Assembly (NCBI RefSeq): GCF_007954365.1
Contig: NZ_VOLO01000004.1
Location: forward strand, 62,001-126,000
Direction: 5' to 3'
DNA from: Frigoribacterium sp. ACAM 257
GTDB taxonomy: Bacteria; Actinomycetota; Actinomycetes; Actinomycetales; Microbacteriaceae
Length of the DNA stretch: 64,000 nucleotides
The position numbers and the translations under genes are program-made. Below the pieces are notes generated by a model. The model saw only the letters and a list, made by a program, of their open reading frames with translations. It had not been told where the DNA came from and searched no databases. Every line of letters starts with the position of its first letter. The first letter of the stretch is position 1. This document shows positions 1 to 64,000 of this stretch, one piece after another.

Positions 1-110
1 CGGGCTGATCGACCCACGGGGGCCAGGCTCCCGGGCGCCTCCGGACCGGATCACGCGCGGATCACGGGATGCGGGCCGGTGGCACACGGTGCGGAACGGG
101 GGCGCAGACG

Positions 111-149
111 AGGAGGTGCCCGTCCGGTCTGACCGGACGGGCACCTCCT
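111..149 (-). terminator. Hairpin terminator of the IPT-repeat surface protein
   Basis: A perfect 18-bp inverted repeat (AGGAGGTGCCCGTCCGGT at 111-128, its complement at 132-149) with a 3-base loop lies about 33 bases past the stop of the leftward gene. There is no clear U-run, as is common in high-GC actinobacteria. Confidence 0.8.
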
Positions 150-181
150 TCGGGCTGCTGAGCAGGCCCCGCAGAGCGGGC

Positions 182-3100
182 TCAGCTGCGGCGCGACCTC
201 CTCCGCAGGGTGAGGAACCCGCCCGCGACCATCAGCAGCAGTGCTGCCAGCAGGACCGGCGCGGTGTCGCTGCCCGTGAAGGCCAGCGGGCCGCTGCCGG
301 CGGTGCCGCTGTAGTAGCCGCCCGAGCCCGAGCCGCCGACTCCGCCTGCACCGCCGCCGGGCGTGCCGCCCGCGCCGGGGGTCCCGCCGCCGGGCTGGCC
401 GGCCGCCGGCAGGTCGACCGTGAAGTCGACCGACTCCGAGGCCGCCGACGTGACGCCGTCAGGCCCGGTCTGCGTCGCCGTGGCCGTGAACTCGCCCTCG
501 GGCAGTCCGCCGAGCGGTGCGCAGGCCCAGGTGCCGTCCCCGGCGACGACCGTGGTGCAGAGCACCCGGCCGGGGATCTGCACGGTGACCGTGTAGCCCG
601 GCGTGCCCGTTCCCGTGAAGACCGGGTTCGCCGTGTCGACGACCTGGCCCTGCACCGGCGAGGTGATGACCGGCGCGACGCTCGGGTCGGTGTCCGGGTC
701 GACGTACACGAACGGGAGCGGCGCACTGGTGCCGGCTCCGTTCGTGACGGTGACGGTCGTGCTGCCCGCCGTGCCGGCCGGGGTCGTGAACGTCAGCGTC
801 GTGCCGTCGGCCGAGATGCTGTCCGGCGTGATCGGGGCGGAGCCGCCGACCGAGACGGTCGAGCCCGGGGTGAACCGGGTGCCCGTCACTGTCACGACGG
901 TGCCGCCGGCGATCGGACCCGACGGAGGCGTCAGCGACGTCAGCTGCGGAGCCAGCGCGGCCGCGGCCTGGTACGAGAACGTCAGCGGAGCGCTCGTGCC
1001 CGTGTCGTTCGTCACCGTGACGCCCACCAGCCCGGCGGCGTGTGCCGGGGTCGCGAAGGTGAGCGACGTGCCGTCGGCGCTGACGGTGATCGGCGCGATC
1101 GGCGCGGAGCCGTCGACCGAGACCGTCGAGCCGGCCGTGAAGCCGGTGCCCGTGATCGTCACCGTCGTGCCGCCGCCGACCGGGCCGGAGCTCGGCGTCA
1201 GCGAGGCCAGCACCGGCGCCCCGGCGGGAGCCGCGACGTAGGTGAAGGTCAGCGGCGCGCTGGTGCCGCCGGCGGTGGTCACCGTGACCGGCACCGGGCC
1301 CGCCGTGTCGGCCGGGGTGGTGAAGGTCAGCGACGTGCCGTCGATCGAGACGAACGAGGGCGTCCGGGGGGCGCCTCCGTCGATCGAGACCGTCGTCCCG
1401 CCGGGCGTGAAGCCCGAGCCGCTGATCGTCACCACGGTGCCTCCGCCGACCGGGCCCGACGCGGGCGTCAGGCTCAGCAGCAGGGGTGCCGTCGACGCCG
1501 GGGCCAGGTACGTGAAGGGCAGCGGCGCGGAGGTGCCCGTGCCGTTGGTGGCCGTGACCTGCACGAGGCCGGCGGCGTGCGGCGGCGTGTCGAACGTCAG
1601 CGACGTGCCGCCGGTGCCGAGGGAGACCGGCGTGATCGGCGCGGAGCCGTCCACGGAGACCGTCGAGCCTGCGGTGAAGCCGGTGCCCGTGATCGTGACG
1701 CGGGTGCCGCCTCCTGCCGGTCCGCTCGTCGGCGACAGCGTCGCCAGAACGGGCGCGCCCGCCGGAGCGACCTGGTAGGTGAACGGCAGGGTGCCGCTCG
1801 TGCCCGCCGGGTTCGTCACCGAGACGTCGGTCGTTCCCGCGGCGCCGGCCGGCGTCGTGAAGACGAGCGAGGTGCCATCGGGCGAGACCGAGTCGGGCAC
1901 GATGCCGGTCGTGGTGCCCACTGTGACCGTCGAGTCGCCCGTGAAGCCGGTGCCCACCACCGTGACCGGGGTGCCGCCTCCTGCGGGGCCCTCGTCGGGC
2001 GTGAGGCTCGTCAGCGTCGGCGCGGCCACGGGGGCCGCCTGGTAGGTGAACGTCAGGGGCGCGCTGGTGCCCGTCCCGTTCGTGACCGTCACGGGCACGC
2101 CGCCGGCGGTGCCTGCCGGGGTCGTGAACGTGAGCTGCGTGCCGTCGGGCGAGAGGGTGCCGACGATGCCCGTCGTGTCGCCGATGGTGATCGTCGACGC
2201 GGGGGTGAAGCCGGTGCCCGTGAGCGTCACCGTGGTGCCGCCCGCGACCGGTCCGACTGCGGGCTCGATGTCCGTCAGCACGGGCGAGCCCGCAGGAGGC
2301 GCCACGTACGTGAACGTGAGGGGCGCGCTCGTGCCGAACAGGTTGGTGATCGTCACCGGTGCGTCGCCCGCGGCGCCCGGGGGCGTCGTGAAGGTCAACG
2401 AGGTGCCGAGGGGCGAGATCGCGTCGGGCACGATGCCCGCCACGCCGCCGATCGTGACCGTCGAGCCGGGCGCGAGGCCCGTGCCCGTGACGGTGACCAC
2501 GGTGCCTCCCCCGGCGGGGCCGGAGGCCGGGGCGAGCCCCGTGAGCACAGGGGCGCCGACGGGAGCCGCCTCGTAGGTGAAGGTCAGCGGCGCGGACGTG
2601 CCGCCGTCGGTCGTCACCGTGACCTGCACGTCGCCGGCCGCGTTCGGCGGGGTCGTGAAGGTCAGCTCGGTGCCGTCGTCGGAGACGTCGTCCGGCACGA
2701 TGCCGGCCGTGCCGCCGACCGTGACCGTGGCGTCGGGCGTGAAGCCGGTGCCGGTGATCGTCACCGGGGTGCCGCCTCCGACCGGGCCCGAGTCGGGCGT
2801 CAGCGTCGCCAGCACGGGTGCGGTGACGGGCGCGGCGAGGTAGGTGAAGCCGAGCGGCGCACTGGTGCCCGCGTCGTTCGTCACCGTGACGCTCACGGGA
2901 CCGGCCTGGTTCGGCGGCGTCGTGAAGGTCAGCTCCGTGCCGTCGTCCGAGATGTCGTCGGGCACGATGCCTGCGGACACGCCGATCGACACGGTCGACC
3001 CGGCCGCGAAGCCGGTGCCGGTGATCGTCACCGAGGTGCCGCCGCCGACCGGGCCCGAGGTCGGGTCGATCGCCGTGAGCACCGGCGCGCCGGCCGGGGC

Positions 3101-6100
3101 CGCGACGTAGGTGAACCCGAGCGGGGCGCTTGTGCCCGCGTCGTTCGTCACCGTGACCGTCACGGGGCCCGCGACGTTCGGCGGGGTCGTGAAGGTCAGC
3201 TCGGTGCCGTCGTCCGACACGGCATCGGGCTCGAGGCCCGTCGTGTCGCCGATCGACACGGTCGACCCGTCGGTGAAGCCGGTGCCGGTGATCGTCACCG
3301 AGGTGCCGCCGCCGACCGGGCCCGAGGTCGGGTCGATCGCCGTGAGCACGGGGGCGTCGGCCGGGGCCGGCAGGTAGGTGAAGGGCAGCCCGGCGCTGGT
3401 GCCGGCGCCGTTCGTCACCGTGATGCTCACGGGTCCCGCGGCGTTCGGCGGGGTCGTGAACGTCAGCTCGGTGCCGTCGGTCGAGATCGAGTCGGGCACG
3501 ATGCCGACGGTGTCGCCGATCGAGACCGTCGAGCCGGGCGTGAAGGCCGAGCCGGCGACGGTGACGACCGTGCCGCCTCCGACCGGGCCCTCGGCCGGGG
3601 TGGCCGAGATGAGCACCGGCGCGTCGTCGGGAGCCGGCAGGTAGGTGAAGCCGAGCGGAGGGCTCGTCCCCGCCAGGTTCGTCACGGTGACGGTCGTGGC
3701 ACCGGCGGCGTTCGCCGGGGTCGTGAACGTCAGCGTCGTGCCGGTCAGGTCGATCGAGTCGGGCACGAGGCCCGTCGTGTCGCCGATCGAGACGGTCGAG
3801 CCGGGCAGGAAGCCCGAGCCGGTGAGCGTCACGACGGTGCGTCCGCCGACCGGTCCCGAGGTGGGAGCGATGGTCGTCAGCACCGGGGCGCCCGCAGGAG
3901 GTGCGGTGTACGTGAACGGGAGCGGTGCGGACGTGCCCCCGGCAGTGGTCACCGTGACGGTCACGTCGCCCGCGGCGTTCGGCGGGGTGGTGAACGTGAG
4001 CGACGTCCCCGCCGGGTCGACCGAGTCGGGCACGAGGCCCGTCGTGTCGCCGATGGTGACGGTCGAGCCCGCGGTGAAGCCGGTGCCGGTCACGGTGACG
4101 ACGGTGCCGCCTCCTGCCGGTCCCGTGGCGGGGTCGATCGTCTCGAGCACGGGCGCCGTCGGCGGGGCGGGCTGGTAGGTGAAGTCGAGCGGGGCGGACG
4201 TGCCGCCCGTGCTCGTCACCGTGACGGGCACCGTGCCGGCGACGTGGGCCGGAGCGGTGTAGGTCAGCGACGTGCCGTCGGACGCGATCGCCGTCGGCGT
4301 GATCGGGGCGGACCCGTCGACGGAGACCGTCGAGCCGGCGAGGAAGCCCGTGCCGGTGACGGTGACGGCGGTGCCGCCTCCTGCGGGGCCCTCGTCGGGG
4401 TCGATCGTGGCGAGCACGGGCGCGGTGACGGGTGCGGCCTCGTAGGTGAAGTCGAGCGGGGCGGACGTGCCGCCCGCGTTCGTCACCGTGACGGGCACGG
4501 TGCCGGCGACGTGCGCGGGCGACGTGTACGTCAGCGACGTGCCGTCGGTCGCGATCGTGTCGGGCGTGATCGGCGCGGAGCCGTCGACCGAGACCGTCGA
4601 GCCCGCGGCGAAGCCGGTGCCGGTGACGGTGACGGGGGTGCCGCCTCCTGCCGGTCCGACCTCGGGGTCGATGTCGGTGAGCACCGGCGCGGCGGCCGGG
4701 GCGGGCGTGTAGGTGAAGTCCAGGGGCGAGGACGTGCCGCCGGCGTTCGTCACCGTGACGGCGATGGTGCCCTCGACGTGCGCGGGCGTCGTGAACGTCA
4801 GCGACGTGCCGTCGGCCGCGAGCGCGTCGGGCGTGATCGGGGCGGAGCCGTCGACCGAGACCGTCGAGCCGGCCGTGAAGCCGGTGCCGGTGATCGTGAC
4901 GGCGGTGCCGCCTCCCACCGGGCCCTCGTCAGGCGTGATCGTGTCCAGGACGGGAGCGGCGAGCGGAGGCGCGACGTACGTGAACGTCTGGGGCGCGGAG
5001 GTGCCCGTGCCGTTCGTGACCGTCACCGGCACGGGGCCGGCGACGTGGGCGGGCGTGTCGAAGGTCAGCGACGTGCCGTCGTCGGCGATCGTCGTGGGGA
5101 CGATCCCGGCGGACCCGTCGACCGACACCGTCGAGCCGGCGGTGAAGTTCGTGCCGGTGATCGTGACGGCGGTGCCGCCTCCTGCGGGGCCCTGGTCCGG
5201 CGTGATGCCGGTCAGGACGGGTGCGCCCACGGGTGCGGGCTGGTACGTGAAGGTCTGCGGGGCGCTGGTGCCGCCGCGCGTCGTGACCGTGACCGGTGCG
5301 TCGCCGAGTGCGTGCGCGGGCGTCGTGAACGTCAGCGACGTGCCGTCGGCGGCGATGCTGTCGGGCGTGATCGGGGCGGAGCCGTCGACCGAGACCGTCG
5401 AGCCGTCGAGGAACCCGCTGCCGGCGACGGTCACCGTGGTGCCGCCTCCGACCGGGCCCTGCGCAGGGGTGAGGCCCGTGATCGCGGGGACCGGGATGTA
5501 GGTGAAGGTCTGCGGGCCGGAGGTGCCGATCGCCGTGGTGACGGTGACGGGCACCGGTCCTGCGGCATGGGCGGGGGTCGTGAAGGTCAGCGAGGTGCCG
5601 TCGTCCGAGACCGCCGTGGGCGTGATCGGCGCACCGCCGTCGACGCTCACGCGCGAGTCCGCGGTGTAGGTCGAGCCGGTGAGCGTGACGGCGGTGCCGC
5701 CCGCGACCGGGCCCTCGACGGGCGTGATGCCGGTCAGGGTCGGCGCGGCGAGCGGGCCGGCGTTCGGGCCGACCGAGGCGGAGGCGAGCTCCACACCGGT
5801 GCCGGCCTGGAGGACGCCGAGCAGGCCGACGCGGAGGGCGCTCTGCGTGAAGGTGCCGCCGGCGGTCGTCTTGTTGTTGACGCGGAGCGAGACGACGCCG
5901 GTGAGGGCGGTCGCGAGCGGCGTGACGACCGTGCCGCCGAGGCCGGTGAGGACGGTGTTCACCGGGGCGAGGACGGTGGCGAGCACGCCGTTCAGCACCG
6001 GGCCGAGGACGCCGAGGTCGACCGGGACGCGGAGACCGAGGACGTTGACGGTCGCGCCGACCCCGTTCAGGCTGGTCGTGATCTGCGTCACCAGGTTCTG

Positions 6101-7090
6101 CACCGCCGTCGTGAGGGCAGGGAGCAGCTGCGTCGTGAGGGCGGTCGTGATGTACGGCGTCAGGTCGGTGCCCGCGGGGAGGCTGTTGAGCGCGACGCCC
6201 TGCGACGCGAGGGCCGAGGGGACGTCGAGCGTGATCGCGCCCGTCTGCAGGTTCGCGGTGATCGACCCGTCGGCGCTCGTCACGGTCGTGAGCGAGTTGC
6301 CGAGGGTGGTCAGGTTCGGCAGGCCCGTGACCTGGACGGTCGGGCCGAGCAGCCCGGTGAGCGTGCCGGGGATCGCGTCGACCGTGGGCTGCAGGCCCGT
6401 GAGGGTCGTCCGCAGGCCGTTGATCGTCGTGGCGAGGACCGGGCTGGTGAGGCTCAGGTCGAGGTCGGCGATCTGGTAGGTGCCGGTCTGGGCGCCGTTC
6501 GGCCCGGCCGCCTGCGCGGCGGTCGCCGAGAGCGCGCCCGTCGTGACCCGGAGGTTCGCGAGGGCCTGCGTGTTCACCAGACGGCTGAGGTTGAAGCTGG
6601 CGTTGGCCTGCGGCACCCCGCCCTGGCCGCCGACGCCGATCGCCCCGGCGTTCGTCACGGCCCCGGAGGCGGCGGTCGAGCTGCCGTTCGCGTTCGCCTG
6701 CGCGAACTCGTTCACCGCGCCGACCGTGAGGAGCCCGTTCGGGCCGAGCAGCTGGATGCCGCTGCCGAGGTCGGCGCGCGCGGCGTTCAGCAGGGTCGCG
6801 TCGAGGGGCGTCGACTGGGTCGCCGGAGCGGGCTGACCCGTGTTCGTGGCCGCGGCGGGCTGCAGCAGCAGCACGTTGGCCAGGTCGAGGCCGAGAGCTG
6901 TCCCGTCGAGGAACCGGCCCTCGGCCGTCGAGGCCGCCGGGGCGGCCATGGCCGGGGCCGCGGCGAGCACGCTGCCGCCGATGCCGAGCAGGGCGGCCGT
7001 GAGCACGGCCACGCCCTGCTTCGCCCTGGAGTGGTGACGGTGCGCGGTCGGTCGCCCTTTTTCGGCGCGCGCGGGTGCTTCAGTCCTCAT
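182..7090 (-). CDS. Giant sortase-anchored surface protein: choice-of-anchor G-like head, 19 IPT/TIG repeats, LAFTG anchor
   Basis: A predicted wall-anchored, fibre-like surface protein of 2302 residues. The ATG at 7090 is chosen because AGGAG lies seven bases upstream; an in-frame ATG at 7111 has no such site. Residues 1-50 form a long signal peptide ending AMAAP. Residues ~55-445 resemble the head of actinobacterial choice-of-anchor G proteins (start AEGRFLDGTALGLDLANVL). Residues ~450-2133 are 19 IPT/TIG Ig-like repeats of ~89 residues, each opening with a GPxGGGT motif. An Ig-like module with two Cys (~2135-2215), a Gly-rich linker, LAFTG (~2269-2273), a hydrophobic segment and an Arg-rich tail follow. 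LAXTG is the class E sortase motif. Adhesion or matrix function is inference; no sortase gene is in the window. Confidence 0.9.
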   Translation of the reverse strand: MRTEAPARAEKGRPTAHRHHSRAKQGVAVLTAALLGIGGSVLAAAPAMAAPAASTAEGRFLDGTALGLDLANVLLLQPAAATNTGQPAPATQSTPLDATLLNAARADLGSGIQLLGPNGLLTVGAVNEFAQANANGSSTAASGAVTNAGAIGVGGQGGVPQANASFNLSRLVNTQALANLRVTTGALSATAAQAAGPNGAQTGTYQIADLDLSLTSPVLATTINGLRTTLTGLQPTVDAIPGTLTGLLGPTVQVTGLPNLTTLGNSLTTVTSADGSITANLQTGAITLDVPSALASQGVALNSLPAGTDLTPYITTALTTQLLPALTTAVQNLVTQITTSLNGVGATVNVLGLRVPVDLGVLGPVLNGVLATVLAPVNTVLTGLGGTVVTPLATALTGVVSLRVNNKTTAGGTFTQSALRVGLLGVLQAGTGVELASASVGPNAGPLAAPTLTGITPVEGPVAGGTAVTLTGSTYTADSRVSVDGGAPITPTAVSDDGTSLTFTTPAHAAGPVPVTVTTAIGTSGPQTFTYIPVPAITGLTPAQGPVGGGTTVTVAGSGFLDGSTVSVDGSAPITPDSIAADGTSLTFTTPAHALGDAPVTVTTRGGTSAPQTFTYQPAPVGAPVLTGITPDQGPAGGGTAVTITGTNFTAGSTVSVDGSAGIVPTTIADDGTSLTFDTPAHVAGPVPVTVTNGTGTSAPQTFTYVAPPLAAPVLDTITPDEGPVGGGTAVTITGTGFTAGSTVSVDGSAPITPDALAADGTSLTFTTPAHVEGTIAVTVTNAGGTSSPLDFTYTPAPAAAPVLTDIDPEVGPAGGGTPVTVTGTGFAAGSTVSVDGSAPITPDTIATDGTSLTYTSPAHVAGTVPVTVTNAGGTSAPLDFTYEAAPVTAPVLATIDPDEGPAGGGTAVTVTGTGFLAGSTVSVDGSAPITPTAIASDGTSLTYTAPAHVAGTVPVTVTSTGGTSAPLDFTYQPAPPTAPVLETIDPATGPAGGGTVVTVTGTGFTAGSTVTIGDTTGLVPDSVDPAGTSLTFTTPPNAAGDVTVTVTTAGGTSAPLPFTYTAPPAGAPVLTTIAPTSGPVGGRTVVTLTGSGFLPGSTVSIGDTTGLVPDSIDLTGTTLTFTTPANAAGATTVTVTNLAGTSPPLGFTYLPAPDDAPVLISATPAEGPVGGGTVVTVAGSAFTPGSTVSIGDTVGIVPDSISTDGTELTFTTPPNAAGPVSITVTNGAGTSAGLPFTYLPAPADAPVLTAIDPTSGPVGGGTSVTITGTGFTDGSTVSIGDTTGLEPDAVSDDGTELTFTTPPNVAGPVTVTVTNDAGTSAPLGFTYVAAPAGAPVLTAIDPTSGPVGGGTSVTITGTGFAAGSTVSIGVSAGIVPDDISDDGTELTFTTPPNQAGPVSVTVTNDAGTSAPLGFTYLAAPVTAPVLATLTPDSGPVGGGTPVTITGTGFTPDATVTVGGTAGIVPDDVSDDGTELTFTTPPNAAGDVQVTVTTDGGTSAPLTFTYEAAPVGAPVLTGLAPASGPAGGGTVVTVTGTGLAPGSTVTIGGVAGIVPDAISPLGTSLTFTTPPGAAGDAPVTITNLFGTSAPLTFTYVAPPAGSPVLTDIEPAVGPVAGGTTVTLTGTGFTPASTITIGDTTGIVGTLSPDGTQLTFTTPAGTAGGVPVTVTNGTGTSAPLTFTYQAAPVAAPTLTSLTPDEGPAGGGTPVTVVGTGFTGDSTVTVGTTTGIVPDSVSPDGTSLVFTTPAGAAGTTDVSVTNPAGTSGTLPFTYQVAPAGAPVLATLSPTSGPAGGGTRVTITGTGFTAGSTVSVDGSAPITPVSLGTGGTSLTFDTPPHAAGLVQVTATNGTGTSAPLPFTYLAPASTAPLLLSLTPASGPVGGGTVVTISGSGFTPGGTTVSIDGGAPRTPSFVSIDGTSLTFTTPADTAGPVPVTVTTAGGTSAPLTFTYVAAPAGAPVLASLTPSSGPVGGGTTVTITGTGFTAGSTVSVDGSAPIAPITVSADGTSLTFATPAHAAGLVGVTVTNDTGTSAPLTFSYQAAAALAPQLTSLTPPSGPIAGGTVVTVTGTRFTPGSTVSVGGSAPITPDSISADGTTLTFTTPAGTAGSTTVTVTNGAGTSAPLPFVYVDPDTDPSVAPVITSPVQGQVVDTANPVFTGTGTPGYTVTVQIPGRVLCTTVVAGDGTWACAPLGGLPEGEFTATATQTGPDGVTSAASESVDFTVDLPAAGQPGGGTPGAGGTPGGGAGGVGGSGSGGYYSGTAGSGPLAFTGSDTAPVLLAALLLMVAGGFLTLRRRSRRS
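700..5745 (-). repeat. 19 tandem ~267-bp repeats encoding IPT/TIG domains
   Basis: Nineteen in-frame units of about 88-89 codons. Two sequence flavours occur in blocks: units 1-6 and 16-19 mostly carry VDGSAPITP-like loops, units 7-15 carry IGDTTGLVPD-like loops. The DNA-level similarity makes the array prone to recombination and misassembly. Confidence 0.9.
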
Positions 7091-7271
7091 GGACTCGCTC
7101 CTGATCCTCATGGCAGCGGTGGTTGGCGTCCGCGCCGTCGGTTGGTGAGACCGAGGCAGCAGACTCGCTACCCGCCCGACGATAGGGCACGTCGGCGAGG
7201 ATCGCTCGACCTTTTTCGCCGCATGTCCCCCGATCCGAGCGGTCGACCCCCGGAGTGGGGGTGCTCTGCGG

Positions 7272-7307
7272 GGGTGCGGGAGGGGATGCGGGAGGGGGTG
7301 CGGGAGG
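7272..7307. repeat. Three 12-bp G-rich tandem repeats in a divergent promoter region
   Basis: Three copies of GGGTGCGGGAGG (the middle one GGATGCGGGAGG) lie between the leftward surface-protein gene and the rightward flavoprotein gene. They end about 32 bases before the GTG at 7340. Promoter or regulator function is not shown. Confidence 0.6.
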
Positions 7308-7339
7308 GGCTCCCCGGGTGGCCGCCGTAGCGTGGTCGC

Positions 7340-8482
7340 GTGCACCCACTCCACGACCTGCAGCACGCGACGGTGACCGTCGTGGGTGCCGGGCAGGCGG
7401 GGCTGTCCGCGGCGCACCACCTGCGGCTGCGCGGGTTCGTGCCGGCCCCGGGAGGGGACTCGGCCTCGGACTCGGGCTCGGGCTCAGGTGCCGACGCTCC
7501 GCCGACGTTCGTCGTCGTCGACGCCGGCGAGGCACCCGGAGGCGCCTGGCAGCACCGCTGGGAGTCGCTGCGGATGGCCACCGTCAACGGCATCTTCGAC
7601 CTGCCGGGCATGGCGCTGCCGCCCGTCGACGAGTCCGAGTCGAGCCGGGTCGCGGTGCCGCGCTACTTCGCCGCCTACGAGGAGGCGGAGCAGCTGCGGG
7701 TGCACCGCCCCGTGCACGTGACCAGGGTCGAGCCCGTCGACGACGACCCGGCGGGCCTGCTGCGGGTCGAGAGCGACGCCAGAACGTGGACCACGCGCGC
7801 GCTGGTGAACGCGACGGGCACCTGGGACGAGCCGGTGCTGCCGGACGTGCCCGGCGCCTCCTCGTTCACGGGTCGTCAGCTGCACACGCGCGAGTACGTG
7901 TCCGCGGCCGAGTTCGCAGGCCGACGGGTCGCCGTCGTCGGCGGCGGCATCTCGGCGGTGCAGCTGCTCGACGAGATCAGCCGGGTCGCGACGACGCTCT
8001 GGTACACGCGGCGTGAGCCGGTGTTCCTCGACCACGACTTCACCTCGGGGTCGGACGGCGTCGACGTCGAGCGCCGGGTCGCCGAGGACGCTGCGGCCGG
8101 CCGCCTCCCGGGCAGCATCGTGTCGTACACCGGGCTGATCTGGACGGGCTACGCCCGCGAGGCAGCGCAGCGCGGCGTGCTCGAGCGGCGTCCGATGTTC
8201 ACGGCGATGGGGCCGCGGCACGTGGTCGAGGCCGACGGCTCGACGACGAGCGTCGACGCCGTGCTGTGGGCGACGGGGTTCCGGCCGAGCGTCCGGCACC
8301 TCGACGCGCTCGGGCTGCGCGGGCCGCTCGGGGGCGTCCCGCTCGTCGGCACCCGGGCCGCTCGGGACAGGCGGGTGCACCTGATCGGCTTCGGGCCGTC
8401 GCAGTCGACGGTCGGCGCGAACCGCGCGGGGCGCGCCGCCGTGCGCGAGCTCGCGCGCGACCTGCTCGGCCCCGGCAGCTGA
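7340..8482 (+). CDS. FAD/NAD(P)-dependent oxidoreductase (flavin monooxygenase-like)
   Basis: A 380-residue cytosolic two-dinucleotide-fold flavoprotein. The N-terminal FAD fold carries VVGAGQAG (residues 14-21), followed by a GGAWQHRW segment as in putative flavin-containing monooxygenases and TrkA-like flavoproteins. A second GxGxxG-type fold (VAVVGGGISAVQ) in the middle would bind NAD(P)H. The C-terminus keeps the LWATGFRPS motif that closes the FAD site. A GTG start is used. Codons near residues 45-55 run through a simple repeat giving an Asp/Ser/Gly insertion (SDSGSGSG), a likely surface loop. The substrate is unknown. It stands alone, so context gives no further clue. Confidence 0.85.
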   Translation: MHPLHDLQHATVTVVGAGQAGLSAAHHLRLRGFVPAPGGDSASDSGSGSGADAPPTFVVVDAGEAPGGAWQHRWESLRMATVNGIFDLPGMALPPVDESESSRVAVPRYFAAYEEAEQLRVHRPVHVTRVEPVDDDPAGLLRVESDARTWTTRALVNATGTWDEPVLPDVPGASSFTGRQLHTREYVSAAEFAGRRVAVVGGGISAVQLLDEISRVATTLWYTRREPVFLDHDFTSGSDGVDVERRVAEDAAAGRLPGSIVSYTGLIWTGYAREAAQRGVLERRPMFTAMGPRHVVEADGSTTSVDAVLWATGFRPSVRHLDALGLRGPLGGVPLVGTRAARDRRVHLIGFGPSQSTVGANRAGRAAVRELARDLLGPGS

Positions 8483-8543
8483 CGCCGCGCGCTACCTCCG
8501 CCGCCGCCCGCCCCCGCCGGCCGCCGCCGCCGCCGCCCCTGAA

Positions 8544-8603
8544 CCTCCGCGACAGCGACGAACCTCCGTGAAAGATCACGCCGCTTTGTCGCCATCGCGG
8601 AGG
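8544..8603. terminator. Imperfect long hairpin downstream of the flavoprotein gene
   Basis: CCTCCGCGA at 8544-8552 pairs with TCGCGGAGG at 8595-8603, with partly complementary sequence inside. The position 60 bases past the stop suggests a terminator, but the loop is large. Confidence 0.4.
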
Positions 8604-8699
8604 GATGCGGCGCGACCGCTGCTCCAGTCGGGACGACATCCTCCTCGGGTCCGTCGGGAGGGGGAGGAACCGACGCGAGCGGCTGCCTAGCCTGGAGCG

Positions 8700-8933
8700 A
8701 TGGACGAGCGCAGGGACGAGGAGCGACCCGAGACCGAGGCAGGCGCGAAGGCCGCCGCGGACGAGAGGAAACGCAGCGACGACATCTCGATCGGCGTCGT
8801 GTTCGGCGTTCTCGGCTTCACGCTGTTCCTCACGCTCGACACGCCGTGGGCGGGGCTGCCGATGCTCGTCGTCGGCATCGTGTTCGTCGCCCGGGGGATG
8901 AGGGGCCGCACGCGTCGTCGCACCGACGGCTGA
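8700..8933 (+). CDS. Small two-helix membrane protein
   Basis: A 77-residue protein. Residues 1-26 are highly charged (acidic, then Lys/Arg), followed by two hydrophobic segments (~30-45 and ~50-65) and a basic tail (RGRTRRRTDG). The upstream GGAG makes the ATG at 8700 credible. Such short proteins are common in actinobacteria and their function is unknown. It lies between a rightward and a leftward gene and has no evident operon partner. Confidence 0.65.
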   Translation: MDERRDEERPETEAGAKAAADERKRSDDISIGVVFGVLGFTLFLTLDTPWAGLPMLVVGIVFVARGMRGRTRRRTDG

Positions 8934-9009
8934 GGGCTGACGATCGACCGAGGACCGAGCCCGTGGCCGCCCCGAGGCCGGCCCTCAGGCCCCAGTCCCC
9001 AGGCCGAGC

Positions 9010-10782
9010 TCAGCCCCGACGCAGCCGGAACCGCTCGGGCGCGGGAGTCCCCGTCGCGATCCCGGCCAGCAGCTCGCCGAAGACGGCGCCGAACTTGAAG
9101 CCGTGCCCCGAGAACCCGGTCGCGACCGTGACGGAGCCGACGCGGTCGAGCACCGGGTCCTCGGTCGGGGTCGTGTCGTAGAGGCAGCTGATCGGGGCGA
9201 GCGTGTCGACGTCGACGCCGGGCACCCACTCGGAGACGTAGTCGCGCAGCACGGCCTGTCCCTCGGCACCGGGCGAGGCCAGGCGTGCGTCGGGGTGCAC
9301 TTCGCGCCCGGTCCCGTGGGTGCCGACCTTCACGCCCTCGCCGGGCGTGAGCAGCCCGTAGATCGTGCTGACCCTCGCCCGCAGCGCCGGGTCCGTCGGG
9401 TGGTGCACGAAGCTCGGCCAGGCGTCGTCAGGCAGCTCCGTCGTGAAGTGGGCGGGCTCCTCCTGCGTGACCCTGACCTCGGGCAGCGACGCCCCCGCGC
9501 GCCGCACGATGTCCCCGGCCAGGTACCGCGCCCAGGAGCCGACCGCGAGCACGAGGCTGGTCGTCACGACCGTCGAGGAGGCGCCTCCTGCGCCCTCGAG
9601 ACGGAGCACGACGTCGCCACCCTCGGTCTGGGCGCCCTCGGTCCCGACCCCCTCCGTCTCGATCCCGGCCACGGCGGTGTCGAAGCGGAGCTCGGCGCCC
9701 GCCGCCGCGGCGCTGTCGAGCAGCGCCTCGACGGCGTCGGCCGAGCGGACCCGCCCGGCCTGCGCGTGGAACAAGACGGACGTGTCGAAGCGGAGCCCCG
9801 GCCAGCGAACGGCCGCCTCCTCGGGCGTGAGTCGTTCGTGGGCGACGCCGCCGCGCTCGAGGGCCGCCTGGATCTCGTCGAGCACGACCGGGTCGCCGTG
9901 GTCGAGCGCGCCGGTGAAGTCGAGGAGGGTGCGGCCCGTCTCGGCCTCGAGCTCCCGCCAGGCCGTGATCGCGTCGCCGGTGAGCGCGACCCAGTCGTCG
10001 GTGATGTAGCCGCGACGGAAGATCCGGCTCGCGCCGTGCGACGAGCCCTTGTCGTGGCCGCGGCCGAACTGCTCGACGAGCAGGACGCGCGCGCCGCCGC
10101 CGCCGCCGGCCCGTGCCAGGGCCCGCGCGGTCGACGCGCCGATCACGCCGCCGCCGACGACGACGTGGTCGAAGCGCTCCGGGACAGGTGCGGCCGCCTC
10201 GGCGACCTCGGCCTGTTCGGCAGCCTCGGCCTGCTCGGCAGCCTCGGCCTGCTCGGCGGAGTCGGCTTCGGAGGCGGCGGCGGCGGCGGCGGGCACGGTG
10301 CCGTCAGTCGTGATCACGGGGCTCCTCGTGGTCGGATCGGCGGGATCGGCGGGATCGACGATGCCGGGCTCGGCACGTGCGGCGAGCGGGTCGCGGTCGA
10401 ACAGGACGTGCGTCACGATCACGGCGGCCGCGCTGAGCCCGCCCGTCCAGAGGGCGACCGACAGGTCCGACGGGACCGCCGCCTCCGGGTCCCGGAAGAG
10501 CTGCAGCTGTGCCGAGCACACGACGAACGCGCTGAAGGCCAGGACGCCGGCGGGCAGCGCCGCCCTCAGGCCCGACCCCGGCAGGCCGTTCCGGAACGCC
10601 GCGTCGAGCAGCCACAGGATGCCGAACGCGGGCACCCCGGCCGCCGCCGCGCCGCCGAGCGGCCCCGTCAGGAGGGAGATCAGCACCGGCACGACGAGCG
10701 CCACGGGCGTCGCGATCGCGACGGCGGCGCCGACGACGAGCGCGTGGGCCGCCGCCATGGCGACCGGTTTCGTGCTCCCCAC
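9010..10782 (-). CDS. Membrane-domain / N-methyl-L-tryptophan (sarcosine) oxidase-like fusion
   Basis: A continuous 590-residue frame from GTG 10782 (GGGGAGG upstream). Residues 1-~130 hold about four hydrophobic helices of an unrecognised membrane family. Residues ~160-200 are a Glu/Ala linker from an 18-base repeat. The rest is a complete DAO-family flavoenzyme like sarcosine or N-methyl-L-tryptophan oxidase: GGGVIGAS dinucleotide motif, RIFRRGY segment, and the Cys in ISCLYDTTP where the family attaches FAD covalently. Members oxidise N-methyl amino acids, releasing formaldehyde and H2O2. Alternatively the oxidase starts separately at GTG 10317, which has AGGAG four bases upstream. No stop separates the parts, so either a true fusion or a lost stop plus internal start is possible. 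Confidence 0.75.
   Translation of the reverse strand: MGSTKPVAMAAAHALVVGAAVAIATPVALVVPVLISLLTGPLGGAAAAGVPAFGILWLLDAAFRNGLPGSGLRAALPAGVLAFSAFVVCSAQLQLFRDPEAAVPSDLSVALWTGGLSAAAVIVTHVLFDRDPLAARAEPGIVDPADPADPTTRSPVITTDGTVPAAAAAASEADSAEQAEAAEQAEAAEQAEVAEAAAPVPERFDHVVVGGGVIGASTARALARAGGGGGARVLLVEQFGRGHDKGSSHGASRIFRRGYITDDWVALTGDAITAWRELEAETGRTLLDFTGALDHGDPVVLDEIQAALERGGVAHERLTPEEAAVRWPGLRFDTSVLFHAQAGRVRSADAVEALLDSAAAAGAELRFDTAVAGIETEGVGTEGAQTEGGDVVLRLEGAGGASSTVVTTSLVLAVGSWARYLAGDIVRRAGASLPEVRVTQEEPAHFTTELPDDAWPSFVHHPTDPALRARVSTIYGLLTPGEGVKVGTHGTGREVHPDARLASPGAEGQAVLRDYVSEWVPGVDVDTLAPISCLYDTTPTEDPVLDRVGSVTVATGFSGHGFKFGAVFGELLAGIATGTPAPERFRLRRG
10205..10258 (-). repeat. 18-bp tandem repeat encoding an EQAEAA linker
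   Basis: Three copies of an 18-base unit (about GCCTCGGCCTGCTCGGCA on the plus strand) encode AEQAEA repeats joining the membrane part to the oxidase part of the fusion gene. Confidence 0.75.
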
Positions 10783-11108
10783 GGCGACCTCCCCTGCCGA
10801 GCCCAGCGTAGCGACGCGCACGACGTCGGCGCCGTGACCGCTGGCCCGAGCGCAGGCCCGCCGGCCCGAGCGCAGTGCCGGCTGGCCCGAGCTGCACCCC
10901 TGGTCCCGCGCTACACCCGCGGAGGTCCTGCACGCCCACGACCTGAACGCCCGCCTCCTCGCGGAGCTCGACGCCGAGCGCGGGCTCGGGCTCGGCGCCG
11001 GGACTGGTCTCGACGCCGGGCCGGCCTCGGGCGCCGCTGCGGGAGCCGCCTCGTGAGCCGCCCCGACGCGAACTCCGGCACCCACGCCCGTCGGCTGCCC
11101 TTCGCCGC

Positions 11109-11160
11109 CGCGAAAGCGACAAAGCGACGCGGGACCCCGCGTCGCTTTGTCGTTTTCGCG
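11109..11160. terminator. Near-perfect 24-bp hairpin downstream of the ATP-grasp gene
   Basis: Arms 11109-11132 and 11137-11160 are complementary except for one G:T position, with a 4-base loop. The hairpin lies 41 bases past the stop of the leftward ATP-grasp gene and about 330 bases upstream of the leftward oxidase fusion. The rest of the gene-free stretch 10783-11200 shows no credible reading frame; it holds only the ribosome-binding and promoter region of the fusion gene. Confidence 0.75.
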
Positions 11161-11200
11161 GCGGGACCCGGGCCCGACCCGGGTGGGTGCCGCGGCGCGG

Positions 11201-12163
11201 CTACGCCGCGTCCGTCAGCGCGCCCCCGAGGAACGCGGCGAGCGCCGCCGTCGCCGACACCGACGACTCCCGCTCGACGTCGGGGTTGTAGTTCGTGTTC
11301 GTGTTCACGTCGTAGGGAACGACGCGGCCGTCGACCGTCTCGATGAACTCGACGCCGGCGACCTCGATGCCCTGCGCGGCGAGGAACGCCTCGAGCCGGA
11401 CCACGAGCGGGTGCTCCGCCGTCACCGAGGGGCGCACCGCGAACGGCGCCCAGGTCGCCGGGTCGGCGCCCGTCGGGACGACGCAGGCGTCCGCCGGGCA
11501 CAGCTCGAAGCTGCCGGCGGACGTGTCGACCCTGACCGCGTAGACGAAGCGGCCGCCCACGAACTCGGCGCGGGTGACGAACGGCTCCTCGGACTGCAGG
11601 TACTCCTGCAGCAGCGTGACGCCGTCGGCAGGCTGCTCGAAGTCGGGGCCGTCGACGTACGCGTCGAACGACTCGTGGTCGTCGAACCGTCGGACCCCGA
11701 TGCCCTTGCCGCCCTGGTTGTGCTTCGTGATGAACGGCGCCGGCAGCTCGCGCGCCCGCACCTTGAGGTCGGCGGTGCCGAACACCGCGACCGTCCGCGG
11801 CACGTCGAAGCCCTCAGCCGACAGGGCCAGGTACTGCGCGACCTTGCTCACCTCGAGCTCGACGACCCCGCTGCCGTTGACGACCCGGCGACCGTGCCGC
11901 TCGGCCCAGCGCAGGGTCGCGCGCGCCACCTCCTTCGCGGTCGCCCTGCCGCGGGTCGCAGCCGACGCGCTCAGGCGCGACCAGAACACCCCCGCAGGAG
12001 GCGCGGCCGACAGGTCGAACGAGGTCCCGTCGAGCAGGTGCTCGGCGTGCGGCACCCCCGCGGCGTCGAGCGCGGCGAGCAGCGGCGGCAGCCACTCCTC
12101 GTTGTCGTGCAGCACGTGGACGACGGGCGTCGTGTCGATCGCGTTCGGGTCGGCGGGGCTCAT
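11201..12163 (-). CDS. RimK-like ATP-grasp ligase
   Basis: A 320-residue cytosolic ATP-grasp protein. The ATG at 12163 follows GGGTGAGGGG. The central region has the ATP-grasp core (PFITKHNQGGKGIGVRRF, the lysine and glycine-rich loop), LLQEYLQSEE at the adenine site, and a C-terminal metal site (VEFIETVDGRVVPYDVNTNTNYN), where the conserved E and N residues bind Mg2+. The length and motifs match RimK/LysX-type carboxylate-amine ligases, which join an amino acid or amine to a carboxyl group through an acyl phosphate. No carrier protein or biosynthetic neighbours are present, so the substrate is unknown. The next gene upstream on the same strand, an SDR, ends 112 bases away. Confidence 0.85.
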   Translation of the reverse strand: MSPADPNAIDTTPVVHVLHDNEEWLPPLLAALDAAGVPHAEHLLDGTSFDLSAAPPAGVFWSRLSASAATRGRATAKEVARATLRWAERHGRRVVNGSGVVELEVSKVAQYLALSAEGFDVPRTVAVFGTADLKVRARELPAPFITKHNQGGKGIGVRRFDDHESFDAYVDGPDFEQPADGVTLLQEYLQSEEPFVTRAEFVGGRFVYAVRVDTSAGSFELCPADACVVPTGADPATWAPFAVRPSVTAEHPLVVRLEAFLAAQGIEVAGVEFIETVDGRVVPYDVNTNTNYNPDVERESSVSATAALAAFLGGALTDAA

Positions 12164-12275
12164 CCCCTCACCCTGCCCGCCGACACCGACATCGCCACGA
12201 CGGTGACGCCACATGACGCCGGGGCGCTCGTCATGACGCTGAGGGGCCGAGGCGAGTCCGACACGGTGCCTGCGA

Positions 12276-13010
12276 TCAGGAGGAGCGCTGCGAGAGGGGC
12301 GAGATGACGAGCTCGTCGATCCGCACGTGACGGGGAGCGTCGATCGCGAACATCGCGGAGCGTGCGACGTCGCCGGGCGCGAGCATCGCCGAGCGCGCGG
12401 CTGCGCCGGGGACCACGGGCCGCTGTCGCAGGAAGTCGCTGTCGATGTCGCCTGGGCAGAGGAGGGTCGCCCTGACGCCCGCCTCCGCCTCCTGGTCGTT
12501 GATCGTCCGGACGACCGGGGCCAGAGCGGCCTTGCTCGCGCTGTACGCGACTCCCGCACCCGGCGAGGGGCGCCAGCCCGCGATCGAGGACACCACGACC
12601 AGCACCCCCGAAGCGGAGCGGAGCCCGGGCAGTGCAGCGTCGGCACTCCGGACGACGCCGAGGAGGTTCGTCTGCACGATCCTCGCGAACTCCGCCGTCG
12701 ACTGGTCCGCCCACGACCGCCGCGGGGTGTTCGCGCCGGCGGAGAGGACCACCGCGTCCAGGCCGTCGCCGCCGGTCGCGGCGGAGATCGCCTCGACGCG
12801 GTCGCGAGCGTCGTCGACCGTGACGTCGAACGGCAGCTCGAGGGGCGTGCCCCCTGCGGCACGGACGAGGGCGGCCGTCTCGGCCAGCTCGGGTGCCCTG
12901 CGGCCGGAGAGGGCCACGGTCCATCCCCGCTCCGCCAGGGCCTCTGCGCACGCGCGTCCCACGCCGCTCCCGGCTCCCGTCACCCAGGCCACTCGCCTCG
13001 TCGCGTTCAT
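12276..13010 (-). CDS. Short-chain dehydrogenase/reductase
   Basis: A 244-residue classical SDR. The ATG at 13010 places the NAD(P) motif TGAGSGVG at residues 10-17. The NAG-type motif is altered to SAGA (VVLSAGANTP). The catalytic Ser is in VVSSIAGW and YSASK supplies Tyr and Lys. These enzymes reduce or oxidise carbonyl/alcohol groups with NAD(P). It is transcribed away from a second SDR starting 46 bases to the right, so the two share a compact promoter region. The product after release may act on the same substrate class as that SDR, but this is inference. Confidence 0.88.
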   Translation of the reverse strand: MNATRRVAWVTGAGSGVGRACAEALAERGWTVALSGRRAPELAETAALVRAAGGTPLELPFDVTVDDARDRVEAISAATGGDGLDAVVLSAGANTPRRSWADQSTAEFARIVQTNLLGVVRSADAALPGLRSASGVLVVVSSIAGWRPSPGAGVAYSASKAALAPVVRTINDQEAEAGVRATLLCPGDIDSDFLRQRPVVPGAAARSAMLAPGDVARSAMFAIDAPRHVRIDELVISPLSQRSS

Positions 13011-13055
13011 GAGATCTATAATAAGCAGACTTTTCATGGAAGACAGGAGCAGCGC
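13011..13055. promoter_or_regulatory. Compact divergent promoter between two SDR genes
   Basis: Forty-five unusually AT-rich bases (GATCTATAATAAGCAGAC) separate the divergent SDR starts and must hold both promoters. AGGAG at 13045 serves the rightward gene. A GntR regulator encoded in the rightward operon is the likely binder (inference). Confidence 0.55.
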
Positions 13056-13829
13056 ATGCTGGTGGATCTCACGGACCGGGTCGTGCTGGTGACGGGCGGC
13101 GGACGGGGAATCGGGCGGGCCCTCGTGGAGCGTTTCGTGCACGAGGGTGCACAGGTGGCGGCATTCGACGTCGCATTCCCCGAAGACCCCGTCGAGGGCG
13201 TCCTCGAGATCGAGGGCGACGTGACCGACGCCGCGTCCGTGCAGAGCGGGGTCGACCAGGTCGCCGAGCGGTTCGGCGGCATCGACGTCCTGGTGAACAA
13301 CGCGGGCATCAACGTGGAGGGCAGGGTCGAGGACCTCGACCTGGCCGCCTGGCGCCGGTGCTTCGATGTCAACGTCACCGGCGTCTTCCTGATGTCACAG
13401 GCCGTGCTGCCGCACGTGAAGGCCTCGGGTCACGGGCGCATCCTCAACGCGGCCTCGTTCGCGGCGATCGTCCCGTCGGTGGGCGCCGCTGCCTACGGGG
13501 CGTCGAAGGCGGCCGTCGTGCAGTTCACCCGGGTGCTCGCTGGCGAGCTGGGCCCGTGGGACGTCACGGTCAACGCCTACGCTCCCGGCATGGTCCCGAG
13601 CGCGATGAACGGGTTCGAGACGATGCCCCAGGCGACTCAGGACCGACTTCTCGACACCCTCACCCTCCGCCGCTGGGGCACCGCCGACAGCATCGCGGAC
13701 CTGCTCGTGTTCCTCGCCAGCGACGCCGCCGCCTACATCACGGGCACGCTGGTCGACGTGAGCGGGGGCAAGCTCGCCACGCAGCTGCCCCAGCGCGCCT
13801 ACGAAGGCCTCTCCCCCTCCGCCTCGTGA
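13056..13829 (+). CDS. Short-chain dehydrogenase/reductase (FabG-like)
   Basis: A 257-residue classical SDR with a clear AGGAG seven bases before the ATG. It has TGGGRGIG (residues 13-20), NNAG (DVLVNNAGIN), catalytic Ser in NAASFAA, YGASK (Tyr/Lys) and the C-terminal GTLVDVSGG typical of FabG and sugar-alcohol dehydrogenases. Its stop overlaps the GTG of the following GntR gene by four bases (GTGA), so the two are translationally coupled. GntR-FCD regulators beside SDRs usually control sugar-acid catabolism, which is a reasonable guess here. Confidence 0.9.
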   Translation: MLVDLTDRVVLVTGGGRGIGRALVERFVHEGAQVAAFDVAFPEDPVEGVLEIEGDVTDAASVQSGVDQVAERFGGIDVLVNNAGINVEGRVEDLDLAAWRRCFDVNVTGVFLMSQAVLPHVKASGHGRILNAASFAAIVPSVGAAAYGASKAAVVQFTRVLAGELGPWDVTVNAYAPGMVPSAMNGFETMPQATQDRLLDTLTLRRWGTADSIADLLVFLASDAAAYITGTLVDVSGGKLATQLPQRAYEGLSPSAS

Positions 13830-14617
13830 CGCATCGACGTTCCCTCGACGAGATCCTGGGCACCGCCATCGTGGGCGGCGAGCTCCAGACGGGGACGGTG
13901 CTGAAGATCCAGGCACTGTCCGTCGAGCACGGAGTCTCCCGTTCCGTCATCCGAGAGACCCTGCGCATCCTCGAGACCCTCGGGATGGTCGTCGCACGGC
14001 AGCGAGTGGGGATCACCGTCCTGGGTCGCGAGCACTGGCGGCTGCTGGATCCTCGGGTCATCGCCTGGCGGTCCCACGCCGACGACGCGCAGACGCAGCT
14101 CCACGAGCTGATGCAGCTGCGCGGCATCCTCGAACCCGCCGCGGCCGAGCTCGCCGCGCGCCAGGGCACGCACGAGCAGCTGGCCGCCGTCGTCCGCGCG
14201 GCCAGGGAGATGACGACGACCTACCGCGATCGACGCGTCGCCCCGTTCGCGCAGGCCGACCTCGACTTCCACTCGGCGATCGTCGCCGCGGCCTCGAGCT
14301 CCGTCCTCGCCCAGCTCGCCGACACCGTCCTCGCCGCCCTGCTCCTGCGTTACTCCGGGAGCGTGCCCGTCTTCGACGAAGAAGGAGAGCGGGCCGTGGC
14401 GCTCCACGTCCGGATCGCCGACGCCCTCGCCTCGCGCGACGCCGCCGTGGCCGCGGACCTGACCCGCACGCTCGTCGACCACACCCGTGGTCGCGTCGAG
14501 GAGACCGCAGCGGCCCCGGCGATCGCCCGTGCGAGTGCGAGTGCGGGTGCGGGTGCGGGTGCGGGTGCGGCACCGGACGACCCCGATCCCGTGGCCGCCG
14601 CCCTCAGAGTGCGCTGA
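13826..14617 (+). CDS. GntR-family regulator, FCD (FadR) subfamily
   Basis: A 263-residue transcription factor starting at GTG 13826, which overlaps the SDR stop. It has an N-terminal winged helix (LSVEHGVSRSVIRETLRILE, residues ~30-49). The C-terminal all-helical FCD ligand domain includes DLDFHSAIVAAA and a metal-binding type His in VALHVRIADAL. The last ~25 residues are a low-complexity ASASAGAGAGAGA tail from a GTGCGG hexamer repeat (about 14530-14572), probably a dispensable expansion. It likely represses its own operon and the divergent SDR. The 3' end overlaps the convergent membrane-protein gene by 14 bases. Confidence 0.9.
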   Translation: MTHRRSLDEILGTAIVGGELQTGTVLKIQALSVEHGVSRSVIRETLRILETLGMVVARQRVGITVLGREHWRLLDPRVIAWRSHADDAQTQLHELMQLRGILEPAAAELAARQGTHEQLAAVVRAAREMTTTYRDRRVAPFAQADLDFHSAIVAAASSSVLAQLADTVLAALLLRYSGSVPVFDEEGERAVALHVRIADALASRDAAVAADLTRTLVDHTRGRVEETAAAPAIARASASAGAGAGAGAAPDDPDPVAAALRVR

Positions 14618-15227
14618 AGAAGACGACGAAGGCGACGGCCCCGACGGCCGTCAGCCCGACGGCGAGACCCCGCTCTCGCCACCCGTCGAGGCGCCGGACC
14701 ACGACCCAGCCGAGCGCCGCGACGCCCGCCGCGATGCTGACGAGCCACCAGGTCGTCCCGGTCGTCGCCGCGACGCGGACGAGGCCCGAGACGCCGTCGC
14801 CGATCATCACGGCGGCGAGGACCGCGATGCCCGCCGCCTGCAGCACGGGGCGCGGCGACCACCACCACAGCCCGGCGAGCCCGACGACGGGGCCGGCCAG
14901 GGTCGCCGCCGTGAACCAGAAGTCGCCCGGTCCGTACGAGTCGGGGAAGCCCCTCAGGGTGGAGACGATCACGTAGCCCTGGACCGCGGCGTGGAAGACG
15001 ACGAGCCCCAGGCCGGCTGCCGTCCACCACCTCCGGGCGCTCGGCCTTCGAGCGACCACCACGACAGCCGCGAAGGTGAGGATCGTCCAGCCGCCGCTCG
15101 AGTTGGCGAACGAGCTCAGCCCGCCGGGCAGGTGCTGCTGGCCGAAGGATGTGGCACCGCCGAGCACGAGGCCCGCCACGGCGCCCAGCAGCCACCAGCC
15201 GAGGGCCGTCAGCACTGAACGCGTCAT
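14604..15227 (-). CDS. DUF6518-like integral membrane protein
   Basis: A 207-residue, mostly hydrophobic protein with about six membrane helices, starting at ATG 15227 (TGAGG upstream). Motifs such as SFANSSGGWTILTFA near residue 40 and RRPSARRWWTA resemble the actinobacterial family named DUF6518; this match is from memory. No enzymatic residues are evident. It is convergent with and slightly overlaps the GntR gene. Function unknown. Confidence 0.75.
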   Translation of the reverse strand: MTRSVLTALGWWLLGAVAGLVLGGATSFGQQHLPGGLSSFANSSGGWTILTFAAVVVVARRPSARRWWTAAGLGLVVFHAAVQGYVIVSTLRGFPDSYGPGDFWFTAATLAGPVVGLAGLWWWSPRPVLQAAGIAVLAAVMIGDGVSGLVRVAATTGTTWWLVSIAAGVAALGWVVVRRLDGWRERGLAVGLTAVGAVAFVVFFSAL

Positions 15228-15387
15228 CCCGTGAGCCTCACAGGTCGACGGCCGCTCGCCGACCACCTGGCGGACGATGCTCCCCCTCCTGGAGGGCGAC
15301 CTCGCCGGCGCCGACGCCGCCCCCTTGAGGCGGCGAGGGGGCTCGACGTACGGTGGAGAGGTCGACGACGACGAGGGGACCACGACG

Positions 15388-15657
15388 ATGGACGACGAGA
15401 CGAACCGCGACCAGGGCCGACTCCGCCTGCAGAAGCCGACGTTCCGCGGCTCCTCGGTGGGCTGGGGCATCGCCGCCGTCGTGTGGCTCACCTGCGTCGT
15501 CAGCGTCGTCGTCAGGATGGCGACCGCATCGGGCGGGCCGGGCCTGGTGGACGTGATGATCCTCGTCGCACTGCTCGTCGCCACGGCCTTCTGCGTCACG
15601 GGCACCGTCGCGACGATCCGCCACCCGCGCCCCGCACCTCCGGCCGTCGACGACTAG
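15388..15657 (+). CDS. Small two-helix membrane protein
   Basis: An 89-residue protein with a charged N-terminus (~1-24), hydrophobic helices at ~25-45 and ~53-75, and a Pro-rich C-terminus. GAGGGG lies nine bases before the ATG at 15388. Its stop overlaps the end of the convergent MarR gene by four bases. No family is recognised. Confidence 0.65.
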   Translation: MDDETNRDQGRLRLQKPTFRGSSVGWGIAAVVWLTCVVSVVVRMATASGGPGLVDVMILVALLVATAFCVTGTVATIRHPRPAPPAVDD

Positions 15658-16079
15658 CTCGGGCGGAGCGCCTTGGCCAGGAGACGTCCGACGACGGCGA
15701 GCTCGTCGGAGCTGAGCCTGCCGAGCGGGCCGGGCCGGAGGACCGCGTCGATCATCGCCCCCCTGACGGTCTCGCCCCGCTCCGTGAGCGAGACCACCCT
15801 CTGTCGGCGGTCGGTCGGGTCCGGCAGCCGCTGCACGAGCCCACGCCGTTCGAGCTGCCCGTAGAGGAAGGTGGCGTTGGGGGGCTTGCAGTGCAGGCGC
15901 ACCGCGAGCGCCCCCATCGACCAGGGCCCGGACTCTGGATCGACCGTCCACAAGGCGTACGCGGTGTTCATGGTGAGGCCCAGCTCTGCGAGTGCCGGCG
16001 CCACCGCCTCCGTCGTGCCCGCGGTGACGTCGAACGCGGCGAGCACCGCTGTGGCCATGTCGGCCGTTCTCGCATCCAT
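15654..16079 (-). CDS. MarR-family transcriptional regulator
   Basis: A 141-residue winged-helix protein. The HTH region (GALAVRLHCKPPNATFLYGQ) is followed by the wing with the family signature DPTDRRQRVVSLTERG. It probably senses small aromatic or oxidant ligands and represses nearby genes. The ATG at 16079 coincides with the point where the homology of the truncated rightward SDR pseudogene begins, so its original upstream region, and perhaps its target, were lost in a rearrangement. Confidence 0.85.
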   Translation of the reverse strand: MDARTADMATAVLAAFDVTAGTTEAVAPALAELGLTMNTAYALWTVDPESGPWSMGALAVRLHCKPPNATFLYGQLERRGLVQRLPDPTDRRQRVVSLTERGETVRGAMIDAVLRPGPLGRLSSDELAVVGRLLAKALRPS

Positions 16080-16080
16080 G

Positions 16081-16638
16081 CACCTAGGGCATGCCCTTCC
16101 CGCGCTGGAGAGGACGCCGGGTGAGCTCGTCGTCCACATGGGCAGCTTCATCACGGAGAAGCACCCCCTCGACCGGACCGACTGGTTGTCCGACCGCGAC
16201 TACCGCTCCCGCACCGCCTACGCGAACTTCAAGCACGCCGTGCAGCTGTTCGGCTTCGAGCTGGCCAGGCGCCCCAAGCAGTGCGGACACTCGACCCGGT
16301 CCGTGGTCGTGCACCCGGGAGCCGCGATCGACGCCCTCACGCACGACCGGCCGGGCATCCACCAGCGCAGTGCACTCACCCGTGCCGCAGCCGCCGTCGT
16401 CGGCCCGCCCTTCTCCCGGATCGTCGCCGACAAGCAGGACGCGGCACGGTCGGCGGTCCTGGCCGTGAGCGCTCACGACCTCCCGCCCCTGGCGTACATG
16501 GGCCCGGAGCGGCGCGAGACGGGAAGGCCTCGAGCCGTGCCCGCACCGGCCGTGAGCCTCGACCCGGAGCTGGGCGCGTTCGTCTGGGACGAGACTGAGA
16601 GGCTCCTCGGCGCCCCCGTGTTCACGACTCCCTGCTGA
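16081..16638 (+). pseudogene. 5'-truncated short-chain dehydrogenase
   Basis: The frame from 16081 opens inside an SDR, at the HLGHALPAL segment that normally follows NNAG. It continues through RTAYANFKHA (YxxxK), SVVVHPGA and a long C-terminus to the stop at 16638, about 185 residues. The cofactor-binding TGxxxGxG half is absent and no start suits the fragment, so it is a remnant. The Ser position reads VVHMGS. The truncation lies about 690 bases from the first tRNA fragment and probably reflects insertion or deletion at the island border. Confidence 0.75.
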
Positions 16639-16736
16639 ACTCGGTCGCGTACACGCTGACCATCGCCGCGGACGATGGACGATCGGTGATCCCTGGCATC
16701 ACGGAGGTGCGGGACCGCGAGGGACGGCCCGCAGAA

Positions 16737-16763
16737 AAGGCGGCCCACACCGTGGACCGCCTT
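16737..16763. terminator. Hairpin next to the first tRNA fragment
   Basis: AAGGCGGCCCAC (16737-16748) pairs with GTGGACCGCCTT (16752-16763) around a 3-base loop with one mismatch. It sits eight bases beyond the tRNA 3' end on the minus strand, where a tRNA gene would terminate. Confidence 0.7.
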
Positions 16764-16770
16764 CGTTCTG

Positions 16771-16815
16771 TGCGCCTGGAGGGACTCGAACCCCCAACCT
16801 TCTGATCCGTAGTCA
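16771..16815 (-). other. tRNA-Arg 3'-half fragment (putative att site, left copy)
   Basis: On the minus strand this reads TGACTACGGATCAGA, then a T-arm with loop TTCGAGT and an acceptor strand ending CAGGCGCA. It matches a tRNA-Arg (anticodon ACG type) from the anticodon arm to the 3' end. The 5' half (acceptor GCGCCTG and D-arm) is missing upstream, so it cannot be a functional tRNA. A 3'-half duplicate is the usual scar of an element integrated by a tyrosine integrase in a tRNA gene. The T stem is still base-paired. Confidence 0.75.
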
Positions 16816-16957
16816 CATGCTCGCGAAGCTCACATCAAGGCCCTACTTGCGGCCCCAGCACGGCATGAGCCCGGGGCGGCCGAGCGGCTGCTGCCATCGA
16901 GAACCATCTAGATGCAACTGCGTGGAGTCGTCTAGGACGAGCAAAAAGGTGAGCGGG
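16771..16957. repeat. 187-bp direct repeat, left copy (island boundary)
   Basis: It aligns without gaps to 47923-48109. Positions 1-47 (the tRNA part) and about 111-187 (through GAGCAAAAAGGTGAGCGGG) are strongly conserved, while positions ~48-110 have diverged. Both copies have the same orientation. Confidence 0.75.
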
Positions 16958-17228
16958 ACAGATATGGGGCCATAACAGTCACCGGCGCCGCTGAGCCCGT
17001 GCGTCATCCGTGTCGTCTGGCCTGTGCGTGCCGGTGCCGCACCTGCCGAGGCTTCGTGTCGTCCCGGTCACCGGTGCGGTGGGGCGTGGCGGGTATCGAA
17101 CCGGTATCGAGGTGTCTCCCTGCCGTGGGCTTCCTCATGGCCGGGTGCGTGCGGACAAGCTGCGGTCCGGCTAGCGGTGCGGTGGAGCGGGTCGGGGAAC
17201 GTTCCGGTCCCGGAAGAAGCAGGCCCGG

Positions 17229-17520
17229 TGCGCATGAACCAGCCATCGGAGAGGCCCCCGGCAGGGGTGACGACGAGCACGCACGATGCGCGCGGAAGGA
17301 GGGTGGTTCCCGACGCATCACGAAGTGGTCTGGCGTGCCAGGCGAGGCAGACGCTCACAGCGTCAACCAGCCCCTGAGCTGCACACGGCAGCGAAGTCCC
17401 CGCCCACCGGCAGGTGGGTTACAGCAGCGAACGAGTGAGCGGAGGGAATCGCAGCAGTGACGGACGCGCCAGCGTTCGGCGGGGCGGAGACGCTTCTCGC
17501 GCAGCGGCAAGTCTGACGGG
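17229..17520 (+). ncRNA. Possible degraded group II intron (ribozyme 5' part and start of maturase ORF)
   Basis: The stretch begins GTGCG (17229), has several short stems and tetraloop-like turns, and leads to GAACGAGTGAGCGGAGGG and then GTGACGGACGCGCC at 17457. That GTG opens a frame reading VTDAPAFGGAE..., reminiscent of the start of bacterial group II intron-encoded proteins, but stopping after 19 codons. No reverse-transcriptase motifs or domain V follow. This is a tentative call made by resemblance only. Other short frames here look non-coding. Confidence 0.3.
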
Positions 17521-18313
17521 GAGCGGAGTGGACCGGAAGAGGGCGCCGGAACGAGGGTCACGTGCGAAGCAGCTGAAAGTGCAGGTGGAGCGGCGGCGAC
17601 GAATCGAAACGGTGTGGGCGATTCTCAATAGCCGAGGAGACCACACTCGGTGCGTCAACAGTGTGGGAGCGTCAACCGGTAGTCCGGACACATGCCTTCG
17701 TCCGAGATGGGCCGCGACTCGGCCCCGTTCCGAGACGGCTGCACGACCGCGAGACTGTGCTTCTCTAGTCGCGCACACGATCGACGAGCTCAAGCGGCAT
17801 CACCGCGAGAACGGTCGTTCCTGCTGCGCTTGCAGAGTAGGCCGACCGCCCCCATTGCCGAACCACAACGGCGCTGCCGGGCGCGCGGTGGTGTCATTCT
17901 GTTGACGTGTTTCGCAGCTGACTCGTCAACAGTTCGGCGCGCAACTGTGGCTTCCTCAGCCGCACTTTGGTCGGCAGGTCCCGAGGTATGGGTCGCACAG
18001 ACATCGCTCGAGAGCTGACCGTTCACGAAAAACTCACTGTCAGCTATGTCGAAGCAAGCTGTGCCTTTCTCGCGACAGCTGACGTCACTGCTCATCGACT
18101 CAGGACGGCGACCGCCCTTCGGCGACGCATCGCGCACCAATTGACCGACCACGAGGCGTGAATGGGCGACGTGAACGTCCTTCTGACGCGCGACTCATGG
18201 CTCACGACGTCGAGCTCTGCCCTCGCCGTCACTAAGCTGTAAGTGAGCGATCGGTGCTTTCGCCGCCTGCTCAGGGGCCCGGGACTTGCATGCCCGCTGG
18301 GGAGGAGATCGAC
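17521..18313. other. Gene-free left end of the island
   Basis: No convincing gene is seen in these ~790 bases. The short open frames on both strands lack ribosome sites and recognisable composition. The base composition is visibly less GC-biased than the flanking core genes. The last ~70 bases contain the leader of the LacI gene. This looks like decayed element DNA. Confidence 0.5.
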
Positions 18314-19318
18314 GTGGTGACCGGTCGGCCAGGCCTCAAACAAGTCGCCGCGGTGGCAGGCGTCTCGCACATGACCGTCTCGCGCGTCCTGAGCGGCCAT
18401 CCCAACATCAGGGACTCCACTCGCGAGAAAGTGCTCAAGGCAGTCGACGAGCTGAACTACCGACCCAACGTCGCGGCTCGATCGCTCGTCACGCAGCGCA
18501 CGGAGCGCATCGGCGTACTGGTCGAGAGCGGAACCGCGTTCGGTCCTTCGAGCACCCTGCGGGCCATCGAGCGGGCCGCGCGGTCGAGGGGCTATTCGGT
18601 GACGTCCGTCGCACTGCGAGACGAACAGGACATGACTCCGGTCGACGCCATCGAGCACTTGACGGGGCTGGGCATCGACGCCCTGTGCATCATCGCGCCG
18701 CGCTCCTCGTCCGTGGCGACCCTCCGCACCATCGAGATCGGGGTCCCGACACTGGTGGTGAAGTCCGAGGATGACCCGACCTTCCTCACGGTCTCGGTCG
18801 ATCAACAAGCGGGCACGGCGGAGGCGGTCGACCACCTCGCGTCGCTGGGGCATCGTGACGTCCTGCACCTCTCAGGCCCTCTGGACTGGCTCGACGCTCG
18901 ATCTCGTGAACGTGCTTTCCACGTGCGCGCCAAGTCCTGGGGGATGCGAGAACGCCCCATCGTGGTCGGTGACTGGACGCCCGACTCCGGCTACGAGTTC
19001 GCCGCGAGCCTGACCTCGGTCCCGGAGTTCACCGCGATGGTCGTCGCCAACGACGACATGGCCCTCGGCGTGATCCACGGTCTCGCCGAACGGGGGATCC
19101 GTGTTCCGCGAGACGTCAGCGTCATCGGCTTCGACGATCTGCCGAGCGCTCGCCACATGCTGCCTCCGCTGACGACGGTGCGGCAGGATTTCGACGCGCT
19201 GGGGACGGCGGTCGCAGACGTGATCCACGCCCACATGCACGGCCAGGAGATCCCCCGGCGCACACTCATCGCGACCGAGCTGGTGGTTCGCGAGTCCACT
19301 GCACCGCCCCGCGCCTGA
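18314..19318 (+). CDS. LacI-family repressor (island copy 1)
   Basis: A 334-residue regulator. GTG 18314 is chosen because GGGAGGAG lies six bases upstream. The HTH (VAAVAGVSHMTVSRVLSGHP) and the hinge (LNYRPNVAARSL) are complete. The sensor is a periplasmic-binding-protein-like domain with IGVLVESG, LHLSGPLDW and SVIGFDDLPSARHM. It is a close paralogue of the LacI at 44733-45752 at the other end of the island (shared segments include ALC[IV][IV]APRSSSVA and LSGPLDW[LF]DAR). Next on the same strand is an ABC ATPase, 98 bases downstream. It probably binds the TGTTACCGTGAACA operators of the island; which of the two LacI proteins does so is not known. Confidence 0.92.
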   Translation: MVTGRPGLKQVAAVAGVSHMTVSRVLSGHPNIRDSTREKVLKAVDELNYRPNVAARSLVTQRTERIGVLVESGTAFGPSSTLRAIERAARSRGYSVTSVALRDEQDMTPVDAIEHLTGLGIDALCIIAPRSSSVATLRTIEIGVPTLVVKSEDDPTFLTVSVDQQAGTAEAVDHLASLGHRDVLHLSGPLDWLDARSRERAFHVRAKSWGMRERPIVVGDWTPDSGYEFAASLTSVPEFTAMVVANDDMALGVIHGLAERGIRVPRDVSVIGFDDLPSARHMLPPLTTVRQDFDALGTAVADVIHAHMHGQEIPRRTLIATELVVRESTAPPRA

Positions 19319-19416
19319 TCGCCGTGGGGTGATCCGTAGTCAGCTGTCGCGTATCATCGGCGACACCTCGGCACGGCGGCCCCGATGCCGTGCCGCACAC
19401 GATCCGAGGACGGCAC

Positions 19417-20961
19417 GTGGATCTGCAGTCGATGGCGGCTCCTGGTTCTCCCCACCGGACGGTGGAGATGGTCGGGATCGACGTCGTCTTCACCTCGGGC
19501 CCGGCTCTCACCGGCGCACGTCTGTGCCTGGCCCCGGGAGAGATCCACGGGCTGATGGGGCAGAACGGCGCTGGCAAGTCGACGCTGATCAAGACCCTTA
19601 CGGGCATTCATCGTCCCGACGCCGGAATGGTCAAGGTGGACGGCGTCGAGCGCCGCTTCTCGGGGCCGGCGGACGCACGATCGGCCGGCATCTCGGCGGT
19701 GTTCCAGGATGAGTGGCTCACGGACAACCTGAGCATCGGCGAGAACATGATGCTCGGGCACGAGGTCCGTGGCCGCTTCGGCATCTCCTGGTCGCGGACC
19801 CACCAGCGAGCAGCCGAGATGCTGGGAGAGCTCGGACTGGGAGACCTCGATCCGCGGGCATCCGTGCGCTCGCTGTCGCCGGCGCTCCGCCAGCTCGTCG
19901 CCATCGGTCGGGCGATGATCGACCGCCCCCGCGTCCTCGTGCTCGACGAACCGACCTCGAGTCTCGACCTCGACGACGCCGTCCGGCTCTTCGCAGTCCT
20001 GAGACGCCTGCGCGACAGCGGTGTCGCGATACTGTTCGTCTCGCACTTCCTGGAACAGGTCTTGGCCCTGAGCGACCGGATCACCGTGCTGCGCGACGGC
20101 AGCACGGTCGGCGACTACCCCGCGCACTCCGTGGACCGGGCCGAGCTGATCGCCGTGATGCTCGGCGAGGACATCGAGGCGCTACGGCGGATCGGCGTGG
20201 ACCGCCGCCAGCATCACCGACAGCCCGTCGGCCCGCCGATGTACCAGGCTCTCGGCCTCGGCCGTCGAGGAGCGGTCGCACCGACCGACTTGGAGCTGCA
20301 TCGAGGTGAGATCGTCGGCTTCGCCGGGTTGCGAGGCTCCGGTCGCACGGAGATGGCCTCCCTGCTCAGCGGCGCCGATCGCCACGACTGCGGACGCGTC
20401 CTGATCGACGGTGAGCCCACGCAGGTGACCGAACCCCGCTCGGGCATGCGGCATGGGATCACGCACGCGAGCGAGAACCGCCACGAGGACGGCATCATCG
20501 CTGAACTGTCCGTCCGCGAGAACATCGTGATCGGCATCCAGGCCCTTCGCGGCTGGTCTCGGCCCCTCTCGGCCGCCGAGACCGACGGCCTCGTCCGTGC
20601 CTACATCGACTCGCTCGACATCTCGCCGGCGGATCCCGACCTCCCGGCCAAGTACCTCTCAGGCGGCAACCAGCAGAAGGTCGTGCTGGCACGGTGCCTG
20701 GCGACCATGCCTCGACTCCTCGTGCTCGACGAGCCGACCAAGGGGATCGACGCGGCCTCGAAGGTCGACATCCAGGCCCACGTCGTCCGGCTCGCGAAGG
20801 ACGGGGTCGCCGTCGTCTACATCTCGTCCGACCTCGACGAAGTCGTTCGCCTCAGCGATCGCGTCGCCGTGTTCAAGGACCGCGAGAAGATCGGCGAGGT
20901 CAGCAACGGCCCGTGGCTGACGGTCGACACGATCGTCGAGATGATCGCCGCCGACTCCTGA
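19417..20961 (+). CDS. Sugar ABC transporter ATPase, RbsA/MglA type, without permease
   Basis: A 514-residue tandem-ATPase protein. GTG 19417 (GAGGA six bases upstream) is preferred; GTG 19390 and ATG 19432 are alternatives. The first half has Walker A GQNGAGKST, FQDEWL at the Q-loop and LVLDEPTSSLD. The second half has the degenerate P-loop GLRGSGRTE normal for this family, an intact signature (LSGGNQQK) and LVLDEPTKGID. Such ATPases drive inner-membrane pentose/galactose importers, yet no permease or binding protein adjoins it; the next gene is a glycosidase. It resembles the ATPase at 42935-44608 more than the transporter-linked one at 40078-41652 (FQ[DE]..L..NLS at the Q-loop, not YQEVNL). 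It may serve permeases encoded elsewhere. Confidence 0.9.
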   Translation: MDLQSMAAPGSPHRTVEMVGIDVVFTSGPALTGARLCLAPGEIHGLMGQNGAGKSTLIKTLTGIHRPDAGMVKVDGVERRFSGPADARSAGISAVFQDEWLTDNLSIGENMMLGHEVRGRFGISWSRTHQRAAEMLGELGLGDLDPRASVRSLSPALRQLVAIGRAMIDRPRVLVLDEPTSSLDLDDAVRLFAVLRRLRDSGVAILFVSHFLEQVLALSDRITVLRDGSTVGDYPAHSVDRAELIAVMLGEDIEALRRIGVDRRQHHRQPVGPPMYQALGLGRRGAVAPTDLELHRGEIVGFAGLRGSGRTEMASLLSGADRHDCGRVLIDGEPTQVTEPRSGMRHGITHASENRHEDGIIAELSVRENIVIGIQALRGWSRPLSAAETDGLVRAYIDSLDISPADPDLPAKYLSGGNQQKVVLARCLATMPRLLVLDEPTKGIDAASKVDIQAHVVRLAKDGVAVVYISSDLDEVVRLSDRVAVFKDREKIGEVSNGPWLTVDTIVEMIAADS

Positions 20962-21017
20962 AGGGAAGCGACTGGAAGACCGCGTGGGCAAGATCGCTGC
21001 GTTGACCCCTGTTTGGG

Positions 21018-21031
21018 TGTTACCGTGAACA
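21018..21031. promoter_or_regulatory. LacI-type operator upstream of the first GH43 gene
   Basis: TGTTACCGTGAACA, an imperfect 14-base palindrome found in exact form (either orientation) at 34107 and 37713 and in symmetrical form at 42850. It lies 55 bases before the GH43 start, overlapping the likely promoter (TTGACC at 21002). Confidence 0.75.
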
Positions 21032-21085
21032 TCACTGACAGCCTCAGCTCTCCTCAGCAACGACGCCGAACTAGGAGCACGTGTG

Positions 21086-23311
21086 ATGAAGCACTTCCCG
21101 CGACCGATCGTCCTCGCGACGACCGTGGTCCTCATGGCTCCCCTGTTGGCGACAGCGTCAGCATCCGCCGCTGCAGCCCAGGGTGACGCCCCGGCAGATG
21201 CCCTCGGTGCACCGGGTGAGATCCTTCGATATGACTTCGACGCCGATGCCGGCACAACTGTCCTCGACAGCTCTGGACATGGTCGGAACGGGGAGCTCGT
21301 CGCCGGCGGCACGTGGAACGACGGTGCTCTGCAACTCGACGGCGACGACGACTTCGTCAGGCTCCCGGACGACCTGCTCGCCGATGTCACCGACATCACG
21401 GTCGAGGCCGACGTCTGGATCGATCCCGCCCAGGCTTCCCCCTACTTCCTCTACGGGCTGGGCAACACGACGGCCGGAGCAGGCGACGGCTACCTCTTCA
21501 CCTCCGGAGACAACTACCGCACCAGCCTGACCACCGGCAACTGGACCACAGAGCAGACGGTGTCGCAGAGTGCAGCAGTGCCGCGCGGCACCTGGGCGCA
21601 CCTGGCGTACACGCTCGCCGGAACGACCGCCACCCTCTACCTCGACGGGGTGAAGGTCGGCAGCTCGACCGTGACCATCGATCCGAAGGACATCGGAGCC
21701 GGCAGGACGACGGCCAACTACATCGGCCGTTCGAACTACGACGCCGACAATCGCTTCCGAGGCCAGATCCGGGAATTCGCGATCTACGACCGAGCTCTGA
21801 GCCCGGCCGAGGTGCTCTCCGCCTCCGGGAACACGACGACCCTGTCCGACGTGACGATCGGCGGAGACGTCCTCAAGACCGCGCCGATCATCGACTCGGT
21901 CGATCGGGTCGTCACCTTACCGGTGAAGCCGGGTGTCGCGCTGACCTCCCTCGCTCCCACCTACACGACCGCGGCCGGCGTCGTCGCCAGCCCCGCCTCC
22001 GGGACCGTGCGCGATCTGTCCACGCCTCAGCGGGTGGTGCTCACGCCGCTAGACGGCGGCTCGCCGACCACCTGGACGCTGAAGGCGATCTCTATGGGGA
22101 GCCCCGCCATCCCCGGCCTCTACGCCGACCCCAACATCGCAGTCTTCGGAGACACCTACTACGTCTACGCCACGACCGACGGCGTCCCCGGCTGGGGCGG
22201 CAACCAGTTCTGGGTCTGGTCGTCGAAGGACCTCGTGGACTGGACTCGCTCGGACCAACCGATCCTGACCCTCGACGGTGCGAACGGGAACGTCCCCTGG
22301 GCGGCTGGCAACGCCTGGGCACCGACGATCTCGGAGAAGAACGGCAAATACTACTTCTACTTCTCCGGCCACAACGCCGCGCTGGACCGCAAGACGATCG
22401 GGGTCGCTGTCGCCGACAGCCCGACAGGCCCCTTCGCCGCACAGCCGACGGCCATGATCACGAACGGTGAGGCAGTCAACTCCGGGCAGGCCATCGATCC
22501 AGCCGCGTTCACCGACCCGGCGACGGGCAAGAGCTACCTCTTCTGGGGCAACGGAGTCCCCGTCTACGCCGAACTCGCCGACGACATGCTCTCGGTCAGA
22601 ACGGACACCATCAAGCGGATCGACGGCCTGACCGACTTCCGTGAGGGCGCCTTCGTCAACGTGCGCAACGGGCTCTACCACCTGACGTACTCCATCGACG
22701 ACACGGGGTCCGAGAACTACAGGGTCGGGTACGCCACTGCGACGAGCATCGACGGACCCTGGACCTACCGCGGTGTGGTCCTCGAGAAAGACCCTGCCCT
22801 GGGCATCCTCGCCACGGGCCACAACTCGATCATCAACGTGCCGGGCACCGACGACTGGTACATCGCCTACCATCGCTTCGCCTTCTCCGGCGGCGACGGC
22901 ACGCACCGTGAGACGACCATCGACCGGGTCACGTTCTCTCCGACGACCGGCCTCATGGAGAAGGTGCGACCGACGCTCGAGGGCGCCAGCGCTCAGGAGG
23001 TCGTCGACGTGGCCGTGCCCGCGGTCACCGTCACCGCCGCGAGCAGGACCCGCTGCGTGCAGGGCAAGGTCTTCCTCTCGGTGGCCGTCTCCAACCCGAA
23101 CACCTTCGCGATCAAGGTCGTCGTCACCTCGGCCCACGGCGTCAAGACGATCGACGAGATCGGCGCCGGGAAGAGCGCCACACACGCGTTCACCACCCGC
23201 GACGCGAGCGTCGCCGGCGGTCAGGTGAGCGTGTCCGCCACGGCGTTCGTCGCCGGCAAGCCCGCGACGACGAGCGCTGTTGCCACCTATCCCGCTGCTA
23301 GCTGCCGCTGA
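21086..23311 (+). CDS. Secreted GH43 glycosidase with N-terminal LamG domain
   Basis: A 741-residue exported enzyme. ATG 21086 has AGGAG eight bases upstream (GTG 21083 is possible). There is a signal peptide at ~1-31, a LamG/concanavalin-like domain at ~45-245, and a GH43 five-bladed propeller at ~335-620. The general base is probably Asp348 (GLYADPN), the pKa-modulating Asp is Asp471 (QAIDP) and the acid is Glu520 (FREGAF). GH43 members are arabinofuranosidases, arabinanases or xylosidases. The C-terminal ~90 residues form a domain with Cys after the first strand (RTRCVQGK) and a Cys two residues from the end, shared with three other GH43 proteins here. Sixty-seven bases separate it from the WxL-like gene, so an operon of enzyme and surface-complex genes is likely. 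Confidence 0.9.
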   Translation: MKHFPRPIVLATTVVLMAPLLATASASAAAAQGDAPADALGAPGEILRYDFDADAGTTVLDSSGHGRNGELVAGGTWNDGALQLDGDDDFVRLPDDLLADVTDITVEADVWIDPAQASPYFLYGLGNTTAGAGDGYLFTSGDNYRTSLTTGNWTTEQTVSQSAAVPRGTWAHLAYTLAGTTATLYLDGVKVGSSTVTIDPKDIGAGRTTANYIGRSNYDADNRFRGQIREFAIYDRALSPAEVLSASGNTTTLSDVTIGGDVLKTAPIIDSVDRVVTLPVKPGVALTSLAPTYTTAAGVVASPASGTVRDLSTPQRVVLTPLDGGSPTTWTLKAISMGSPAIPGLYADPNIAVFGDTYYVYATTDGVPGWGGNQFWVWSSKDLVDWTRSDQPILTLDGANGNVPWAAGNAWAPTISEKNGKYYFYFSGHNAALDRKTIGVAVADSPTGPFAAQPTAMITNGEAVNSGQAIDPAAFTDPATGKSYLFWGNGVPVYAELADDMLSVRTDTIKRIDGLTDFREGAFVNVRNGLYHLTYSIDDTGSENYRVGYATATSIDGPWTYRGVVLEKDPALGILATGHNSIINVPGTDDWYIAYHRFAFSGGDGTHRETTIDRVTFSPTTGLMEKVRPTLEGASAQEVVDVAVPAVTVTAASRTRCVQGKVFLSVAVSNPNTFAIKVVVTSAHGVKTIDEIGAGKSATHAFTTRDASVAGGQVSVSATAFVAGKPATTSAVATYPAASCR

Positions 23312-23378
23312 CCCCCGTCCCACCCTCACCACCCCACCGCGTCGGCGATGCTGCCCACGCAGAACGGAGACACCCGAG

Positions 23379-24005
23379 ATGAACACCCGCTCCCTCCTCG
23401 CCCGCGGAGCCGCAGGCCTGACCGGAGGCCTGCTCCTCCTCGGCGTCGCCAGCACGGCGGCCGCCGCAGAACCTGAGATCGGCACCGACGACGTCGACGT
23501 CACCGTCGACATCGCCCCCCTCAGCGGAGGAGGCGCTCTCGCCATGTCCGTGGCCGGCACCTCGTCCGCACTGGCCGAGAACGGCTCGACCGGCGTGATC
23601 CGCCAGTTCACCGGGACCCTGCCCACCGTCACCGTGACCGACACCCGCGATCCCGCCGACATCCCCGCGGACGCCGGCTGGTACGTCCTGGGGACCGCGA
23701 CCGACTTCGTCTCCTCAGACGGCCTGAGCACGATCGGCGCGGAGAACCTCGGCTGGGCTCCGAACCTCATCGACGGAGGCAACAGCGGCCTCGTCGCTGA
23801 GGGCGACGTCGTCGACACCGCCATCGATGGTGGGCCCGACGGCGTGGGCCTCGTCGACCAGGAGCTCCTGGCGATCACCGGCGACTCCGCCGGCATCGCG
23901 GGCGAGGGGTCGTGGACCGCGGACGCGGCGCTGACCCTGAAGACACCGACCACCGTCGACGCCGGCGATTACAGCTCCACCATCACGCTCTCCCTGTTCG
24001 AGTAA
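23379..24005 (+). CDS. WxL-like surface protein
   Basis: A 208-residue secreted protein with a signal peptide (~1-30, ending TAAAAE) and a beta-rich body. WTVTVTD-like strands are represented by LPTVTVTDTRD, and it ends TTVDAGDYSSTITLSLFE, like the C-terminal strand of WxL-domain proteins. WxL domains bind peptidoglycan and assemble with DUF916 partners on Gram-positive cells. The gene encoding a DUF916 protein follows at once, which strongly supports the call. It follows a GH43 gene by 67 bases. The canonical Trp-x-Leu pairs are only partly visible, so it is named WxL-like. Confidence 0.7.
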   Translation: MNTRSLLARGAAGLTGGLLLLGVASTAAAAEPEIGTDDVDVTVDIAPLSGGGALAMSVAGTSSALAENGSTGVIRQFTGTLPTVTVTDTRDPADIPADAGWYVLGTATDFVSSDGLSTIGAENLGWAPNLIDGGNSGLVAEGDVVDTAIDGGPDGVGLVDQELLAITGDSAGIAGEGSWTADAALTLKTPTTVDAGDYSSTITLSLFE

Positions 24006-24044
24006 CTTCCGCGAGGCACGCCCCTCATCCCCCCACAGCCGTGA

Positions 24045-24071
24045 GCGGCCGGGCACCTCGTGCCCGGCCGC
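24045..24071 (+). terminator. Strong hairpin between the WxL-like and DUF916 genes
   Basis: A perfect 12-bp stem (GCGGCCGGGCAC, loop CTC, complement to 24071) followed by TTCGTGCGT. It sits inside the putative operon, so it may reduce readthrough into the DUF916 gene or protect the upstream message. Confidence 0.75.
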
Positions 24072-24104
24072 TTCGTGCGTCCTATTCGAGATCCAGAGGT
24101 TTCC

Positions 24105-25226
24105 ATGACCGGTCCACGCCGATCCTCTTCCGGCGGGCGCCTTCCGGCGACGCGCCTCCCCACGCTCTCCGGGTTCGTCCTCGTCGGGCTCGTCACCGGG
24201 GGGTTGGTCGCGGCGGCCGCTCCGGCCGCGTCAGCCGCGTCAGCCCCCCAAGGCGTGACGTGGGCAGTGAGCCCCGCGACCGACGGCGCTCCGGACGAGC
24301 GATCCTGGGTCGAACTCGACCTCGGGCCCGGTGCCACCGCCTCCGACGAAGCTGCCGTTCGCAATCTCAGCGACGAGACCGTGACGTTCCGCATCGACGC
24401 GGCGGACGGCTACTTCACGGACGAGGGCCGCTTCTCCATGCTCCCCTCGGACAGGCCGTCGACGGACGCCGGTACCTGGATCTCCGCTCCCGAGACGGTC
24501 ACCATCGAGCCCGGAGCGACGGGCATCGTCCCGTTCACGGTCTCGGTGCCCTCGAATGCCGAGCCCGGAGACCACGCGGCCGGCATAGCGGCGTCCCTGG
24601 TGTCGGTCGGCTCCGGCGCCGGTGGCGCGTCCGTCGGGGTCGAGAGCCGCATCGGCTTCCGCGTGATGACCAGGGTGACCGGCGACGTCGTCCCGGGTGT
24701 CGCCGTCGACGGCATGCGGGTCGACTACCAGATGTCGTGGAACCCCTTCGCCGCCGGGTCGCTGACCGTCGAGGCCGACATCGTCAACACAGGCAACGTC
24801 CGCCTCGTCCTCGACGGGACCGTCCGCGCGCAGGGATCGTCCGCGCCGATCGTCGCCGAAGACGCCGCACGACAGGAACTGCTGCCGGGCGACCGCAGGG
24901 CGGTGTCGATCCCGCTCAGGGGCGTCTGGCCCCTCATCGTCGCGAGCGCCGAGCTGGAGGTCGCCCCCACGGTCGTCGCACCGGACGGAGGAGAGGCCGT
25001 CGATCTGGAGCCGGTCGCCGCCACGGCGACGGCCGCCGCAGTTCCGTGGCCACAACTGCTCGTCGTGCTCGGCGCGGCACTCGTCCTGTCGGCGCTCCTC
25101 GCGGGCCGTTCACGCTCACGCAGCCGTGTCGCCGCGCTCGTGCGGCAGGCCAAGGAGGAGGGCCTCCGGGAGGGCGCCGTCGGCGGGCGCACGGATGGCG
25201 GAAGCCCGAACGCGAACGATCGCTGA
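24105..25226 (+). CDS. DUF916-type WxL-interacting surface protein
   Basis: A 373-residue membrane-anchored protein starting at ATG 24105 with AGAGG close upstream. It has a signal peptide (~1-46), then an extracellular Ig-like region in which VTWAVSPATD and an acidic, P-loop-free beta fold match the DUF916 (WxLIP) family. SRIGFRVMTRVTGDVVPG is a typical segment. One C-terminal hydrophobic helix (~318-340) and an Arg-rich cytoplasmic tail anchor it. Family members bind WxL domains and hold them at the wall. In lactobacilli such sets (Csc clusters) are linked to plant oligosaccharide use, which suits the glycosidase neighbours. Confidence 0.85.
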   Translation: MTGPRRSSSGGRLPATRLPTLSGFVLVGLVTGGLVAAAAPAASAASAPQGVTWAVSPATDGAPDERSWVELDLGPGATASDEAAVRNLSDETVTFRIDAADGYFTDEGRFSMLPSDRPSTDAGTWISAPETVTIEPGATGIVPFTVSVPSNAEPGDHAAGIAASLVSVGSGAGGASVGVESRIGFRVMTRVTGDVVPGVAVDGMRVDYQMSWNPFAAGSLTVEADIVNTGNVRLVLDGTVRAQGSSAPIVAEDAARQELLPGDRRAVSIPLRGVWPLIVASAELEVAPTVVAPDGGEAVDLEPVAATATAAAVPWPQLLVVLGAALVLSALLAGRSRSRSRVAALVRQAKEEGLREGAVGGRTDGGSPNANDR

Positions 25227-25257
25227 ACAGCTCGTCGAGCGCAGGAACGGAAACGAC

Positions 25258-25285
25258 GAGAGCCGCCCCCGACGGGGCGGCTCTC
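25258..25285. terminator. Bidirectional terminator between convergent operons
   Basis: A perfect 12-bp stem (GAGAGCCGCCCC, loop CGAC, complement) lies between the rightward DUF916 gene and the leftward GH43-CBM42 gene, 32 bases from each. Confidence 0.85.
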
Positions 25286-25317
25286 GCGTCTCTCGTGGAG
25301 CTCAGTGTCCTGGGGAC

Positions 25318-26763
25318 TCAGGGGACGAGCCGGAAGGTGGCGTCTCCGTACTCGGCACTGGACACCGGGTCGATCCTCAACGAGAAGTCCCTGTGTCGCA
25401 GGTACCTGGTGGGGTAGTTGTAGCTCTGGAACGAGGACCAGGACGAGTCCGAGAGGCCGGCGACCTTCCTGAACGTCGCGTCAGCGGCGAAGCCGGCGCT
25501 GCCGTCGTTGGCGTTCAGGACGACAGAGAAGTTCGAGTGCCTGAGGTACTGGCCGGGGAAGTTGACCGACTCGAAGGAGACGGCGTTCGCGTCGGCCAGA
25601 CCAGGGACGATCTTCCACTGCGAGTCCTGCTGGAGGTCGAAGGGGAAGGCATCGATGCGTGCTGCCCCGCCCTGGTGACGGACGTACCGGTCAGGGAAGT
25701 TCGACGACTTGAGTCGCGTCGAGCTGGTCAGGCCGTACTTGCCGGTCAACCCGGTGTACTCGGAGGACGTGATGGGCTGGATGCTGTTGTGCTTGGACCC
25801 GATGGGGGCCGTGAAGTTCCGCTGGCTGAGCGGCGTCCACGATCCAGTCGTGACGCTGCCTTGCCAGACGTTGAACTTGTTGTTCGGGCAGTAGTTGTCG
25901 CCCCAGAGCCACCACGAGTTGGGGTCTGACAGAGATCGCACGACGGTGGGCGCCTCGACGCAGCCACCCTGGTACAGGCCGGTCGTGTACGGGGTGAACG
26001 AGCCCGGCGTGAGGGACGACGAGCGGGCGCCCATGAGGCCCGTCTGGTTGGGGGCAGGAGAACGGTAGTAGAGGTAGTTCACCCCGTTGATGTCGGTCTG
26101 CACGTCGGAGTCGATGACACCGCCCTGGCCGTTGTTGTCGAAGAACGTCACGGGTGCCGTCGTCGTCACGAAATCGGACGTGTAGACGACGAGGATCGTG
26201 CCGAACGGGCCACCCGTGGGACTCGCGCTGAACGTGATGCCGTACTTGGCACGCGTCGGGTCCCAGAAGATCGCGGGTGCCCAGGTGAACGAGTTGGGGT
26301 TCGCACTGTTGATGTTGAGCAGCCGGTCGCTCGACCAGTTGACCAGGTCAGGCGAGGTCCAGATGTGGATGGAGGGGTTGGCAGCCCCGAAGTTCTCGTT
26401 CTTGAGGTCCGTCGCCGTCATCACCCAGCTGCCGTCCTGCAGCCGGAAGAGGAACGGGTCGCGGATGCCCTTCGTCCCGAGCGTCGGGACGAGGATCGGG
26501 GCGTTGTCGTTGAGGGCCGTCCACTCGAGGGCGTCCTTGCTCACGGCGAGGTGCACGTTGTTGGAGTTGCCGGAGCCGTTGGGGCTCTCCTTGAAGTACG
26601 CCATGACGTAGGCGCTGTTGGCCGTCGCTGCTTCAGCCGGGGCTGTCTGCGGCGACGCCACGATGAACGCGCCGACCATGGCGGCGGATGCGGCGATGGT
26701 CGCGAGACGGCGCCGCCACGAGCTGCGGCCGGGGCCGGCGATGGAGTTCGATCTTGTTGACAT
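25318..26763 (-). CDS. Secreted GH43 exo-arabinofuranosidase-like enzyme with AbfB/CBM42 domain
   Basis: A 481-residue exported protein with a signal peptide (~1-46). A GH43 propeller (~50-345) shows KGIRDPFLF (general base Asp), GVIDSDV (second Asp) and GGCVEAPTVV (acid Glu). Residues ~350-481 are an AbfB/CBM42 beta-trefoil with repeated SxNFPxRYVRH-type motifs (SSNFPDRYVRH, SVNFPGQYLRH, SYNYPTRYLRH), which bind arabinofuranose. This architecture matches the Streptomyces exo-1,5-alpha-L-arabinofuranosidase type (GH43 subfamily 26), so action on arabinan is the best guess. Unlike the other four, it lacks the Cys-bounded C-terminal domain. It is the last of three leftward GH43 genes probably driven from the operator at 34107. 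Confidence 0.9.
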   Translation of the reverse strand: MSTRSNSIAGPGRSSWRRRLATIAASAAMVGAFIVASPQTAPAEAATANSAYVMAYFKESPNGSGNSNNVHLAVSKDALEWTALNDNAPILVPTLGTKGIRDPFLFRLQDGSWVMTATDLKNENFGAANPSIHIWTSPDLVNWSSDRLLNINSANPNSFTWAPAIFWDPTRAKYGITFSASPTGGPFGTILVVYTSDFVTTTAPVTFFDNNGQGGVIDSDVQTDINGVNYLYYRSPAPNQTGLMGARSSSLTPGSFTPYTTGLYQGGCVEAPTVVRSLSDPNSWWLWGDNYCPNNKFNVWQGSVTTGSWTPLSQRNFTAPIGSKHNSIQPITSSEYTGLTGKYGLTSSTRLKSSNFPDRYVRHQGGAARIDAFPFDLQQDSQWKIVPGLADANAVSFESVNFPGQYLRHSNFSVVLNANDGSAGFAADATFRKVAGLSDSSWSSFQSYNYPTRYLRHRDFSLRIDPVSSAEYGDATFRLVP

Positions 26764-27045
26764 GGTTCGCTTTCTAGGGTGGGTCAGTGGGTCGGGTCGG
26801 GGTGCGGATGCTCGAAGTCGCCGTGTGTGGGTGTGTGCCGGGACAGCCTCCTGGGACGTGGGCGGGTGTCTGACGGCGCGGCGCAGTGCGGGCCGAGACA
26901 GGCTTCTAGGTGATCAGGAAGGCATTGCCGTTGATGATCAGGACGTCGTCGTCGGACCCGGAGCTCCCGTCGACGAGATCCCTGTCGAGTTCTCCGCTCA
27001 GACGCGACAGACGACCGCCGATCGGCCCGCCCGTGCCCTCCCCGC

Positions 27046-30000
27046 TCATCCGCAGCTGCGCGACGCGTACGCCACGCTCTCCTGCGAGGTACCCGTGGCG
27101 GACGTCGCGGTGATCGCGACCGATCCCGACGTGACGGACGCTGCCCGCGTCGTCGCGGCAGTCGTGCCCGACGCTCCCGGAGCGACTCCCTTCACGGTCT
27201 TCGACCCGAAGGAAGTCGCGGTGGTGACGTCGATGGCCGAGGGGCCGGAGTTCTTGACCACGGTGGTGAGGACGACCTTGCCGCTGATGCACCGTGTCGT
27301 CGCGACGGCGCTCACGACGGGTCGCGGCAGGACGGTCACCGTGGTCGTCACCGCACGGTTGGCGGGCGCCACCTCCTCGTCGCGCGTCACGTCGAGCACA
27401 GGGCGGCCGTCGGCGGCGTAGTGGATGCGGACGAGCCGGGTGTCCCTGCCGTCTCCCCCGACCCCGTTGCCCCACGTGTGGTACACGAAGACGTCGTTGC
27501 CGTCCTCGTCGCGTGTGACGGCCCCGTGGCCGGGTCCTTGCTCGTACGCGCGGTAGTCGACGACTCCGTCCGGCATGGGGACGCTCGCCAACAGCGGAGC
27601 GTCGTACTTGGTCCAGCTGGCGATGTCGGTCAGGTCGCTGCCCTCCTTCGCCCAGGCACCGCCGACGATGTACTTCGGGCTGACGCCGCTGCTGGAGTAG
27701 ACGAGCGTGATCTTCCCGTCGCGCTGGATCGCGAACGCCCCCTCTGACAGGTGGTCCTCGAACGAGAGCGACGGGACGATGATCGGTGTCGGCTCACCGA
27801 TGACCCGAGTCGGATCGCCCGGATCGACCTTCGCGATCCAGGTCGCCGGGTCGCTGGCGCCTCCGTCGACGTAGCGCTGGGACCACGCGTAGTAGGCGGT
27901 TCCGCCGGACTCGAAGTAGGTCATGTCCAGGCTGATGTTGCGCCCCGTGCCGGTGCGTCCGAGGGCGCTCGAGTCGCCCTTCAGGACTGCGCGGGGCGCC
28001 GACCAGTCAGCCGGCTCAGCAGGGTCTCCCCCGTCGCGCAGCTGCATGATGTGGGCCTGTACCGTGTACCACGCGGCGTCCTGGTTCGACTGGTCGTTCC
28101 CCGGGTTGAAGCACGGGGCGAACAGGATGGACAGCTTGCCGCCGATCTCGTGGATCTCGGGGGCCCAGTAGCAGCCCGCGATCACCTTCCCCTCGGCAGT
28201 GCGGTCCATCCGCGTCGTGCGGTTGAGCAGGTCGACCTCCCTGGCACGCCCGCCGTCGTCGTCGCTGAGCTGGTCGATGCTGTCGGCCACCCGGATGGGG
28301 AGGTGCTCGGAGGCGATGTTGTCGTTGCCCGTGTCGTCGGTGGCCGTGAAGAGGTACTGCGTCTTCCCGCCGCGCTCGTACCGGTAGATGGTCGGGTCGG
28401 CGCGGTTGTAGGCGAACGGCTCGTCGTACTGCCGCTGGCGGACGGTGCCCGAGAGTTCGTACGTCCCCGGGCCCTTCGTGCCGATGTCCGCGAGCTGCTG
28501 AGGGTCCCAGTCGACGCCGAGGCTGCCGGCCGAGCCGTCGGCGTAGGACAGGCGGGCCTTCGCCTCCGTGAGGGCGGTCACGTCCCCCTGCTCGATCGTC
28601 TGTGGCGCGACAGACGATCCGGTGTTGACCGTGCGACCGAAGGCCTTCGTCATCGCGCCGGCGGTCGAGGCGGACACAGCCAGCGCACCGCCCGGAACCG
28701 CGTCGGCGACACGCCCGGCGAATTCGGACAGGTCGGCGGTCGCCACGGTCGCGGGGCTCCCGCCGAGGACCGGTCCGCGGTTCCCGTCGGTCACGACAAA
28801 GCTCCGGCGGCCGCCGTCCTTCGGCGAGAAGGCCTCCGCCCGGAGCTCGGTGCGGGCGAGATCCGTGACGGTCGCGTACTTGGCGGCTCCCGCCGCATCC
28901 GTCCACGAGACCAGGTACTGCTCCTGGTCGCTGTCGTAGACGGCGCGGGGCGAGACGACGCCTCCTGTGGTCCCGAGGTCGACGAGGCCGAGCTCGGTGA
29001 AGTCGGTCGCGGTGCCGTCGGTGGCCTTGAAGACCAGAGCGCTGGAGGTCTCGGTGCCGTCAGGTCCGCCTCCTTCACGGACGCGGGTGGCGAGCACCCC
29101 CACGGTCCCGTCGGCGAAGGTGAACAGCGACGGAGCCGCGACGGCCCGGTGATCGACCTTGTCGGTCCCCACGAAGACGCCCTCGGCGAAGAGGACACCG
29201 CCGTTGCCGGCGAGGGGTGCCGCTGTGTCGACGGACGAACCGAGGGCCAGGTGCATGCTGCGGGCGACCGTGTCCTGGTTGGCCTTCAGCTCGCCGGTGG
29301 GGGTCCGAGTGTAGGCGACGACGGTCTTCCCGGTGGTGGCGCTGAGGACGGTGGTGCGGAAGGTCTTCGTCAGCGTGGTGCCGCCGACCGCCACGGAGGC
29401 GGTGAGCCGGATCGCCTGGTCGGATGCCGTGTCGTTGACGAGGCGTCCCCCTGACAGGCCGGTGCCGTCGGCGCTCCACGACACGGCGTACCCGGCGATC
29501 GTGGGCAACGTGGTGCCGGACGCGACGGTGGGGGGAACGACCAGGGCGGTGCGCAGGCGTCCTGTCGCGTCGGCCTCGGTGTCGGCCGCGACGGTCACGG
29601 AGCGCGCGGCGCCGGTCGCGGCGGAGCCCGCGAAGCTCGCGCTCGGCGTGAGGGTGACCGCGGCGTTCGCCGTTCCGGGTGCTGGTCGGCGCACGGTCCC
29701 GTCGGCGCCGATCACCGAAGGGTCGCTGCTCGACCAGGTCAGGAGGGAGCCTCCCGCGCCGCGGGTCGGGAGGGCGATGTCGCCGGTGACGGGCTGCGTG
29801 GCCGAGAACGTCGCCGCAGCGGCGTCCGAGCCCGCGATGACGGAGGCGGCGGGAGCTGCGTCCTCACGCACCTGCTCCTGCGACAGGGCCGTGGAGTACA
29901 CGTGCACGTCGTCCATCGCACCCGCGAAGAGGGGGTCGGGACCGTAGAGCGACTTGCCCAGCAGTCCGGACGCGGTCGAGGTGCCGATCGTCGTCGCGCC

Positions 30001-30615
30001 GGTCGCGGAGGTCGGGGTCGTCTGCGCGAGCCGACCGTCGACGTAGGTCGACACGCTGACTCCGCTGCGGAGCACGACGCCGACGTGGGTCCAGCGGCCG
30101 GACGCCGCGGGGCCGGTGTCCGCCGCGCGCTGCTCAGAGCCGTTCTTCACGGCGCCGATGAGGTTCCCGCCGCACTGCGGGGTGGCGAAGAGATACCGCT
30201 CGGTCGACTGCCCGAGGGCGTACGCCCAGCTGCAGCTCTGGCTGCCGTCCCATCGCAGCCAGGCTGACATGGTGAGGTCGGCTGTCGACGTCGAGGTCAG
30301 TCCAGGCGCGATCTCGGCGAATGCAGCAGAGCTCCCGGCGACGCCTCCGGGGAGACGGAGGGCGCGATCGTTCCCGCCTCGCGGACCCACGACCGTCGTG
30401 GCGCCGGTCCCGCGCACCGTGGCGGAACGGTTCCCCACCGAGTCGGCGAAGGCCGTCCCCGCGGTGACGGGGGCGCCCGCGGCGCTCGTCGAGGCGAAGT
30501 CGTAGGAGAGGATCGGGCCGGGTGCAGCGGCCTGCGCGGGTGCGCCGCTGAGCGCAGCGCTCCCCGCCGTCAAGGTCGCGGCCACCATCAGGGCCGTAGT
30601 GCGTCGGAACCACAT
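27046..30615 (-). CDS. Large secreted multidomain GH43 glycosidase (LamG, Ig-like, two propeller-like regions)
   Basis: An 1189-residue exported protein. It has a signal peptide (~1-29), LamG (~33-235) and bacterial Ig-like (Big_4-type) segments (~250-430). A first propeller-like region (~430-640) starts VVAYTRTPTGELK, and a short Ig-like piece follows (WDPQQLADIGTKGPGTYEL). A full GH43 domain has NRADPTIYRY (base Asp), SLDMTYFE (second Asp) and LSEGAFAI (acid Glu). It ends with the Cys-bounded domain (TTRCISGK ... RSCG). The GH43 call rests on these triads; the substrate is probably arabinan or arabinoxylan side chains. It starts 136 bases after the previous GH43 gene and has GGAAG about ten bases upstream of its ATG. 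Confidence 0.85.
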   Translation of the reverse strand: MWFRRTTALMVAATLTAGSAALSGAPAQAAAPGPILSYDFASTSAAGAPVTAGTAFADSVGNRSATVRGTGATTVVGPRGGNDRALRLPGGVAGSSAAFAEIAPGLTSTSTADLTMSAWLRWDGSQSCSWAYALGQSTERYLFATPQCGGNLIGAVKNGSEQRAADTGPAASGRWTHVGVVLRSGVSVSTYVDGRLAQTTPTSATGATTIGTSTASGLLGKSLYGPDPLFAGAMDDVHVYSTALSQEQVREDAAPAASVIAGSDAAAATFSATQPVTGDIALPTRGAGGSLLTWSSSDPSVIGADGTVRRPAPGTANAAVTLTPSASFAGSAATGAARSVTVAADTEADATGRLRTALVVPPTVASGTTLPTIAGYAVSWSADGTGLSGGRLVNDTASDQAIRLTASVAVGGTTLTKTFRTTVLSATTGKTVVAYTRTPTGELKANQDTVARSMHLALGSSVDTAAPLAGNGGVLFAEGVFVGTDKVDHRAVAAPSLFTFADGTVGVLATRVREGGGPDGTETSSALVFKATDGTATDFTELGLVDLGTTGGVVSPRAVYDSDQEQYLVSWTDAAGAAKYATVTDLARTELRAEAFSPKDGGRRSFVVTDGNRGPVLGGSPATVATADLSEFAGRVADAVPGGALAVSASTAGAMTKAFGRTVNTGSSVAPQTIEQGDVTALTEAKARLSYADGSAGSLGVDWDPQQLADIGTKGPGTYELSGTVRQRQYDEPFAYNRADPTIYRYERGGKTQYLFTATDDTGNDNIASEHLPIRVADSIDQLSDDDGGRAREVDLLNRTTRMDRTAEGKVIAGCYWAPEIHEIGGKLSILFAPCFNPGNDQSNQDAAWYTVQAHIMQLRDGGDPAEPADWSAPRAVLKGDSSALGRTGTGRNISLDMTYFESGGTAYYAWSQRYVDGGASDPATWIAKVDPGDPTRVIGEPTPIIVPSLSFEDHLSEGAFAIQRDGKITLVYSSSGVSPKYIVGGAWAKEGSDLTDIASWTKYDAPLLASVPMPDGVVDYRAYEQGPGHGAVTRDEDGNDVFVYHTWGNGVGGDGRDTRLVRIHYAADGRPVLDVTRDEEVAPANRAVTTTVTVLPRPVVSAVATTRCISGKVVLTTVVKNSGPSAIDVTTATSFGSKTVKGVAPGASGTTAATTRAASVTSGSVAITATSATGTSQESVAYASRSCG

Positions 30616-30751
30616 CGTTCGTCAACTTCCGTGAGAGGTGCATCCGGGGAGCGCGGGCCGTTCGGTCCGCGCCCCCCGCTGGGCGGGAACCTCAGGCTCC
30701 CGAGTGCATGAGGTCCGGGCGGGGAGAGTGGCTGTCCTCCCGGAACCCGTG

Positions 30752-33697
30752 CTAGCGGCAGACGAGCGCCGCGTAGGGCGCCGTCACCGTCCGGGAACCG
30801 GACGCAGCCTTGGATGTGACGCTGAGTTCACCTGCCGCGATGGAGGCAGACCGGGTGCTGAACGCCGCGGAGACGGTCTTCCCGGGGGCGACGCCTGTGA
30901 ACGTCCTGCTCCCCCACGGCGAGGACATCGTCAGCTCGACGGTCGAGTCGCTGGCGTTGGTGCCGGTCCCCGTCACCGTGACTTTGCCGGCGACGCAGCG
31001 GCTGGAGGCCGCAGCCTGGACGGCCGGTCCAGGAGGCGCCGTCGCCGTGATCGTCGCGACCGCGGGGGTCGCTGCCGAGTTGGCGAGCTGTCCGCGCACC
31101 TGGACGGTGTCGCCGGCCTTCTTCAGCGAGCTGAGGTCCGCGGTCTCCCAGGTCACGGCCACGGTCTCCCGGTGGCCGTCCTTGAAGGACGCCGCCACCG
31201 TCGCGGGGAGCGACACTGCGCTCGATCCGGCCTGCACCGTCCGTGCCACCGGGTCCACGGAGGTGACCAGGAGCGACGGGTTCCACTTGGCGGCGAGCGC
31301 GTCGCGCTCCTTGGCGGTGATCGAGACGACGGACCCGTGACGGGGCGAGGCCGGCAGCGAGAAGCTGCTGGGGATCGTCCACCGGATGTCGCCCTCGAGC
31401 GAGTTGGTGCCCAGCGGGATGTAGCCGCGTCCGCCGTAGTTGTCGGTCCAGAGGAAGTACTTGAACCCCGCCCGGTCGCCCTCGTTGGTCTTGAAGATCT
31501 CCGGACCCTCGACCTCGGGCGTTCCGGCGTCGCGGCCGATGCAGGTGTCGATCAGGCTCCACGCCCCGGAGGCCGTGGTGGCACGCAGGTCGGTGGACTT
31601 CTGTCCGATGATGTCGGGCGAGGGGCAGCCGGTGGTCTGGGTCGCCTTCGTGAAGCGGTAGTAGGTGTCGCCGTCCTTGAGCATCGTGGCGTCGATCAGC
31701 CCGTTGCTCTTGTTGAGCGAGGGGACGTCGGCGGCCTTGAACCACACCTCCGGAGTCGTGAAGTCACGGAAGTCGCGGGTGGTGGAGGTGAGGATCTGCG
31801 GCCCGTTGCCGTCCTCCACGTTTCGCGTGCTGTCAGTGAAGAGAGCCGAGGTCCAGTAGACGACGTAGGCGTCGATGGTGGGGTCGTAGGTGGCTTCCGG
31901 TGCCCAGGTCATTCCCGCGTTGGGCAGGTTGACCTCGATGTGGCGCTGCTGGCCCCAGTTGACGAGGTCGGTGGACTCCCAGATCTCGAGGTGGCGGCTG
32001 CCGCGGTTGGTCGATCCGCCGAAGCCGGTGGTGCCGACGGAGAGGTCGGTGGCCATCAGGAAGAACCTGTCGCCCTCCTTCGAGCGGAAGATGAACGGGT
32101 CGCGCAGGCCCTTCGTGCCCAGGGTCGAGGTGAGGATCGGCTGCGCGTCGTTCAGGTTCTTCCACTGCAGCGAGTCGTTGCCGTCCGAGGTGGCGAAGCG
32201 GATCTTCTCGCCCTCGACGCTGTCGCCGGTGAAGTAGGCGAACAAGTAGGCGTCGAGGTCGCTCGCGGCGACGGGGGCCGCAGCCGGCACGGTGCGCGTG
32301 AGCGTCCGCACGACGGGCGAGGCTCCCGGCACGGTCACCGTGGCGGTGAGGGTGACGGTCGTGTCGGCGGAGGGACGCGTGAGCGATCCCCCGGCAACCA
32401 CGTCGGGCGCGGTTCCCTTGTCGCCGGAGGTGATGACCGCCTCGTTCGACGAGGTCCAGCTGACGGCCGCGCCCGAGCTGCCGGGCCGCGAGGCCGTGGC
32501 TGCGACGTCGGCTCCGGTCGAGGGCAGGTCCAGGCTGCCACGCACGGGTCCGGCGAGTGCGGGATCTGCGCTGATGGCGTCGGCCACGGCCCGAGCGAGC
32601 TCGGACTCGGCGGTCTCGCCCGCGGCGTAGGCGGGAACGGTGACGGTGATCGGACGGCCGACGGCGGAGATGCCGCCGTGGACGGCGGTGGGGGTCAACG
32701 TCACGGTCGCGTCCGGGTTGCCGGAGGCAGGTCGGGTCACGACGCCGGCGGGGCTGACCGTGCCCGGGGCGCTCGACGCCCAGGTGACCACGGAGCCGGC
32801 GGAGCCGGACGTGGGGAGGGTGAGGTCGGAGGTGACGGCGGAGGTGTCGCCGAGCGAGACGGTGGCGTCCTGGTTCGCGAGCACGGCGTGCACGCTGGCA
32901 GCACTCTGCTGCACCTGGCCTGCGGTCAGCGCGGAGGTCCAGACCTGCATGTCGTCGATGGCACCGGCCCAGTAGGCGTCCGCGCCGTAGAACGACTTGC
33001 CGAGGTAGCCCGAGAAGGTGGAGGTGCCGATCGCGGAGGCGGCGGTGGAGGAGGTGTTTCCCTGGCCGACGAGCGCGCCGTCGAAGTAGGTCGAGACGGA
33101 CTGGCCGCCCTTGACCACGACCGCCATGTGCACCCAGCGGTTCGCGGTGACGGCAGTGTTACCTGCTCCCCGTACCTCGGCGCCGTTCTTGACCGCGCCG
33201 AAGCCGGCCGGACCGCACTTGGTGGTCGCGAGGACGTGGGAGTCGACGCTGGAGCCGAGGGTGAAGGGCCAGGTGCAGTCCGGAGCGCCGCTCCAGCGCA
33301 GCCAGGCGGACATGGTGACGTCCTGGGTGCCGGCCGGGATGAGGCCGGGCGCGATCCGGACGTGCGGGGCAGCGGACGTGCTCGACCCGCCCGGGAGCGA
33401 GAGCGCGCGGTCGCCGGAGGCGCCGGAGGCACCGGCGACGCTCGTCGCGCCGGAGTTGACCAGCGTCCCGGGGTGGTCGCCCGCCGCTGCGTCCGCGATG
33501 ACGGCACCGTTGCCGAGGGTCGAGCCGATGGCGTCGAAGGAGTACTGCAGGACGGGCGCGGGGACGCTCTCGGCCGCTCCGGCGACTCCGATCGGCGACA
33601 GTGCACCGCCCAGCGACACGGCGGCGACCGTCAGCGCGAGGCCCGCGCGGGGAAGGCGCGAGCGTCGGGTGCGCTCTTGCGGGAGAGATCGTGACAT
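30752..33697 (-). CDS. Secreted GH43 glycosidase with LamG and bacterial Ig-like domains
   Basis: A 981-residue exported protein. ATG 33697 has GAAGGA upstream. It has a signal peptide (~1-37, ending GVAGAAES), LamG (~45-235), two Ig-like segments (~240-430) and GH43 (~440-790). The GH43 shows KGLRDPFIF (base Asp), NGLIDATM (second Asp) and EVEGPEIF (acid Glu), closest in this window to the GH43 of the CBM42 enzyme. An Ig-like segment (VAVTWETADLSSLKKAGDT) and the Cys-bounded C-terminal domain (SSRCVAGK ... LVCR) follow. It is the first gene of a leftward GH43 trio whose operator is at 34107, leaving a ~410-base leader. Confidence 0.88.
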   Translation of the reverse strand: MSRSLPQERTRRSRLPRAGLALTVAAVSLGGALSPIGVAGAAESVPAPVLQYSFDAIGSTLGNGAVIADAAAGDHPGTLVNSGATSVAGASGASGDRALSLPGGSSTSAAPHVRIAPGLIPAGTQDVTMSAWLRWSGAPDCTWPFTLGSSVDSHVLATTKCGPAGFGAVKNGAEVRGAGNTAVTANRWVHMAVVVKGGQSVSTYFDGALVGQGNTSSTAASAIGTSTFSGYLGKSFYGADAYWAGAIDDMQVWTSALTAGQVQQSAASVHAVLANQDATVSLGDTSAVTSDLTLPTSGSAGSVVTWASSAPGTVSPAGVVTRPASGNPDATVTLTPTAVHGGISAVGRPITVTVPAYAAGETAESELARAVADAISADPALAGPVRGSLDLPSTGADVAATASRPGSSGAAVSWTSSNEAVITSGDKGTAPDVVAGGSLTRPSADTTVTLTATVTVPGASPVVRTLTRTVPAAAPVAASDLDAYLFAYFTGDSVEGEKIRFATSDGNDSLQWKNLNDAQPILTSTLGTKGLRDPFIFRSKEGDRFFLMATDLSVGTTGFGGSTNRGSRHLEIWESTDLVNWGQQRHIEVNLPNAGMTWAPEATYDPTIDAYVVYWTSALFTDSTRNVEDGNGPQILTSTTRDFRDFTTPEVWFKAADVPSLNKSNGLIDATMLKDGDTYYRFTKATQTTGCPSPDIIGQKSTDLRATTASGAWSLIDTCIGRDAGTPEVEGPEIFKTNEGDRAGFKYFLWTDNYGGRGYIPLGTNSLEGDIRWTIPSSFSLPASPRHGSVVSITAKERDALAAKWNPSLLVTSVDPVARTVQAGSSAVSLPATVAASFKDGHRETVAVTWETADLSSLKKAGDTVQVRGQLANSAATPAVATITATAPPGPAVQAAASSRCVAGKVTVTGTGTNASDSTVELTMSSPWGSRTFTGVAPGKTVSAAFSTRSASIAAGELSVTSKAASGSRTVTAPYAALVCR

Positions 33698-34263
33698 GAG
33701 GAGTCCTTCGCATGGTGGGGAGGGCGGGGAGTGAGGGCCAACTGGCCGTCTGCTTCTGGCGGAGGGCGAGCAGGAGCGGGTCGTCGGTGGGGAGGGCACG
33801 GCGAACAGCGACGCATGACAGCAAGGGCGCACGCTGTTCGCCCAGCTCGGGCCGAGCGCTGAGCGCTCGCCCGTGGGGGCGGTGAGCGCGAAGGGTCAGC
33901 CCGTGGACTCGTCAGCGGAGCGCGGGCCGCACGATGTCGGCCGGCAGGACCGGTGACCGGGGGACCAGGCCTGGCGGCCTCGTCTGGAAGGGGGTGGCGA
34001 CGTCGTCATCGACGTTCCTCTCAGGCTCTTCTTCGAGCCGATAGATCGGGGCGAGTCGGCTGGATCGTGTCCTGCGCGGCCTCTGATCGTCCACTGTATC
34101 CATTTTTGTTACCGTGAACAATGCCTGTTCCCGGCTGTGCGCTATGTGGCCACGCCTGGCAGCCAGGATGCGGCGCCCGAGATGCGCCGCAGCGCTTCTC
34201 AGCCCGTCCGGAGGTCTCAGAACGGGGCCGACCATCAAGCCGACCCCGCACTCTCGAGGCCCG
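33698..34263. other. Long leader and promoter region upstream of the GH43 trio
   Basis: This 566-base gap has no credible gene. Its right part carries the operator at 34107 and a promoter-like pair on the minus strand (TTGTTC, 17 bases, TACAGT). The ~410 bases from there to the GH43 start would be transcribed as an unusually long 5' leader with no recognised riboswitch. The last bases hold the end region of the preceding leftward gene. Confidence 0.6.
34107..34120. promoter_or_regulatory. LacI-type operator for the GH43 trio
   Basis: An exact TGTTACCGTGAACA. On the minus strand it overlaps the -35-like TTGTTC of a promoter whose -10-like TACAGT lies 17 bases further, so a bound repressor would block RNA polymerase. 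Confidence 0.75.
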
Positions 34264-37200
34264 TCAGCAGCGAGCTGCGGGGTAGGCCACGGTGACCGGT
34301 GTGCTCACGCCGCCGGTGACCGCCGTCCCTACGAGTGTCCCCGCGGTGATCGCGACCGCCCGCGTCGTGATCACGAGTGAGGCTGTCTTCTGCGCACCGA
34401 CGCTCTGCGTCCGCTCGCCCCAGGGGGTCGCCCAGGTGACGACCGCGGCCGCTCCGGAGTTCTTGGTCACGATCGTGACGACGGCCTTCCCCGCGATGCA
34501 CCTCGTCGTGGCCGCGGAGGTCACGGCCGAGGCCGTGGCGCGGACGACCACCGTGGCCGTGACGGTCCGATTGCTCGGAGCCACCTCCTGGTCCTTCGTC
34601 AACGACAGGTCGAGTGTGCCGTTGGCGCGGACGTTGACGCCCTTGAACCAGGTGTTCCGATCGGAGTCGAAGAGGCCGCCGGCGTTCTGAGGGTCCGTCA
34701 CCAGGTGCGGATCTTCGTACGGACGGGCATGGTACGCGAGGACGAGATTGCCCGATTCGTCCTTGGCGAACGAGTTGTGCCCCGTGCCGGCCTGCTGCCT
34801 CGTGTAGTAGCGGGTCTCGTCCGCCCCGAGACGGCCCGTCGAGGTGTCGTTGGTGTCCAGCACGGGGAAGCTGGTCTGCCTCCAGCTCGCCGGATCTTGG
34901 AGATCTGCGTCGGCAGTCGTCGTCAGGAGGCCCAAGCTGTAGTACTTGTCGACCGTGCCGCCGGAGTAGGTGATCGAGATGGCATCTCCTTGCTGCACCA
35001 TGAACGGGGCCTCGACGACCCCCTGGTCGCTTCCCTCGGACGTGTCGCTGGGCGTCGGAGACCGCTTGCCGAACTCCCACGGCTGGGACTCGCCGTAGAC
35101 GCGCCGGAGTTCGCCGTCGACGAGCGGGACGGTGCCCTTCGGCCCCGCCACGGCCTTCCCCACGAGGATCTGGCCGCCGGCGGGCATGATCCAGTAGCCC
35201 TGCTGCTCGCCTGCCTCCGTTCGCTCGAAGTAGCTGACGTCGAATGCGGCGCCGTCGAGGACGACGGGCTCGCCCCACTTCGTCTGGTCCAGGAATCCGC
35301 CCGCCGCGATGGACGCGTCCGTGCCCGTGTACGGGATCAGGACGGTGTTGTCGCACCACCCGCCGACGGGTGCGTAGCCCTTGTTCATGCCTGCGACGAT
35401 CCACCACGTGCCGTTGATCTTGTGGAACTCCTGCGCCCAGATGTAGCCGCCCCAGCCGTAGAAGGTGTTCGGGTACTGCGCTTCCTTGCCGGGCGTGCCC
35501 TGGTCGGGGTCGATGACGATCTGCTCCGGGGCGTCCCGGAGCCCCGCGAGCGTCTTCGCTCGCTTGAGGCCGATCTTGCGGTAGCTCGAGCTCTCCTCGA
35601 TCGGCCCCAGGGAGGGCTGTCCGTAGTGCGACCCGGTGAGGTAGTAGTATCCGTCGTCGGGGTTCAGGAACACGTACGGATCGGCGCGCGCATCGCTGAC
35701 CATCTCCTCGGGATCCTGCTGGAGCGTCCCCGAGACCTGGTAGCTGCCCGGCTTGGTGGTGTCCACGCCGGTGAGGTCGTCCTGCCAGTCGACGTTGAGG
35801 CTCTTCCTCGACCCGTCGTTGTAGGTCAGGGCCGCCTGCTTCGGCAGAGCGGCAGCGACACCCTCGGCGCCGGCACCCTGGGCGACGGAGGCGTCGATCG
35901 TCTCGACGCCCGTGTTCCGGAGGTCGACGTAGTTCTTGTAGAAGGCGTCGAACTCCGTCGTGGACAGCAGGGAGTCGCTCGCCTGGCTCTGTGTGGCCCA
36001 CGACGGGAGCCCTGCTCCCTGCACGCCGAGTACTCGGACGTCCGCTTCGGACGTGACTCCGAGCGGGGTGCTCGTGGTCAGATCTGCGAGGATCGTCACG
36101 CGACCTCTGCCGGTGAGCAGGTCCGTCCAGAAGACCTTGTACTTCTGGGAGGCAGGGTCGAACACGATGCGAGGGTCGGTCACGACAGATCCGGGGGCGA
36201 TCTTCACGGACCGCTGCTGCGCGAACGTGCGCCCCTCAGGCGAGTTCCACACGTAGACGGAATCGGTCGCGTTGTTCTGGGACGACACGGCACCGAGAGC
36301 CCCGTCGGCGAGGCGGAAGAGGCTCGGTGATCCCACCTGGGCGTTCGGCCTGGAAGCCTGGTCGCCGTCGTTGCCCACGTACAAGATCGCCTGTGAGCGG
36401 TTCAACGGCTCCCAGCTGCTGCTGCCGGTCGGCAGAGCCGCGGCGTACACCGCGTCGGCACGACGGTCGTCGTTGTAGGCCAAGGGATCGTCCTTCGTCC
36501 CCCCGGTGGTCGTCACCGTCTTGACGTAGGTGGCGATGCGCCCGCCAGGAGCCGCGATGCGGCTGTCCCAGCGGAAGCTCTGGGCGGTGCCCTCGACGGC
36601 GGCCGTGAGCGTCACGGCCACCGCTGCCGAGCCGAGACCGGCGGTGTCGATGGTCCCGTTCGGCCGCACCCTGCTCGCGCCGGCGCCGGTGGCAGTCCAC
36701 GTGACCGGCTTGCCGAGGACCTGCGACGGCAGATCCCCGAGCACCGTGGACGGGACTGCCAGGGCGGCACCCACGTCGGACGGCAAGGCGGCGGCCTCTG
36801 CACCGAGTTCCGCACCGGACAGCGCCCGGTCGTAGATGCGCAGGTTGTCGATCAGGCCGGAGAAGTACTCGCCTGAGCCCCAGTTGGCCTTGCCCACCTG
36901 CAGGACTCCGCCGGATGATCCGAGGATCTGGCTCAGAGGGATCCCGGAACCGTTGACGGCGACGGGCTTCTTGTCGACGAAGAGCCGCGTCGTCGTGTCG
37001 GTGACGACCAGGTCGACGTGCTTCCACTCCGCGTTCGGCGTGGTCGCCTCCAGGTTGCCGGCGGAGTTGCGTGCGGCGGCGTTGTCGTAGCGCTCGACGG
37101 TGATGCCGGTCGTCCGATCGAGCACTCCGAGATAGTGTTCCTGGGCGTACTCCTGGCGAGTGGCGGACCGAGCGGCGAAGACGGTCCAGCCGGCGTTCGC

Positions 37201-37587
37201 CGACGAGTCCGGCTTGCTGTCGTAGGAGATCGTGACGCTCTGCCGGCCCGCGAGGAGCGCTTTTCCGTCAGTGTCGGTCAGGTTCAGCCACGACCTGTCG
37301 GAGAGTCGCGCTGCCGTCCCCTGCCCCGACTTGCCGGGGGCCAGGTTCGCGACGCCCTCGACCGCGGCACGGGTCGTACGGTCGACGAACGCACCGTCGA
37401 CCGGAGCCGAATCGAAACTGAGGTCAGCGAGGAGGCTCTGCTCCGGGGAAGCCACTGCCTCCCCCGCCGATGCCGATGCCGCCGGGACCGAGCAGGAGAG
37501 CAGCAGCGCCACAGTCGCGACGGCAGCCGTGACGGGAAGGCGCGAGGATGACGACAGTGAGCCTGTCGGGCGGGGGGACGTCGACAT
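34264..37587 (-). CDS. Large secreted multidomain GH43 glycosidase with N-terminal LamG
   Basis: A 1107-residue exported protein with a signal peptide (~1-41) and a LamG-like domain (~50-265, GLIDNLRIYDRALSGAEL). An Ig-like segment precedes a first propeller-like region (~355-560, IATYVKTVTTTGGT). A short Ig-like piece (WQDDLTGVDTTKPGSYQV) precedes a GH43 domain with ARADPYVFLN (base Asp), AAFDVSYFE (second Asp) and VVEAPFMV (acid Glu). It ends with the Cys-bounded domain (TTRCIAGK ... AARC as the final residue). The domain order is the same as in the 27046-30615 protein, so they are diverged paralogues. It has its own operator at 37713. Confidence 0.87.
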   Translation of the reverse strand: MSTSPRPTGSLSSSSRLPVTAAVATVALLLSCSVPAASASAGEAVASPEQSLLADLSFDSAPVDGAFVDRTTRAAVEGVANLAPGKSGQGTAARLSDRSWLNLTDTDGKALLAGRQSVTISYDSKPDSSANAGWTVFAARSATRQEYAQEHYLGVLDRTTGITVERYDNAAARNSAGNLEATTPNAEWKHVDLVVTDTTTRLFVDKKPVAVNGSGIPLSQILGSSGGVLQVGKANWGSGEYFSGLIDNLRIYDRALSGAELGAEAAALPSDVGAALAVPSTVLGDLPSQVLGKPVTWTATGAGASRVRPNGTIDTAGLGSAAVAVTLTAAVEGTAQSFRWDSRIAAPGGRIATYVKTVTTTGGTKDDPLAYNDDRRADAVYAAALPTGSSSWEPLNRSQAILYVGNDGDQASRPNAQVGSPSLFRLADGALGAVSSQNNATDSVYVWNSPEGRTFAQQRSVKIAPGSVVTDPRIVFDPASQKYKVFWTDLLTGRGRVTILADLTTSTPLGVTSEADVRVLGVQGAGLPSWATQSQASDSLLSTTEFDAFYKNYVDLRNTGVETIDASVAQGAGAEGVAAALPKQAALTYNDGSRKSLNVDWQDDLTGVDTTKPGSYQVSGTLQQDPEEMVSDARADPYVFLNPDDGYYYLTGSHYGQPSLGPIEESSSYRKIGLKRAKTLAGLRDAPEQIVIDPDQGTPGKEAQYPNTFYGWGGYIWAQEFHKINGTWWIVAGMNKGYAPVGGWCDNTVLIPYTGTDASIAAGGFLDQTKWGEPVVLDGAAFDVSYFERTEAGEQQGYWIMPAGGQILVGKAVAGPKGTVPLVDGELRRVYGESQPWEFGKRSPTPSDTSEGSDQGVVEAPFMVQQGDAISITYSGGTVDKYYSLGLLTTTADADLQDPASWRQTSFPVLDTNDTSTGRLGADETRYYTRQQAGTGHNSFAKDESGNLVLAYHARPYEDPHLVTDPQNAGGLFDSDRNTWFKGVNVRANGTLDLSLTKDQEVAPSNRTVTATVVVRATASAVTSAATTRCIAGKAVVTIVTKNSGAAAVVTWATPWGERTQSVGAQKTASLVITTRAVAITAGTLVGTAVTGGVSTPVTVAYPAARC

Positions 37588-37712
37588 TGACGGTTCCTCT
37601 CAGGATTCGCCTCTGAATCCGATGCGGATGGAACGGAAGTGACAGCGCGAATGCGCCACACGAGCCGACCTGGGGGTTGAGGCCAGGTGGACAAGCTGAA
37701 CCTAATGCAGAT

Positions 37713-37726
37713 TGTTCACGGTAACA
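37713..37726. promoter_or_regulatory. LacI-type operator for the 34264-37587 gene
   Basis: TGTTCACGGTAACA, the exact complement of the operators at 21018 and 34107. It lies 126 bases before the start codon and, on the minus strand, overlaps TTGTTA of a promoter-like pair (17-base spacer, TAGGTT). Confidence 0.75.
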
Positions 37727-37740
37727 AGAACAGGGTCGGA

Positions 37741-37893
37741 ACAGGCGGGGCCTGTCCCGAAGGATGCGAGCCATGAGGGTCTGGTCACGACGAACGGCTG
37801 CGCTGCACTCCGATCTGGAGCGCGACGCAGCCGTTCGGGGGGTGAGACTGCGCTGCACCCCGATCCTGATCCCGTGTGCAGCGCAGCCGTTCG
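37741..37893. terminator. Multi-hairpin terminator region after the permease operon
   Basis: ACAGGC/GCCTGT forms a small hairpin at 37741-37755. CGAACGGCTGCGCTGCA (37791-37807) can pair fully with 37877-37893, or by its first 12 bases with 37826-37837, giving mutually exclusive hairpins. It follows the transporter operon end at 37935 on the minus strand and precedes the next leftward promoter. Confidence 0.6.
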
Positions 37894-37934
37894 TGGAGAG
37901 TGCGGGCAGACGATGCCCGACTCAGGGTGCCGAC

Positions 37935-38993
37935 TCAGGTCTGCCGACGTCTCGCCATCACAGCGCGCTGCAGGAGCACGAAGACCAGGAGGATCCCACC
38001 GGTGATGATGGTGGTCGCCTCGGGCGGGATGCCTCCGTCTCGCGTGATGAGCACGTTCATCAGTCCGAGCACGAGTGCCCCCACGACGGACCCGAGCACG
38101 AAGCCGACGCCTCCCGTGAGGAGGGTGCCGCCGATCACCGTCGCGGCGATCGAGTCGAGCTCCCAGCCGATGCCCGTGATGTTCTGCGCGCTCCCGAGTC
38201 TGGCCGTGTAGATGACCGAGGCGAGCCCGGCGAGCGAACCGCTGATGATGTAGACCGCGAGCTTGGTGCGGCGGACGGGGAGCCCCATGAGGGCGGCCGA
38301 CTGCTCGGATCCGCCTATCGCGTACACGGTGCGGCCGAGGCGTGTGCGGTGCAGCACGAAGAACGCGACGGCCACCACGACCAGCGCGATGAGCACGCCC
38401 GGCGTCGTGACGATGTCGTTCACCTTCGGGCCGTCGACCACCTTCATGTTCGTGGCGAGCGACCGGATGGGCGACTCGTCGCCGAGGCGCTCGGGCACCG
38501 TGCTGAGGATGGAGGCGAGGCCGCGGCCGAGGAACATCATCGCGAGCGTCGCGATGAACGGCTGCACGTCGAAGAACTGGATCAGCACGCCGGACACGAC
38601 GCCGGATGCCGTGCCGATGAGGATCATGAGCACCATCACTGCCCACGGGTTCCAGCCGGCGTTGGCGAGCAGCACGCCTGCGACGCTGCTGACGGCGACG
38701 ATCGCGCCGACGGAGAGGTCGATCCCGCCCGTCAGGATCACGAACGTCAGCCCCACGGCCAGGACGATCACATGTGCGTTGTTGATGAGGAGGTTCGACA
38801 AGGTCGCGGCCTGCACGATGCGGCCGTAGGCGATCTCACCGTAGGCCAGCATCGCGATCAGGATCACCAGGGCGGCGACGGTCGGCAGGGAGTCGAGCCG
38901 GAGTCGCATGCGGCGCCGCGGCTCCAGGGGCCCGCTGCCGGGACCAGGTGCCGGCGTCGGGGTGAGGGGCGGGCGGATCGTGGTGGCGCTCAT
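37935..38993 (-). CDS. Sugar ABC transporter permease, YjfF-like
   Basis: A 352-residue inner-membrane protein of the BPD_transp_2 (RbsC-like) family with about ten helices after a Pro-rich N-terminus. TFVILTGGIDLSVGAI and TGGVGFVLGSVVGALVLGLM are the typical conserved stretches. The ATG at 38993 overlaps the previous permease stop by four bases. Having two different permeases after one ATPase is characteristic of YtfQRT-YjfF (galactofuranose) and AraUVWZ (arabinose) systems. It is the last gene of the operon. Confidence 0.92.
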   Translation of the reverse strand: MSATTIRPPLTPTPAPGPGSGPLEPRRRMRLRLDSLPTVAALVILIAMLAYGEIAYGRIVQAATLSNLLINNAHVIVLAVGLTFVILTGGIDLSVGAIVAVSSVAGVLLANAGWNPWAVMVLMILIGTASGVVSGVLIQFFDVQPFIATLAMMFLGRGLASILSTVPERLGDESPIRSLATNMKVVDGPKVNDIVTTPGVLIALVVVAVAFFVLHRTRLGRTVYAIGGSEQSAALMGLPVRRTKLAVYIISGSLAGLASVIYTARLGSAQNITGIGWELDSIAATVIGGTLLTGGVGFVLGSVVGALVLGLMNVLITRDGGIPPEATTIITGGILLVFVLLQRAVMARRRQT

Positions 38994-40081
38994 GCGGACA
39001 CGGCCTCCTTCTCGGTGGGCACGGGGGTGGGCACCGGACGTCGGCGCCTCGTGAACAGGGCGCGGACGCGCCGGGACTGCAGGAGCACGATCGCGACGAT
39101 GACGATCGCCTTGAATGCGGGCGTGGCCGAGGACGAGACGCCCAAGAACACGACGGTCTTGTCGAGCGTGGCGATCAACAACGCTCCGACGGCAGCTCCG
39201 AGCAGGTGGAATTTTCCGCCTGCCAGGGACGTGCCCCCGATCACGACAGCCAAGATGGCGTCGAGCTCGAGCTGGTAGCCGGTGCGGGAGACGTCGACCG
39301 TCATGACGCTCGACGTGGCGAAGATGCCAGCCACGCCGGCGAGCAGGCCGCTGCCGATGTAGGCGGTGAACAGGAGCGCCCGTCGGTCGAGTCCCGCGAG
39401 GCGGGCGGCCTTCGGGTCCATCCCGATCGCCTCGATCATGAGGCCCAGGGCGCTGCGCCGCACGAGCGCAGCGACGCCGAGCGTGATCAGGACCGCGAGG
39501 AGGAACACGACCGGCAACCCCACGAGGTAGCCGTTGGCGACCCAGCGGAACGGCTCGTTGGAAGCGGCGGTGTTCTGGCCGCCCGTGATGACCTTCGCCA
39601 GGCCGCGGCCGGCGAGCATGATCACCAGCGTGCTGATGAACGGCTGCAGCCCCACGACCGAGACGAGCATGCCGTTGACCGCGCCGAGGATGCCGGCGAT
39701 CAGGAGAGCCAGGCCCATCGCCGCGAGCGCGACGCCGAGGGAGTCGGAGCCGGCTGCCTTCAGGAACTCCATCGAGACTGCACCCGCCACGACCATGATC
39801 GAGCCGACGCTGAGGTCGATGCCGCCGGTGGCGACCACGAGGCACATGCCGACCGCGATCATGAGCACAGGGGCGGCTGCGCGGAGGATGTCGATGAGGT
39901 TGCCCACGAGGTTGCCGGTGTCCGGGTTGACGGACAGAGCGAGGTAGCCGGGGTCCTTGGCCACGTTGATCGCCAGCAGCAGGACGATCGCGACCGTGCC
40001 CCAGACCCAGGGCCGGTGCAGCACGTCGCCGAGGCCGTGCAGGCCCAGGCGCCTGGTCACGGGGATTGTCGGGTCACTCAT
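38990..40081 (-). CDS. Sugar ABC transporter permease, YtfT-like
   Basis: A 363-residue RbsC-family membrane permease. Conserved MCLVVATGGIDLSVGSIM and GGTSLAGGKFHLLGAAVGAL segments mark the family. Its ATG overlaps the ATPase stop by four bases (ATGA) and its stop overlaps the second permease start in the same way, indicating translational coupling. It forms a heterodimeric channel with the next gene product (inference from YtfT/YjfF). The likely substrate is a furanose-form or open-access pentose/hexose such as arabinose. Confidence 0.92.
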   Translation of the reverse strand: MSDPTIPVTRRLGLHGLGDVLHRPWVWGTVAIVLLLAINVAKDPGYLALSVNPDTGNLVGNLIDILRAAAPVLMIAVGMCLVVATGGIDLSVGSIMVVAGAVSMEFLKAAGSDSLGVALAAMGLALLIAGILGAVNGMLVSVVGLQPFISTLVIMLAGRGLAKVITGGQNTAASNEPFRWVANGYLVGLPVVFLLAVLITLGVAALVRRSALGLMIEAIGMDPKAARLAGLDRRALLFTAYIGSGLLAGVAGIFATSSVMTVDVSRTGYQLELDAILAVVIGGTSLAGGKFHLLGAAVGALLIATLDKTVVFLGVSSSATPAFKAIVIVAIVLLQSRRVRALFTRRRRPVPTPVPTEKEAVSA

Positions 40082-41652
40082 CGGGCTGCCTCCTCAGGCG
40101 TGGTGTGGGGGACGGTCTCGAGAGGGACCTCGGAGACGCCCTCTTCAGCGATGGCGGCGACGATGGACTCGGCAGTCACGTCCGGTCCGGCCTCGAGCTC
40201 CGCGATCTTGCGGTGGTCCTTCAGGACGACGATCCTGTCGCTGAGCCGCACCACCTCCTCGAGTTCGGAGGAGATGAACACGACGGCGACACCCGTGTCG
40301 GCGAGCGCCGCGACCTGCTCCTGGATCTCGGCCTTGGCGCCCACGTCGATGCCGCGGGTGGGCTCGTCGAGGATCAGCAGCTCCGGCTCGGTCGCGAGCC
40401 ACCTGCCGAGCAGCACCTTCTGCTGGTTGCCGCCGGACAGGTTCCGGATGGGCCGATCAGGATCGGCCGGTCTGACGTTGAGCTCGGTGAGGTACTTCTT
40501 GACGACCCGGTCCTTCTCCTTCGCGGAGAGCGGCCGGGCCCAGCCGCGCTTCGCCTGGACGGCGAGCACCAGGTTCTCACGGACGCTGAGGTCACGGATG
40601 ATGCCCTCGTCACGGCGGTTCTCGCTCGAGAACGCGATGCGGTGCTTGAGAGCCTTCGCGGGAGAGGAGATGGCGACGGGGACGCCGTCCATGGTCACGG
40701 TTCCCGTGTCGGGTCGGTCGACGCCGTAGAGGAGGCGAGCGAGCTCGGTGCGGCCGGAGCCGAGGAGCCCTGCAAGGCCGACGACCTCGCCGCGACGGAG
40801 TGCCACGTCGGTGGCGTCGAGCGAGCCCTTCCGGCCGATACCTGTCGCTCGGTAGACGGGCTCACCCTCGGCGACCTGTCGGCTGGCCCGCTCACGGTCG
40901 AGGGAGCGGAGGCTCTGCAGGTCCTTCCCGATCATCTCGGCGATGAGCCCGGCCCGGTCGATGTCGCGGGTGAGGTGCTCCCCGACGAGCTTGCCGTTCC
41001 GGAGCACGGTGAGCCTGTCGCTGATGGCGAAGACCTGGTCGAGGAAGTGGGAGACGAAGAGGATGGCGACTCCTTCGTCACGAAGCCGCCGCATCACTCG
41101 GAAGAGCCCCTCGACCTCGTCGGCGTCGAGGCTGGAGGTCGGTTCGTCGAGGATCAGCACCTTGGCGTCGACGACCGTGGCACGACTGATCGCGACGAGC
41201 TGCTGGAGCGCGAGGCTGAGGGAGGAGAGCGGGGTGCGGGGGTCGAGGTGACCAAGACCCACACGGGCGAGGACGTCGGAGGCGGCAGCGTGCGTCCCCT
41301 TCCAGTCGATCCCGAACCGGCCGCGCCGCTCGTGGCCGAGCATGACGTTCTCGCCGATGGTGAGGTTGGCGCAGAGGTTGACCTCTTGATAGACCGTGGA
41401 GATCCCGGCGGCCTGCGCATCGGCGGTGCCGGAGAGCCGGCGCTCGGCGCCGTCGACGACGACGCGGCCGGAGTCGATGCCGTAGACGCCCGTGAGCGCC
41501 TTGATCAGCGTCGACTTGCCGGCGCCGTTCTCGCCCATGAGCGTGTGGACCTCGCCGGGGAAGAGACGGAGGTCGACCCCGTCGAGCGCTTTGACCCCGG
41601 GGAAGGCGATGGTGATGGCTTGCATCTCCACGATCGGACTGGATGCCTGCAT
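40078..41652 (-). CDS. Sugar ABC transporter ATPase, YtfR/AraV-like
   Basis: A 524-residue tandem ATPase with AAGGAG eight bases before ATG 41652. The N-terminal half has GENGAGKST, YQEVNL and LILDEPTSSLD; the C-terminal half has GLLGSGRTEL, LSGGNQQK and LILDEPTRGID. It energises the two permeases encoded by the next two overlapping genes, with the lipoprotein at 41770 delivering substrate. It is the only one of the island's three RbsA-type ATPases with cognate permeases beside it. Confidence 0.93.
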   Translation of the reverse strand: MQASSPIVEMQAITIAFPGVKALDGVDLRLFPGEVHTLMGENGAGKSTLIKALTGVYGIDSGRVVVDGAERRLSGTADAQAAGISTVYQEVNLCANLTIGENVMLGHERRGRFGIDWKGTHAAASDVLARVGLGHLDPRTPLSSLSLALQQLVAISRATVVDAKVLILDEPTSSLDADEVEGLFRVMRRLRDEGVAILFVSHFLDQVFAISDRLTVLRNGKLVGEHLTRDIDRAGLIAEMIGKDLQSLRSLDRERASRQVAEGEPVYRATGIGRKGSLDATDVALRRGEVVGLAGLLGSGRTELARLLYGVDRPDTGTVTMDGVPVAISSPAKALKHRIAFSSENRRDEGIIRDLSVRENLVLAVQAKRGWARPLSAKEKDRVVKKYLTELNVRPADPDRPIRNLSGGNQQKVLLGRWLATEPELLILDEPTRGIDVGAKAEIQEQVAALADTGVAVVFISSELEEVVRLSDRIVVLKDHRKIAELEAGPDVTAESIVAAIAEEGVSEVPLETVPHTTPEEAAR

Positions 41653-41769
41653 GGCGTGTGCTCCTTGTCTGCCGACTCCCCCGCCCGCTGCCGTGGCAGC
41701 GGACGGGGGTGGCGGGGGCGGCGAGGCGGTCAGGTCCGCCTCGCCGCCGGGTGTGGCCGTGCGGACGGG

Positions 41770-42753
41770 TCAGAACTTCCGGTCGGGCAGTGCCGTGGCG
41801 GCCGCCTCGGGCGAGTCGAACGTGGCCGACTGGACGACGATCGAGGACTCGACGGTGTCGCCGTCGAGCAGCTTCTGTACCGCCTCGAGGGCCGTGTCGC
41901 CGAACAGCGGGTTGTACTCGGCGACGAAGCTGAGCTTGCCGTCGGCCAGCGCCTCGAGCGCGCTCTTCGTTCCGTCGATCGTGGCGATCTTGACGTCCAC
42001 GCCGGGCGTGAGTCCCGCCTCCTCGACAGCCTGGACGGCTCCGAGGCCCATCTCGTCGTTCTGCGCGAAGACGAGCTGCACGTCGTTGCCGTTCGACTTC
42101 AGCACGGTCTCGAAGACGCTCTTGGCCTCCTCGGTCGACCAGTTGGCGGTCTGCGCGCCGATCTTCGTGAACGAGCTCTCGGCGCCGATCACCTCGTCCC
42201 AGCCCTCGTTGCGCTCGTTCACGACCGAGACGCCGGCAGGGCCCTCGAGCGTGAAGTACTTGCCGCCCTCGGGGAGAGCGGTCTTGGCCCACTCGGCGAC
42301 CGACTCGCTGACGGCGATGTTGTCGGGGGCGATCCGAGTCGCGTAGAGCGAGGTGTCGTCGGGCTCGATGCCGCGGTCGATGAGGACCACGGGGATCTCG
42401 GCCTCCTTCGCCCTCTCGAGCGAGTCCTCCCAGCCGGAGCCCTCGGTGGCCGAGAGCAGGATCACGTCGACGCCCTCGTCCACGAACGACGTGAAGGCGT
42501 CGATCTGCGACTTCTGGTCGTTGTTGGTGGCAGGGGCGTACTTGAGGTCGAACCCGGCCTCCTTCGTGAAGGTGTCCTGGATGTTCGACTCGTTGGCCTG
42601 ACGCCAGGCGCCCTCGGGGCCGACCGCGACGAAGCCGATCGTGGCCAGATCGTCACCGCCGTCGGTCGAACCGGTGCCGGAGCTGCAGGCCGCCAGGCTG
42701 AGGGCGATGGCCCCTACGGCGGCGATTGTGGCGATGCGCCTCTTCGTGGACAT
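41770..42753 (-). CDS. Sugar-binding lipoprotein of the ABC transporter, YtfQ-like
   Basis: A 327-residue periplasmic-binding-type lipoprotein. ATG 42753 follows AAGGAGG. The lipobox LSLAACSS gives a lipidated Cys near residue 22. The mature part has the type I sugar-binding fold with FVAVGPEGAWRQANE, DVILLSATEGSGWED, VLIDRGI and FAQNDEMGLGAVQAVEEAG, close to YtfQ/AraU proteins that bind galactofuranose or arabinose. It is the first gene of the four-gene transport operon, 117 bases before the ATPase gene, with its operator 97 bases upstream of the start. Confidence 0.93.
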   Translation of the reverse strand: MSTKRRIATIAAVGAIALSLAACSSGTGSTDGGDDLATIGFVAVGPEGAWRQANESNIQDTFTKEAGFDLKYAPATNNDQKSQIDAFTSFVDEGVDVILLSATEGSGWEDSLERAKEAEIPVVLIDRGIEPDDTSLYATRIAPDNIAVSESVAEWAKTALPEGGKYFTLEGPAGVSVVNERNEGWDEVIGAESSFTKIGAQTANWSTEEAKSVFETVLKSNGNDVQLVFAQNDEMGLGAVQAVEEAGLTPGVDVKIATIDGTKSALEALADGKLSFVAEYNPLFGDTALEAVQKLLDGDTVESSIVVQSATFDSPEAAATALPDRKF

Positions 42754-42849
42754 GGATCTCCTCCTTGAGATGACCGGACGTCTGCGTCCGGTCGTGGCCA
42801 TGGGGGCCGGTCGTGCTGCGTGGGCTCGGGTGCTTCCGCTTGTCGGGAA

Positions 42850-42863
42850 TGTTACCGGTAACA
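42850..42863. promoter_or_regulatory. Fully palindromic LacI-type operator of the transport operon
   Basis: TGTTACCGGTAACA, a perfect 14-base palindrome and the symmetrical version of the three other operators. On the minus strand it covers the -10-like TAACAT of a promoter whose TTGTCA lies 18 bases upstream. Confidence 0.8.
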
Positions 42864-42934
42864 GTCTTCCGATGACAAGAGCTGCCGGGAACATTCGTCA
42901 GCGGGTGGACAGCGGCGCGTCAGGCCCGCCGTCG

Positions 42935-44608
42935 CTACGGCATCGGAAGCGGGCGCGGGGGGTCCGGCCATGCCGGAGGGAAGTCGTCGTCATCGTCCTC
43001 GTCGTCCGGTGCGGCGATGAGCTCGACGAGCGTGTCGACCGTGACTCCGGGCCCGTTGCTCAGCTCGCCGATCTTCTCCCGGTCCTTGAGGACGACGATC
43101 CGGTCGCTCACGCGCACGAGCTCGTCGAACGCGCTCGAGATGAACACGACGGCCACGCCCTCGAGCGCGAGCTGCGCGATGTGCGCCTGGATGTCGACCT
43201 TGGCGCCGATGTCGACCCCGCGGGTCGGCTCGTCGAGGATCAGCACGCGCGGCCGGATCGCCAGCCAGCGAGCGAGCAGCACCTTCTGCTGGTTGCCCCC
43301 CGAGAGCTCGCCGGCGGGCGTCGCCGGATCGGCCGGCGTGATGTCGAAGTGCTCGATGTGCCGCTCGACGAGGTCCTCGCGCTCGGCCTTGGAGAGCGGA
43401 TGTGCCCACCCACGCAGAGCCTGCAACGCGAGGACGATGTTCTCTCGCACGCTGAGCTCGTTGATGAGCCCTTCCGCCCCTCGATCCTCGGCGGACAGCG
43501 CCACCCGGTTCCGCAGTGCGTCCGCGGGGCGGTCGATCACGACGGCCCGACCGCCGAGCGTGACCACGCCGCCGTCAGCTCGGTCGGCACCGGCCAGGAG
43601 GCGAGCGAGCTCGGTCCGGCCGGAGCCGCGGAGCCCCGCGATGCCCACGACCTCGCCCGCGTGCAGCTCGAAGTCGACCGGCCGCAACATCCCGCGGCGC
43701 CCTACACCGGTGGCCCGGTACAGCGGCGGGCCGACCGGATCCACACGATGGGCGCGACGCTCTGAGCCGATGCGCTGCAGGTGCGCGATGTCCTTCCCGA
43801 TCATCCGCGCGACGAGCTCGGCCCGGCCGATCTCGTGCGGCAGGTAGTCGCCCTTCTTCACGCCGCCGCGAAGGATGGTCATCCGGTCGCTGAGTGCCAG
43901 CACCTGCTCGAGGAAGTGCGAGACGAAGAGGATCGCGACGCCCTGGTCGCGGAGGCGGCGGATCACCTCGAAGAGCTGCGCCACGTCGACCGCATCGAGG
44001 CTCGACGTGGGCTCGTCCAGCACCAGCACCCGTGGCCGGTCGACCATGGCGCGGGCGATGGAGACGAGCTGACGGCTGGCGGGGGTGAGGTCAGCCAGCA
44101 GGGCTCGCGGGTCGAGCTCGGCGAGTCCGAGCTCGGCGAGCATCACGGCGGCGCGTTCATGCGTCGCGCGCCAGGAGATGCCGACGCGACCGTGCACCTC
44201 GTGGCCGAGCATCACGTTCTCGCCGACGCTCAGGTTCTCGACCAGGTGCGACTCCTGGAACGCGGCCTGGATGCCGAGGGCCCTCGCGTCTGCCGGACCG
44301 CCGAGACGGACGGGCTCGCCGTCCACGAGGACCTCCCCTGCCTCGATCGGGTACACGCCGAGCAGCGCCTTGATGAGCGTGGACTTCCCCGCTCCGTTCT
44401 CGCCCAGCAGAGCATGCACCTCGCCCGAGTGGAGGTCGAGGTCGACCCTGTCGAGCGCGACGCCGTTCGAGAAAGCGACGGTGATCCCCCGCATCTGCAC
44501 CGTGGGGCAGGCAGGTCCGTCCCGCCGCTCGCCGCGACCGGACCAGGTCGGGCCCGCGGCCTGTGGGCCGATCGGGCGCATCGTCGTCGATGCCCGTACG
44601 TGACGCAC
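42935..44608 (-). CDS. Sugar ABC transporter ATPase, RbsA type, without permease (second orphan)
   Basis: A 557-residue tandem ATPase. GTG 44608 is chosen because GAGGAG lies six bases upstream. The first half has GENGAGKST, FQESHL and LVLDEPTSSLD; the second has GLRGSGRTEL, LSGGNQQK and LILDEPTRGVD. The tail ends in an acidic run (DDEDDDDDF) and Pro-rich residues not usual in the family. It follows the LacI gene by 124 bases and has no adjacent permease. It pairs with that LacI just as the ATPase at 19417 pairs with the other LacI. It may use the permeases at 37935-40081 or act on another, unlinked pair. Confidence 0.88.
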   Translation of the reverse strand: MRHVRASTTMRPIGPQAAGPTWSGRGERRDGPACPTVQMRGITVAFSNGVALDRVDLDLHSGEVHALLGENGAGKSTLIKALLGVYPIEAGEVLVDGEPVRLGGPADARALGIQAAFQESHLVENLSVGENVMLGHEVHGRVGISWRATHERAAVMLAELGLAELDPRALLADLTPASRQLVSIARAMVDRPRVLVLDEPTSSLDAVDVAQLFEVIRRLRDQGVAILFVSHFLEQVLALSDRMTILRGGVKKGDYLPHEIGRAELVARMIGKDIAHLQRIGSERRAHRVDPVGPPLYRATGVGRRGMLRPVDFELHAGEVVGIAGLRGSGRTELARLLAGADRADGGVVTLGGRAVVIDRPADALRNRVALSAEDRGAEGLINELSVRENIVLALQALRGWAHPLSKAEREDLVERHIEHFDITPADPATPAGELSGGNQQKVLLARWLAIRPRVLILDEPTRGVDIGAKVDIQAHIAQLALEGVAVVFISSAFDELVRVSDRIVVLKDREKIGELSNGPGVTVDTLVELIAAPDDEDDDDDFPPAWPDPPRPLPMP

Positions 44609-44732
44609 GTGGTGCTCCTCGGGTCGGAGGCCTCGACGGCCTCGTGCCGGGCGGTGCCCGACGTGCACGACTGTAGCTGTCGGGATGCACGCGGGCGAAC
44701 GGCGACGAGCTGGATTACCTCAGATGGCCATC

Positions 44733-45752
44733 TCAGTCGATCTGACGCGCAGCCGCGCTGGAGTCGCGCACGACGAGCTCGGCAGGGATCCGGCTGTTCT
44801 GCGGGATGTCGCGGCCCTCGATCGCTGCGATGAGAACGTCCACCACGAGCGACCCGAGCGCGGGGAAGTCCTGCCGCACGGTCGTGAGCGGCGGGAGGAA
44901 GTGGCGCGAGACGGGCAGGTCGTCGAAACCGACGACGCTCAGGTCCTCCGGAACGCGGATGCCACGGTCGTGGAGGCCGTGGATCACCCCGAGCGCCATC
45001 TCGTCGTTCGCCACGAACACCGCGGTGTACTCGGGGACGCTGGCGAGCCCACGTGCAAAGTCGTAGCCGAAGTCACTCGACCAGTCGCCGATCACGATGG
45101 GCCGCTCGTGCATGCCCCAGGCCCGGGTACGCGTGTGGAAGGCACGCTCGCGCGCGCGCGCGTCGAACCAGTCGAGGGGCCCTGAGAGGTGGAGGACGTC
45201 GCGGTGACCGAGCGACGCGAGGTGATCGACGGCCAGCTTCGTGCCCGCGGCCTGGTCGACCGAGACCGTGAGGAAGGCCGGGTCCTTCTCGGCCTTGACG
45301 ACCAGTGTCGGCAGCCCCGTCGTGATGGTCCGGAGCACGGCCACGGACGACGAGCGCGGAGCCACGACGCAAAGCGCGTCGATGCCCTGGCCGGTGAGGT
45401 GGCGGACGGCCTCCTCGGGCGTCGCCGAGTCGTCGCGGAGCGCGAACGACGCCACGGAGTACCCGCTGTCGCGCGCCGATCGTTCGATGGCCCGCAGGAT
45501 GCTCGACGGTCCGAACTCGACGGCGCTCTCGATCAGCACGCCGATCCGGAGAGCCCGCTGCGTGACGAGCTCGCGCGCAGCGCTGTTGGGCCGGAAGTCG
45601 AGCTCGGCGACGACCTCGAGCACGCGTTGGCGCGTGGACTCCTTCACCTGAGGATGTCCGTTGAGCACACGGGACACGGTCATGTGCGATACACCGGCAC
45701 GCTCGGCCACCTCGCGAAGACCGAGACGCTCACCGCCGCCTCTGACGCTCAC
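44733..45752 (-). CDS. LacI-family repressor (island copy 2)
   Basis: A 339-residue regulator. GTG 45752 has GGAG five bases upstream; a TTG at 45779 is the alternative. The HTH (VAERAGVSHMTVSRVLNGHP) differs from copy 1 mainly outside the recognition helix, so both may read the same operator. The sensor domain has IGVLIESA, LHLSGPLDWFDAR and SVVGFDDLPVSRHFLPPLT. It is oriented opposite to copy 1, and each is followed by an orphan ABC ATPase. A short inverted repeat about 80 bases upstream may be an autoregulatory site. Confidence 0.92.
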   Translation of the reverse strand: MSVRGGGERLGLREVAERAGVSHMTVSRVLNGHPQVKESTRQRVLEVVAELDFRPNSAARELVTQRALRIGVLIESAVEFGPSSILRAIERSARDSGYSVASFALRDDSATPEEAVRHLTGQGIDALCVVAPRSSSVAVLRTITTGLPTLVVKAEKDPAFLTVSVDQAAGTKLAVDHLASLGHRDVLHLSGPLDWFDARARERAFHTRTRAWGMHERPIVIGDWSSDFGYDFARGLASVPEYTAVFVANDEMALGVIHGLHDRGIRVPEDLSVVGFDDLPVSRHFLPPLTTVRQDFPALGSLVVDVLIAAIEGRDIPQNSRIPAELVVRDSSAAARQID

Positions 45753-45830
45753 CCAGACTCCATCCTGCACGCTTCGCAACGCAGCTTGGCGTCATCTGCG
45801 CCGGCGTTGACGTCGTTCAGTGGCGCTGAT

Positions 45831-45842
45831 CCAGTGTACTGG
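45831..45842. promoter_or_regulatory. Possible operator upstream of LacI copy 2
   Basis: CCAGTGTACTGG, two 5-base inverted arms around GT. It differs from the TGTTACCG family, so if it is functional it is bound by something else. Confidence 0.3.
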
Positions 45843-45975
45843 GGGCCTTGCTGACTGCGAGGAACGATGTGTCCCGACAACTCGCCCGATCCGGTGCGTT
45901 GTCACGGGGCGTAGTGAACAGACTTGATCGGACACAAGACACCGGCCGAGGGGCAAGAGCTGCCAAGGTCGCCGC

Positions 45976-46602
45976 ATGGCGCTCATCTGTCTGGTCCTCT
46001 CCGGGGCCGCCCTCCTGGTCAACGGCCTCACCCTGCTCGGGCGCGTGCCCGGCCTGGACAGCGGCGTGTTCAACGTCCTGATCGGCGGTCTGCAGCTCGT
46101 CCTCTGCGTGGCCGTGGCCGTGTCGGCTGACGGTTCCCTGCCTGTCCTCCTCGGGATCTCGGGCACCTTCTTGTTCGGCATCACCTATCTCTACGTCGGC
46201 GTGGACTCCCTCCTCGGCCTCGGCGCCGTGGGCCTGGGCTGGTTCTGCGGTCTGGTGGCCACTCTCGCCGTCGTCTTCGCGGTCGTCCACGTCGCGGACG
46301 ACCCGTTCCTCGCAGTTCTCTGGACGGGATGGGCGGCGCTCTGGGCGCTGTTCTTCGTCCTGCTCGCCCTCGGCCGATCAGTCATCGGCACCTACACCGG
46401 GTGGGCCCTCGTCCTCGCGAGCCAGGTGACCACCACGGTCCCCGCGCTCCTCGGCCTCACCGGGCACTGGCCGACCGGGTCGATCGCCACGACGACCGCG
46501 CTCCTGTCGCTCGTCGGGGTGTTCGGCGGCGCCGCCCTGTTGGCCCGCCGAGCCGCCACACGTCCCCAGCCGGAACACACGCCTGCCCCTGCCGCTGCCT
46601 GA
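45976..46602 (+). CDS. AmiS/UreI-family small-amide/urea channel
   Basis: A 208-residue integral membrane protein with six or seven helices. The N-terminal LVLSGAALLVNGLTLLGR, the central TFLFGITYLYVGVDSLLG and WFCGLVA segments match the AmiS/UreI proton-gated urea or short-amide channels. The C-terminal tail is Pro/Ala-rich and cytoplasmic. It sits 24 bases before a DszC/SfnB-like monooxygenase, implying co-transcription and uptake of a small amide or related nitrogen/sulfur compound. It lies inside the putative island but outside its sugar regulon (no operator motif upstream). Confidence 0.85.
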   Translation: MALICLVLSGAALLVNGLTLLGRVPGLDSGVFNVLIGGLQLVLCVAVAVSADGSLPVLLGISGTFLFGITYLYVGVDSLLGLGAVGLGWFCGLVATLAVVFAVVHVADDPFLAVLWTGWAALWALFFVLLALGRSVIGTYTGWALVLASQVTTTVPALLGLTGHWPTGSIATTTALLSLVGVFGGAALLARRAATRPQPEHTPAPAAA

Positions 46603-46626
46603 CCCACCAGAACGGAACCGAGACCC

Positions 46627-47847
46627 ATGACCACCACATCCATCACCACCGCGGCACCCACCGACGACGCTCTGTCCGCGCGTTTCCGCCCGCTCTTCGA
46701 CCGCATCGCTGCCGGTGCCGCGGAACGCGACCGTGAGCACCGCCTCCCCGTGGCCGAGATCCGCGAGCTCGCCGACGCGGGCTTCGGAGCCCTCCGTGTC
46801 CCCGTCGAGTTCGGGGGTTCCGGCGCCACACTCCCGCAGCTGTTCGAGCTGCTCACCGAGCTCGCGGCGGCGGACAGCAACATCCCCCAGGCCCTGCGCG
46901 GCCACTTCGCCCTCGTCGAGGACCGCCTCGTCGCCCGGTCCGGGCCGCGCGACGTCTGGCTCGAACGGTTCGGCCGCGGCGAGATCGCCGGGAACTCCTG
47001 GACCGAAGTGGGCACGGTGCAGGTCGGAGACGTCATGACGAAGGTCAGCCCCGACCCGGACGGCGGGTTCCGCATCACCGGGCAGAAGTACTACTCCACC
47101 GGCAGCATCTTCGCTGACTGGATCGACACGTACGCCGAACGCACCGACACCGGCGACCGGGTCATCGCGATCGTCGACGCCCACCAGGAAGGCGTCGCCC
47201 ACACCGACGACTGGGACGGGTTCGGACAGCGGACGACAGGCTCGGGCACGAGCACCTTCCGGGACGCTCGTGTCGGCGCCGACGACGTCGTGCTCTTCGA
47301 CCAGCGCTTCAAGTACCAGACGGCCTTCTACCAGGCCGTGCTGCTGAGCGTCCTCGCCGGCTCCGTCGTGGCGGCCGAGCGGGACATCGCGTTCGAGGTC
47401 AGGAACCGGACCCGGGTGTTCTCGCACGGCAACGCTGACACGTTCGCTGCTGACCCGCAGATCCTGCAGGTCGTCGGGGAGGTCTCAGCCGCCGGGTTCG
47501 CCGCCCGAGCGATCGTCGACCGAGCCGCGCAGTCCCTCCAGGGCGCCTACGAGGGCGCCTTCCTGGACGAGGTCGAAGACGAGCGGCGGAACGACCGGGC
47601 CGAACTCGCCACGGCGCAGGCACAGGTCGCACTGACGTCGCTCGCGACACAGGCGACCTCGCACCTGTTCGACGCGCTGGCGGCATCCGGCGTGAGCACC
47701 ACGAGGAACCTGGACCGGCACTGGCGCAACGCCCGCACGGCCGGCAGCCACAACCCGTGGGTGTTCAAGGCACGCATCGTCGGCGACCACGCTGTCAACG
47801 GGGCCCAGCCGCCGCGGGTCTGGGCCATCGGCGCGACCCGCCGCTGA
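46627..47847 (+). CDS. Acyl-CoA dehydrogenase-fold monooxygenase (DszC/SfnB-like)
   Basis: A 406-residue flavoprotein with the acyl-CoA dehydrogenase fold: helical N-terminus (RELADAGFGALRVPVEFGG), middle beta domain (GFRITGQKYYSTGSIFADW) and helical C-terminus (RHWRNARTAGSHNPWVFK). The HNPWVFK ending with RNxRT is typical of FMNH2-dependent monooxygenases such as DszC and SfnB rather than of true dehydrogenases, which carry a catalytic Glu. These need a separate flavin reductase, absent here. The likely role is oxidation of an organosulfur or amine compound. The gene ends at a strong hairpin just before the second tRNA fragment. Confidence 0.85.
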   Translation: MTTTSITTAAPTDDALSARFRPLFDRIAAGAAERDREHRLPVAEIRELADAGFGALRVPVEFGGSGATLPQLFELLTELAAADSNIPQALRGHFALVEDRLVARSGPRDVWLERFGRGEIAGNSWTEVGTVQVGDVMTKVSPDPDGGFRITGQKYYSTGSIFADWIDTYAERTDTGDRVIAIVDAHQEGVAHTDDWDGFGQRTTGSGTSTFRDARVGADDVVLFDQRFKYQTAFYQAVLLSVLAGSVVAAERDIAFEVRNRTRVFSHGNADTFAADPQILQVVGEVSAAGFAARAIVDRAAQSLQGAYEGAFLDEVEDERRNDRAELATAQAQVALTSLATQATSHLFDALAASGVSTTRNLDRHWRNARTAGSHNPWVFKARIVGDHAVNGAQPPRVWAIGATRR

Positions 47848-47883
47848 CTCTCCTCCAACAGCGACGACGCCTCGAGAAACGAA

Positions 47884-47910
47884 GAAAGCCTGGCTCTCGG
47901 CCAGGCTTTC
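47884..47910. terminator. Terminator between the monooxygenase gene and the second tRNA fragment
   Basis: A perfect 11-bp stem (GAAAGCCTGGC, loop TCTCG, complement) followed by TCGTGTG on the plus strand and a matching A/T-rich foot on the other, so it may act in both directions. Confidence 0.85.
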
Positions 47911-47922
47911 TCGTGTGTTCTG

Positions 47923-47967
47923 TGCGCCTGGAGGGACTCGAACCCGCAACCTTCTGATCCGTGGTCA
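47923..47967 (-). other. tRNA-Arg 3'-half fragment (putative att site, right copy)
   Basis: The same 45 bases as at 16771-16815 with two changes. On the minus strand the anticodon loop reads GACCACGGATC, and the T stem has a C where G is needed, so one pair is lost. The 5' tRNA half is again missing. It is thus a decayed att duplicate, not a tRNA. The direct orientation relative to the left copy is what site-specific integration leaves. Confidence 0.75.
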
Positions 47968-48109
47968 CATCCGTTCGAGGCTTGCAACGTGGCCCGAATC
48001 AAGCGTCCAGGGCAGCAGGGCCCGAGGGCGGCCGGGCAGCTCCCGCCATCGAGAACCATCGAGATGCATCTGCGTGGAGCCATTTACGACGAGCAAAAAG
48101 GTGAGCGGG
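47923..48109. repeat. 187-bp direct repeat, right copy
   Basis: The gapless partner of 16771-16957, conserved at both ends and diverged in the middle. Together with the terminator at 47884 and the short leader before 48237 it accounts for the gene-free stretch 47848-48236. Confidence 0.75.
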
Positions 48110-48236
48110 GCGAATGCGGGGACTTCACGTCCGCTGGGGGCGCCGTGGTCTGGAACCGCGCGACGGGTAGCCCGGCTGGAATGAGATGACGTGGGCTCAT
48201 TTTGCGCTACGGTCCTTTTTGGAGACCAGGAGGGGT

Positions 48237-48737
48237 ATGACGATCCCAGTGACGGCGGGGCCCTACGGCCTGCTGCCAGCCGGGCGGCACGCATGCACGG
48301 TCGACGAACTCGAGCAGCACTTTGTTGTGAGCGCTCCATTCCCCGATGAACGGCGCCAGATTTTTGACGCGTTCCGGGTCTGGGCCCGCGCCGTCGGAGA
48401 CTTACTGCCGGGTGCGCGGTGCTGGGTCGATGGCGGCTTTGTCACGCACAAGACGTGGGCCGCTCCACGCGACGTCGACGTCGTGGTGTTCACCACCGCG
48501 GAAGTACTAGATGCGCTGCCCGAGTCGGATCAGCAATTGCTGATGTCGATGATGACCCAGCACAGTTCCGGGATCGCTCGAGTCCAGCCGATGGCTGGCC
48601 TGGTCGACGGCTTCCTCGGACTGCGGGACGATGCGGATCGTACGATCTACTGGCGGAATCTGTGGTCGGGCGTCAAGGACGTTGACGGTAGCAAGGTAGA
48701 TGCTGTGCAGAAGGGGTTTCTGGAGGTGACGCTGTGA
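48237..48737 (+). CDS. DUF6932-like nucleotidyltransferase-fold protein
   Basis: A 166-residue protein (AGGAGGGG directly upstream of the ATG). Residues 66-81 have the pol-beta-type nucleotidyltransferase signature G-G-F-(x)11-D-V-D, with Asp79 and Asp81 as likely metal ligands. The opening LPAGRHACTVDELEQHF resembles the DUF6932 family (recognised from memory). The GTG of the next gene overlaps its stop by four bases. Its composition is less GC-rich than that of neighbouring genes. Small stand-alone nucleotidyltransferases paired with a coupled gene are often toxin or phage-defence components, but no such activity can be shown here. Confidence 0.65.
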   Translation: MTIPVTAGPYGLLPAGRHACTVDELEQHFVVSAPFPDERRQIFDAFRVWARAVGDLLPGARCWVDGGFVTHKTWAAPRDVDVVVFTTAEVLDALPESDQQLLMSMMTQHSSGIARVQPMAGLVDGFLGLRDDADRTIYWRNLWSGVKDVDGSKVDAVQKGFLEVTL

Positions 48738-49693
48738 CGATCGATCGTGCTGACATCGGCGCGCTGCGAGACGCCTGGCACGCGCTTCCCGACCAGACCA
48801 CCTTCGCCGGCAGGATTGCGCGACAGTCACTAGAAGCATCTGCCAAGCAGGACCCGATCTTGGAACGGGCGCTGTTCGATCTGCAACTGCAAGCGCAATC
48901 CGAACTCGACCTGCATCTCGACGGTGAGACCGTCACCGAGCACGCAACGAATGCGCTCGACTTTGCGAACCTCGTACGCGGTGTCGCGGAGGCAGTCAAA
49001 GAGCTAACGAAGTCCTCCATGGGCAGGCAGCGGATGCCCTCGACGCTTCAGGTGATCGCACCGACCCCAGGGTCAGTGCGAGTGGTGTTCCGTCCGGAGG
49101 CTCCGAAAACAGTGGACGGAGTCGTCGCGGATTCCGCATCGGAGACACGAGAGTCTGCGTCGCTCGTTCGTGTCGCAACGATCCTTGCCCGCGCTGGAGA
49201 ACAAGACGGCGGCGGCGTACTCGACGCGCTCACCGCTGGGGTCCCCATCGGCGCGCACGCTGGACTCCGCCGAGCAGCCAAGGCCGTTGTCGCAGCCCGG
49301 TGGAGCATCAGCGGCACCCTTCGACGACCACACCACGACCCGATCCATGTATCCGTCGACCCCAGAGGTGCGGCGCGACTGCTCACTGCCCTCGCGGCGC
49401 GCACACACGAGGAACAGCACGTCGATGTCCAGGGCCGCGTCGACGGGCAACGACGATCCGTAGGGGCCATGTGGTTCGTTCCACCCACCGGGGCGGCTTT
49501 TGAGGCAGCCGTGCCGGACACTCAGCTCCTGGACACGGTGGCGTCCCTGGCGGCAGCCGACAAGCAAGTCCGCGCAAGGTTCCAAGTCATTGTCACCGCA
49601 CTTGCAGGATCAACAGGCGGCATCCGACGCAGCTACTCACTTGAGTCGATCAGTGAAGCACCTAGCGAACCAACCCTGAATCCCGAGAACTAA
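48734..49693 (+). CDS. Unrecognised protein coupled to the nucleotidyltransferase
   Basis: A 319-residue protein of no recognised family. The N-terminus is helical and charged (ALFDLQLQAQSELDLHLD), followed by a segment with TLQVIAPTPGSVRVVF and later beta-rich parts (PIHVSVDPRGAARLLTAL, GAMWFVPPTG). It has no signal peptide, membrane helix or visible catalytic motif. Start GTG 48734 overlaps the upstream stop (GTGA), so both proteins are made together, suggesting a complex or effector-inhibitor pair. Its composition is also low in GC. It may be the substrate, partner or antitoxin of the preceding gene product. Confidence 0.6.
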   Translation: MTIDRADIGALRDAWHALPDQTTFAGRIARQSLEASAKQDPILERALFDLQLQAQSELDLHLDGETVTEHATNALDFANLVRGVAEAVKELTKSSMGRQRMPSTLQVIAPTPGSVRVVFRPEAPKTVDGVVADSASETRESASLVRVATILARAGEQDGGGVLDALTAGVPIGAHAGLRRAAKAVVAARWSISGTLRRPHHDPIHVSVDPRGAARLLTALAARTHEEQHVDVQGRVDGQRRSVGAMWFVPPTGAAFEAAVPDTQLLDTVASLAAADKQVRARFQVIVTALAGSTGGIRRSYSLESISEAPSEPTLNPEN

Positions 49694-49823
49694 GCCTCAG
49701 GGTCATTCGACGACGCCGACGACGCCGACCGCCTGAGAGGCCCTGACCAATCGCGAACGGAGCTCACGGCCGTGTGCGCCGACCGGCATGGCCGGCGAGG
49801 CGCTGCCGGGTGCCGGCTGGCTG

Positions 49824-50015
49824 TCAGTCACGAGCGGGGACGGCGTGCGGCTCTGCCTGGACGGGCTGGTCGTCCTTGAGCTCGGCCTTGACGATCTTCA
49901 TGGACTGGCCGACGCTCCGTGCCAGAGCCGGGAGCTTGGCAGCGCCGAAGAGGAGCAGGACGACGGCCAGGATGATCAGGGCGTGCCGGCCGGTGAGGTT
50001 GTGGAGGAGCCCCAT
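49824..50015 (-). CDS. tatA: TatA/TatE-type twin-arginine translocase subunit
   Basis: A 63-residue protein with a short N-terminal membrane helix (~11-24, ALIILAVVLLLFGA), the hinge FGAAKLP (~23-29), an amphipathic helix (ALARSVGQSMKIVKAEL) and a charged tail: the TatA pattern. It is encoded 42 bases after a Tat-exported dioxygenase and in the same direction, so it may be an extra TatA serving that substrate. TatC is not in the window. Confidence 0.88.
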   Translation of the reverse strand: MGLLHNLTGRHALIILAVVLLLFGAAKLPALARSVGQSMKIVKAELKDDQPVQAEPHAVPARD

Positions 50016-50057
50016 GGGGTGCTTCTTTCTGGTGGGTGAGATGCTGCAGGGGCGAGG

Positions 50058-51050
50058 TCAGGGTGCGGTGGGGGGCGTGCCCCCGGCACCGCCCTCGGGC
50101 GGCGTGCCTCCGCCGCCACCACCGCCGCCTGAGGGCGCGGCACCGGCCGACGGCGTCGTGCTCGTGTCGACGCGGACGGTGAGGGACACCTGGTACCCGG
50201 AGGTCGCATCGCCGGTGACGGTGGCGAGCTGCAGGGCGCCACTGTCGTCGCTGAAGACGTTGTCGCTGTCGAGGCTGACCTGGTCGAGGTTTGAAGTTGA
50301 CCCGTCGTACGCAGTGAGGGCGTAAACAGCGCGGCTGGCGTCCTCGGGCAGGGCGATCTGCGACGTCGCGATCGCGTTTGTGGAGTCGGTGATCGAGTCG
50401 ACGTCGGGGTAGACCTCGAAGTGGATGTGCGGCCACCGGCCCGTGTAGCAGGCGGGAAAGATGGAGGTGTAGCTGACGGTTCCGGTCGCGTCGGCGACCT
50501 GCACCCCTCGGAGGTAGGTCTCGTCCTCGATGCCGTCGGAGTACATCGAGTAGCCGCCGGCGGCGTCGCAGTGCCACACGTAGACGGCCACGTCGGCGAA
50601 GGGCGCGTCGTCGTTCACCATGTCGAGCACGGTCAGCTGCAGCGACATGGGCACGCCCTCGGCGGTCGCACCTCCCCCGATGCTTGACCGGATGTCGCTG
50701 CGGACGATGCCCGACTGCTCGAGGACGTCGACGCCGTTCGAACCGTCTCCCGGGTAGGGGCCGGCGGTCTCGTCGGGGATCTCCCCGGCCGTCGTCGTCG
50801 CCGCGCCCGTGCCGGACGTCGCCGTGCCGGAGGCGGAGCCGGTGGAGGCACCTGTCGCGGTGGTGCAGGCGGCCAAGGCGAGGGTGCCCGCACCGATCCC
50901 GATCAGACCCAGCACGGTACGACGGGAGAGGAGCGTGCGGACGTCGAAGGCGACACCCTGGTCGACGACCTCCTCGTCGGCACGGTCGAGGAGGCGCCCT
51001 TCGTAGGCGGGCCCCTCAGGAGTGGTCTCGGGTTCGGGGATGCGGCTCAT
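50058..51050 (-). CDS. Tat-exported lipoprotein of the intradiol ring-cleavage dioxygenase family
   Basis: A 330-residue extracellular protein. ATG 51050 has GAGAGGA upstream. Residues 42-48 read SRRTVLG, a twin-arginine motif, followed by a hydrophobic stretch and a lipobox with Cys62. The dioxygenase fold begins at EIPDETAGPYPGDG (iron ligand Tyr99). A second Tyr and two His ligands lie in ACYTGRWPHIHFEVY. These enzymes use Fe(III) to cleave catechol-type rings with O2; surface versions are known in actinobacteria. The tail (Gly/Pro-rich, ~305-330) looks disordered. The adjacent tatA gene supports Tat export. It may open aromatic rings from plant phenolics (inference). Confidence 0.88.
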   Translation of the reverse strand: MSRIPEPETTPEGPAYEGRLLDRADEEVVDQGVAFDVRTLLSRRTVLGLIGIGAGTLALAACTTATGASTGSASGTATSGTGAATTTAGEIPDETAGPYPGDGSNGVDVLEQSGIVRSDIRSSIGGGATAEGVPMSLQLTVLDMVNDDAPFADVAVYVWHCDAAGGYSMYSDGIEDETYLRGVQVADATGTVSYTSIFPACYTGRWPHIHFEVYPDVDSITDSTNAIATSQIALPEDASRAVYALTAYDGSTSNLDQVSLDSDNVFSDDSGALQLATVTGDATSGYQVSLTVRVDTSTTPSAGAAPSGGGGGGGGTPPEGGAGGTPPTAP

Positions 51051-51189
51051 GATGTCCTCTCGGATTGCAGCGGTCGGTCTCGCCACACTCTGTGATGTGG
51101 CCCTTTGACTGTCCTTTCCTCCTGCTATGGGAAACGGAAGGAACTGAAACTCGCCTCGACATGGGTGAGCAGCCGCCGGTGTGACGCCG

Positions 51190-51206
51190 CTTGGCACGCG
51201 CTAGAC
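51190..51206. promoter_or_regulatory. Putative operator upstream of the LacI gene at 51223
   Basis: CTTGGCACGCGCTAGAC, 16 bases before the ATG. The same CTTGGCACGxGCTA motif occurs inverted at 53647-53660, and its core again at 53616-53627, upstream of the MFS and oxidoreductase genes. Confidence 0.55.
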
Positions 51207-51222
51207 GTGGCAGAGTACGAGC

Positions 51223-52293
51223 ATGAGCAACCCCGGTGACGACGATGGAGAGGCGGCATCGGGCGGCCTGCCGCAGCTCCCCACGATGCGCGACATCGCT
51301 CACCACCTCGGCGTCTCTCGTCAACTCGTCTCTCTCGTGATGCGTGGCGCTCCCGGGCCGAGTGCAGAGTCGCGCGACCGCATCCTCGCGGCCGCGAGGG
51401 ACCTCGGCTACCGCCCGAACGCGTCGGCCCGCCTGCTGCGCCAGCGCCGGACGCACCTGATCGGTGCGATGTTCGTGCTGCGGAACCCGTTCGAGGTCCG
51501 TTTCGTCGAGCGCTTCGTCGAGCGTGCCGCCGAGGAGGGCTTCGGCGTCGTGCTCGGCGCCCACTCCGACGAGCGTCCGACCGACGTGGTCGTGTCCGAC
51601 CTGATGGCCCAGCGGGTGGAGGCACTCGTCGCCTTCAACCCCGATCCCGCGTCCCCCGCGCTCCAGGACGCTCTCGATCGCCTCCCTGTCGTCTGGCTCG
51701 GCGAAAAGTCGCCGGAGGCCCGCGCCGACAACGTCCGTGTGGACGAGGTGACGGGCCTGCGCCTTGCCGTCGAGCACCTCGTCGAGCTCGGCCACCAGGA
51801 CATCGCCTACGTCGGGGGAGACGCAGGGATCGTCGGTCGTGACCGCGCCGAGGCTTACCGCAGCGCGATGGTCAGGGCGGGGCTCGGCGACCGGGTCGAG
51901 GTCGTCCCCGGCGACTTCGGTGAGGAAGACGGCGCCGCCGCCGCTCGCGAGATCGCCTCCCGTCCGGAGCGCGACCGCCCCACGGCCGTCCTCTCGTGCG
52001 GCGACCTCTCCGCCGTCGGCCTGCTCGCCGCGTTCGCCCGGGCCGACGTCTCGGTGCCCGACGACATCTCGGTCGTGGGGTTCGACGACAGCTATGTCTG
52101 CGCGCTCTCGTACAACGACCTCACGTCGGTGCGACAGGACGTCGAGGCGACCGTCGAGGCTGCGCTCGAGACCGTGCTCGCCCGCCTCGCCCAGCCGTCG
52201 TCGACACCGCTCGACGTCCTCACGCCGACAGTGCTCGTGACTCGCGGGTCGACCGGTCGGGCACCGGCTACAGCCGCTAACGCACCTTCTTGA
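51223..52293 (+). CDS. LacI-family transcriptional regulator
   Basis: A 356-residue repressor with an N-terminal HTH (MRDIAHHLGVSRQLVSLVMRG, residues ~22-41, with VSRQLVSLV unlike the usual VSxxTVSRV). The hinge (LGYRPNASARLLRQ) and a sugar-binding sensor domain (IAYVGGDAGIVGRDRAEAY, SVVGFDDSYVCALSYNDLT) follow. It is convergent with the MFS transporter and overlaps its 3' end by 17 bases. Shared CTTGGCACG operator motifs suggest it represses itself, the transporter and the rightward oxidoreductase operon. Confidence 0.92.
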   Translation: MSNPGDDDGEAASGGLPQLPTMRDIAHHLGVSRQLVSLVMRGAPGPSAESRDRILAAARDLGYRPNASARLLRQRRTHLIGAMFVLRNPFEVRFVERFVERAAEEGFGVVLGAHSDERPTDVVVSDLMAQRVEALVAFNPDPASPALQDALDRLPVVWLGEKSPEARADNVRVDEVTGLRLAVEHLVELGHQDIAYVGGDAGIVGRDRAEAYRSAMVRAGLGDRVEVVPGDFGEEDGAAAAREIASRPERDRPTAVLSCGDLSAVGLLAAFARADVSVPDDISVVGFDDSYVCALSYNDLTSVRQDVEATVEAALETVLARLAQPSSTPLDVLTPTVLVTRGSTGRAPATAANAPS

Positions 52294-53554
52294 TCGGGAG
52301 CACGACGGCGGCCCCGATCAGGGCGATGGCACCGGCGCCCCAGAGAAGCGCCGTGTAGTTGTCACCGGCGCCCGTCCCGGTGCCGATCCCGAGCAGGAGA
52401 AGCCCGAGGGCCGGGGCCAGCGACTGCGGCAGGGAGTTGGCGATGTTGATGACGCCGAGGTCCTTGCCGGGTTTCTCGGGGTCGGGCAGCACGTCGATCG
52501 TCAGCGCGGTGTCGACGGCAGCGTAGATGCCGTAGGCGAAGCCGAGCACGACCTCGGCGAAGTAGAACACCCCGACCGTCTCCGCATGGGCGAGGATGAT
52601 CAGCCCCACTGCGAAGAGCAGCGTCGAGCCGGCCACGAAGACCTTGCGGCGCCGCAGCTTGTCGCTGAGCCAACCCGAGAAGGTCAGGCTCACGAAGAGA
52701 GCGATCGTGTAGAGCAGCACCCCGAAGGCGACGGCTCCCACAGCGTCGACGGCCGAGAGCCCGATCTGGTCCTGCATGTAGAGCAGCCGGTACGTCGTGA
52801 ACATGAAGGTGGCCATCGTCACCAGGAACCGCGACCACCACGCCAGCCCGAAGTCGGGGTGCTTGATCGGGTTCGTCCAGAACGTGCCCGCGATCTGGCG
52901 CCACGAGAACGCCTTGACCGGGTTCGTGGGCAAGTTGTCCGGAGTGACGAACACGTAGACGGCGACCAGCACGACGCCGACGACACCGGGCAGCACGAAG
53001 AGCAACGGCAGGTTCGACACCAGGAACACCGCGAGGTAGGTGCCCGCCAGGATCGACACGTTCTGCGCCAGGGCGAGCACGCTCGAGGCTCGACCACGCT
53101 GCTCTTCGGGGACGTTGTCGGCGAGGCTGGCGACCAAGGCGGAGAACGCTGCATTCGACGCGAGCTGGCAGGCCAGCCAGGCGAAGGTCAGCGTCAGCAC
53201 GGTGTCCGACACCGACACCCAGAAGAGGGCGAGCGTGAGCCCCACGATGCCCGCGAGGAGCCACGGCCTACGGCGCCCCCACCGGGTGCGCGTCCGGTCG
53301 CTCAGTGCGCCGAAGAGCGGGTTGGAGACGAGGGCGCCCAGGGCGCCGACCGGCAGCACGGCGCCGATGACGGATGCCGGATCGTCCGGGTTCATCTCCT
53401 GTGCCTTCAGCTGCAGGCTGACGAACACCGGCGCGAGGATCGCGAGGAAGATGCCGAACTGAGCGGCGAAGAGCGCGGCCAGGTAGCCCTTCCCGACCCT
53501 CTGCGTACTGATCGGCACGGTGTACGGGTGGGCGAAGGGCGGTCTCGTCGACAT
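52277..53554 (-). CDS. MFS transporter, sugar type
   Basis: A 425-residue membrane protein with twelve predicted helices. ATG 53554 has AGGAG upstream. The loop GALSDRTRTRWGRRRPWL after helix 2 is the major-facilitator signature seen in GPH/sugar:cation symporters, and its repeat FSGWLSDKLRRRK follows helix 8. It is divergent from a Gfo/Idh/MocA - TolB - UPF0303 - Dabb operon and convergent with a LacI gene, so the set is a sugar uptake and modification locus. The substrate cannot be named. Confidence 0.9.
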   Translation of the reverse strand: MSTRPPFAHPYTVPISTQRVGKGYLAALFAAQFGIFLAILAPVFVSLQLKAQEMNPDDPASVIGAVLPVGALGALVSNPLFGALSDRTRTRWGRRRPWLLAGIVGLTLALFWVSVSDTVLTLTFAWLACQLASNAAFSALVASLADNVPEEQRGRASSVLALAQNVSILAGTYLAVFLVSNLPLLFVLPGVVGVVLVAVYVFVTPDNLPTNPVKAFSWRQIAGTFWTNPIKHPDFGLAWWSRFLVTMATFMFTTYRLLYMQDQIGLSAVDAVGAVAFGVLLYTIALFVSLTFSGWLSDKLRRRKVFVAGSTLLFAVGLIILAHAETVGVFYFAEVVLGFAYGIYAAVDTALTIDVLPDPEKPGKDLGVINIANSLPQSLAPALGLLLLGIGTGTGAGDNYTALLWGAGAIALIGAAVVLPIKKVR

Positions 53555-53615
53555 CGACGTTCTCCTCGTGGTCGGGTTCTCCGGCAGGTCGGGGCCTGCG
53601 CGGCGGACTTCGTTG

Positions 53616-53660
53616 TCTCGTGCCAAGTGCAAGAGTGGCGTGAGCTTAGCTCGTGCCAAG
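53616..53660. promoter_or_regulatory. Two inverted operator motifs between the MFS and Gfo/Idh genes
   Basis: TCTCGTGCCAAG (53616-53627) and TAGCTCGTGCCAAG (53647-53660) are complements of the motif at 51190 (CTTGGCACG). They lie in the divergent promoter region. Confidence 0.55.
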
Positions 53661-53743
53661 TTTTTCCGCTACGGTGAGTTGAGCGTCGCCTCGGCGCACT
53701 GAGCGTCGCTGCTCCCGGCGGCGCAGACCCCCTGGAGGCCTGC

Positions 53744-54844
53744 ATGCTGCCCACCCACCTGCCCGATCCCGAGCTGTTCCTGCCCGGCACCGGCGAGCCC
53801 GCCCTGCGCTGGGGCTTGATCGGCCCGGGCTGGATCGCCGGCAAGTTCGTCGGCGCCGCGCACGCGCACACGGCGCAGCGGTTCACGGCCGTGGCGTCCC
53901 GCTCGCTCGGACGCGCCTCCTCGTTCGCCGCCGCGCACGGCATCGAGAACGCGCTCGACAGCTACGAGGCCCTCGTCGCCCACCCCGAGGTCGACGTCGT
54001 CTACGTCGCGACGCCGCAGAGCCAGCACCTCGAGCTCGGCCTGCTCGCGATCGCCGCGGGCAAGCACGTGCTGATCGAGAAGCCCCTGGCCCTCACGGCC
54101 GACGAGGCCCAGCAGCTCGCCGATGCGGCCCGCGCGGCCGGCGTCCTGGCCATGGAGGCGATGTGGAGCCGCTACCTGCCGCAGACCTCCGTCGTGCGGC
54201 AGCTGCTCGACGATGGTGCGCTCGGCACCGTCGACCAGGTGCACGCCGACCACGGCCAGGCGATCCCGGCCGACCCGCAGCACCGGCTCTACCGGCCTGA
54301 GCTCGGCGGCGGCGCCCTGCTCGACCTCGGCATCTACCCCCTGCAGTTCGACTCCATGGTGCTCGGCGCGCCGACGGCCGTCACCGCCGTCGGCGGGATG
54401 ACGGAGACCGGCGTCGACGCGTTCTCGACGCTCGTGCTGTCGCACGGCAAGGACGCGCAGTCGACGGTGACGACGACGATGCTCACGAACACCCCGACGC
54501 GTGCGTCGATCTCGGGCAGCGTCGCGCGCGTCGAGTTCGAGTCGTTCTTCTACACGCCGTCGTCGTTCCGCCTGCTGGCGAACAACCCCAACGACCCGAC
54601 CGGCGGCACGTCGCTCGAGTTCACGGACACGAGCGGCCTCAGGCTGTTCGCCGCCCTGTCGTGGGAGGCCACCGCGCTGGCGCGGTTCGTCGGCGAAGGA
54701 CGCACCGAGTCGCCCCTGCACACGCTCGACGAGACGGTGTCGATCCTCGCGACGATCGACTCGGCGAAGGCACAGCTCGATGATGCGCACGGCACGCGCT
54801 CGACAGGCGTCGACAGCACGCACGGCGTCACGGTGGACGCATGA
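53744..54844 (+). CDS. Gfo/Idh/MocA-family oxidoreductase
   Basis: A 366-residue NAD(P)-dependent sugar oxidoreductase. The Rossmann motif (RWGLIGPGWIAGKF), the EKPLA motif (LIEKPLALTADE) and the C-terminal LGGGALLDLGIYPLQF segment of the family are present. Members oxidise or reduce sugars such as inositol or glucose derivatives. ATG 53744 has GGAGG upstream. Its TGA overlaps the ATG of the next gene (ATGA). It is the first gene of a four-gene operon regulated with the MFS transporter. Confidence 0.92.
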   Translation: MLPTHLPDPELFLPGTGEPALRWGLIGPGWIAGKFVGAAHAHTAQRFTAVASRSLGRASSFAAAHGIENALDSYEALVAHPEVDVVYVATPQSQHLELGLLAIAAGKHVLIEKPLALTADEAQQLADAARAAGVLAMEAMWSRYLPQTSVVRQLLDDGALGTVDQVHADHGQAIPADPQHRLYRPELGGGALLDLGIYPLQFDSMVLGAPTAVTAVGGMTETGVDAFSTLVLSHGKDAQSTVTTTMLTNTPTRASISGSVARVEFESFFYTPSSFRLLANNPNDPTGGTSLEFTDTSGLRLFAALSWEATALARFVGEGRTESPLHTLDETVSILATIDSAKAQLDDAHGTRSTGVDSTHGVTVDA

Positions 54845-55812
54845 CCGACGAGACGCAGGACGCACCGCAGCACCGCGCCCTTCTCCCCGGCCAGAGCTGT
54901 CGAATCCGCGTCTTCGACGTGGCCAGCGGTGAGTCGACGACCCTGCACGAGTCGACCGAGACCCTGTTCGAGGCGCCGAACTGGACCCGCGACGGTCGCC
55001 TCGTCGTGAACGCGGACGGGCTGCTCTGGACGCTCCCGGTCGACGGTTCCGCACCTCCCGGACCCGTCGCGATCGAGGGCGTCCCGGCGCTCAACAACGA
55101 CCACGTGCTGGCCCCCTCGGGCGACGGCATCTTCGTCTCGGGCATGGACTTCCACCTCTGGGAGGCGTCCCTGTCGGGCGGACCCTCTCGACGGATCACG
55201 AGCGAGGACGGCCCGCTGCACTTCCTTCACGGGGTCTCGCCCGACGGTCGCACCCTCGCGTACGTGCGCCTCGAACCCGCCGGCGACGACTGGTGGGCGA
55301 ACGCGACGATCCACGAGATCGGAGCCGACGGCACGGGCGACCGTGCCGTCACGACGCACCCCGGGCCCGCCGACGGCCCGGAGTACAGCCCCGACGGCAC
55401 CTGGATCTACTTCAACACCGAGCAGTTCGAGGCCGGCCGGGCGCAGGTCGCTCGCGTGCGCCCGGACGGCAGCGAGCTCGAGCAGCTGACGACCGACGAG
55501 CGCGTCAACTGGTTCCCGCACCTCGCACCAGCCGGCGACCTGGCCGTCTACCTGAGCTTCCCCGAGGGCACCGAGGGCCACCCTGCGGACAAGGCGGTAC
55601 AGCTCGTGCTCGTCACCGGGGCGTCGGGCTCGGGCGCCGCCGGCCCCTCGGCCGACGCCTGGCACGACGGCCGCGTCGTCGCCGAGTTCAACGGCGGCCA
55701 GGGCACGATCAACGTCAACAGCTGGGCACCTGACGGCAGCGCGTTCGCCTACGTCGACTACCCCGTGCCGTCGCGACGACACGCGACGCCCACCGCGCCT
55801 CCTCGGTCGTGA
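54841..55812 (+). CDS. TolB-like (PD40) beta-propeller protein
   Basis: A 323-residue protein made of PD40/TolB-type blades: VSPDGRTLAYVRL, YSPDGTWIYFNTEQ, NSWAPDGSAFAYVDY and less regular copies. It has no signal peptide, so it is cytosolic. Comparable propellers accompany sugar lyases or modify polysaccharide fragments, but no active site can be assigned. It overlaps the upstream oxidoreductase by four bases. The C-terminal residues (RRHATPTAPPRS) look like a short disordered tail. Confidence 0.85.
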   Translation: MTDETQDAPQHRALLPGQSCRIRVFDVASGESTTLHESTETLFEAPNWTRDGRLVVNADGLLWTLPVDGSAPPGPVAIEGVPALNNDHVLAPSGDGIFVSGMDFHLWEASLSGGPSRRITSEDGPLHFLHGVSPDGRTLAYVRLEPAGDDWWANATIHEIGADGTGDRAVTTHPGPADGPEYSPDGTWIYFNTEQFEAGRAQVARVRPDGSELEQLTTDERVNWFPHLAPAGDLAVYLSFPEGTEGHPADKAVQLVLVTGASGSGAAGPSADAWHDGRVVAEFNGGQGTINVNSWAPDGSAFAYVDYPVPSRRHATPTAPPRS

Positions 55813-55873
55813 CGACACCCACCACCAGCGCTTCCTCCCCCACCGACGGCACCACAGACAAGGACGGTCACCG

Positions 55874-56374
55874 ATGACCCACGACAACTCCGCCAAGCTC
55901 GCCACCCTCATCGCCCAGGAGGACGAGCTGCACTTCGCCGACTTCACGCACGACGACGCGATCGCCGTGGGCCTCCGGGTGATCGAGCTGGCGCGCGGTC
56001 GCTCTCAGACGATCTCGACGTCCGTATGGCTCGGGGAGCAGCTCGTCTTCCAGGCGTCCCTCGCCGGCACGACCGCCGACAACGACTCCTGGATGAACCG
56101 CAAGGTCGCCACGGTGCGCCGCTTCGACAAGGCGTCGCTGCTCGTCGCCGAGCAGATGACCGCCTACGGCATCGACGACCCGGCGACCGCCCGCATGGTC
56201 GACCCGATGACCTACGCATTCAACGGCGGGGCGTTCCCGATCCGGGTCGGCTCGCGGCAGGTCGGCGTCGCCGTCGCCTCCGGGGTGAACGACGACGTCG
56301 AGCACGACCTCGTCGTCGAGGCGCTCCGAGCCCACCTCGCCTCCACCAGCCCAGGAGAGGGAGCAGTCGCGTGA
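55874..56374 (+). CDS. UPF0303 family protein (GlcG/HbpS-like fold)
   Basis: A 166-residue cytosolic protein of the UPF0303 family (segments DDAIAVGLRVIELA, VWLGEQLVFQASLAGTT, WMNRKVATVRRFDKAS and GGAFPIRV). The fold is the same as in HbpS/GlcG heme-binding proteins, though function is unsettled. The stop overlaps the next start (GTGA). Its presence in the sugar operon suggests a role in metabolite handling rather than heme use, but this is open. Confidence 0.85.
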   Translation: MTHDNSAKLATLIAQEDELHFADFTHDDAIAVGLRVIELARGRSQTISTSVWLGEQLVFQASLAGTTADNDSWMNRKVATVRRFDKASLLVAEQMTAYGIDDPATARMVDPMTYAFNGGAFPIRVGSRQVGVAVASGVNDDVEHDLVVEALRAHLASTSPGEGAVA

Positions 56375-56673
56375 TCCGCCACACCGTCAGCTTCTCCCTC
56401 GTCCACCCCGCCGGCTCCGACGCCGAGGCCGAGTTCCTCTCGACCGGGGCGCGGACGCTCAGCGCGATTCCCGGCGTCGAGAGCTTCGTCGTCAGCCGCC
56501 AGGTCAGCGCGAAGAGCGAGCACGCCTTCCAGTTCGCCATGACGTTCGCCGACCAGGCGACCTACGACGCCTACGACTCCCACCCCGACCACCGCGGGTT
56601 CGTGGCCACCCGGTGGGAGGCGGAGGTCGCGTCGTTCCAGGAGCTCGACCTGGTGCCCCTCACCCCCCAGTAG
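56371..56673 (+). CDS. Dabb (stress-responsive A/B barrel) domain protein
   Basis: A 100-residue ferredoxin-like dimeric barrel starting at GTG 56371. IRHTVSFSLVHPAGSD at the N-terminus and YDAYDSHPDHRGFVATRW in the second half are the Dabb signature; the His in HPDH is the usual conserved one. Members bind or cyclise small carbonyl compounds. It is the last gene of the four-gene operon. Confidence 0.88.
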   Translation: MIRHTVSFSLVHPAGSDAEAEFLSTGARTLSAIPGVESFVVSRQVSAKSEHAFQFAMTFADQATYDAYDSHPDHRGFVATRWEAEVASFQELDLVPLTPQ

Positions 56674-56744
56674 TGGCGGGAGGAAGAGCTTCTGCGCGGC
56701 GGTCGCGGTCGCCTTCTTTCAGGACCAGACCGTGGTCGGCGCCG

Positions 56745-57203
56745 TCACGAATCGAACGGATGAATGGCGCCGGTGTTGTGAGGTTCGGCGAACTGGACCA
56801 TCAACTGCACGCAGGCGTCGGGCCCGACCTGCCCCGACCGGTGCCCGATGTTGCCGTCGACGTCGCGGGTGTCGAGGTCCTGGCCCCAGTGGATGTCGCC
56901 GGGCCCCATCTCGACTCGAGTCCCGTCCTGGGTCTCGATGAACCACCGCCCCGACAGAGGCACGATCCACTGCGGTTTCGGGCTCTCGTGCCATTCGCCC
57001 TCCCACCCGACCTCCATCACGTTGAAGAGGACCTTCTCGACGCGGCCCGGCATCTCCTTCATCCACAACGGTGAGGCCTTGCCTCCGACGCTGCCCTGGA
57101 CGAAGTTCCGCAGCTCACTCGGACCGATGCTGCTCAGGCCCTCAGGTGTGGTCCACATGCTCAGGAACGGGACGGTGGGCGAGGTCTTGTTCGCTTCAGC
57201 CAT
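56745..57203 (-). CDS. Cupin-domain protein
   Basis: A 152-residue single-domain cupin. The beta-barrel region around WIVPLSGRWFIETQDGTRVEMGPGDIHWGQD has the G(x)PG(D)xH-like second cupin motif; the first metal motif is weak (HESPKPQW), so metal binding is uncertain. It is the last gene of a leftward five-gene operon with DoxX, luciferase-like, esterase and F420-reductase-like genes. Confidence 0.8.
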   Translation of the reverse strand: MAEANKTSPTVPFLSMWTTPEGLSSIGPSELRNFVQGSVGGKASPLWMKEMPGRVEKVLFNVMEVGWEGEWHESPKPQWIVPLSGRWFIETQDGTRVEMGPGDIHWGQDLDTRDVDGNIGHRSGQVGPDACVQLMVQFAEPHNTGAIHPFDS

Positions 57204-57267
57204 GTTGTATCGCCATGCCTCTCTCAGTTGTTTGCAGTGCTCGTCAGTCTCGACATCGTCCTCGAGC

Positions 57268-57759
57268 TCACACCCCGCGGATGTTCTTCGTTCGGGTCAG
57301 CCTCGAGCCGGCGGCCAGGGCGGCGTCGACAGAGATCCGGCCGGGCCCGGCGAGGATCACCGCCAGTGCGCCTGCCGCGAGTGTCAGCGGCAGCTCGTAG
57401 CCCCCGTCCGCGGAGAAGATCCCGAACGGCAGGTGCACGAGGAACGCCGCGATGACCATGTCCACGGCGAGGGCTGCTGCCACGAGGCGTGCGCCGAAGC
57501 CGACGACGAGCAGCATCCCGCCGATGAACTCCACCAGCCCGACGAGCGGCCCTGCGATCGACGCCATCGGGACTCCCATGTCGGCGAAGGATCCGCTGGT
57601 GCCGGCGAAGCCGTAGACGAAGAGCTTCTGGGCTCCGTGCGCGATGAAGACGGCCCCGAGAGCGACTCGGAGCACGAGGAGGGCGAGCGACGGCGAGGTG
57701 GGCCAGCCGCGGGCGGCCCCACGTCGGGCCTGGGCCTGAGGGGAGGTGGTCGTGGTCAT
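57268..57759 (-). CDS. DoxX-family membrane protein
   Basis: A 163-residue protein with four helices. LLVLRVALGAVFIAHGAQKLF after the N-terminus and GLVEFIGGMLLVVGFGARL are the DoxX hallmarks (conserved His-Gly and Glu). DoxX proteins accompany quinone- or thiol-stress enzymes; MhqP of Bacillus is a relative. Fifty-nine bases separate it from the upstream monooxygenase gene. The position between that gene and a cupin suggests the same transcript. Confidence 0.9.
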   Translation of the reverse strand: MTTTTSPQAQARRGAARGWPTSPSLALLVLRVALGAVFIAHGAQKLFVYGFAGTSGSFADMGVPMASIAGPLVGLVEFIGGMLLVVGFGARLVAAALAVDMVIAAFLVHLPFGIFSADGGYELPLTLAAGALAVILAGPGRISVDAALAAGSRLTRTKNIRGV

Positions 57760-57818
57760 GAGGGAGCCTTTCCAGGACGGATGGTGGTGCAAGAAGGGGC
57801 AAGCGGGACTGCGGGGGA

Positions 57819-58850
57819 TCAGGTAGAGAGGGCTGCGCGTACAGCCGGGAGCACGTCCGTGGCCAGGAGCTCGATGGACCGCAGGGTCTCGGCCTGCGGA
57901 ACACCTCCGAGCCCGATCTGCGCGAGGAACCGCGTGTGGCCGAGGAGCTCGTGCTCCCACAGGATCTTGTCGACGATCTCGGCCGGGCTCCCTGCGAACA
58001 AGGCACCGCCAGGGGCGGCCCAGGTGTCGAAGGACGCGCGGTCGAGATGACCGACCCGGGGCATGTTCTGGCCTATGTAGGACGAGTAGTGCGGGTAGAA
58101 GGTGTCGCGGGCCCCCTGCGACGTGGATGCTGCGAAGAAGTGCGACGTGACGCCGATGCGCCCCGCCGACCGGCCCGCCTCCGCGGCAGAGCGCCGGTAG
58201 AGGTCAGCGAGGGGGACGAAGCGTTCCGGGCTGCCGAGGATCGCGAGGTAGACGGGCAGGCCGAGCTGGCCCGAACGCACGACGGACGCTGGAGTGCCGC
58301 CGACGGCGGTCCAGACGGGCAGCTCGTCCTGCACGGGACGTGGCCAGACCCCGGCACCGGACAAGGGGGAACGAGTCGAACCAGACCACGTCACCGGGTT
58401 GCCCCGCCGCAGGCGCAGGAGGAGCTCGAGCCGATCGTCGAAGTACTCGTCGTAGCGGTCGAGGTCCTGACCGAAGAGCGGGAACGACTCGACGTACGCA
58501 CCTCGTCCCGCCGTGATCTCGGCACGCCCGCCGCTGATCAGGTCGAGCGTGGCGAAGTCCTCGAAGACCCGGACGGGGTCGGCGCTGGAGAGCACCGTCA
58601 CCGTGCTCGTCAGCCGGATGCGCTCCGTCTGCGCCGCCACGGCGGCGAGGACGACGGGCGGGGACGAGATGGCGAAGTCTTCGCGGTGGTGCTCGCCCAC
58701 GCCGAAGACGTCGAGGCCGGCCTCGTCCGCGACCCGGGCCCACTCGAGCACGTCGCGGAGGCGGACCGCGGGCGGGATGGCCCTGCCGCCCGCGTCGGTG
58801 GTCAGCTCGCCGAAGGTGAAGACGCCGATCTCGAACCCGGGTGTGCTCAC
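57819..58850 (-). CDS. Luciferase-like flavin monooxygenase
   Basis: A 343-residue TIM-barrel flavin enzyme. GTG 58850 overlaps the preceding stop (GTGA). FEIGVFTFGELT at the N-terminus, GVGEHHREDFAISSPP, TVLSSADPVRVFEDFATLDLIS and RAEITAGRGAY are the luciferase-like monooxygenase signature. It would use FMNH2 or F420H2 to oxygenate or reduce an unknown substrate. The upstream gene product resembles F420-dependent NADP reductase, so F420 could be the cofactor. Confidence 0.92.
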   Translation of the reverse strand: MSTPGFEIGVFTFGELTTDAGGRAIPPAVRLRDVLEWARVADEAGLDVFGVGEHHREDFAISSPPVVLAAVAAQTERIRLTSTVTVLSSADPVRVFEDFATLDLISGGRAEITAGRGAYVESFPLFGQDLDRYDEYFDDRLELLLRLRRGNPVTWSGSTRSPLSGAGVWPRPVQDELPVWTAVGGTPASVVRSGQLGLPVYLAILGSPERFVPLADLYRRSAAEAGRSAGRIGVTSHFFAASTSQGARDTFYPHYSSYIGQNMPRVGHLDRASFDTWAAPGGALFAGSPAEIVDKILWEHELLGHTRFLAQIGLGGVPQAETLRSIELLATDVLPAVRAALST

Positions 58851-59497
58851 GACACGCCCTGCCCCTCCGTGATGTTGCTGAGGACGAACTCGCGGACGTC
58901 CGAGACCTCCTGAGCACTGATCCCGTGACCGAGGCCCGGATAGACACGCTCGTTGAGCGCGGCGTGCAGGGGCAACCAGGAGGAGGTGCGGGCGACGGCA
59001 GGACCGGTGATGACGTGGTCGTCCCCTCCCCGCCCCCAGAACACGGCCGGCCGCTCGGAGGCGAGGACGTCGTCTCCGGGCTGGGGAGCACCCAGGACGA
59101 AGCCGCCGAGGACGACGGGGGCGAGGACGCGCTGAGGACGCGACCGCAGCAACTGGGACGCCATCAGCCCTCCTTGGGAGAAGCCGACGGGGACGATCCT
59201 GGTTGCGCGCTCGACGTTGTCGTCGACCCACGCCCAGATCGCCTCGGTCGCTTCCTCGACCGGTGCCGCGCTCGGGTTCCCGGGGGTGGTGACGGGGAAC
59301 CAGGCGGCGCCTCCCCCGGGCATGTCGAGGGGCGCGCGGAGCGAGGCCCAGGGCAGTCCGAGGTCGAGGGCGGCACAGAGGCCGACGAGGTCGTGCTCGC
59401 TCGAGCCGTAGCCGTGCAGGAACAGCGCGACGGCCGGAGCCGCGGCGGGTCCGCCCGGCCAGTCGGCCGAGCGGACGTCACGCGTCAGGGTCTGCAC
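58847..59497 (-). CDS. Phospholipase/carboxylesterase-type alpha/beta hydrolase (MhqD-like)
   Basis: A 216-residue alpha/beta hydrolase with oxyanion region LFLHGYGSSEHDL, nucleophile elbow GFSQGG (Ser), Asp near GGDDHVITG and His in LGHGIS. The length matches the small carboxylesterase family that includes MhqD of the MhqR quinone regulon. GTG 59497 starts five bases from the end of the preceding gene, and the stop overlaps the luciferase-like gene. It probably hydrolyses esters or lactones of aromatic breakdown products (inference). Confidence 0.9.
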   Translation of the reverse strand: MQTLTRDVRSADWPGGPAAAPAVALFLHGYGSSEHDLVGLCAALDLGLPWASLRAPLDMPGGGAAWFPVTTPGNPSAAPVEEATEAIWAWVDDNVERATRIVPVGFSQGGLMASQLLRSRPQRVLAPVVLGGFVLGAPQPGDDVLASERPAVFWGRGGDDHVITGPAVARTSSWLPLHAALNERVYPGLGHGISAQEVSDVREFVLSNITEGQGVS

Positions 59498-59501
59498 GGG
59501 G

Positions 59502-60071
59502 TCAGCGGACGATGCCGAAGCCGCCGGTCCAGTTGATCTTCTCGGCGGCGGCGAGGGTCAGCTGCAGGAAGCCGACCGACTCGAGCTCGTGGGCACGCTT
59601 CAGCGAGCCGGCGTCGATCGCCTGCACACCGCCGGCGGTGATGAGCTGGGCGAGGGTCTGCTTGGCCGTCTCGTCGTCGCCGGCGATCAGGACGGTGGTG
59701 TCGAGGTCACCGATCTTCTTGGTGGCGAGGGTCGCGGCGAAGGTCGTGTTGAAGGCCTTCACGACGCTCGACGAGGGGAGCTTCGCGGCGAGCTCGGCGG
59801 TGGCCGAGGTGCCGTCGGCGACGACGAGCGAGTCGAAGGTGGAGAAGTCGAGGGGGTTGGTGATGTCGACGACGATCTTGCCGGCGAGCTGGTCGCCGTG
59901 GCTGGCGACGATGGCGTCGAGGGCCGGGTACGGGACGGCGAGGACGACGACGTCGCCGGTGACGGTTCCGCCGTCGGTGCCGATGTGGTCGACGGAGGCG
60001 CCGCCGGCTGCGAGGACGCTCGCGATGGCCGAGCCCATGTTGCCGGAACCGAAGATGGTGACGTTGGTCAT
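59502..60071 (-). CDS. NADPH:F420 oxidoreductase-like NAD(P)-binding protein
   Basis: A 189-residue Rossmann protein beginning TNVTIFGSGNMGSAIA (residues 2-17, GxGxxG/A). The middle VDITNPLDFSTF and VKAFNTTFAATLA and the end LESVGFLQLTLA match the F420-dependent NADP reductase family. It may reduce F420 or directly a keto substrate. It is the first gene of the leftward operon and divergent from the MarR gene, with an operator-like palindrome between them. Confidence 0.88.
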   Translation of the reverse strand: MTNVTIFGSGNMGSAIASVLAAGGASVDHIGTDGGTVTGDVVVLAVPYPALDAIVASHGDQLAGKIVVDITNPLDFSTFDSLVVADGTSATAELAAKLPSSSVVKAFNTTFAATLATKKIGDLDTTVLIAGDDETAKQTLAQLITAGGVQAIDAGSLKRAHELESVGFLQLTLAAAEKINWTGGFGIVR

Positions 60072-60119
60072 GAGGATTCTCCTTCTGATGAGTCTCGGCG
60101 ATCAGGTCGAGACCAATGG

Positions 60120-60162
60120 TTGCTTCTACAACCAATGTAGACGGCAATGGTTGTAGATGCAA
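60120..60162. promoter_or_regulatory. Palindromic operator between the F420-reductase-like operon and marR
   Basis: TTGCTTCTACAACCA (60120-60134) is the complement, with one mismatch, of TGGTTGTAGATGCAA (60148-60162). A nested TCTACA...TGTAGA pair also lies within 60125-60141. The region is AT-rich and carries both promoters, fitting control by the divergent MarR protein. Confidence 0.7.
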
Positions 60163-60182
60163 GTTATTGGTACGATGGGCCC

Positions 60183-60665
60183 ATGACCGAGACGAAGTGG
60201 CTGTCCGAGACCGAGCGAGCAGCCTGGGTGCGGTTCACCGCCGTCCTCGAACTGCTGCCGTCAGCGCTCGACGTACAGCTGACGACGGACGAGGGCCTGA
60301 CCCACTTCGACTACTTCACCCTCGCGATGCTCTCCGAGGCGCCGGGGCGCGTTCTCCGCACGAGCGCTCTCGCGGCACGGGCGAACGCCACGCTCCCTCG
60401 GCTGTCGAAGGTGGTCACCCGCCTCGAGAACGCGGGGCTGGTCGAGCGAGCACCGTGCCCTGAGGACCGACGCGCGACGAACGTGACGATCACGGACGCC
60501 GGGTGGAAGAAAGTCGTCGCGGCAGCCCCAGGCCATGTCGGCGCGGTTCGCCACTACGTGATCGACGCCCTCACCCCGAAGCAGGTCGAACAGCTCGGGG
60601 CGATCTCCGCAGCGCTCCTCGGCCGTCTCGACCCTGACGGCCGCATGCTCGCCAGCGAGGCGTGA
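60183..60665 (+). CDS. MarR-family regulator of the oxidoreductase operon
   Basis: A 160-residue winged-helix repressor. The HTH part (LRTSALAARANATLPRLSKVVTRLENAGLVER) and the wing (CPEDRRATNVTITDAG) are intact. It is divergent from the F420-reductase-like operon and likely binds the 43-base palindromic region upstream of its own start. An aromatic or quinone ligand would relieve repression (inference by analogy with MhqR). Confidence 0.92.
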   Translation: MTETKWLSETERAAWVRFTAVLELLPSALDVQLTTDEGLTHFDYFTLAMLSEAPGRVLRTSALAARANATLPRLSKVVTRLENAGLVERAPCPEDRRATNVTITDAGWKKVVAAAPGHVGAVRHYVIDALTPKQVEQLGAISAALLGRLDPDGRMLASEA

Positions 60666-60671
60666 CGAAGG

Positions 60672-61652
60672 TCAGCCGACCGTGACGACGAGCTTCCCGG
60701 GCGCCGAGCCGGACTCCATGTCGGCGTGGGCCTGGACGATGTCGTCGAACGCGTACACGCGGCCGATGGGCACGGTGACTTGGCCGGCCTCGACGGCGTC
60801 GAGGAAGTCCTGCAGCACGGCCGCCGGCAGGTCGCTGGCCTCGCCCGAGTACGCGGTGAGGCGAACCCCGTTGGGCAGGTAGTCGATGGGGTAGAAATCC
60901 GGCACCGTCCACTGGTCGCTAAGCATGCCGGTGAAGCAGACCGTGCCGTGCACGGCGGTGGCCCGGAGGGTGTCGCGCAGCGTCGGTGCGCCCACAAGCT
61001 CGACCGCGCCGGAGACCCCCTCGGGGACGATGCGGCGCACGGCGTCCGCGATGGCTCCGTCGTCGATGACGACGTGGTCGACGCCCGCAGCCTCGAGGAC
61101 AGCGGACTTGGCGGCGCTCCTGGTGGTGGAGATCACCGTCATGCCTCGCTGCTTGGCGATCACGGCGAGGGCGAGGCCGATCGAGGAGGTGCCGCCCCGG
61201 ATGAGCAGAGTGTCGCCCGGCTGCGCGTCCACACCTGTCACGAGGGAGCCGTAGGCGGTCTGCAGCATCTCGGGGACAGCGCCGATCACGGCCCAGTCGA
61301 GAGAGCTGACCAAGGGGACGACAGAGGCGGTGGGCACGGTCACGTACTCGGCGTAGCCGCCGTCGATGGTGCGCCCCATGCCGCCCATCAGTGCCGCGAC
61401 CTTGGTGCCGGGCTCGAACTCACCGCCCGGCGCCTCGACGACGACACCGACCGCCTCGATCCCCGGGATGCGCGGGAACGACCCGAACGACCCGAGGCCT
61501 TGTCGGAAGTGCAGCTCGGAGCGGTTCAGGCCGAAGGCGCGCACCTCGATCAGCACCTGCCCTGCTGTGACGCCAGGGCGCTGGACGTCCCGGATCTTCA
61601 GGACGTCCGGTGCGCCCGGTCCGTCGAGGACGATCGCTCGCATGCTGCTCAT
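60672..61652 (-). CDS. Zinc-free quinone oxidoreductase / MDR-family alcohol dehydrogenase
   Basis: A 326-residue MDR enzyme of the NADPH:quinone reductase type. The N-terminal MRAIVLDGPGAPDVLKI, the cofactor motif LIRGGTSSIGLALAVIA and the C-terminal YAFDDIVQAHADMESG are present, and no zinc Cys/His cluster is seen. ATG 61652 follows AAGG; ATG 61643 is an alternative. It is divergent from the isochorismatase-fold gene across a short palindrome and convergent with marR. The role is probably reduction of quinones or enals. Confidence 0.9.
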   Translation of the reverse strand: MSSMRAIVLDGPGAPDVLKIRDVQRPGVTAGQVLIEVRAFGLNRSELHFRQGLGSFGSFPRIPGIEAVGVVVEAPGGEFEPGTKVAALMGGMGRTIDGGYAEYVTVPTASVVPLVSSLDWAVIGAVPEMLQTAYGSLVTGVDAQPGDTLLIRGGTSSIGLALAVIAKQRGMTVISTTRSAAKSAVLEAAGVDHVVIDDGAIADAVRRIVPEGVSGAVELVGAPTLRDTLRATAVHGTVCFTGMLSDQWTVPDFYPIDYLPNGVRLTAYSGEASDLPAAVLQDFLDAVEAGQVTVPIGRVYAFDDIVQAHADMESGSAPGKLVVTVG

Positions 61653-61706
61653 CTCGCGCCTTCCTAACTCCCAGACCGTCCCGGGGGTCGCACAAAGTAG
61701 TTGACA

Positions 61707-61721
61707 AGGAATATAGTTCCT
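61707..61721. promoter_or_regulatory. Palindromic operator between quinone reductase and isochorismatase-fold genes
   Basis: AGGAATATAGTTCCT, arms AGGAA/TTCCT around five bases, directly after TTGACA (61701-61706). It is probably bound by the MarR protein of the rightward operon (62377). Confidence 0.5.
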
Positions 61722-61764
61722 CGGAGTGCACATCCGCACCGACCATCCCAAGGAAAGCTGCATC

Positions 61765-62373
61765 ATGTCGACCACCCTCGCACCCACGACCACCGCGGTC
61801 CTCGTCATCGACATGCAGAACGACACCGTCCACGCCGACGGGGCCTACGCCACGTCCGGCGCTGTGGAGCACGCCCAGTCGCAGGACGTGATCGGGAACG
61901 TCGGCTCCGTCGTCGACGCCGCCCGCACCTCCGGTGCCCCGGTCTTCTACAGCCGCATCGTCGTCTACCCGGTCGCGGGGATGAGCGGCACCAACGCCCC
62001 CATCTTCCAGATGCTCGCCCCCGACACGTTCAAGCTCGACAGCTGGGGCGCCCAGATCGTCGACGAGCTCACCCCGGTCGCCGGCGACGTCGTCCTCGAC
62101 CGCACCCGCATGAGCGTCTTCAACGGCACCGCGATCGACAACATGCTCCGCAACCTCGGCATCGAGACCCTCGTCGTCGTGGGCGCGTGGACGAACATGG
62201 CCGTCGAGCACACCGTCCGCGACGCCGCCGACCACGGCTACCAGGTGACCCTCGTCGAGGACGCCACCTCGAGCCTCAGCGCCGAGTGGCAGCACGCCGC
62301 GACGAGCTTCGCCCTGACGAACATCGCCACCGTGAGCGACACTGCCACGGTCACCGCCGCCCTCGCCGGCTGA
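61765..62373 (+). CDS. Isochorismatase-fold protein lacking the catalytic Cys
   Basis: A 202-residue protein of the isochorismatase/nicotinamidase fold. The catalytic Asp is kept (VLVIDMQND, Asp16). However, the nucleophile Cys of the usual TNxCVExT motif is Ala146 (GAWTNMAVEHT), and the usual Lys before the RxSxF segment is Arg113 (LDRTRMSVF). It therefore probably does not act as a cysteine hydrolase; isochorismatase-like lyase chemistry or a binding role remain possible. It is followed three bases later by a MarR gene, so the two are co-transcribed. Confidence 0.88.
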   Translation: MSTTLAPTTTAVLVIDMQNDTVHADGAYATSGAVEHAQSQDVIGNVGSVVDAARTSGAPVFYSRIVVYPVAGMSGTNAPIFQMLAPDTFKLDSWGAQIVDELTPVAGDVVLDRTRMSVFNGTAIDNMLRNLGIETLVVVGAWTNMAVEHTVRDAADHGYQVTLVEDATSSLSAEWQHAATSFALTNIATVSDTATVTAALAG

Positions 62374-62376
62374 CCC

Positions 62377-62838
62377 GTGACGACCCGCCCCGACGACGTG
62401 AGCCTCTACGACGTGTTCTTCGACCTGACCCGCACCGAGATGCAGCTCTGGGACCACATCGACGACGCCCTCCGCGCTGAGATCGACGTGCCGTTGGGGC
62501 GGTTCGAAGCACTCCTCGTCCTCCGCCGGCTCGGGCCTTGCCGCATCCTCGACGTCTCCCGCGAACTCGCGCTGACCGTCGGGGGCACGAGCAAGCTCAT
62601 CGACAAGCTCGAGACCACCGGCCTCTGCCTGCGTGCACCCAACCCCGACGACCGGCGGTCGTCCCTCATCACCCTCGCCGAGACCGCCCCCGCAGTCATC
62701 GACCGCGGCGAGGCCGTCATCGAGACGACCCTCCGGTCCCACCTCGACGCTCATCTCACGGGCGAGGAGATCACCGCCCTGCGCGGTGCCCTCCGTGCCC
62801 TTCGCCGTGCCACCAACGAAGCCTCTCTCCCGGAATGA
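62377..62838 (+). CDS. MarR-family transcriptional regulator
   Basis: A 153-residue winged-helix protein starting at GTG 62377. The HTH (CRILDVSRELALTVGGTSKLIDKLE) and wing (APNPDDRRSSLITLAE) are complete. It is in an operon with the isochorismatase-fold gene and a likely regulator of the divergent quinone reductase gene through the AGGAA...TTCCT palindrome. It is not close in sequence to the MarR proteins at 15654 or 60183. Confidence 0.9.
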   Translation: MTTRPDDVSLYDVFFDLTRTEMQLWDHIDDALRAEIDVPLGRFEALLVLRRLGPCRILDVSRELALTVGGTSKLIDKLETTGLCLRAPNPDDRRSSLITLAETAPAVIDRGEAVIETTLRSHLDAHLTGEEITALRGALRALRRATNEASLPE

Positions 62839-62848
62839 CCGCCAGATC

Positions 62849-63754
62849 ATGACTGCCCTACACCGCACCCTGGCGACGACGACAGCGCTCGTCGCCTCCC
62901 TCGCCCTCGCCAGCTGCTCGTCGTCCGACCCGTTGGCCTCCACCGATGCGGGCGCCGGCGCCATCGTCATCGGCTCTCAGCAGTACTACTCGAACGAGAT
63001 CATCGCCGAGATCTTCGCGCAGGCACTCGAGGCCGAGGGCCGCGAGGTCGACCGCCAGTTCGCCATCGGCCAGCGGGAGGTCTACCTTCCCGAGATCGAA
63101 GAGGGCTTCATCGACCTCTTCCCCGAGTACACCGGCCCCCTCCTGCACGCCTGGGACCCCGACTCCACCGCCACATCGGAGGCGGACGTCGAAAAGGCCC
63201 TGGCGGCAGCGACCCCTGAGGGGCTACGGACCCTCGCCACCGCGCAGGCATCGGATCAGGATGCCTACGCGGTGACGAGCACCTTCGCCGCCGAGCACGA
63301 CGTCGACAGCGTCGACGACCTCGCCGGCCTCGGCATCCCGCTCGCCCTGGGTGGCAACCCTGAGGGCGCAGACCGGCCCCAGGGGCCAGCGGGGCTGAAG
63401 GCTGCGTACGGCGTCGACGTCAGCTACACGAGCATCGACGACAGCGGCGGTCCCCTCACCATCAAGGCGCTCCTCGACGACGACATCCAGCTCGCCGTCG
63501 TCTACACGGCCAACCCGCAAGTCGGCGACGAGGACCTCGTCGTCCTCGACGACCCGGAGGACCTCTTCATCTCCTCGCACGTCGTCCCGCTCGCCAGCGA
63601 CGCACTCGACGCGGACGCCGCTGCCGTGATCGACGAGGTGACGTCAGCGCTCACCATGGACCAGCTCCTCGCCCTCAACACCCGGAGCGTCGACGAGCAG
63701 GCCTCGGCGACCGTCATCGCCCGCGACTGGCTCGCGGACGTCGGCCTCGACTGA
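62849..63754 (+). CDS. Glycine betaine/choline-type ABC substrate-binding lipoprotein
   Basis: A 301-residue lipoprotein (lipobox LALASC, Cys near residue 21) of the OpuAC/OsmF family: IGSQQYYSNEIIAEIFAQAL, GQREVYLPEIEEGFIDLFPEYTGP and AVVYTANPQVGDEDLVVLDD. It would bind quaternary amines for osmoprotection or related ligands. Its ATG at 62849 starts ten bases after the MarR stop, but the gene that should encode the ABC permease/ATPase is not in the window; a zinc dehydrogenase follows instead. Confidence 0.88.
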   Translation: MTALHRTLATTTALVASLALASCSSSDPLASTDAGAGAIVIGSQQYYSNEIIAEIFAQALEAEGREVDRQFAIGQREVYLPEIEEGFIDLFPEYTGPLLHAWDPDSTATSEADVEKALAAATPEGLRTLATAQASDQDAYAVTSTFAAEHDVDSVDDLAGLGIPLALGGNPEGADRPQGPAGLKAAYGVDVSYTSIDDSGGPLTIKALLDDDIQLAVVYTANPQVGDEDLVVLDDPEDLFISSHVVPLASDALDADAAAVIDEVTSALTMDQLLALNTRSVDEQASATVIARDWLADVGLD

Positions 63755-63813
63755 CAGGCGCACCCTCACTTCCGCGCCCCTCGACGCGGTGTCACCGATG
63801 AAGGAGTCACACC

Positions 63814-64000
63814 ATGCAGATCACCGCAGCAGTAGCCCGCGGCAACGGCGAACCGTTCACCATCGAACAGCTCGAGCTCGACGGCCTCCGACACAACGAA
63901 GTCCGGGTCCGCCTCGTCGCCTCCGGCATCTGCCACACCGACGCCCTCGTCCGAGACGGCATCTACCCCACCCCCCTCCCCGCCGTCCTCGGCCACGAGG
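63814..64000 (+). CDS. Zinc-dependent alcohol dehydrogenase (partial, cut by window end)
   Basis: The first 62 residues of an MDR-family zinc alcohol dehydrogenase. AAGGAG lies before the ATG. The start MQITAAVARGNGEPF, the zinc ligand Cys in GICHTDALVRDG and LPAVLGHE (His/Glu) are typical of aryl- or S-formylglutathione-type dehydrogenases. The rest lies beyond the window. Confidence 0.85.
   Translation, partial: MQITAAVARGNGEPFTIEQLELDGLRHNEVRVRLVASGICHTDALVRDGIYPTPLPAVLGHE

Follow-up and report, generated by a model that had tools for sequence, protein, structure and literature searches.

Candidate operators of two paralogous LacI-family proteins in a GH43 and sugar-importer cluster of Frigoribacterium

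Genes and sites at the locus

The window, by which we mean the whole 64,000-nucleotide stretch of Frigoribacterium sp. ACAM 257 DNA analysed here, holds a cluster of GH43 genes and a sugar ABC importer with a LacI-family repressor gene at each end (Table 1).

Table 1. Features of the cluster, with window positions
Feature	Position	Strand	Basis
LacI1, LacI-family repressor, clade with class A operators	18254..19318	+	Pfam LacI + Peripla_BP_3; tree
ATP1, sugar ABC ATPase encoded immediately after lacI1	19390..20961	+	
Candidate class A operator before GH43A	21018..21031	+	window and genome scan, footprint
GH43A, LamG domain, likely ATG 21086	21083..23311	+	Pfam
Secreted protein, supposed WxL partner, likely ATG 23379	23280..24005	+	no Pfam match
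DUF916 / WxLIP_PGBD protein	24060..25226	+	Pfam
Terminator-like hairpin after GH43B	25256..25287	-	
GH43B with AbfB domain	25318..26763	-	Pfam
GH43C	27046..30615	-	Pfam
GH43D, open frame, likely ATG 33697	30752..33832	-	Pfam
Candidate class A operator before GH43D-C-B	34107..34120	-	scans, footprint
GH43E	34264..37587	-	Pfam
Candidate class A operator before GH43E	37713..37726	-	scans, footprint
YjfF-like permease	37935..38993	-	NCBIfam
YtfT-like permease	38990..40081	-	Pfam, NCBIfam
YtfR-like ATPase of importer	40078..41652	-	Pfam, NCBIfam
YtfQ-like sugar-binding protein	41770..42753	-	NCBIfam, PDB match
Candidate class B operator before importer	42850..42863	-	window scan, footprint
ATP2, sugar ABC ATPase encoded immediately after lacI2	42935..44668	-	
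LacI2, LacI-family repressor, clade with class B operators	44733..45779	-	Pfam; tree

The first-pass annotation had counted five GH43 enzymes, and all five are present, GH43B scoring slightly below the Pfam cut-off (31.2 against 32.2 bits) and carrying an AbfB domain. It had also proposed a WxL/DUF916 pair: the DUF916 half stands (PF06030), whereas the supposed WxL protein has neither a Pfam match nor a W-x-L motif. The four importer proteins find their best NCBIfam matches in the models for YtfQRT-YjfF, the galactofuranose importer of E. coli, and among PDB entries YtfQ matches the binding protein best, but all four miss the equivalog cut-offs, with 202 of 510 bits for the binding protein, 631 of 850 for the ATPase, 241 of 535 for YtfT and 274 of 363 for YjfF; judging from its context, the importer here would carry an arabinofuranosyl sugar, unlike its E. 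coli counterpart.

LacI1 and LacI2 each contain the LacI HTH and a sugar-binding domain. They share 70% amino acid identity (229/328) and an identical recognition helix, SHMTVSR, seen in only these two of the genome's 19 LacI HTHs; because the helices are identical, each protein might bind the other's sites. Of the 58 positions in the DNA-binding domain, just two set the LacI1 clade apart, hinge residues 51 and 55. The ATPase encoded behind each lacI comes in addition to that of the importer and here lacks its own operator, and the lacI and ATPase pair is found together as far as Glycomyces.

Rarity and promoter context of the sites

The 14-mer TGTTACCGTGAACA occurs at 21018, at 34107 and, inverted, at 37713, and the palindrome TGTTACCGGTAACA at 42850, exactly where they had first been noticed. 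Behind each lies a GH43 unit or importer gene, as originally claimed, at a distance of 54 bases for GH43A, 126 for GH43E, 97 for the binding protein and about 409 for the likely GH43D start. Allowing up to 3 mismatches to the 14-mer gives 7 matches in the window, the palindrome being counted on both strands, against a mean of 1.13 and a maximum of 5 in 100 shuffled windows. Genome-wide (3,332,072 bases, 14 contigs), just 3 copies of the exact 14-mer are present, all within the window, and allowing up to 2 mismatches brings in the palindrome plus two weaker matches on contig C6, so that the scan the first-pass annotation had proposed does reveal few copies; the reversed pattern, run through the same scan as a control, gave 0 + 1. 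With a scoring matrix whose weights were set by hand and which includes the window's own sites, the four score 26-28 bits and the next-best window match 10 bits. All four are even palindromes with a central CG, and from their sequence they are very probably LacI-type operators. They have been kept between genera while the flanking DNA has diverged.

The best matrix matches in 18000-18330, before lacI1, and in 45700-46000, between lacI2 and AmiS, lie below zero. These scans bear out the earlier observation that no copy precedes the LacI-ATPase modules or AmiS, and we rejected autoregulation of lacI1 and lacI2, there being no operator in the scanned stretches before either gene.

Overlap with promoter-like sequence, also part of the original description, is found at every site but is uneven. 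The 42850 site overlaps a sigma-70-like match of 9/12, of which 25001-45000 contains 1 for 0.5 expected, and its second half forms a -10-like TAACAT; the other three overlap weaker matches, of 7-8/12. At 34107 the operator overlaps a -35-like TTGTTC (34121-34116), followed by a -10-like TACAGT at 34098-34093, and at 37713 it overlaps a -35-like TTGTTA (37727-37722), followed by a -10-like TAGGTT at 37704-37699; the -10-like elements at GH43D and GH43E are kept in other genera. Judged by its sequence, the promoter of GH43A looks weak, which counts against the explanation that we favour.

Operator classes and LacI clades

The sites fall into two classes: class A, TGTTCACGNTAACA, comprising the three at GH43 units, and class B, TGTTMCCGGKAACA, that of the importer. 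In the main survey, of 299 genomes, class A is present in 6/6 genomes with a LacI1-clade protein and 6/293 others; the former hold 31 of its 38 sites and none of the 4 returned by a reversed-pattern control. Class B goes with LacI2 and the outgroup LacIs, occurring in 20/25 genomes with a non-LacI1 orthologue and 15/274 without one; other regulators must therefore use similar sites. The general pattern is found family-wide in 27/28 genomes with a LacI2 relative and 90/271 others, and in three of those 27 genomes (G038, G181, G292) its visible matches lie away from the LacI gene. Within the genus itself, the palindrome is present in the 4 of 16 genomes with an intact LacI2, and an exact match to it in 0 of the other 12. 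Additional genomes repeated the result: class A appears in 7/7 new Rathayibacter genomes and is absent from 11 Clavibacter genomes that carry only LacI2. Where both LacIs occur together, in four genomes (G000, G008, G123, G307), class A lies beside lacI1 and class B beside lacI2 and the importer, 4/4 in each case. Some class A targets are distant from lacI1, namely an AbfB-GH43 gene in G123 and GH127 and GH43 genes in Rathayibacter.

There is strong support for the two local LacI proteins acting on this operator type: it is nearly absent elsewhere in the genome, it is conserved, and it co-occurs with the LacI genes over 299 genomes. A chance or non-regulatory repeat is scarcely credible: 14 bases make a short motif, and 117/299 genomes contain the general palindrome one or more times, but base composition predicts only about 0.009 class A sites per such genome, against 3 seen, and neither conservation between genera nor co-occurrence with LacI1 fits such an origin. 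Binding by another regulator, the LacI genes being mere neighbours, might be argued from the number of LacI HTH matches in the genome and from the similar palindromes in genomes without these LacI genes; it is very unlikely, since among the 19 the recognition helix is found in LacI1 and LacI2 alone, and the sites are gained and lost across genomes together with lacI1 and lacI2.

The match of class to clade has exceptions. Among the 299, three genomes have LacI1 only, and in two of them (G059, G183) a single class B site lies at a place away from lacI1. Two class A sites occur in G197, a genome whose LacI is of the class B kind. In G314 and G315 the LacI shares 68% identity with LacI1, and each genome carries a single class A site upstream of a GH43A-like gene, that of G314 side by side with a class B site. 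The sites in G197, G314 and G315 indicate that the classes are not strictly exclusive. Other apparent exceptions were set aside. G310, with 9 class A sites and no LacI1 match at E 1e-130, has a LacI1 split over two frames; its YtfR-like and YtfT-like neighbours are likewise split. G014, a LacI2 genome in which no operator was found, has its gene cut after about 230 residues, running into the end of a permease gene. Three genomes of genus g55 also gave class A matches, which we regarded as unrelated; in the one examined (G069) the match is flanked by flgN and the gene for a flagellar-type sigma factor.

Might all four sites be bound equally by both proteins, or by their heterodimers, the class difference being lineage drift? 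The identical recognition helix and overall similarity of the LacIs suggest so, as do the mixed classes in G314 and G197; moreover, both clusters lie within 28 kb here, and enzymes and importer would need joint induction. We consider this unlikely, though it is the alternative that weighs most, because operator class tracks LacI clade in the survey and again in new genomes, class A is missing from the Clavibacter genomes that carry only LacI2, and the classes stay at their own locus where both LacIs are present. Heterodimers, which might have accounted for the asymmetry of class A, are not needed for it, since 10 Rathayibacter genomes with an intact LacI1 have one orthologue each at E 1e-130.

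The two sister LacIs thus seem to prefer slightly different operators, and since two operator classes follow two LacI clades, it is more likely that the four units form two sister regulons, perhaps with some overlap, than a single one. The first-pass proposal of a single regulon is accordingly well supported for the shared operator type and its two local LacIs, by rarity, conservation and co-occurrence, but probably does not hold for its unity. We put at about 0.72 the probability that the four sites are operators of the two paralogues, LacI1 acting mainly on class A and LacI2 mainly on class B.

Proposed regulation and comparison with known systems

In the arrangement we favour, LacI dimers would occupy the sites when inducer is absent, cover the -10 or -35 element and block RNA polymerase; repression is what the promoter overlap suggests. 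Four units would be repressed: (a) GH43A together with its two downstream genes, (b) GH43D-C-B, (c) GH43E and (d) the importer of YtfQRT-YjfF type, with LacI1 mainly on a-c and LacI2 mainly on d, although we can only infer how strictly each keeps to its class. An inducer derived from arabinofuranosyl plant glycans, presumably arabinose or a short arabino-oligosaccharide, would free the sites, and secreted enzymes and uptake would rise together. The link to arabinose is indirect: it comes from the families to which the enzymes belong and from the presence of the same sites at GH127 and GH43 genes of relatives.

A further reading, which we regard as doubtful, makes the ATPase behind each lacI part of the signal path: repressor and ATPase would form a sensing module, the ATPase reporting transport activity to LacI or keeping up a scouting level of import under repression, and hinge residues 51 and 55 would retune which operators each LacI copy reads. 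The association of lacI with a spare ATPase is constant and deserves a test.

The cluster is of a known kind, the local LacI sugar regulon; a text-based search of literature listings found no earlier description of this one. In plant-associated Microbacteriaceae it provides a clearly delimited regulon for the use of arabinofuranosyl glycans. The LacI-type arabino-oligosaccharide regulons of Bifidobacterium (AauR, AbfR, AauU1/2, BauR1/2), in the part of their description drawn on here (PMC5928203), similarly have local LacIs predicted to control co-located arabinofuranosidases, including GH43, and a sugar ABC importer; GH127 belongs to the BauR1 regulon, and strains have several such regulators, whose regulons are replaced or overlap. 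The Frigoribacterium cluster differs in its YtfQRT-YjfF-like importer, the extra ABC ATPase after each lacI and the lack of lacI autoregulation. The likeness to AauR, AbfR and BauR described here is one of regulon architecture.

Even palindromes with central CG, placed before sugar genes as here, are general among LacI-family operators, being reported for 1173/1303 regulators in the portion of the family survey used (PMC4052901); the same source gives 72% of studied regulators as autoregulated, in contrast to lacI1 and lacI2. As far as the LacI recognition code was available to us (PMC2978694), both proteins conform to it in belonging to the TVSR subgroup, in the pairing of guanine NT-6 with arginine AA-20, and in the hinge leucine that enters the central CG. 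They depart from it in that paralogues sharing all recognition-helix residues have different operator classes: the published NT-2 determinant, AA-55 (LacI residue 57), is V in both and therefore cannot explain the class change, whereas residues 51 and 55 (LacI numbering) differ. This natural pair, with the same recognition helix, different operator classes and two hinge residues apart in the DNA-binding domain, makes hinge-helix control of specificity near the operator centre testable.

Probable operators, putative promoters and layout of the cluster

The common 14-base operator that the first-pass annotation placed at four positions lies exactly at each of them in the window sequence (table); we distinguish class A sites, TGTTCACGNTAACA on either strand, from class B, TGTTMCCGGKAACA. 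Across the assembly (3.33 Mb in 14 contigs) the 14-mer has three exact copies, all within the window (contig C9, 62001-126000). With up to two mismatches allowed, the genome-wide scan envisaged in that annotation also picks up the palindrome and a pair of poorer matches on one other contig (reversed control, 0 and 1). From base composition, each such genome would be expected to contain about 0.009 class A and 0.017 class B sites. A matrix scan of the window, with hand-set weights and the window's own sites included in the matrix, scores the four operators at 26-28 bits and the next-best match at 10 bits.

Features of the cluster, from left end to right end
Feature	Position	Strand	Remarks
lacI1	18254..19318	+	left end
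ATP1	19390..20961	+	second sugar ABC ATPase gene, outside the operators
class A operator	21018
GH43A			after operator 21018
secreted protein	23280-24005		no known family; after GH43A
DUF916 protein			after secreted protein
GH43D, GH43C, GH43B (AbfB domain)		opposite	terminator-like hairpin after
GH43D leader	33698-34106		would be about 400 bases
class A operator	34107		before GH43D
GH43E		opposite
class A operator	37713		before GH43E
YtfQRT-YjfF-like importer		opposite
binding protein	41770-42753	opposite	part of the importer
class B operator	42850		palindrome, before importer
ATP2	42935..44668	-	second sugar ABC ATPase gene, outside the operators
lacI2	44733..45779	-	right end, with ATP2
AmiS/UreI			after lacI2

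GH43D, GH43C and GH43B are taken as one unit because they are consecutive on one strand with no terminator-like site listed between them on that strand. The secreted family, which has no Pfam match, adjoins a DUF916 gene in all 11 loci showing both, window included. The binding protein shares 78-80% identity with its Frigoribacterium orthologues, as against 95-98% for the importer ATPase and permeases, which may mean that the ligand-binding component has evolved faster or been exchanged.

The operators of GH43D and GH43E overlap a -35-like TTGTT(C/A), with TACAGT or TA(G/C)GTT 17 bp further on, both elements being kept in 5/5 aligned genomes; at the importer the palindrome's second half is itself a -10-like TAACAT, and in 8/8 genomes a -35-like stretch containing TTG lies upstream of it; GH43A has only a weak promoter-like pair with 19-bp spacing. 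In four alignments (8, 4, 5 and 5 genomes, chosen by us from those fetched, and using the palindromic site of Clavibacter importers that have two) the DNA upstream differs between genera but the operators are conserved, apart from one base at the GH43E site in genome G008 and inner bases at the GH43D site in G183. From the promoter overlap and this conservation we infer repression by promoter blocking. The first 110 bases of the GH43D leader, conserved in Clavibacter and Rathayibacter, include a start-like AGAGGAAC...ATG resembling the GH43E start. Clavibacter importers carry two operators 34-35 bp apart (fetched loci L168, 7732/7767; L169, 12123/12158; L172, 7997/8031), as against one in Frigoribacterium.

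Two operator classes and their probable LacI partners

Our main reading is that two paralogous LacI repressors act here, LacI1 mainly on class A and LacI2 mainly on class B. Intact LacI2 (97% or more) is found in 4/16 Frigoribacterium genomes and the palindrome in the same four; the other 12 have no exact palindrome match, G010 and G015 each having one place with one mismatch. Among 299 genomes of the family (Microbacteriaceae), 28 have a LacI2 relative (E 1e-100 or better), and the general pattern TGTTMNCGNKAACA occurs in 27 of these (91 sites) as against 90 of the 271 others (Fisher p 2e-11; such co-occurrence p values overstate independence, the genomes being related). The one without it, G113, is an assembly 66% complete; in three of the 27 (G038, G181, G292) the visible matches do not adjoin the LacI gene. 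A natural deletion in Frigoribacterium sp. CFBP 13712 (L068, 14274-15232) has truncated lacI2 after about 230 residues, so that it continues into the last part of the yjfF-like gene; the ATPase, operator and importer normally lying between are absent.

Divided by class, the sites follow the LacI type. Class A amounts to 38 sites in 12/299 genomes, 31 of them in six LacI1-clade genomes (3-7 each) and 7 in six others; with the reversed control there are 4 sites, all outside the six LacI1-clade genomes. Class B is found in 35/299 genomes (control, 0 sites), comprising 20 of 25 with a non-LacI1 orthologue as against 15 of 274 others. The five non-LacI1 genomes without class B (G038, G113, G181, G206, G292) form, with no other row, a single deep branch of the LacI tree; four have variants such as TGTTACCGGTCACA near the LacI gene, and G038 a distant TGTTCCCGTTAACA only. 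In that midpoint-rooted tree of 42 rows (L178, which is short, duplicates and L083, with a split LacI1, were left out; none was removed for a missing helix motif) the LacI1 clade has support of 100/100 and is joined to the LacI2 clade at 95/91, which suggests that class A is the derived class.

Some genomes speak against a strict split. G197, whose LacI is of class B, carries two class A sites, upstream of a ricin-type lectin-domain gene and of a GH43-like gene; in G314 a single class A site, preceding a GH43A-like gene, shares a stretch of about 10.5 kb with two class B sites; and G059 and G183, with LacI1 only, each have one class B site on another contig. These exceptions suggest that, in some species, class A sites may also be bound by LacI2-like proteins. 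A class A-like site taken to be unrelated is flanked by a flagellar-type sigma-factor gene and flgN (L208, 6834) in G069, the only one examined of three genomes having it (with G237 and G277) from a genus without these LacI genes.

Recurrence in Rathayibacter and Clavibacter

The class idea, formed on the 299 genomes, was then applied to 15 Rathayibacter and 18 Clavibacter genomes. LacI1 (80-83% identity) is present in 10/15 Rathayibacter, each with 3-6 class A sites; two with a 68% LacI (G314, G315) have one site each, and those without a LacI match have one (G232), none (G273) and nine (G310, where LacI1 is split over two frames). In Clavibacter, LacI1 (82-84%) occurs in 2/18, with 7 and 4 class A sites; there are none in the 11 with LacI2-type alone (68-69%) or in the five with neither. 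Among the 22 genomes outside the 299, at least three class A sites are found in 7/7 with intact LacI1 as against 1/15 others, G310 (p 5e-5), a threshold fixed once the results of the first set were available; if one site is enough, the figures are 7/7 and 3/15.

Some class A sites lie away from lacI. In Clavibacter G123 an AbfB-GH43 orthologue (91%), 2.2 Mb from lacI1 on the contig, has two upstream, and in Rathayibacter such sites precede GH127 genes (L203, L215, L216) and GH43 genes (L213, L219). GH127 is a beta-L-arabinofuranosidase family, and it is mainly these distant targets that point to an arabinofuranosyl substrate. Three more Rathayibacter targets (L202, L204, L205) have Ig-like or LamG domains only, and PDB matches of four of the five window GH43 proteins (GH43A, GH43B, GH43D and GH43E) are mixed, some named as arabinofuranosidase or arabinanase and others as xylosidase or xylanase.

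Cluster history, the extra ATPase and the LacI hinge

The order lacI1, ATP1, class A site, importer, class A site, GH43A is found in Clavibacter G123 and G307 and in one Rathayibacter, G310; in the window and G008, ATP1 and GH43A have no importer between them. In these Frigoribacterium the enzymes would thus stand under LacI1-type operators with the cluster's importer beside LacI2, and their joint control would require a shared inducer or cross-binding. G307 has its LacI1 cluster, importer and GH43 genes included, on a separate 123-kb contig (C2; L170, L171), possibly a plasmid, apart from lacI2.

An ABC ATPase directly follows lacI in 33/33 loci with LacI identity of 64% or more, Glycomyces included, and in 0/8 with 61% or less (41 LacI loci surveyed, one genome being counted twice, L077 and L183, and one of the 33 spanning a slice edge, L180/L181). 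Each importer in view has an ATPase of its own as well. In the window, that importer ATPase is 58% identical to ATP1 and 59% to ATP2, which share 62% identity with one another.

LacI residues 13-23 (numbered by alignment to E. coli LacI), including the recognition helix, are invariant across the 42 rows, and the LacI1 clade is set apart from all others at 2 of 58 DNA-binding-domain positions, 51 (V/I vs L/M/G/T/S) and 55 (S vs E/Q/A). The positions at which the two operator classes differ lie at a distance of two and three bases from the centre. Residues 51 and 55 are in the hinge helix, adjoining the leucine that enters the operator's central CG (PMC2978694). They may underlie the two classes, a lead rather than a proof since the LacI1 clade arose once. 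The determinant described for NT-2 is a different hinge residue, AA-55 (LacI 57) (PMC2978694), a position occupied by V in both LacI1 and LacI2.
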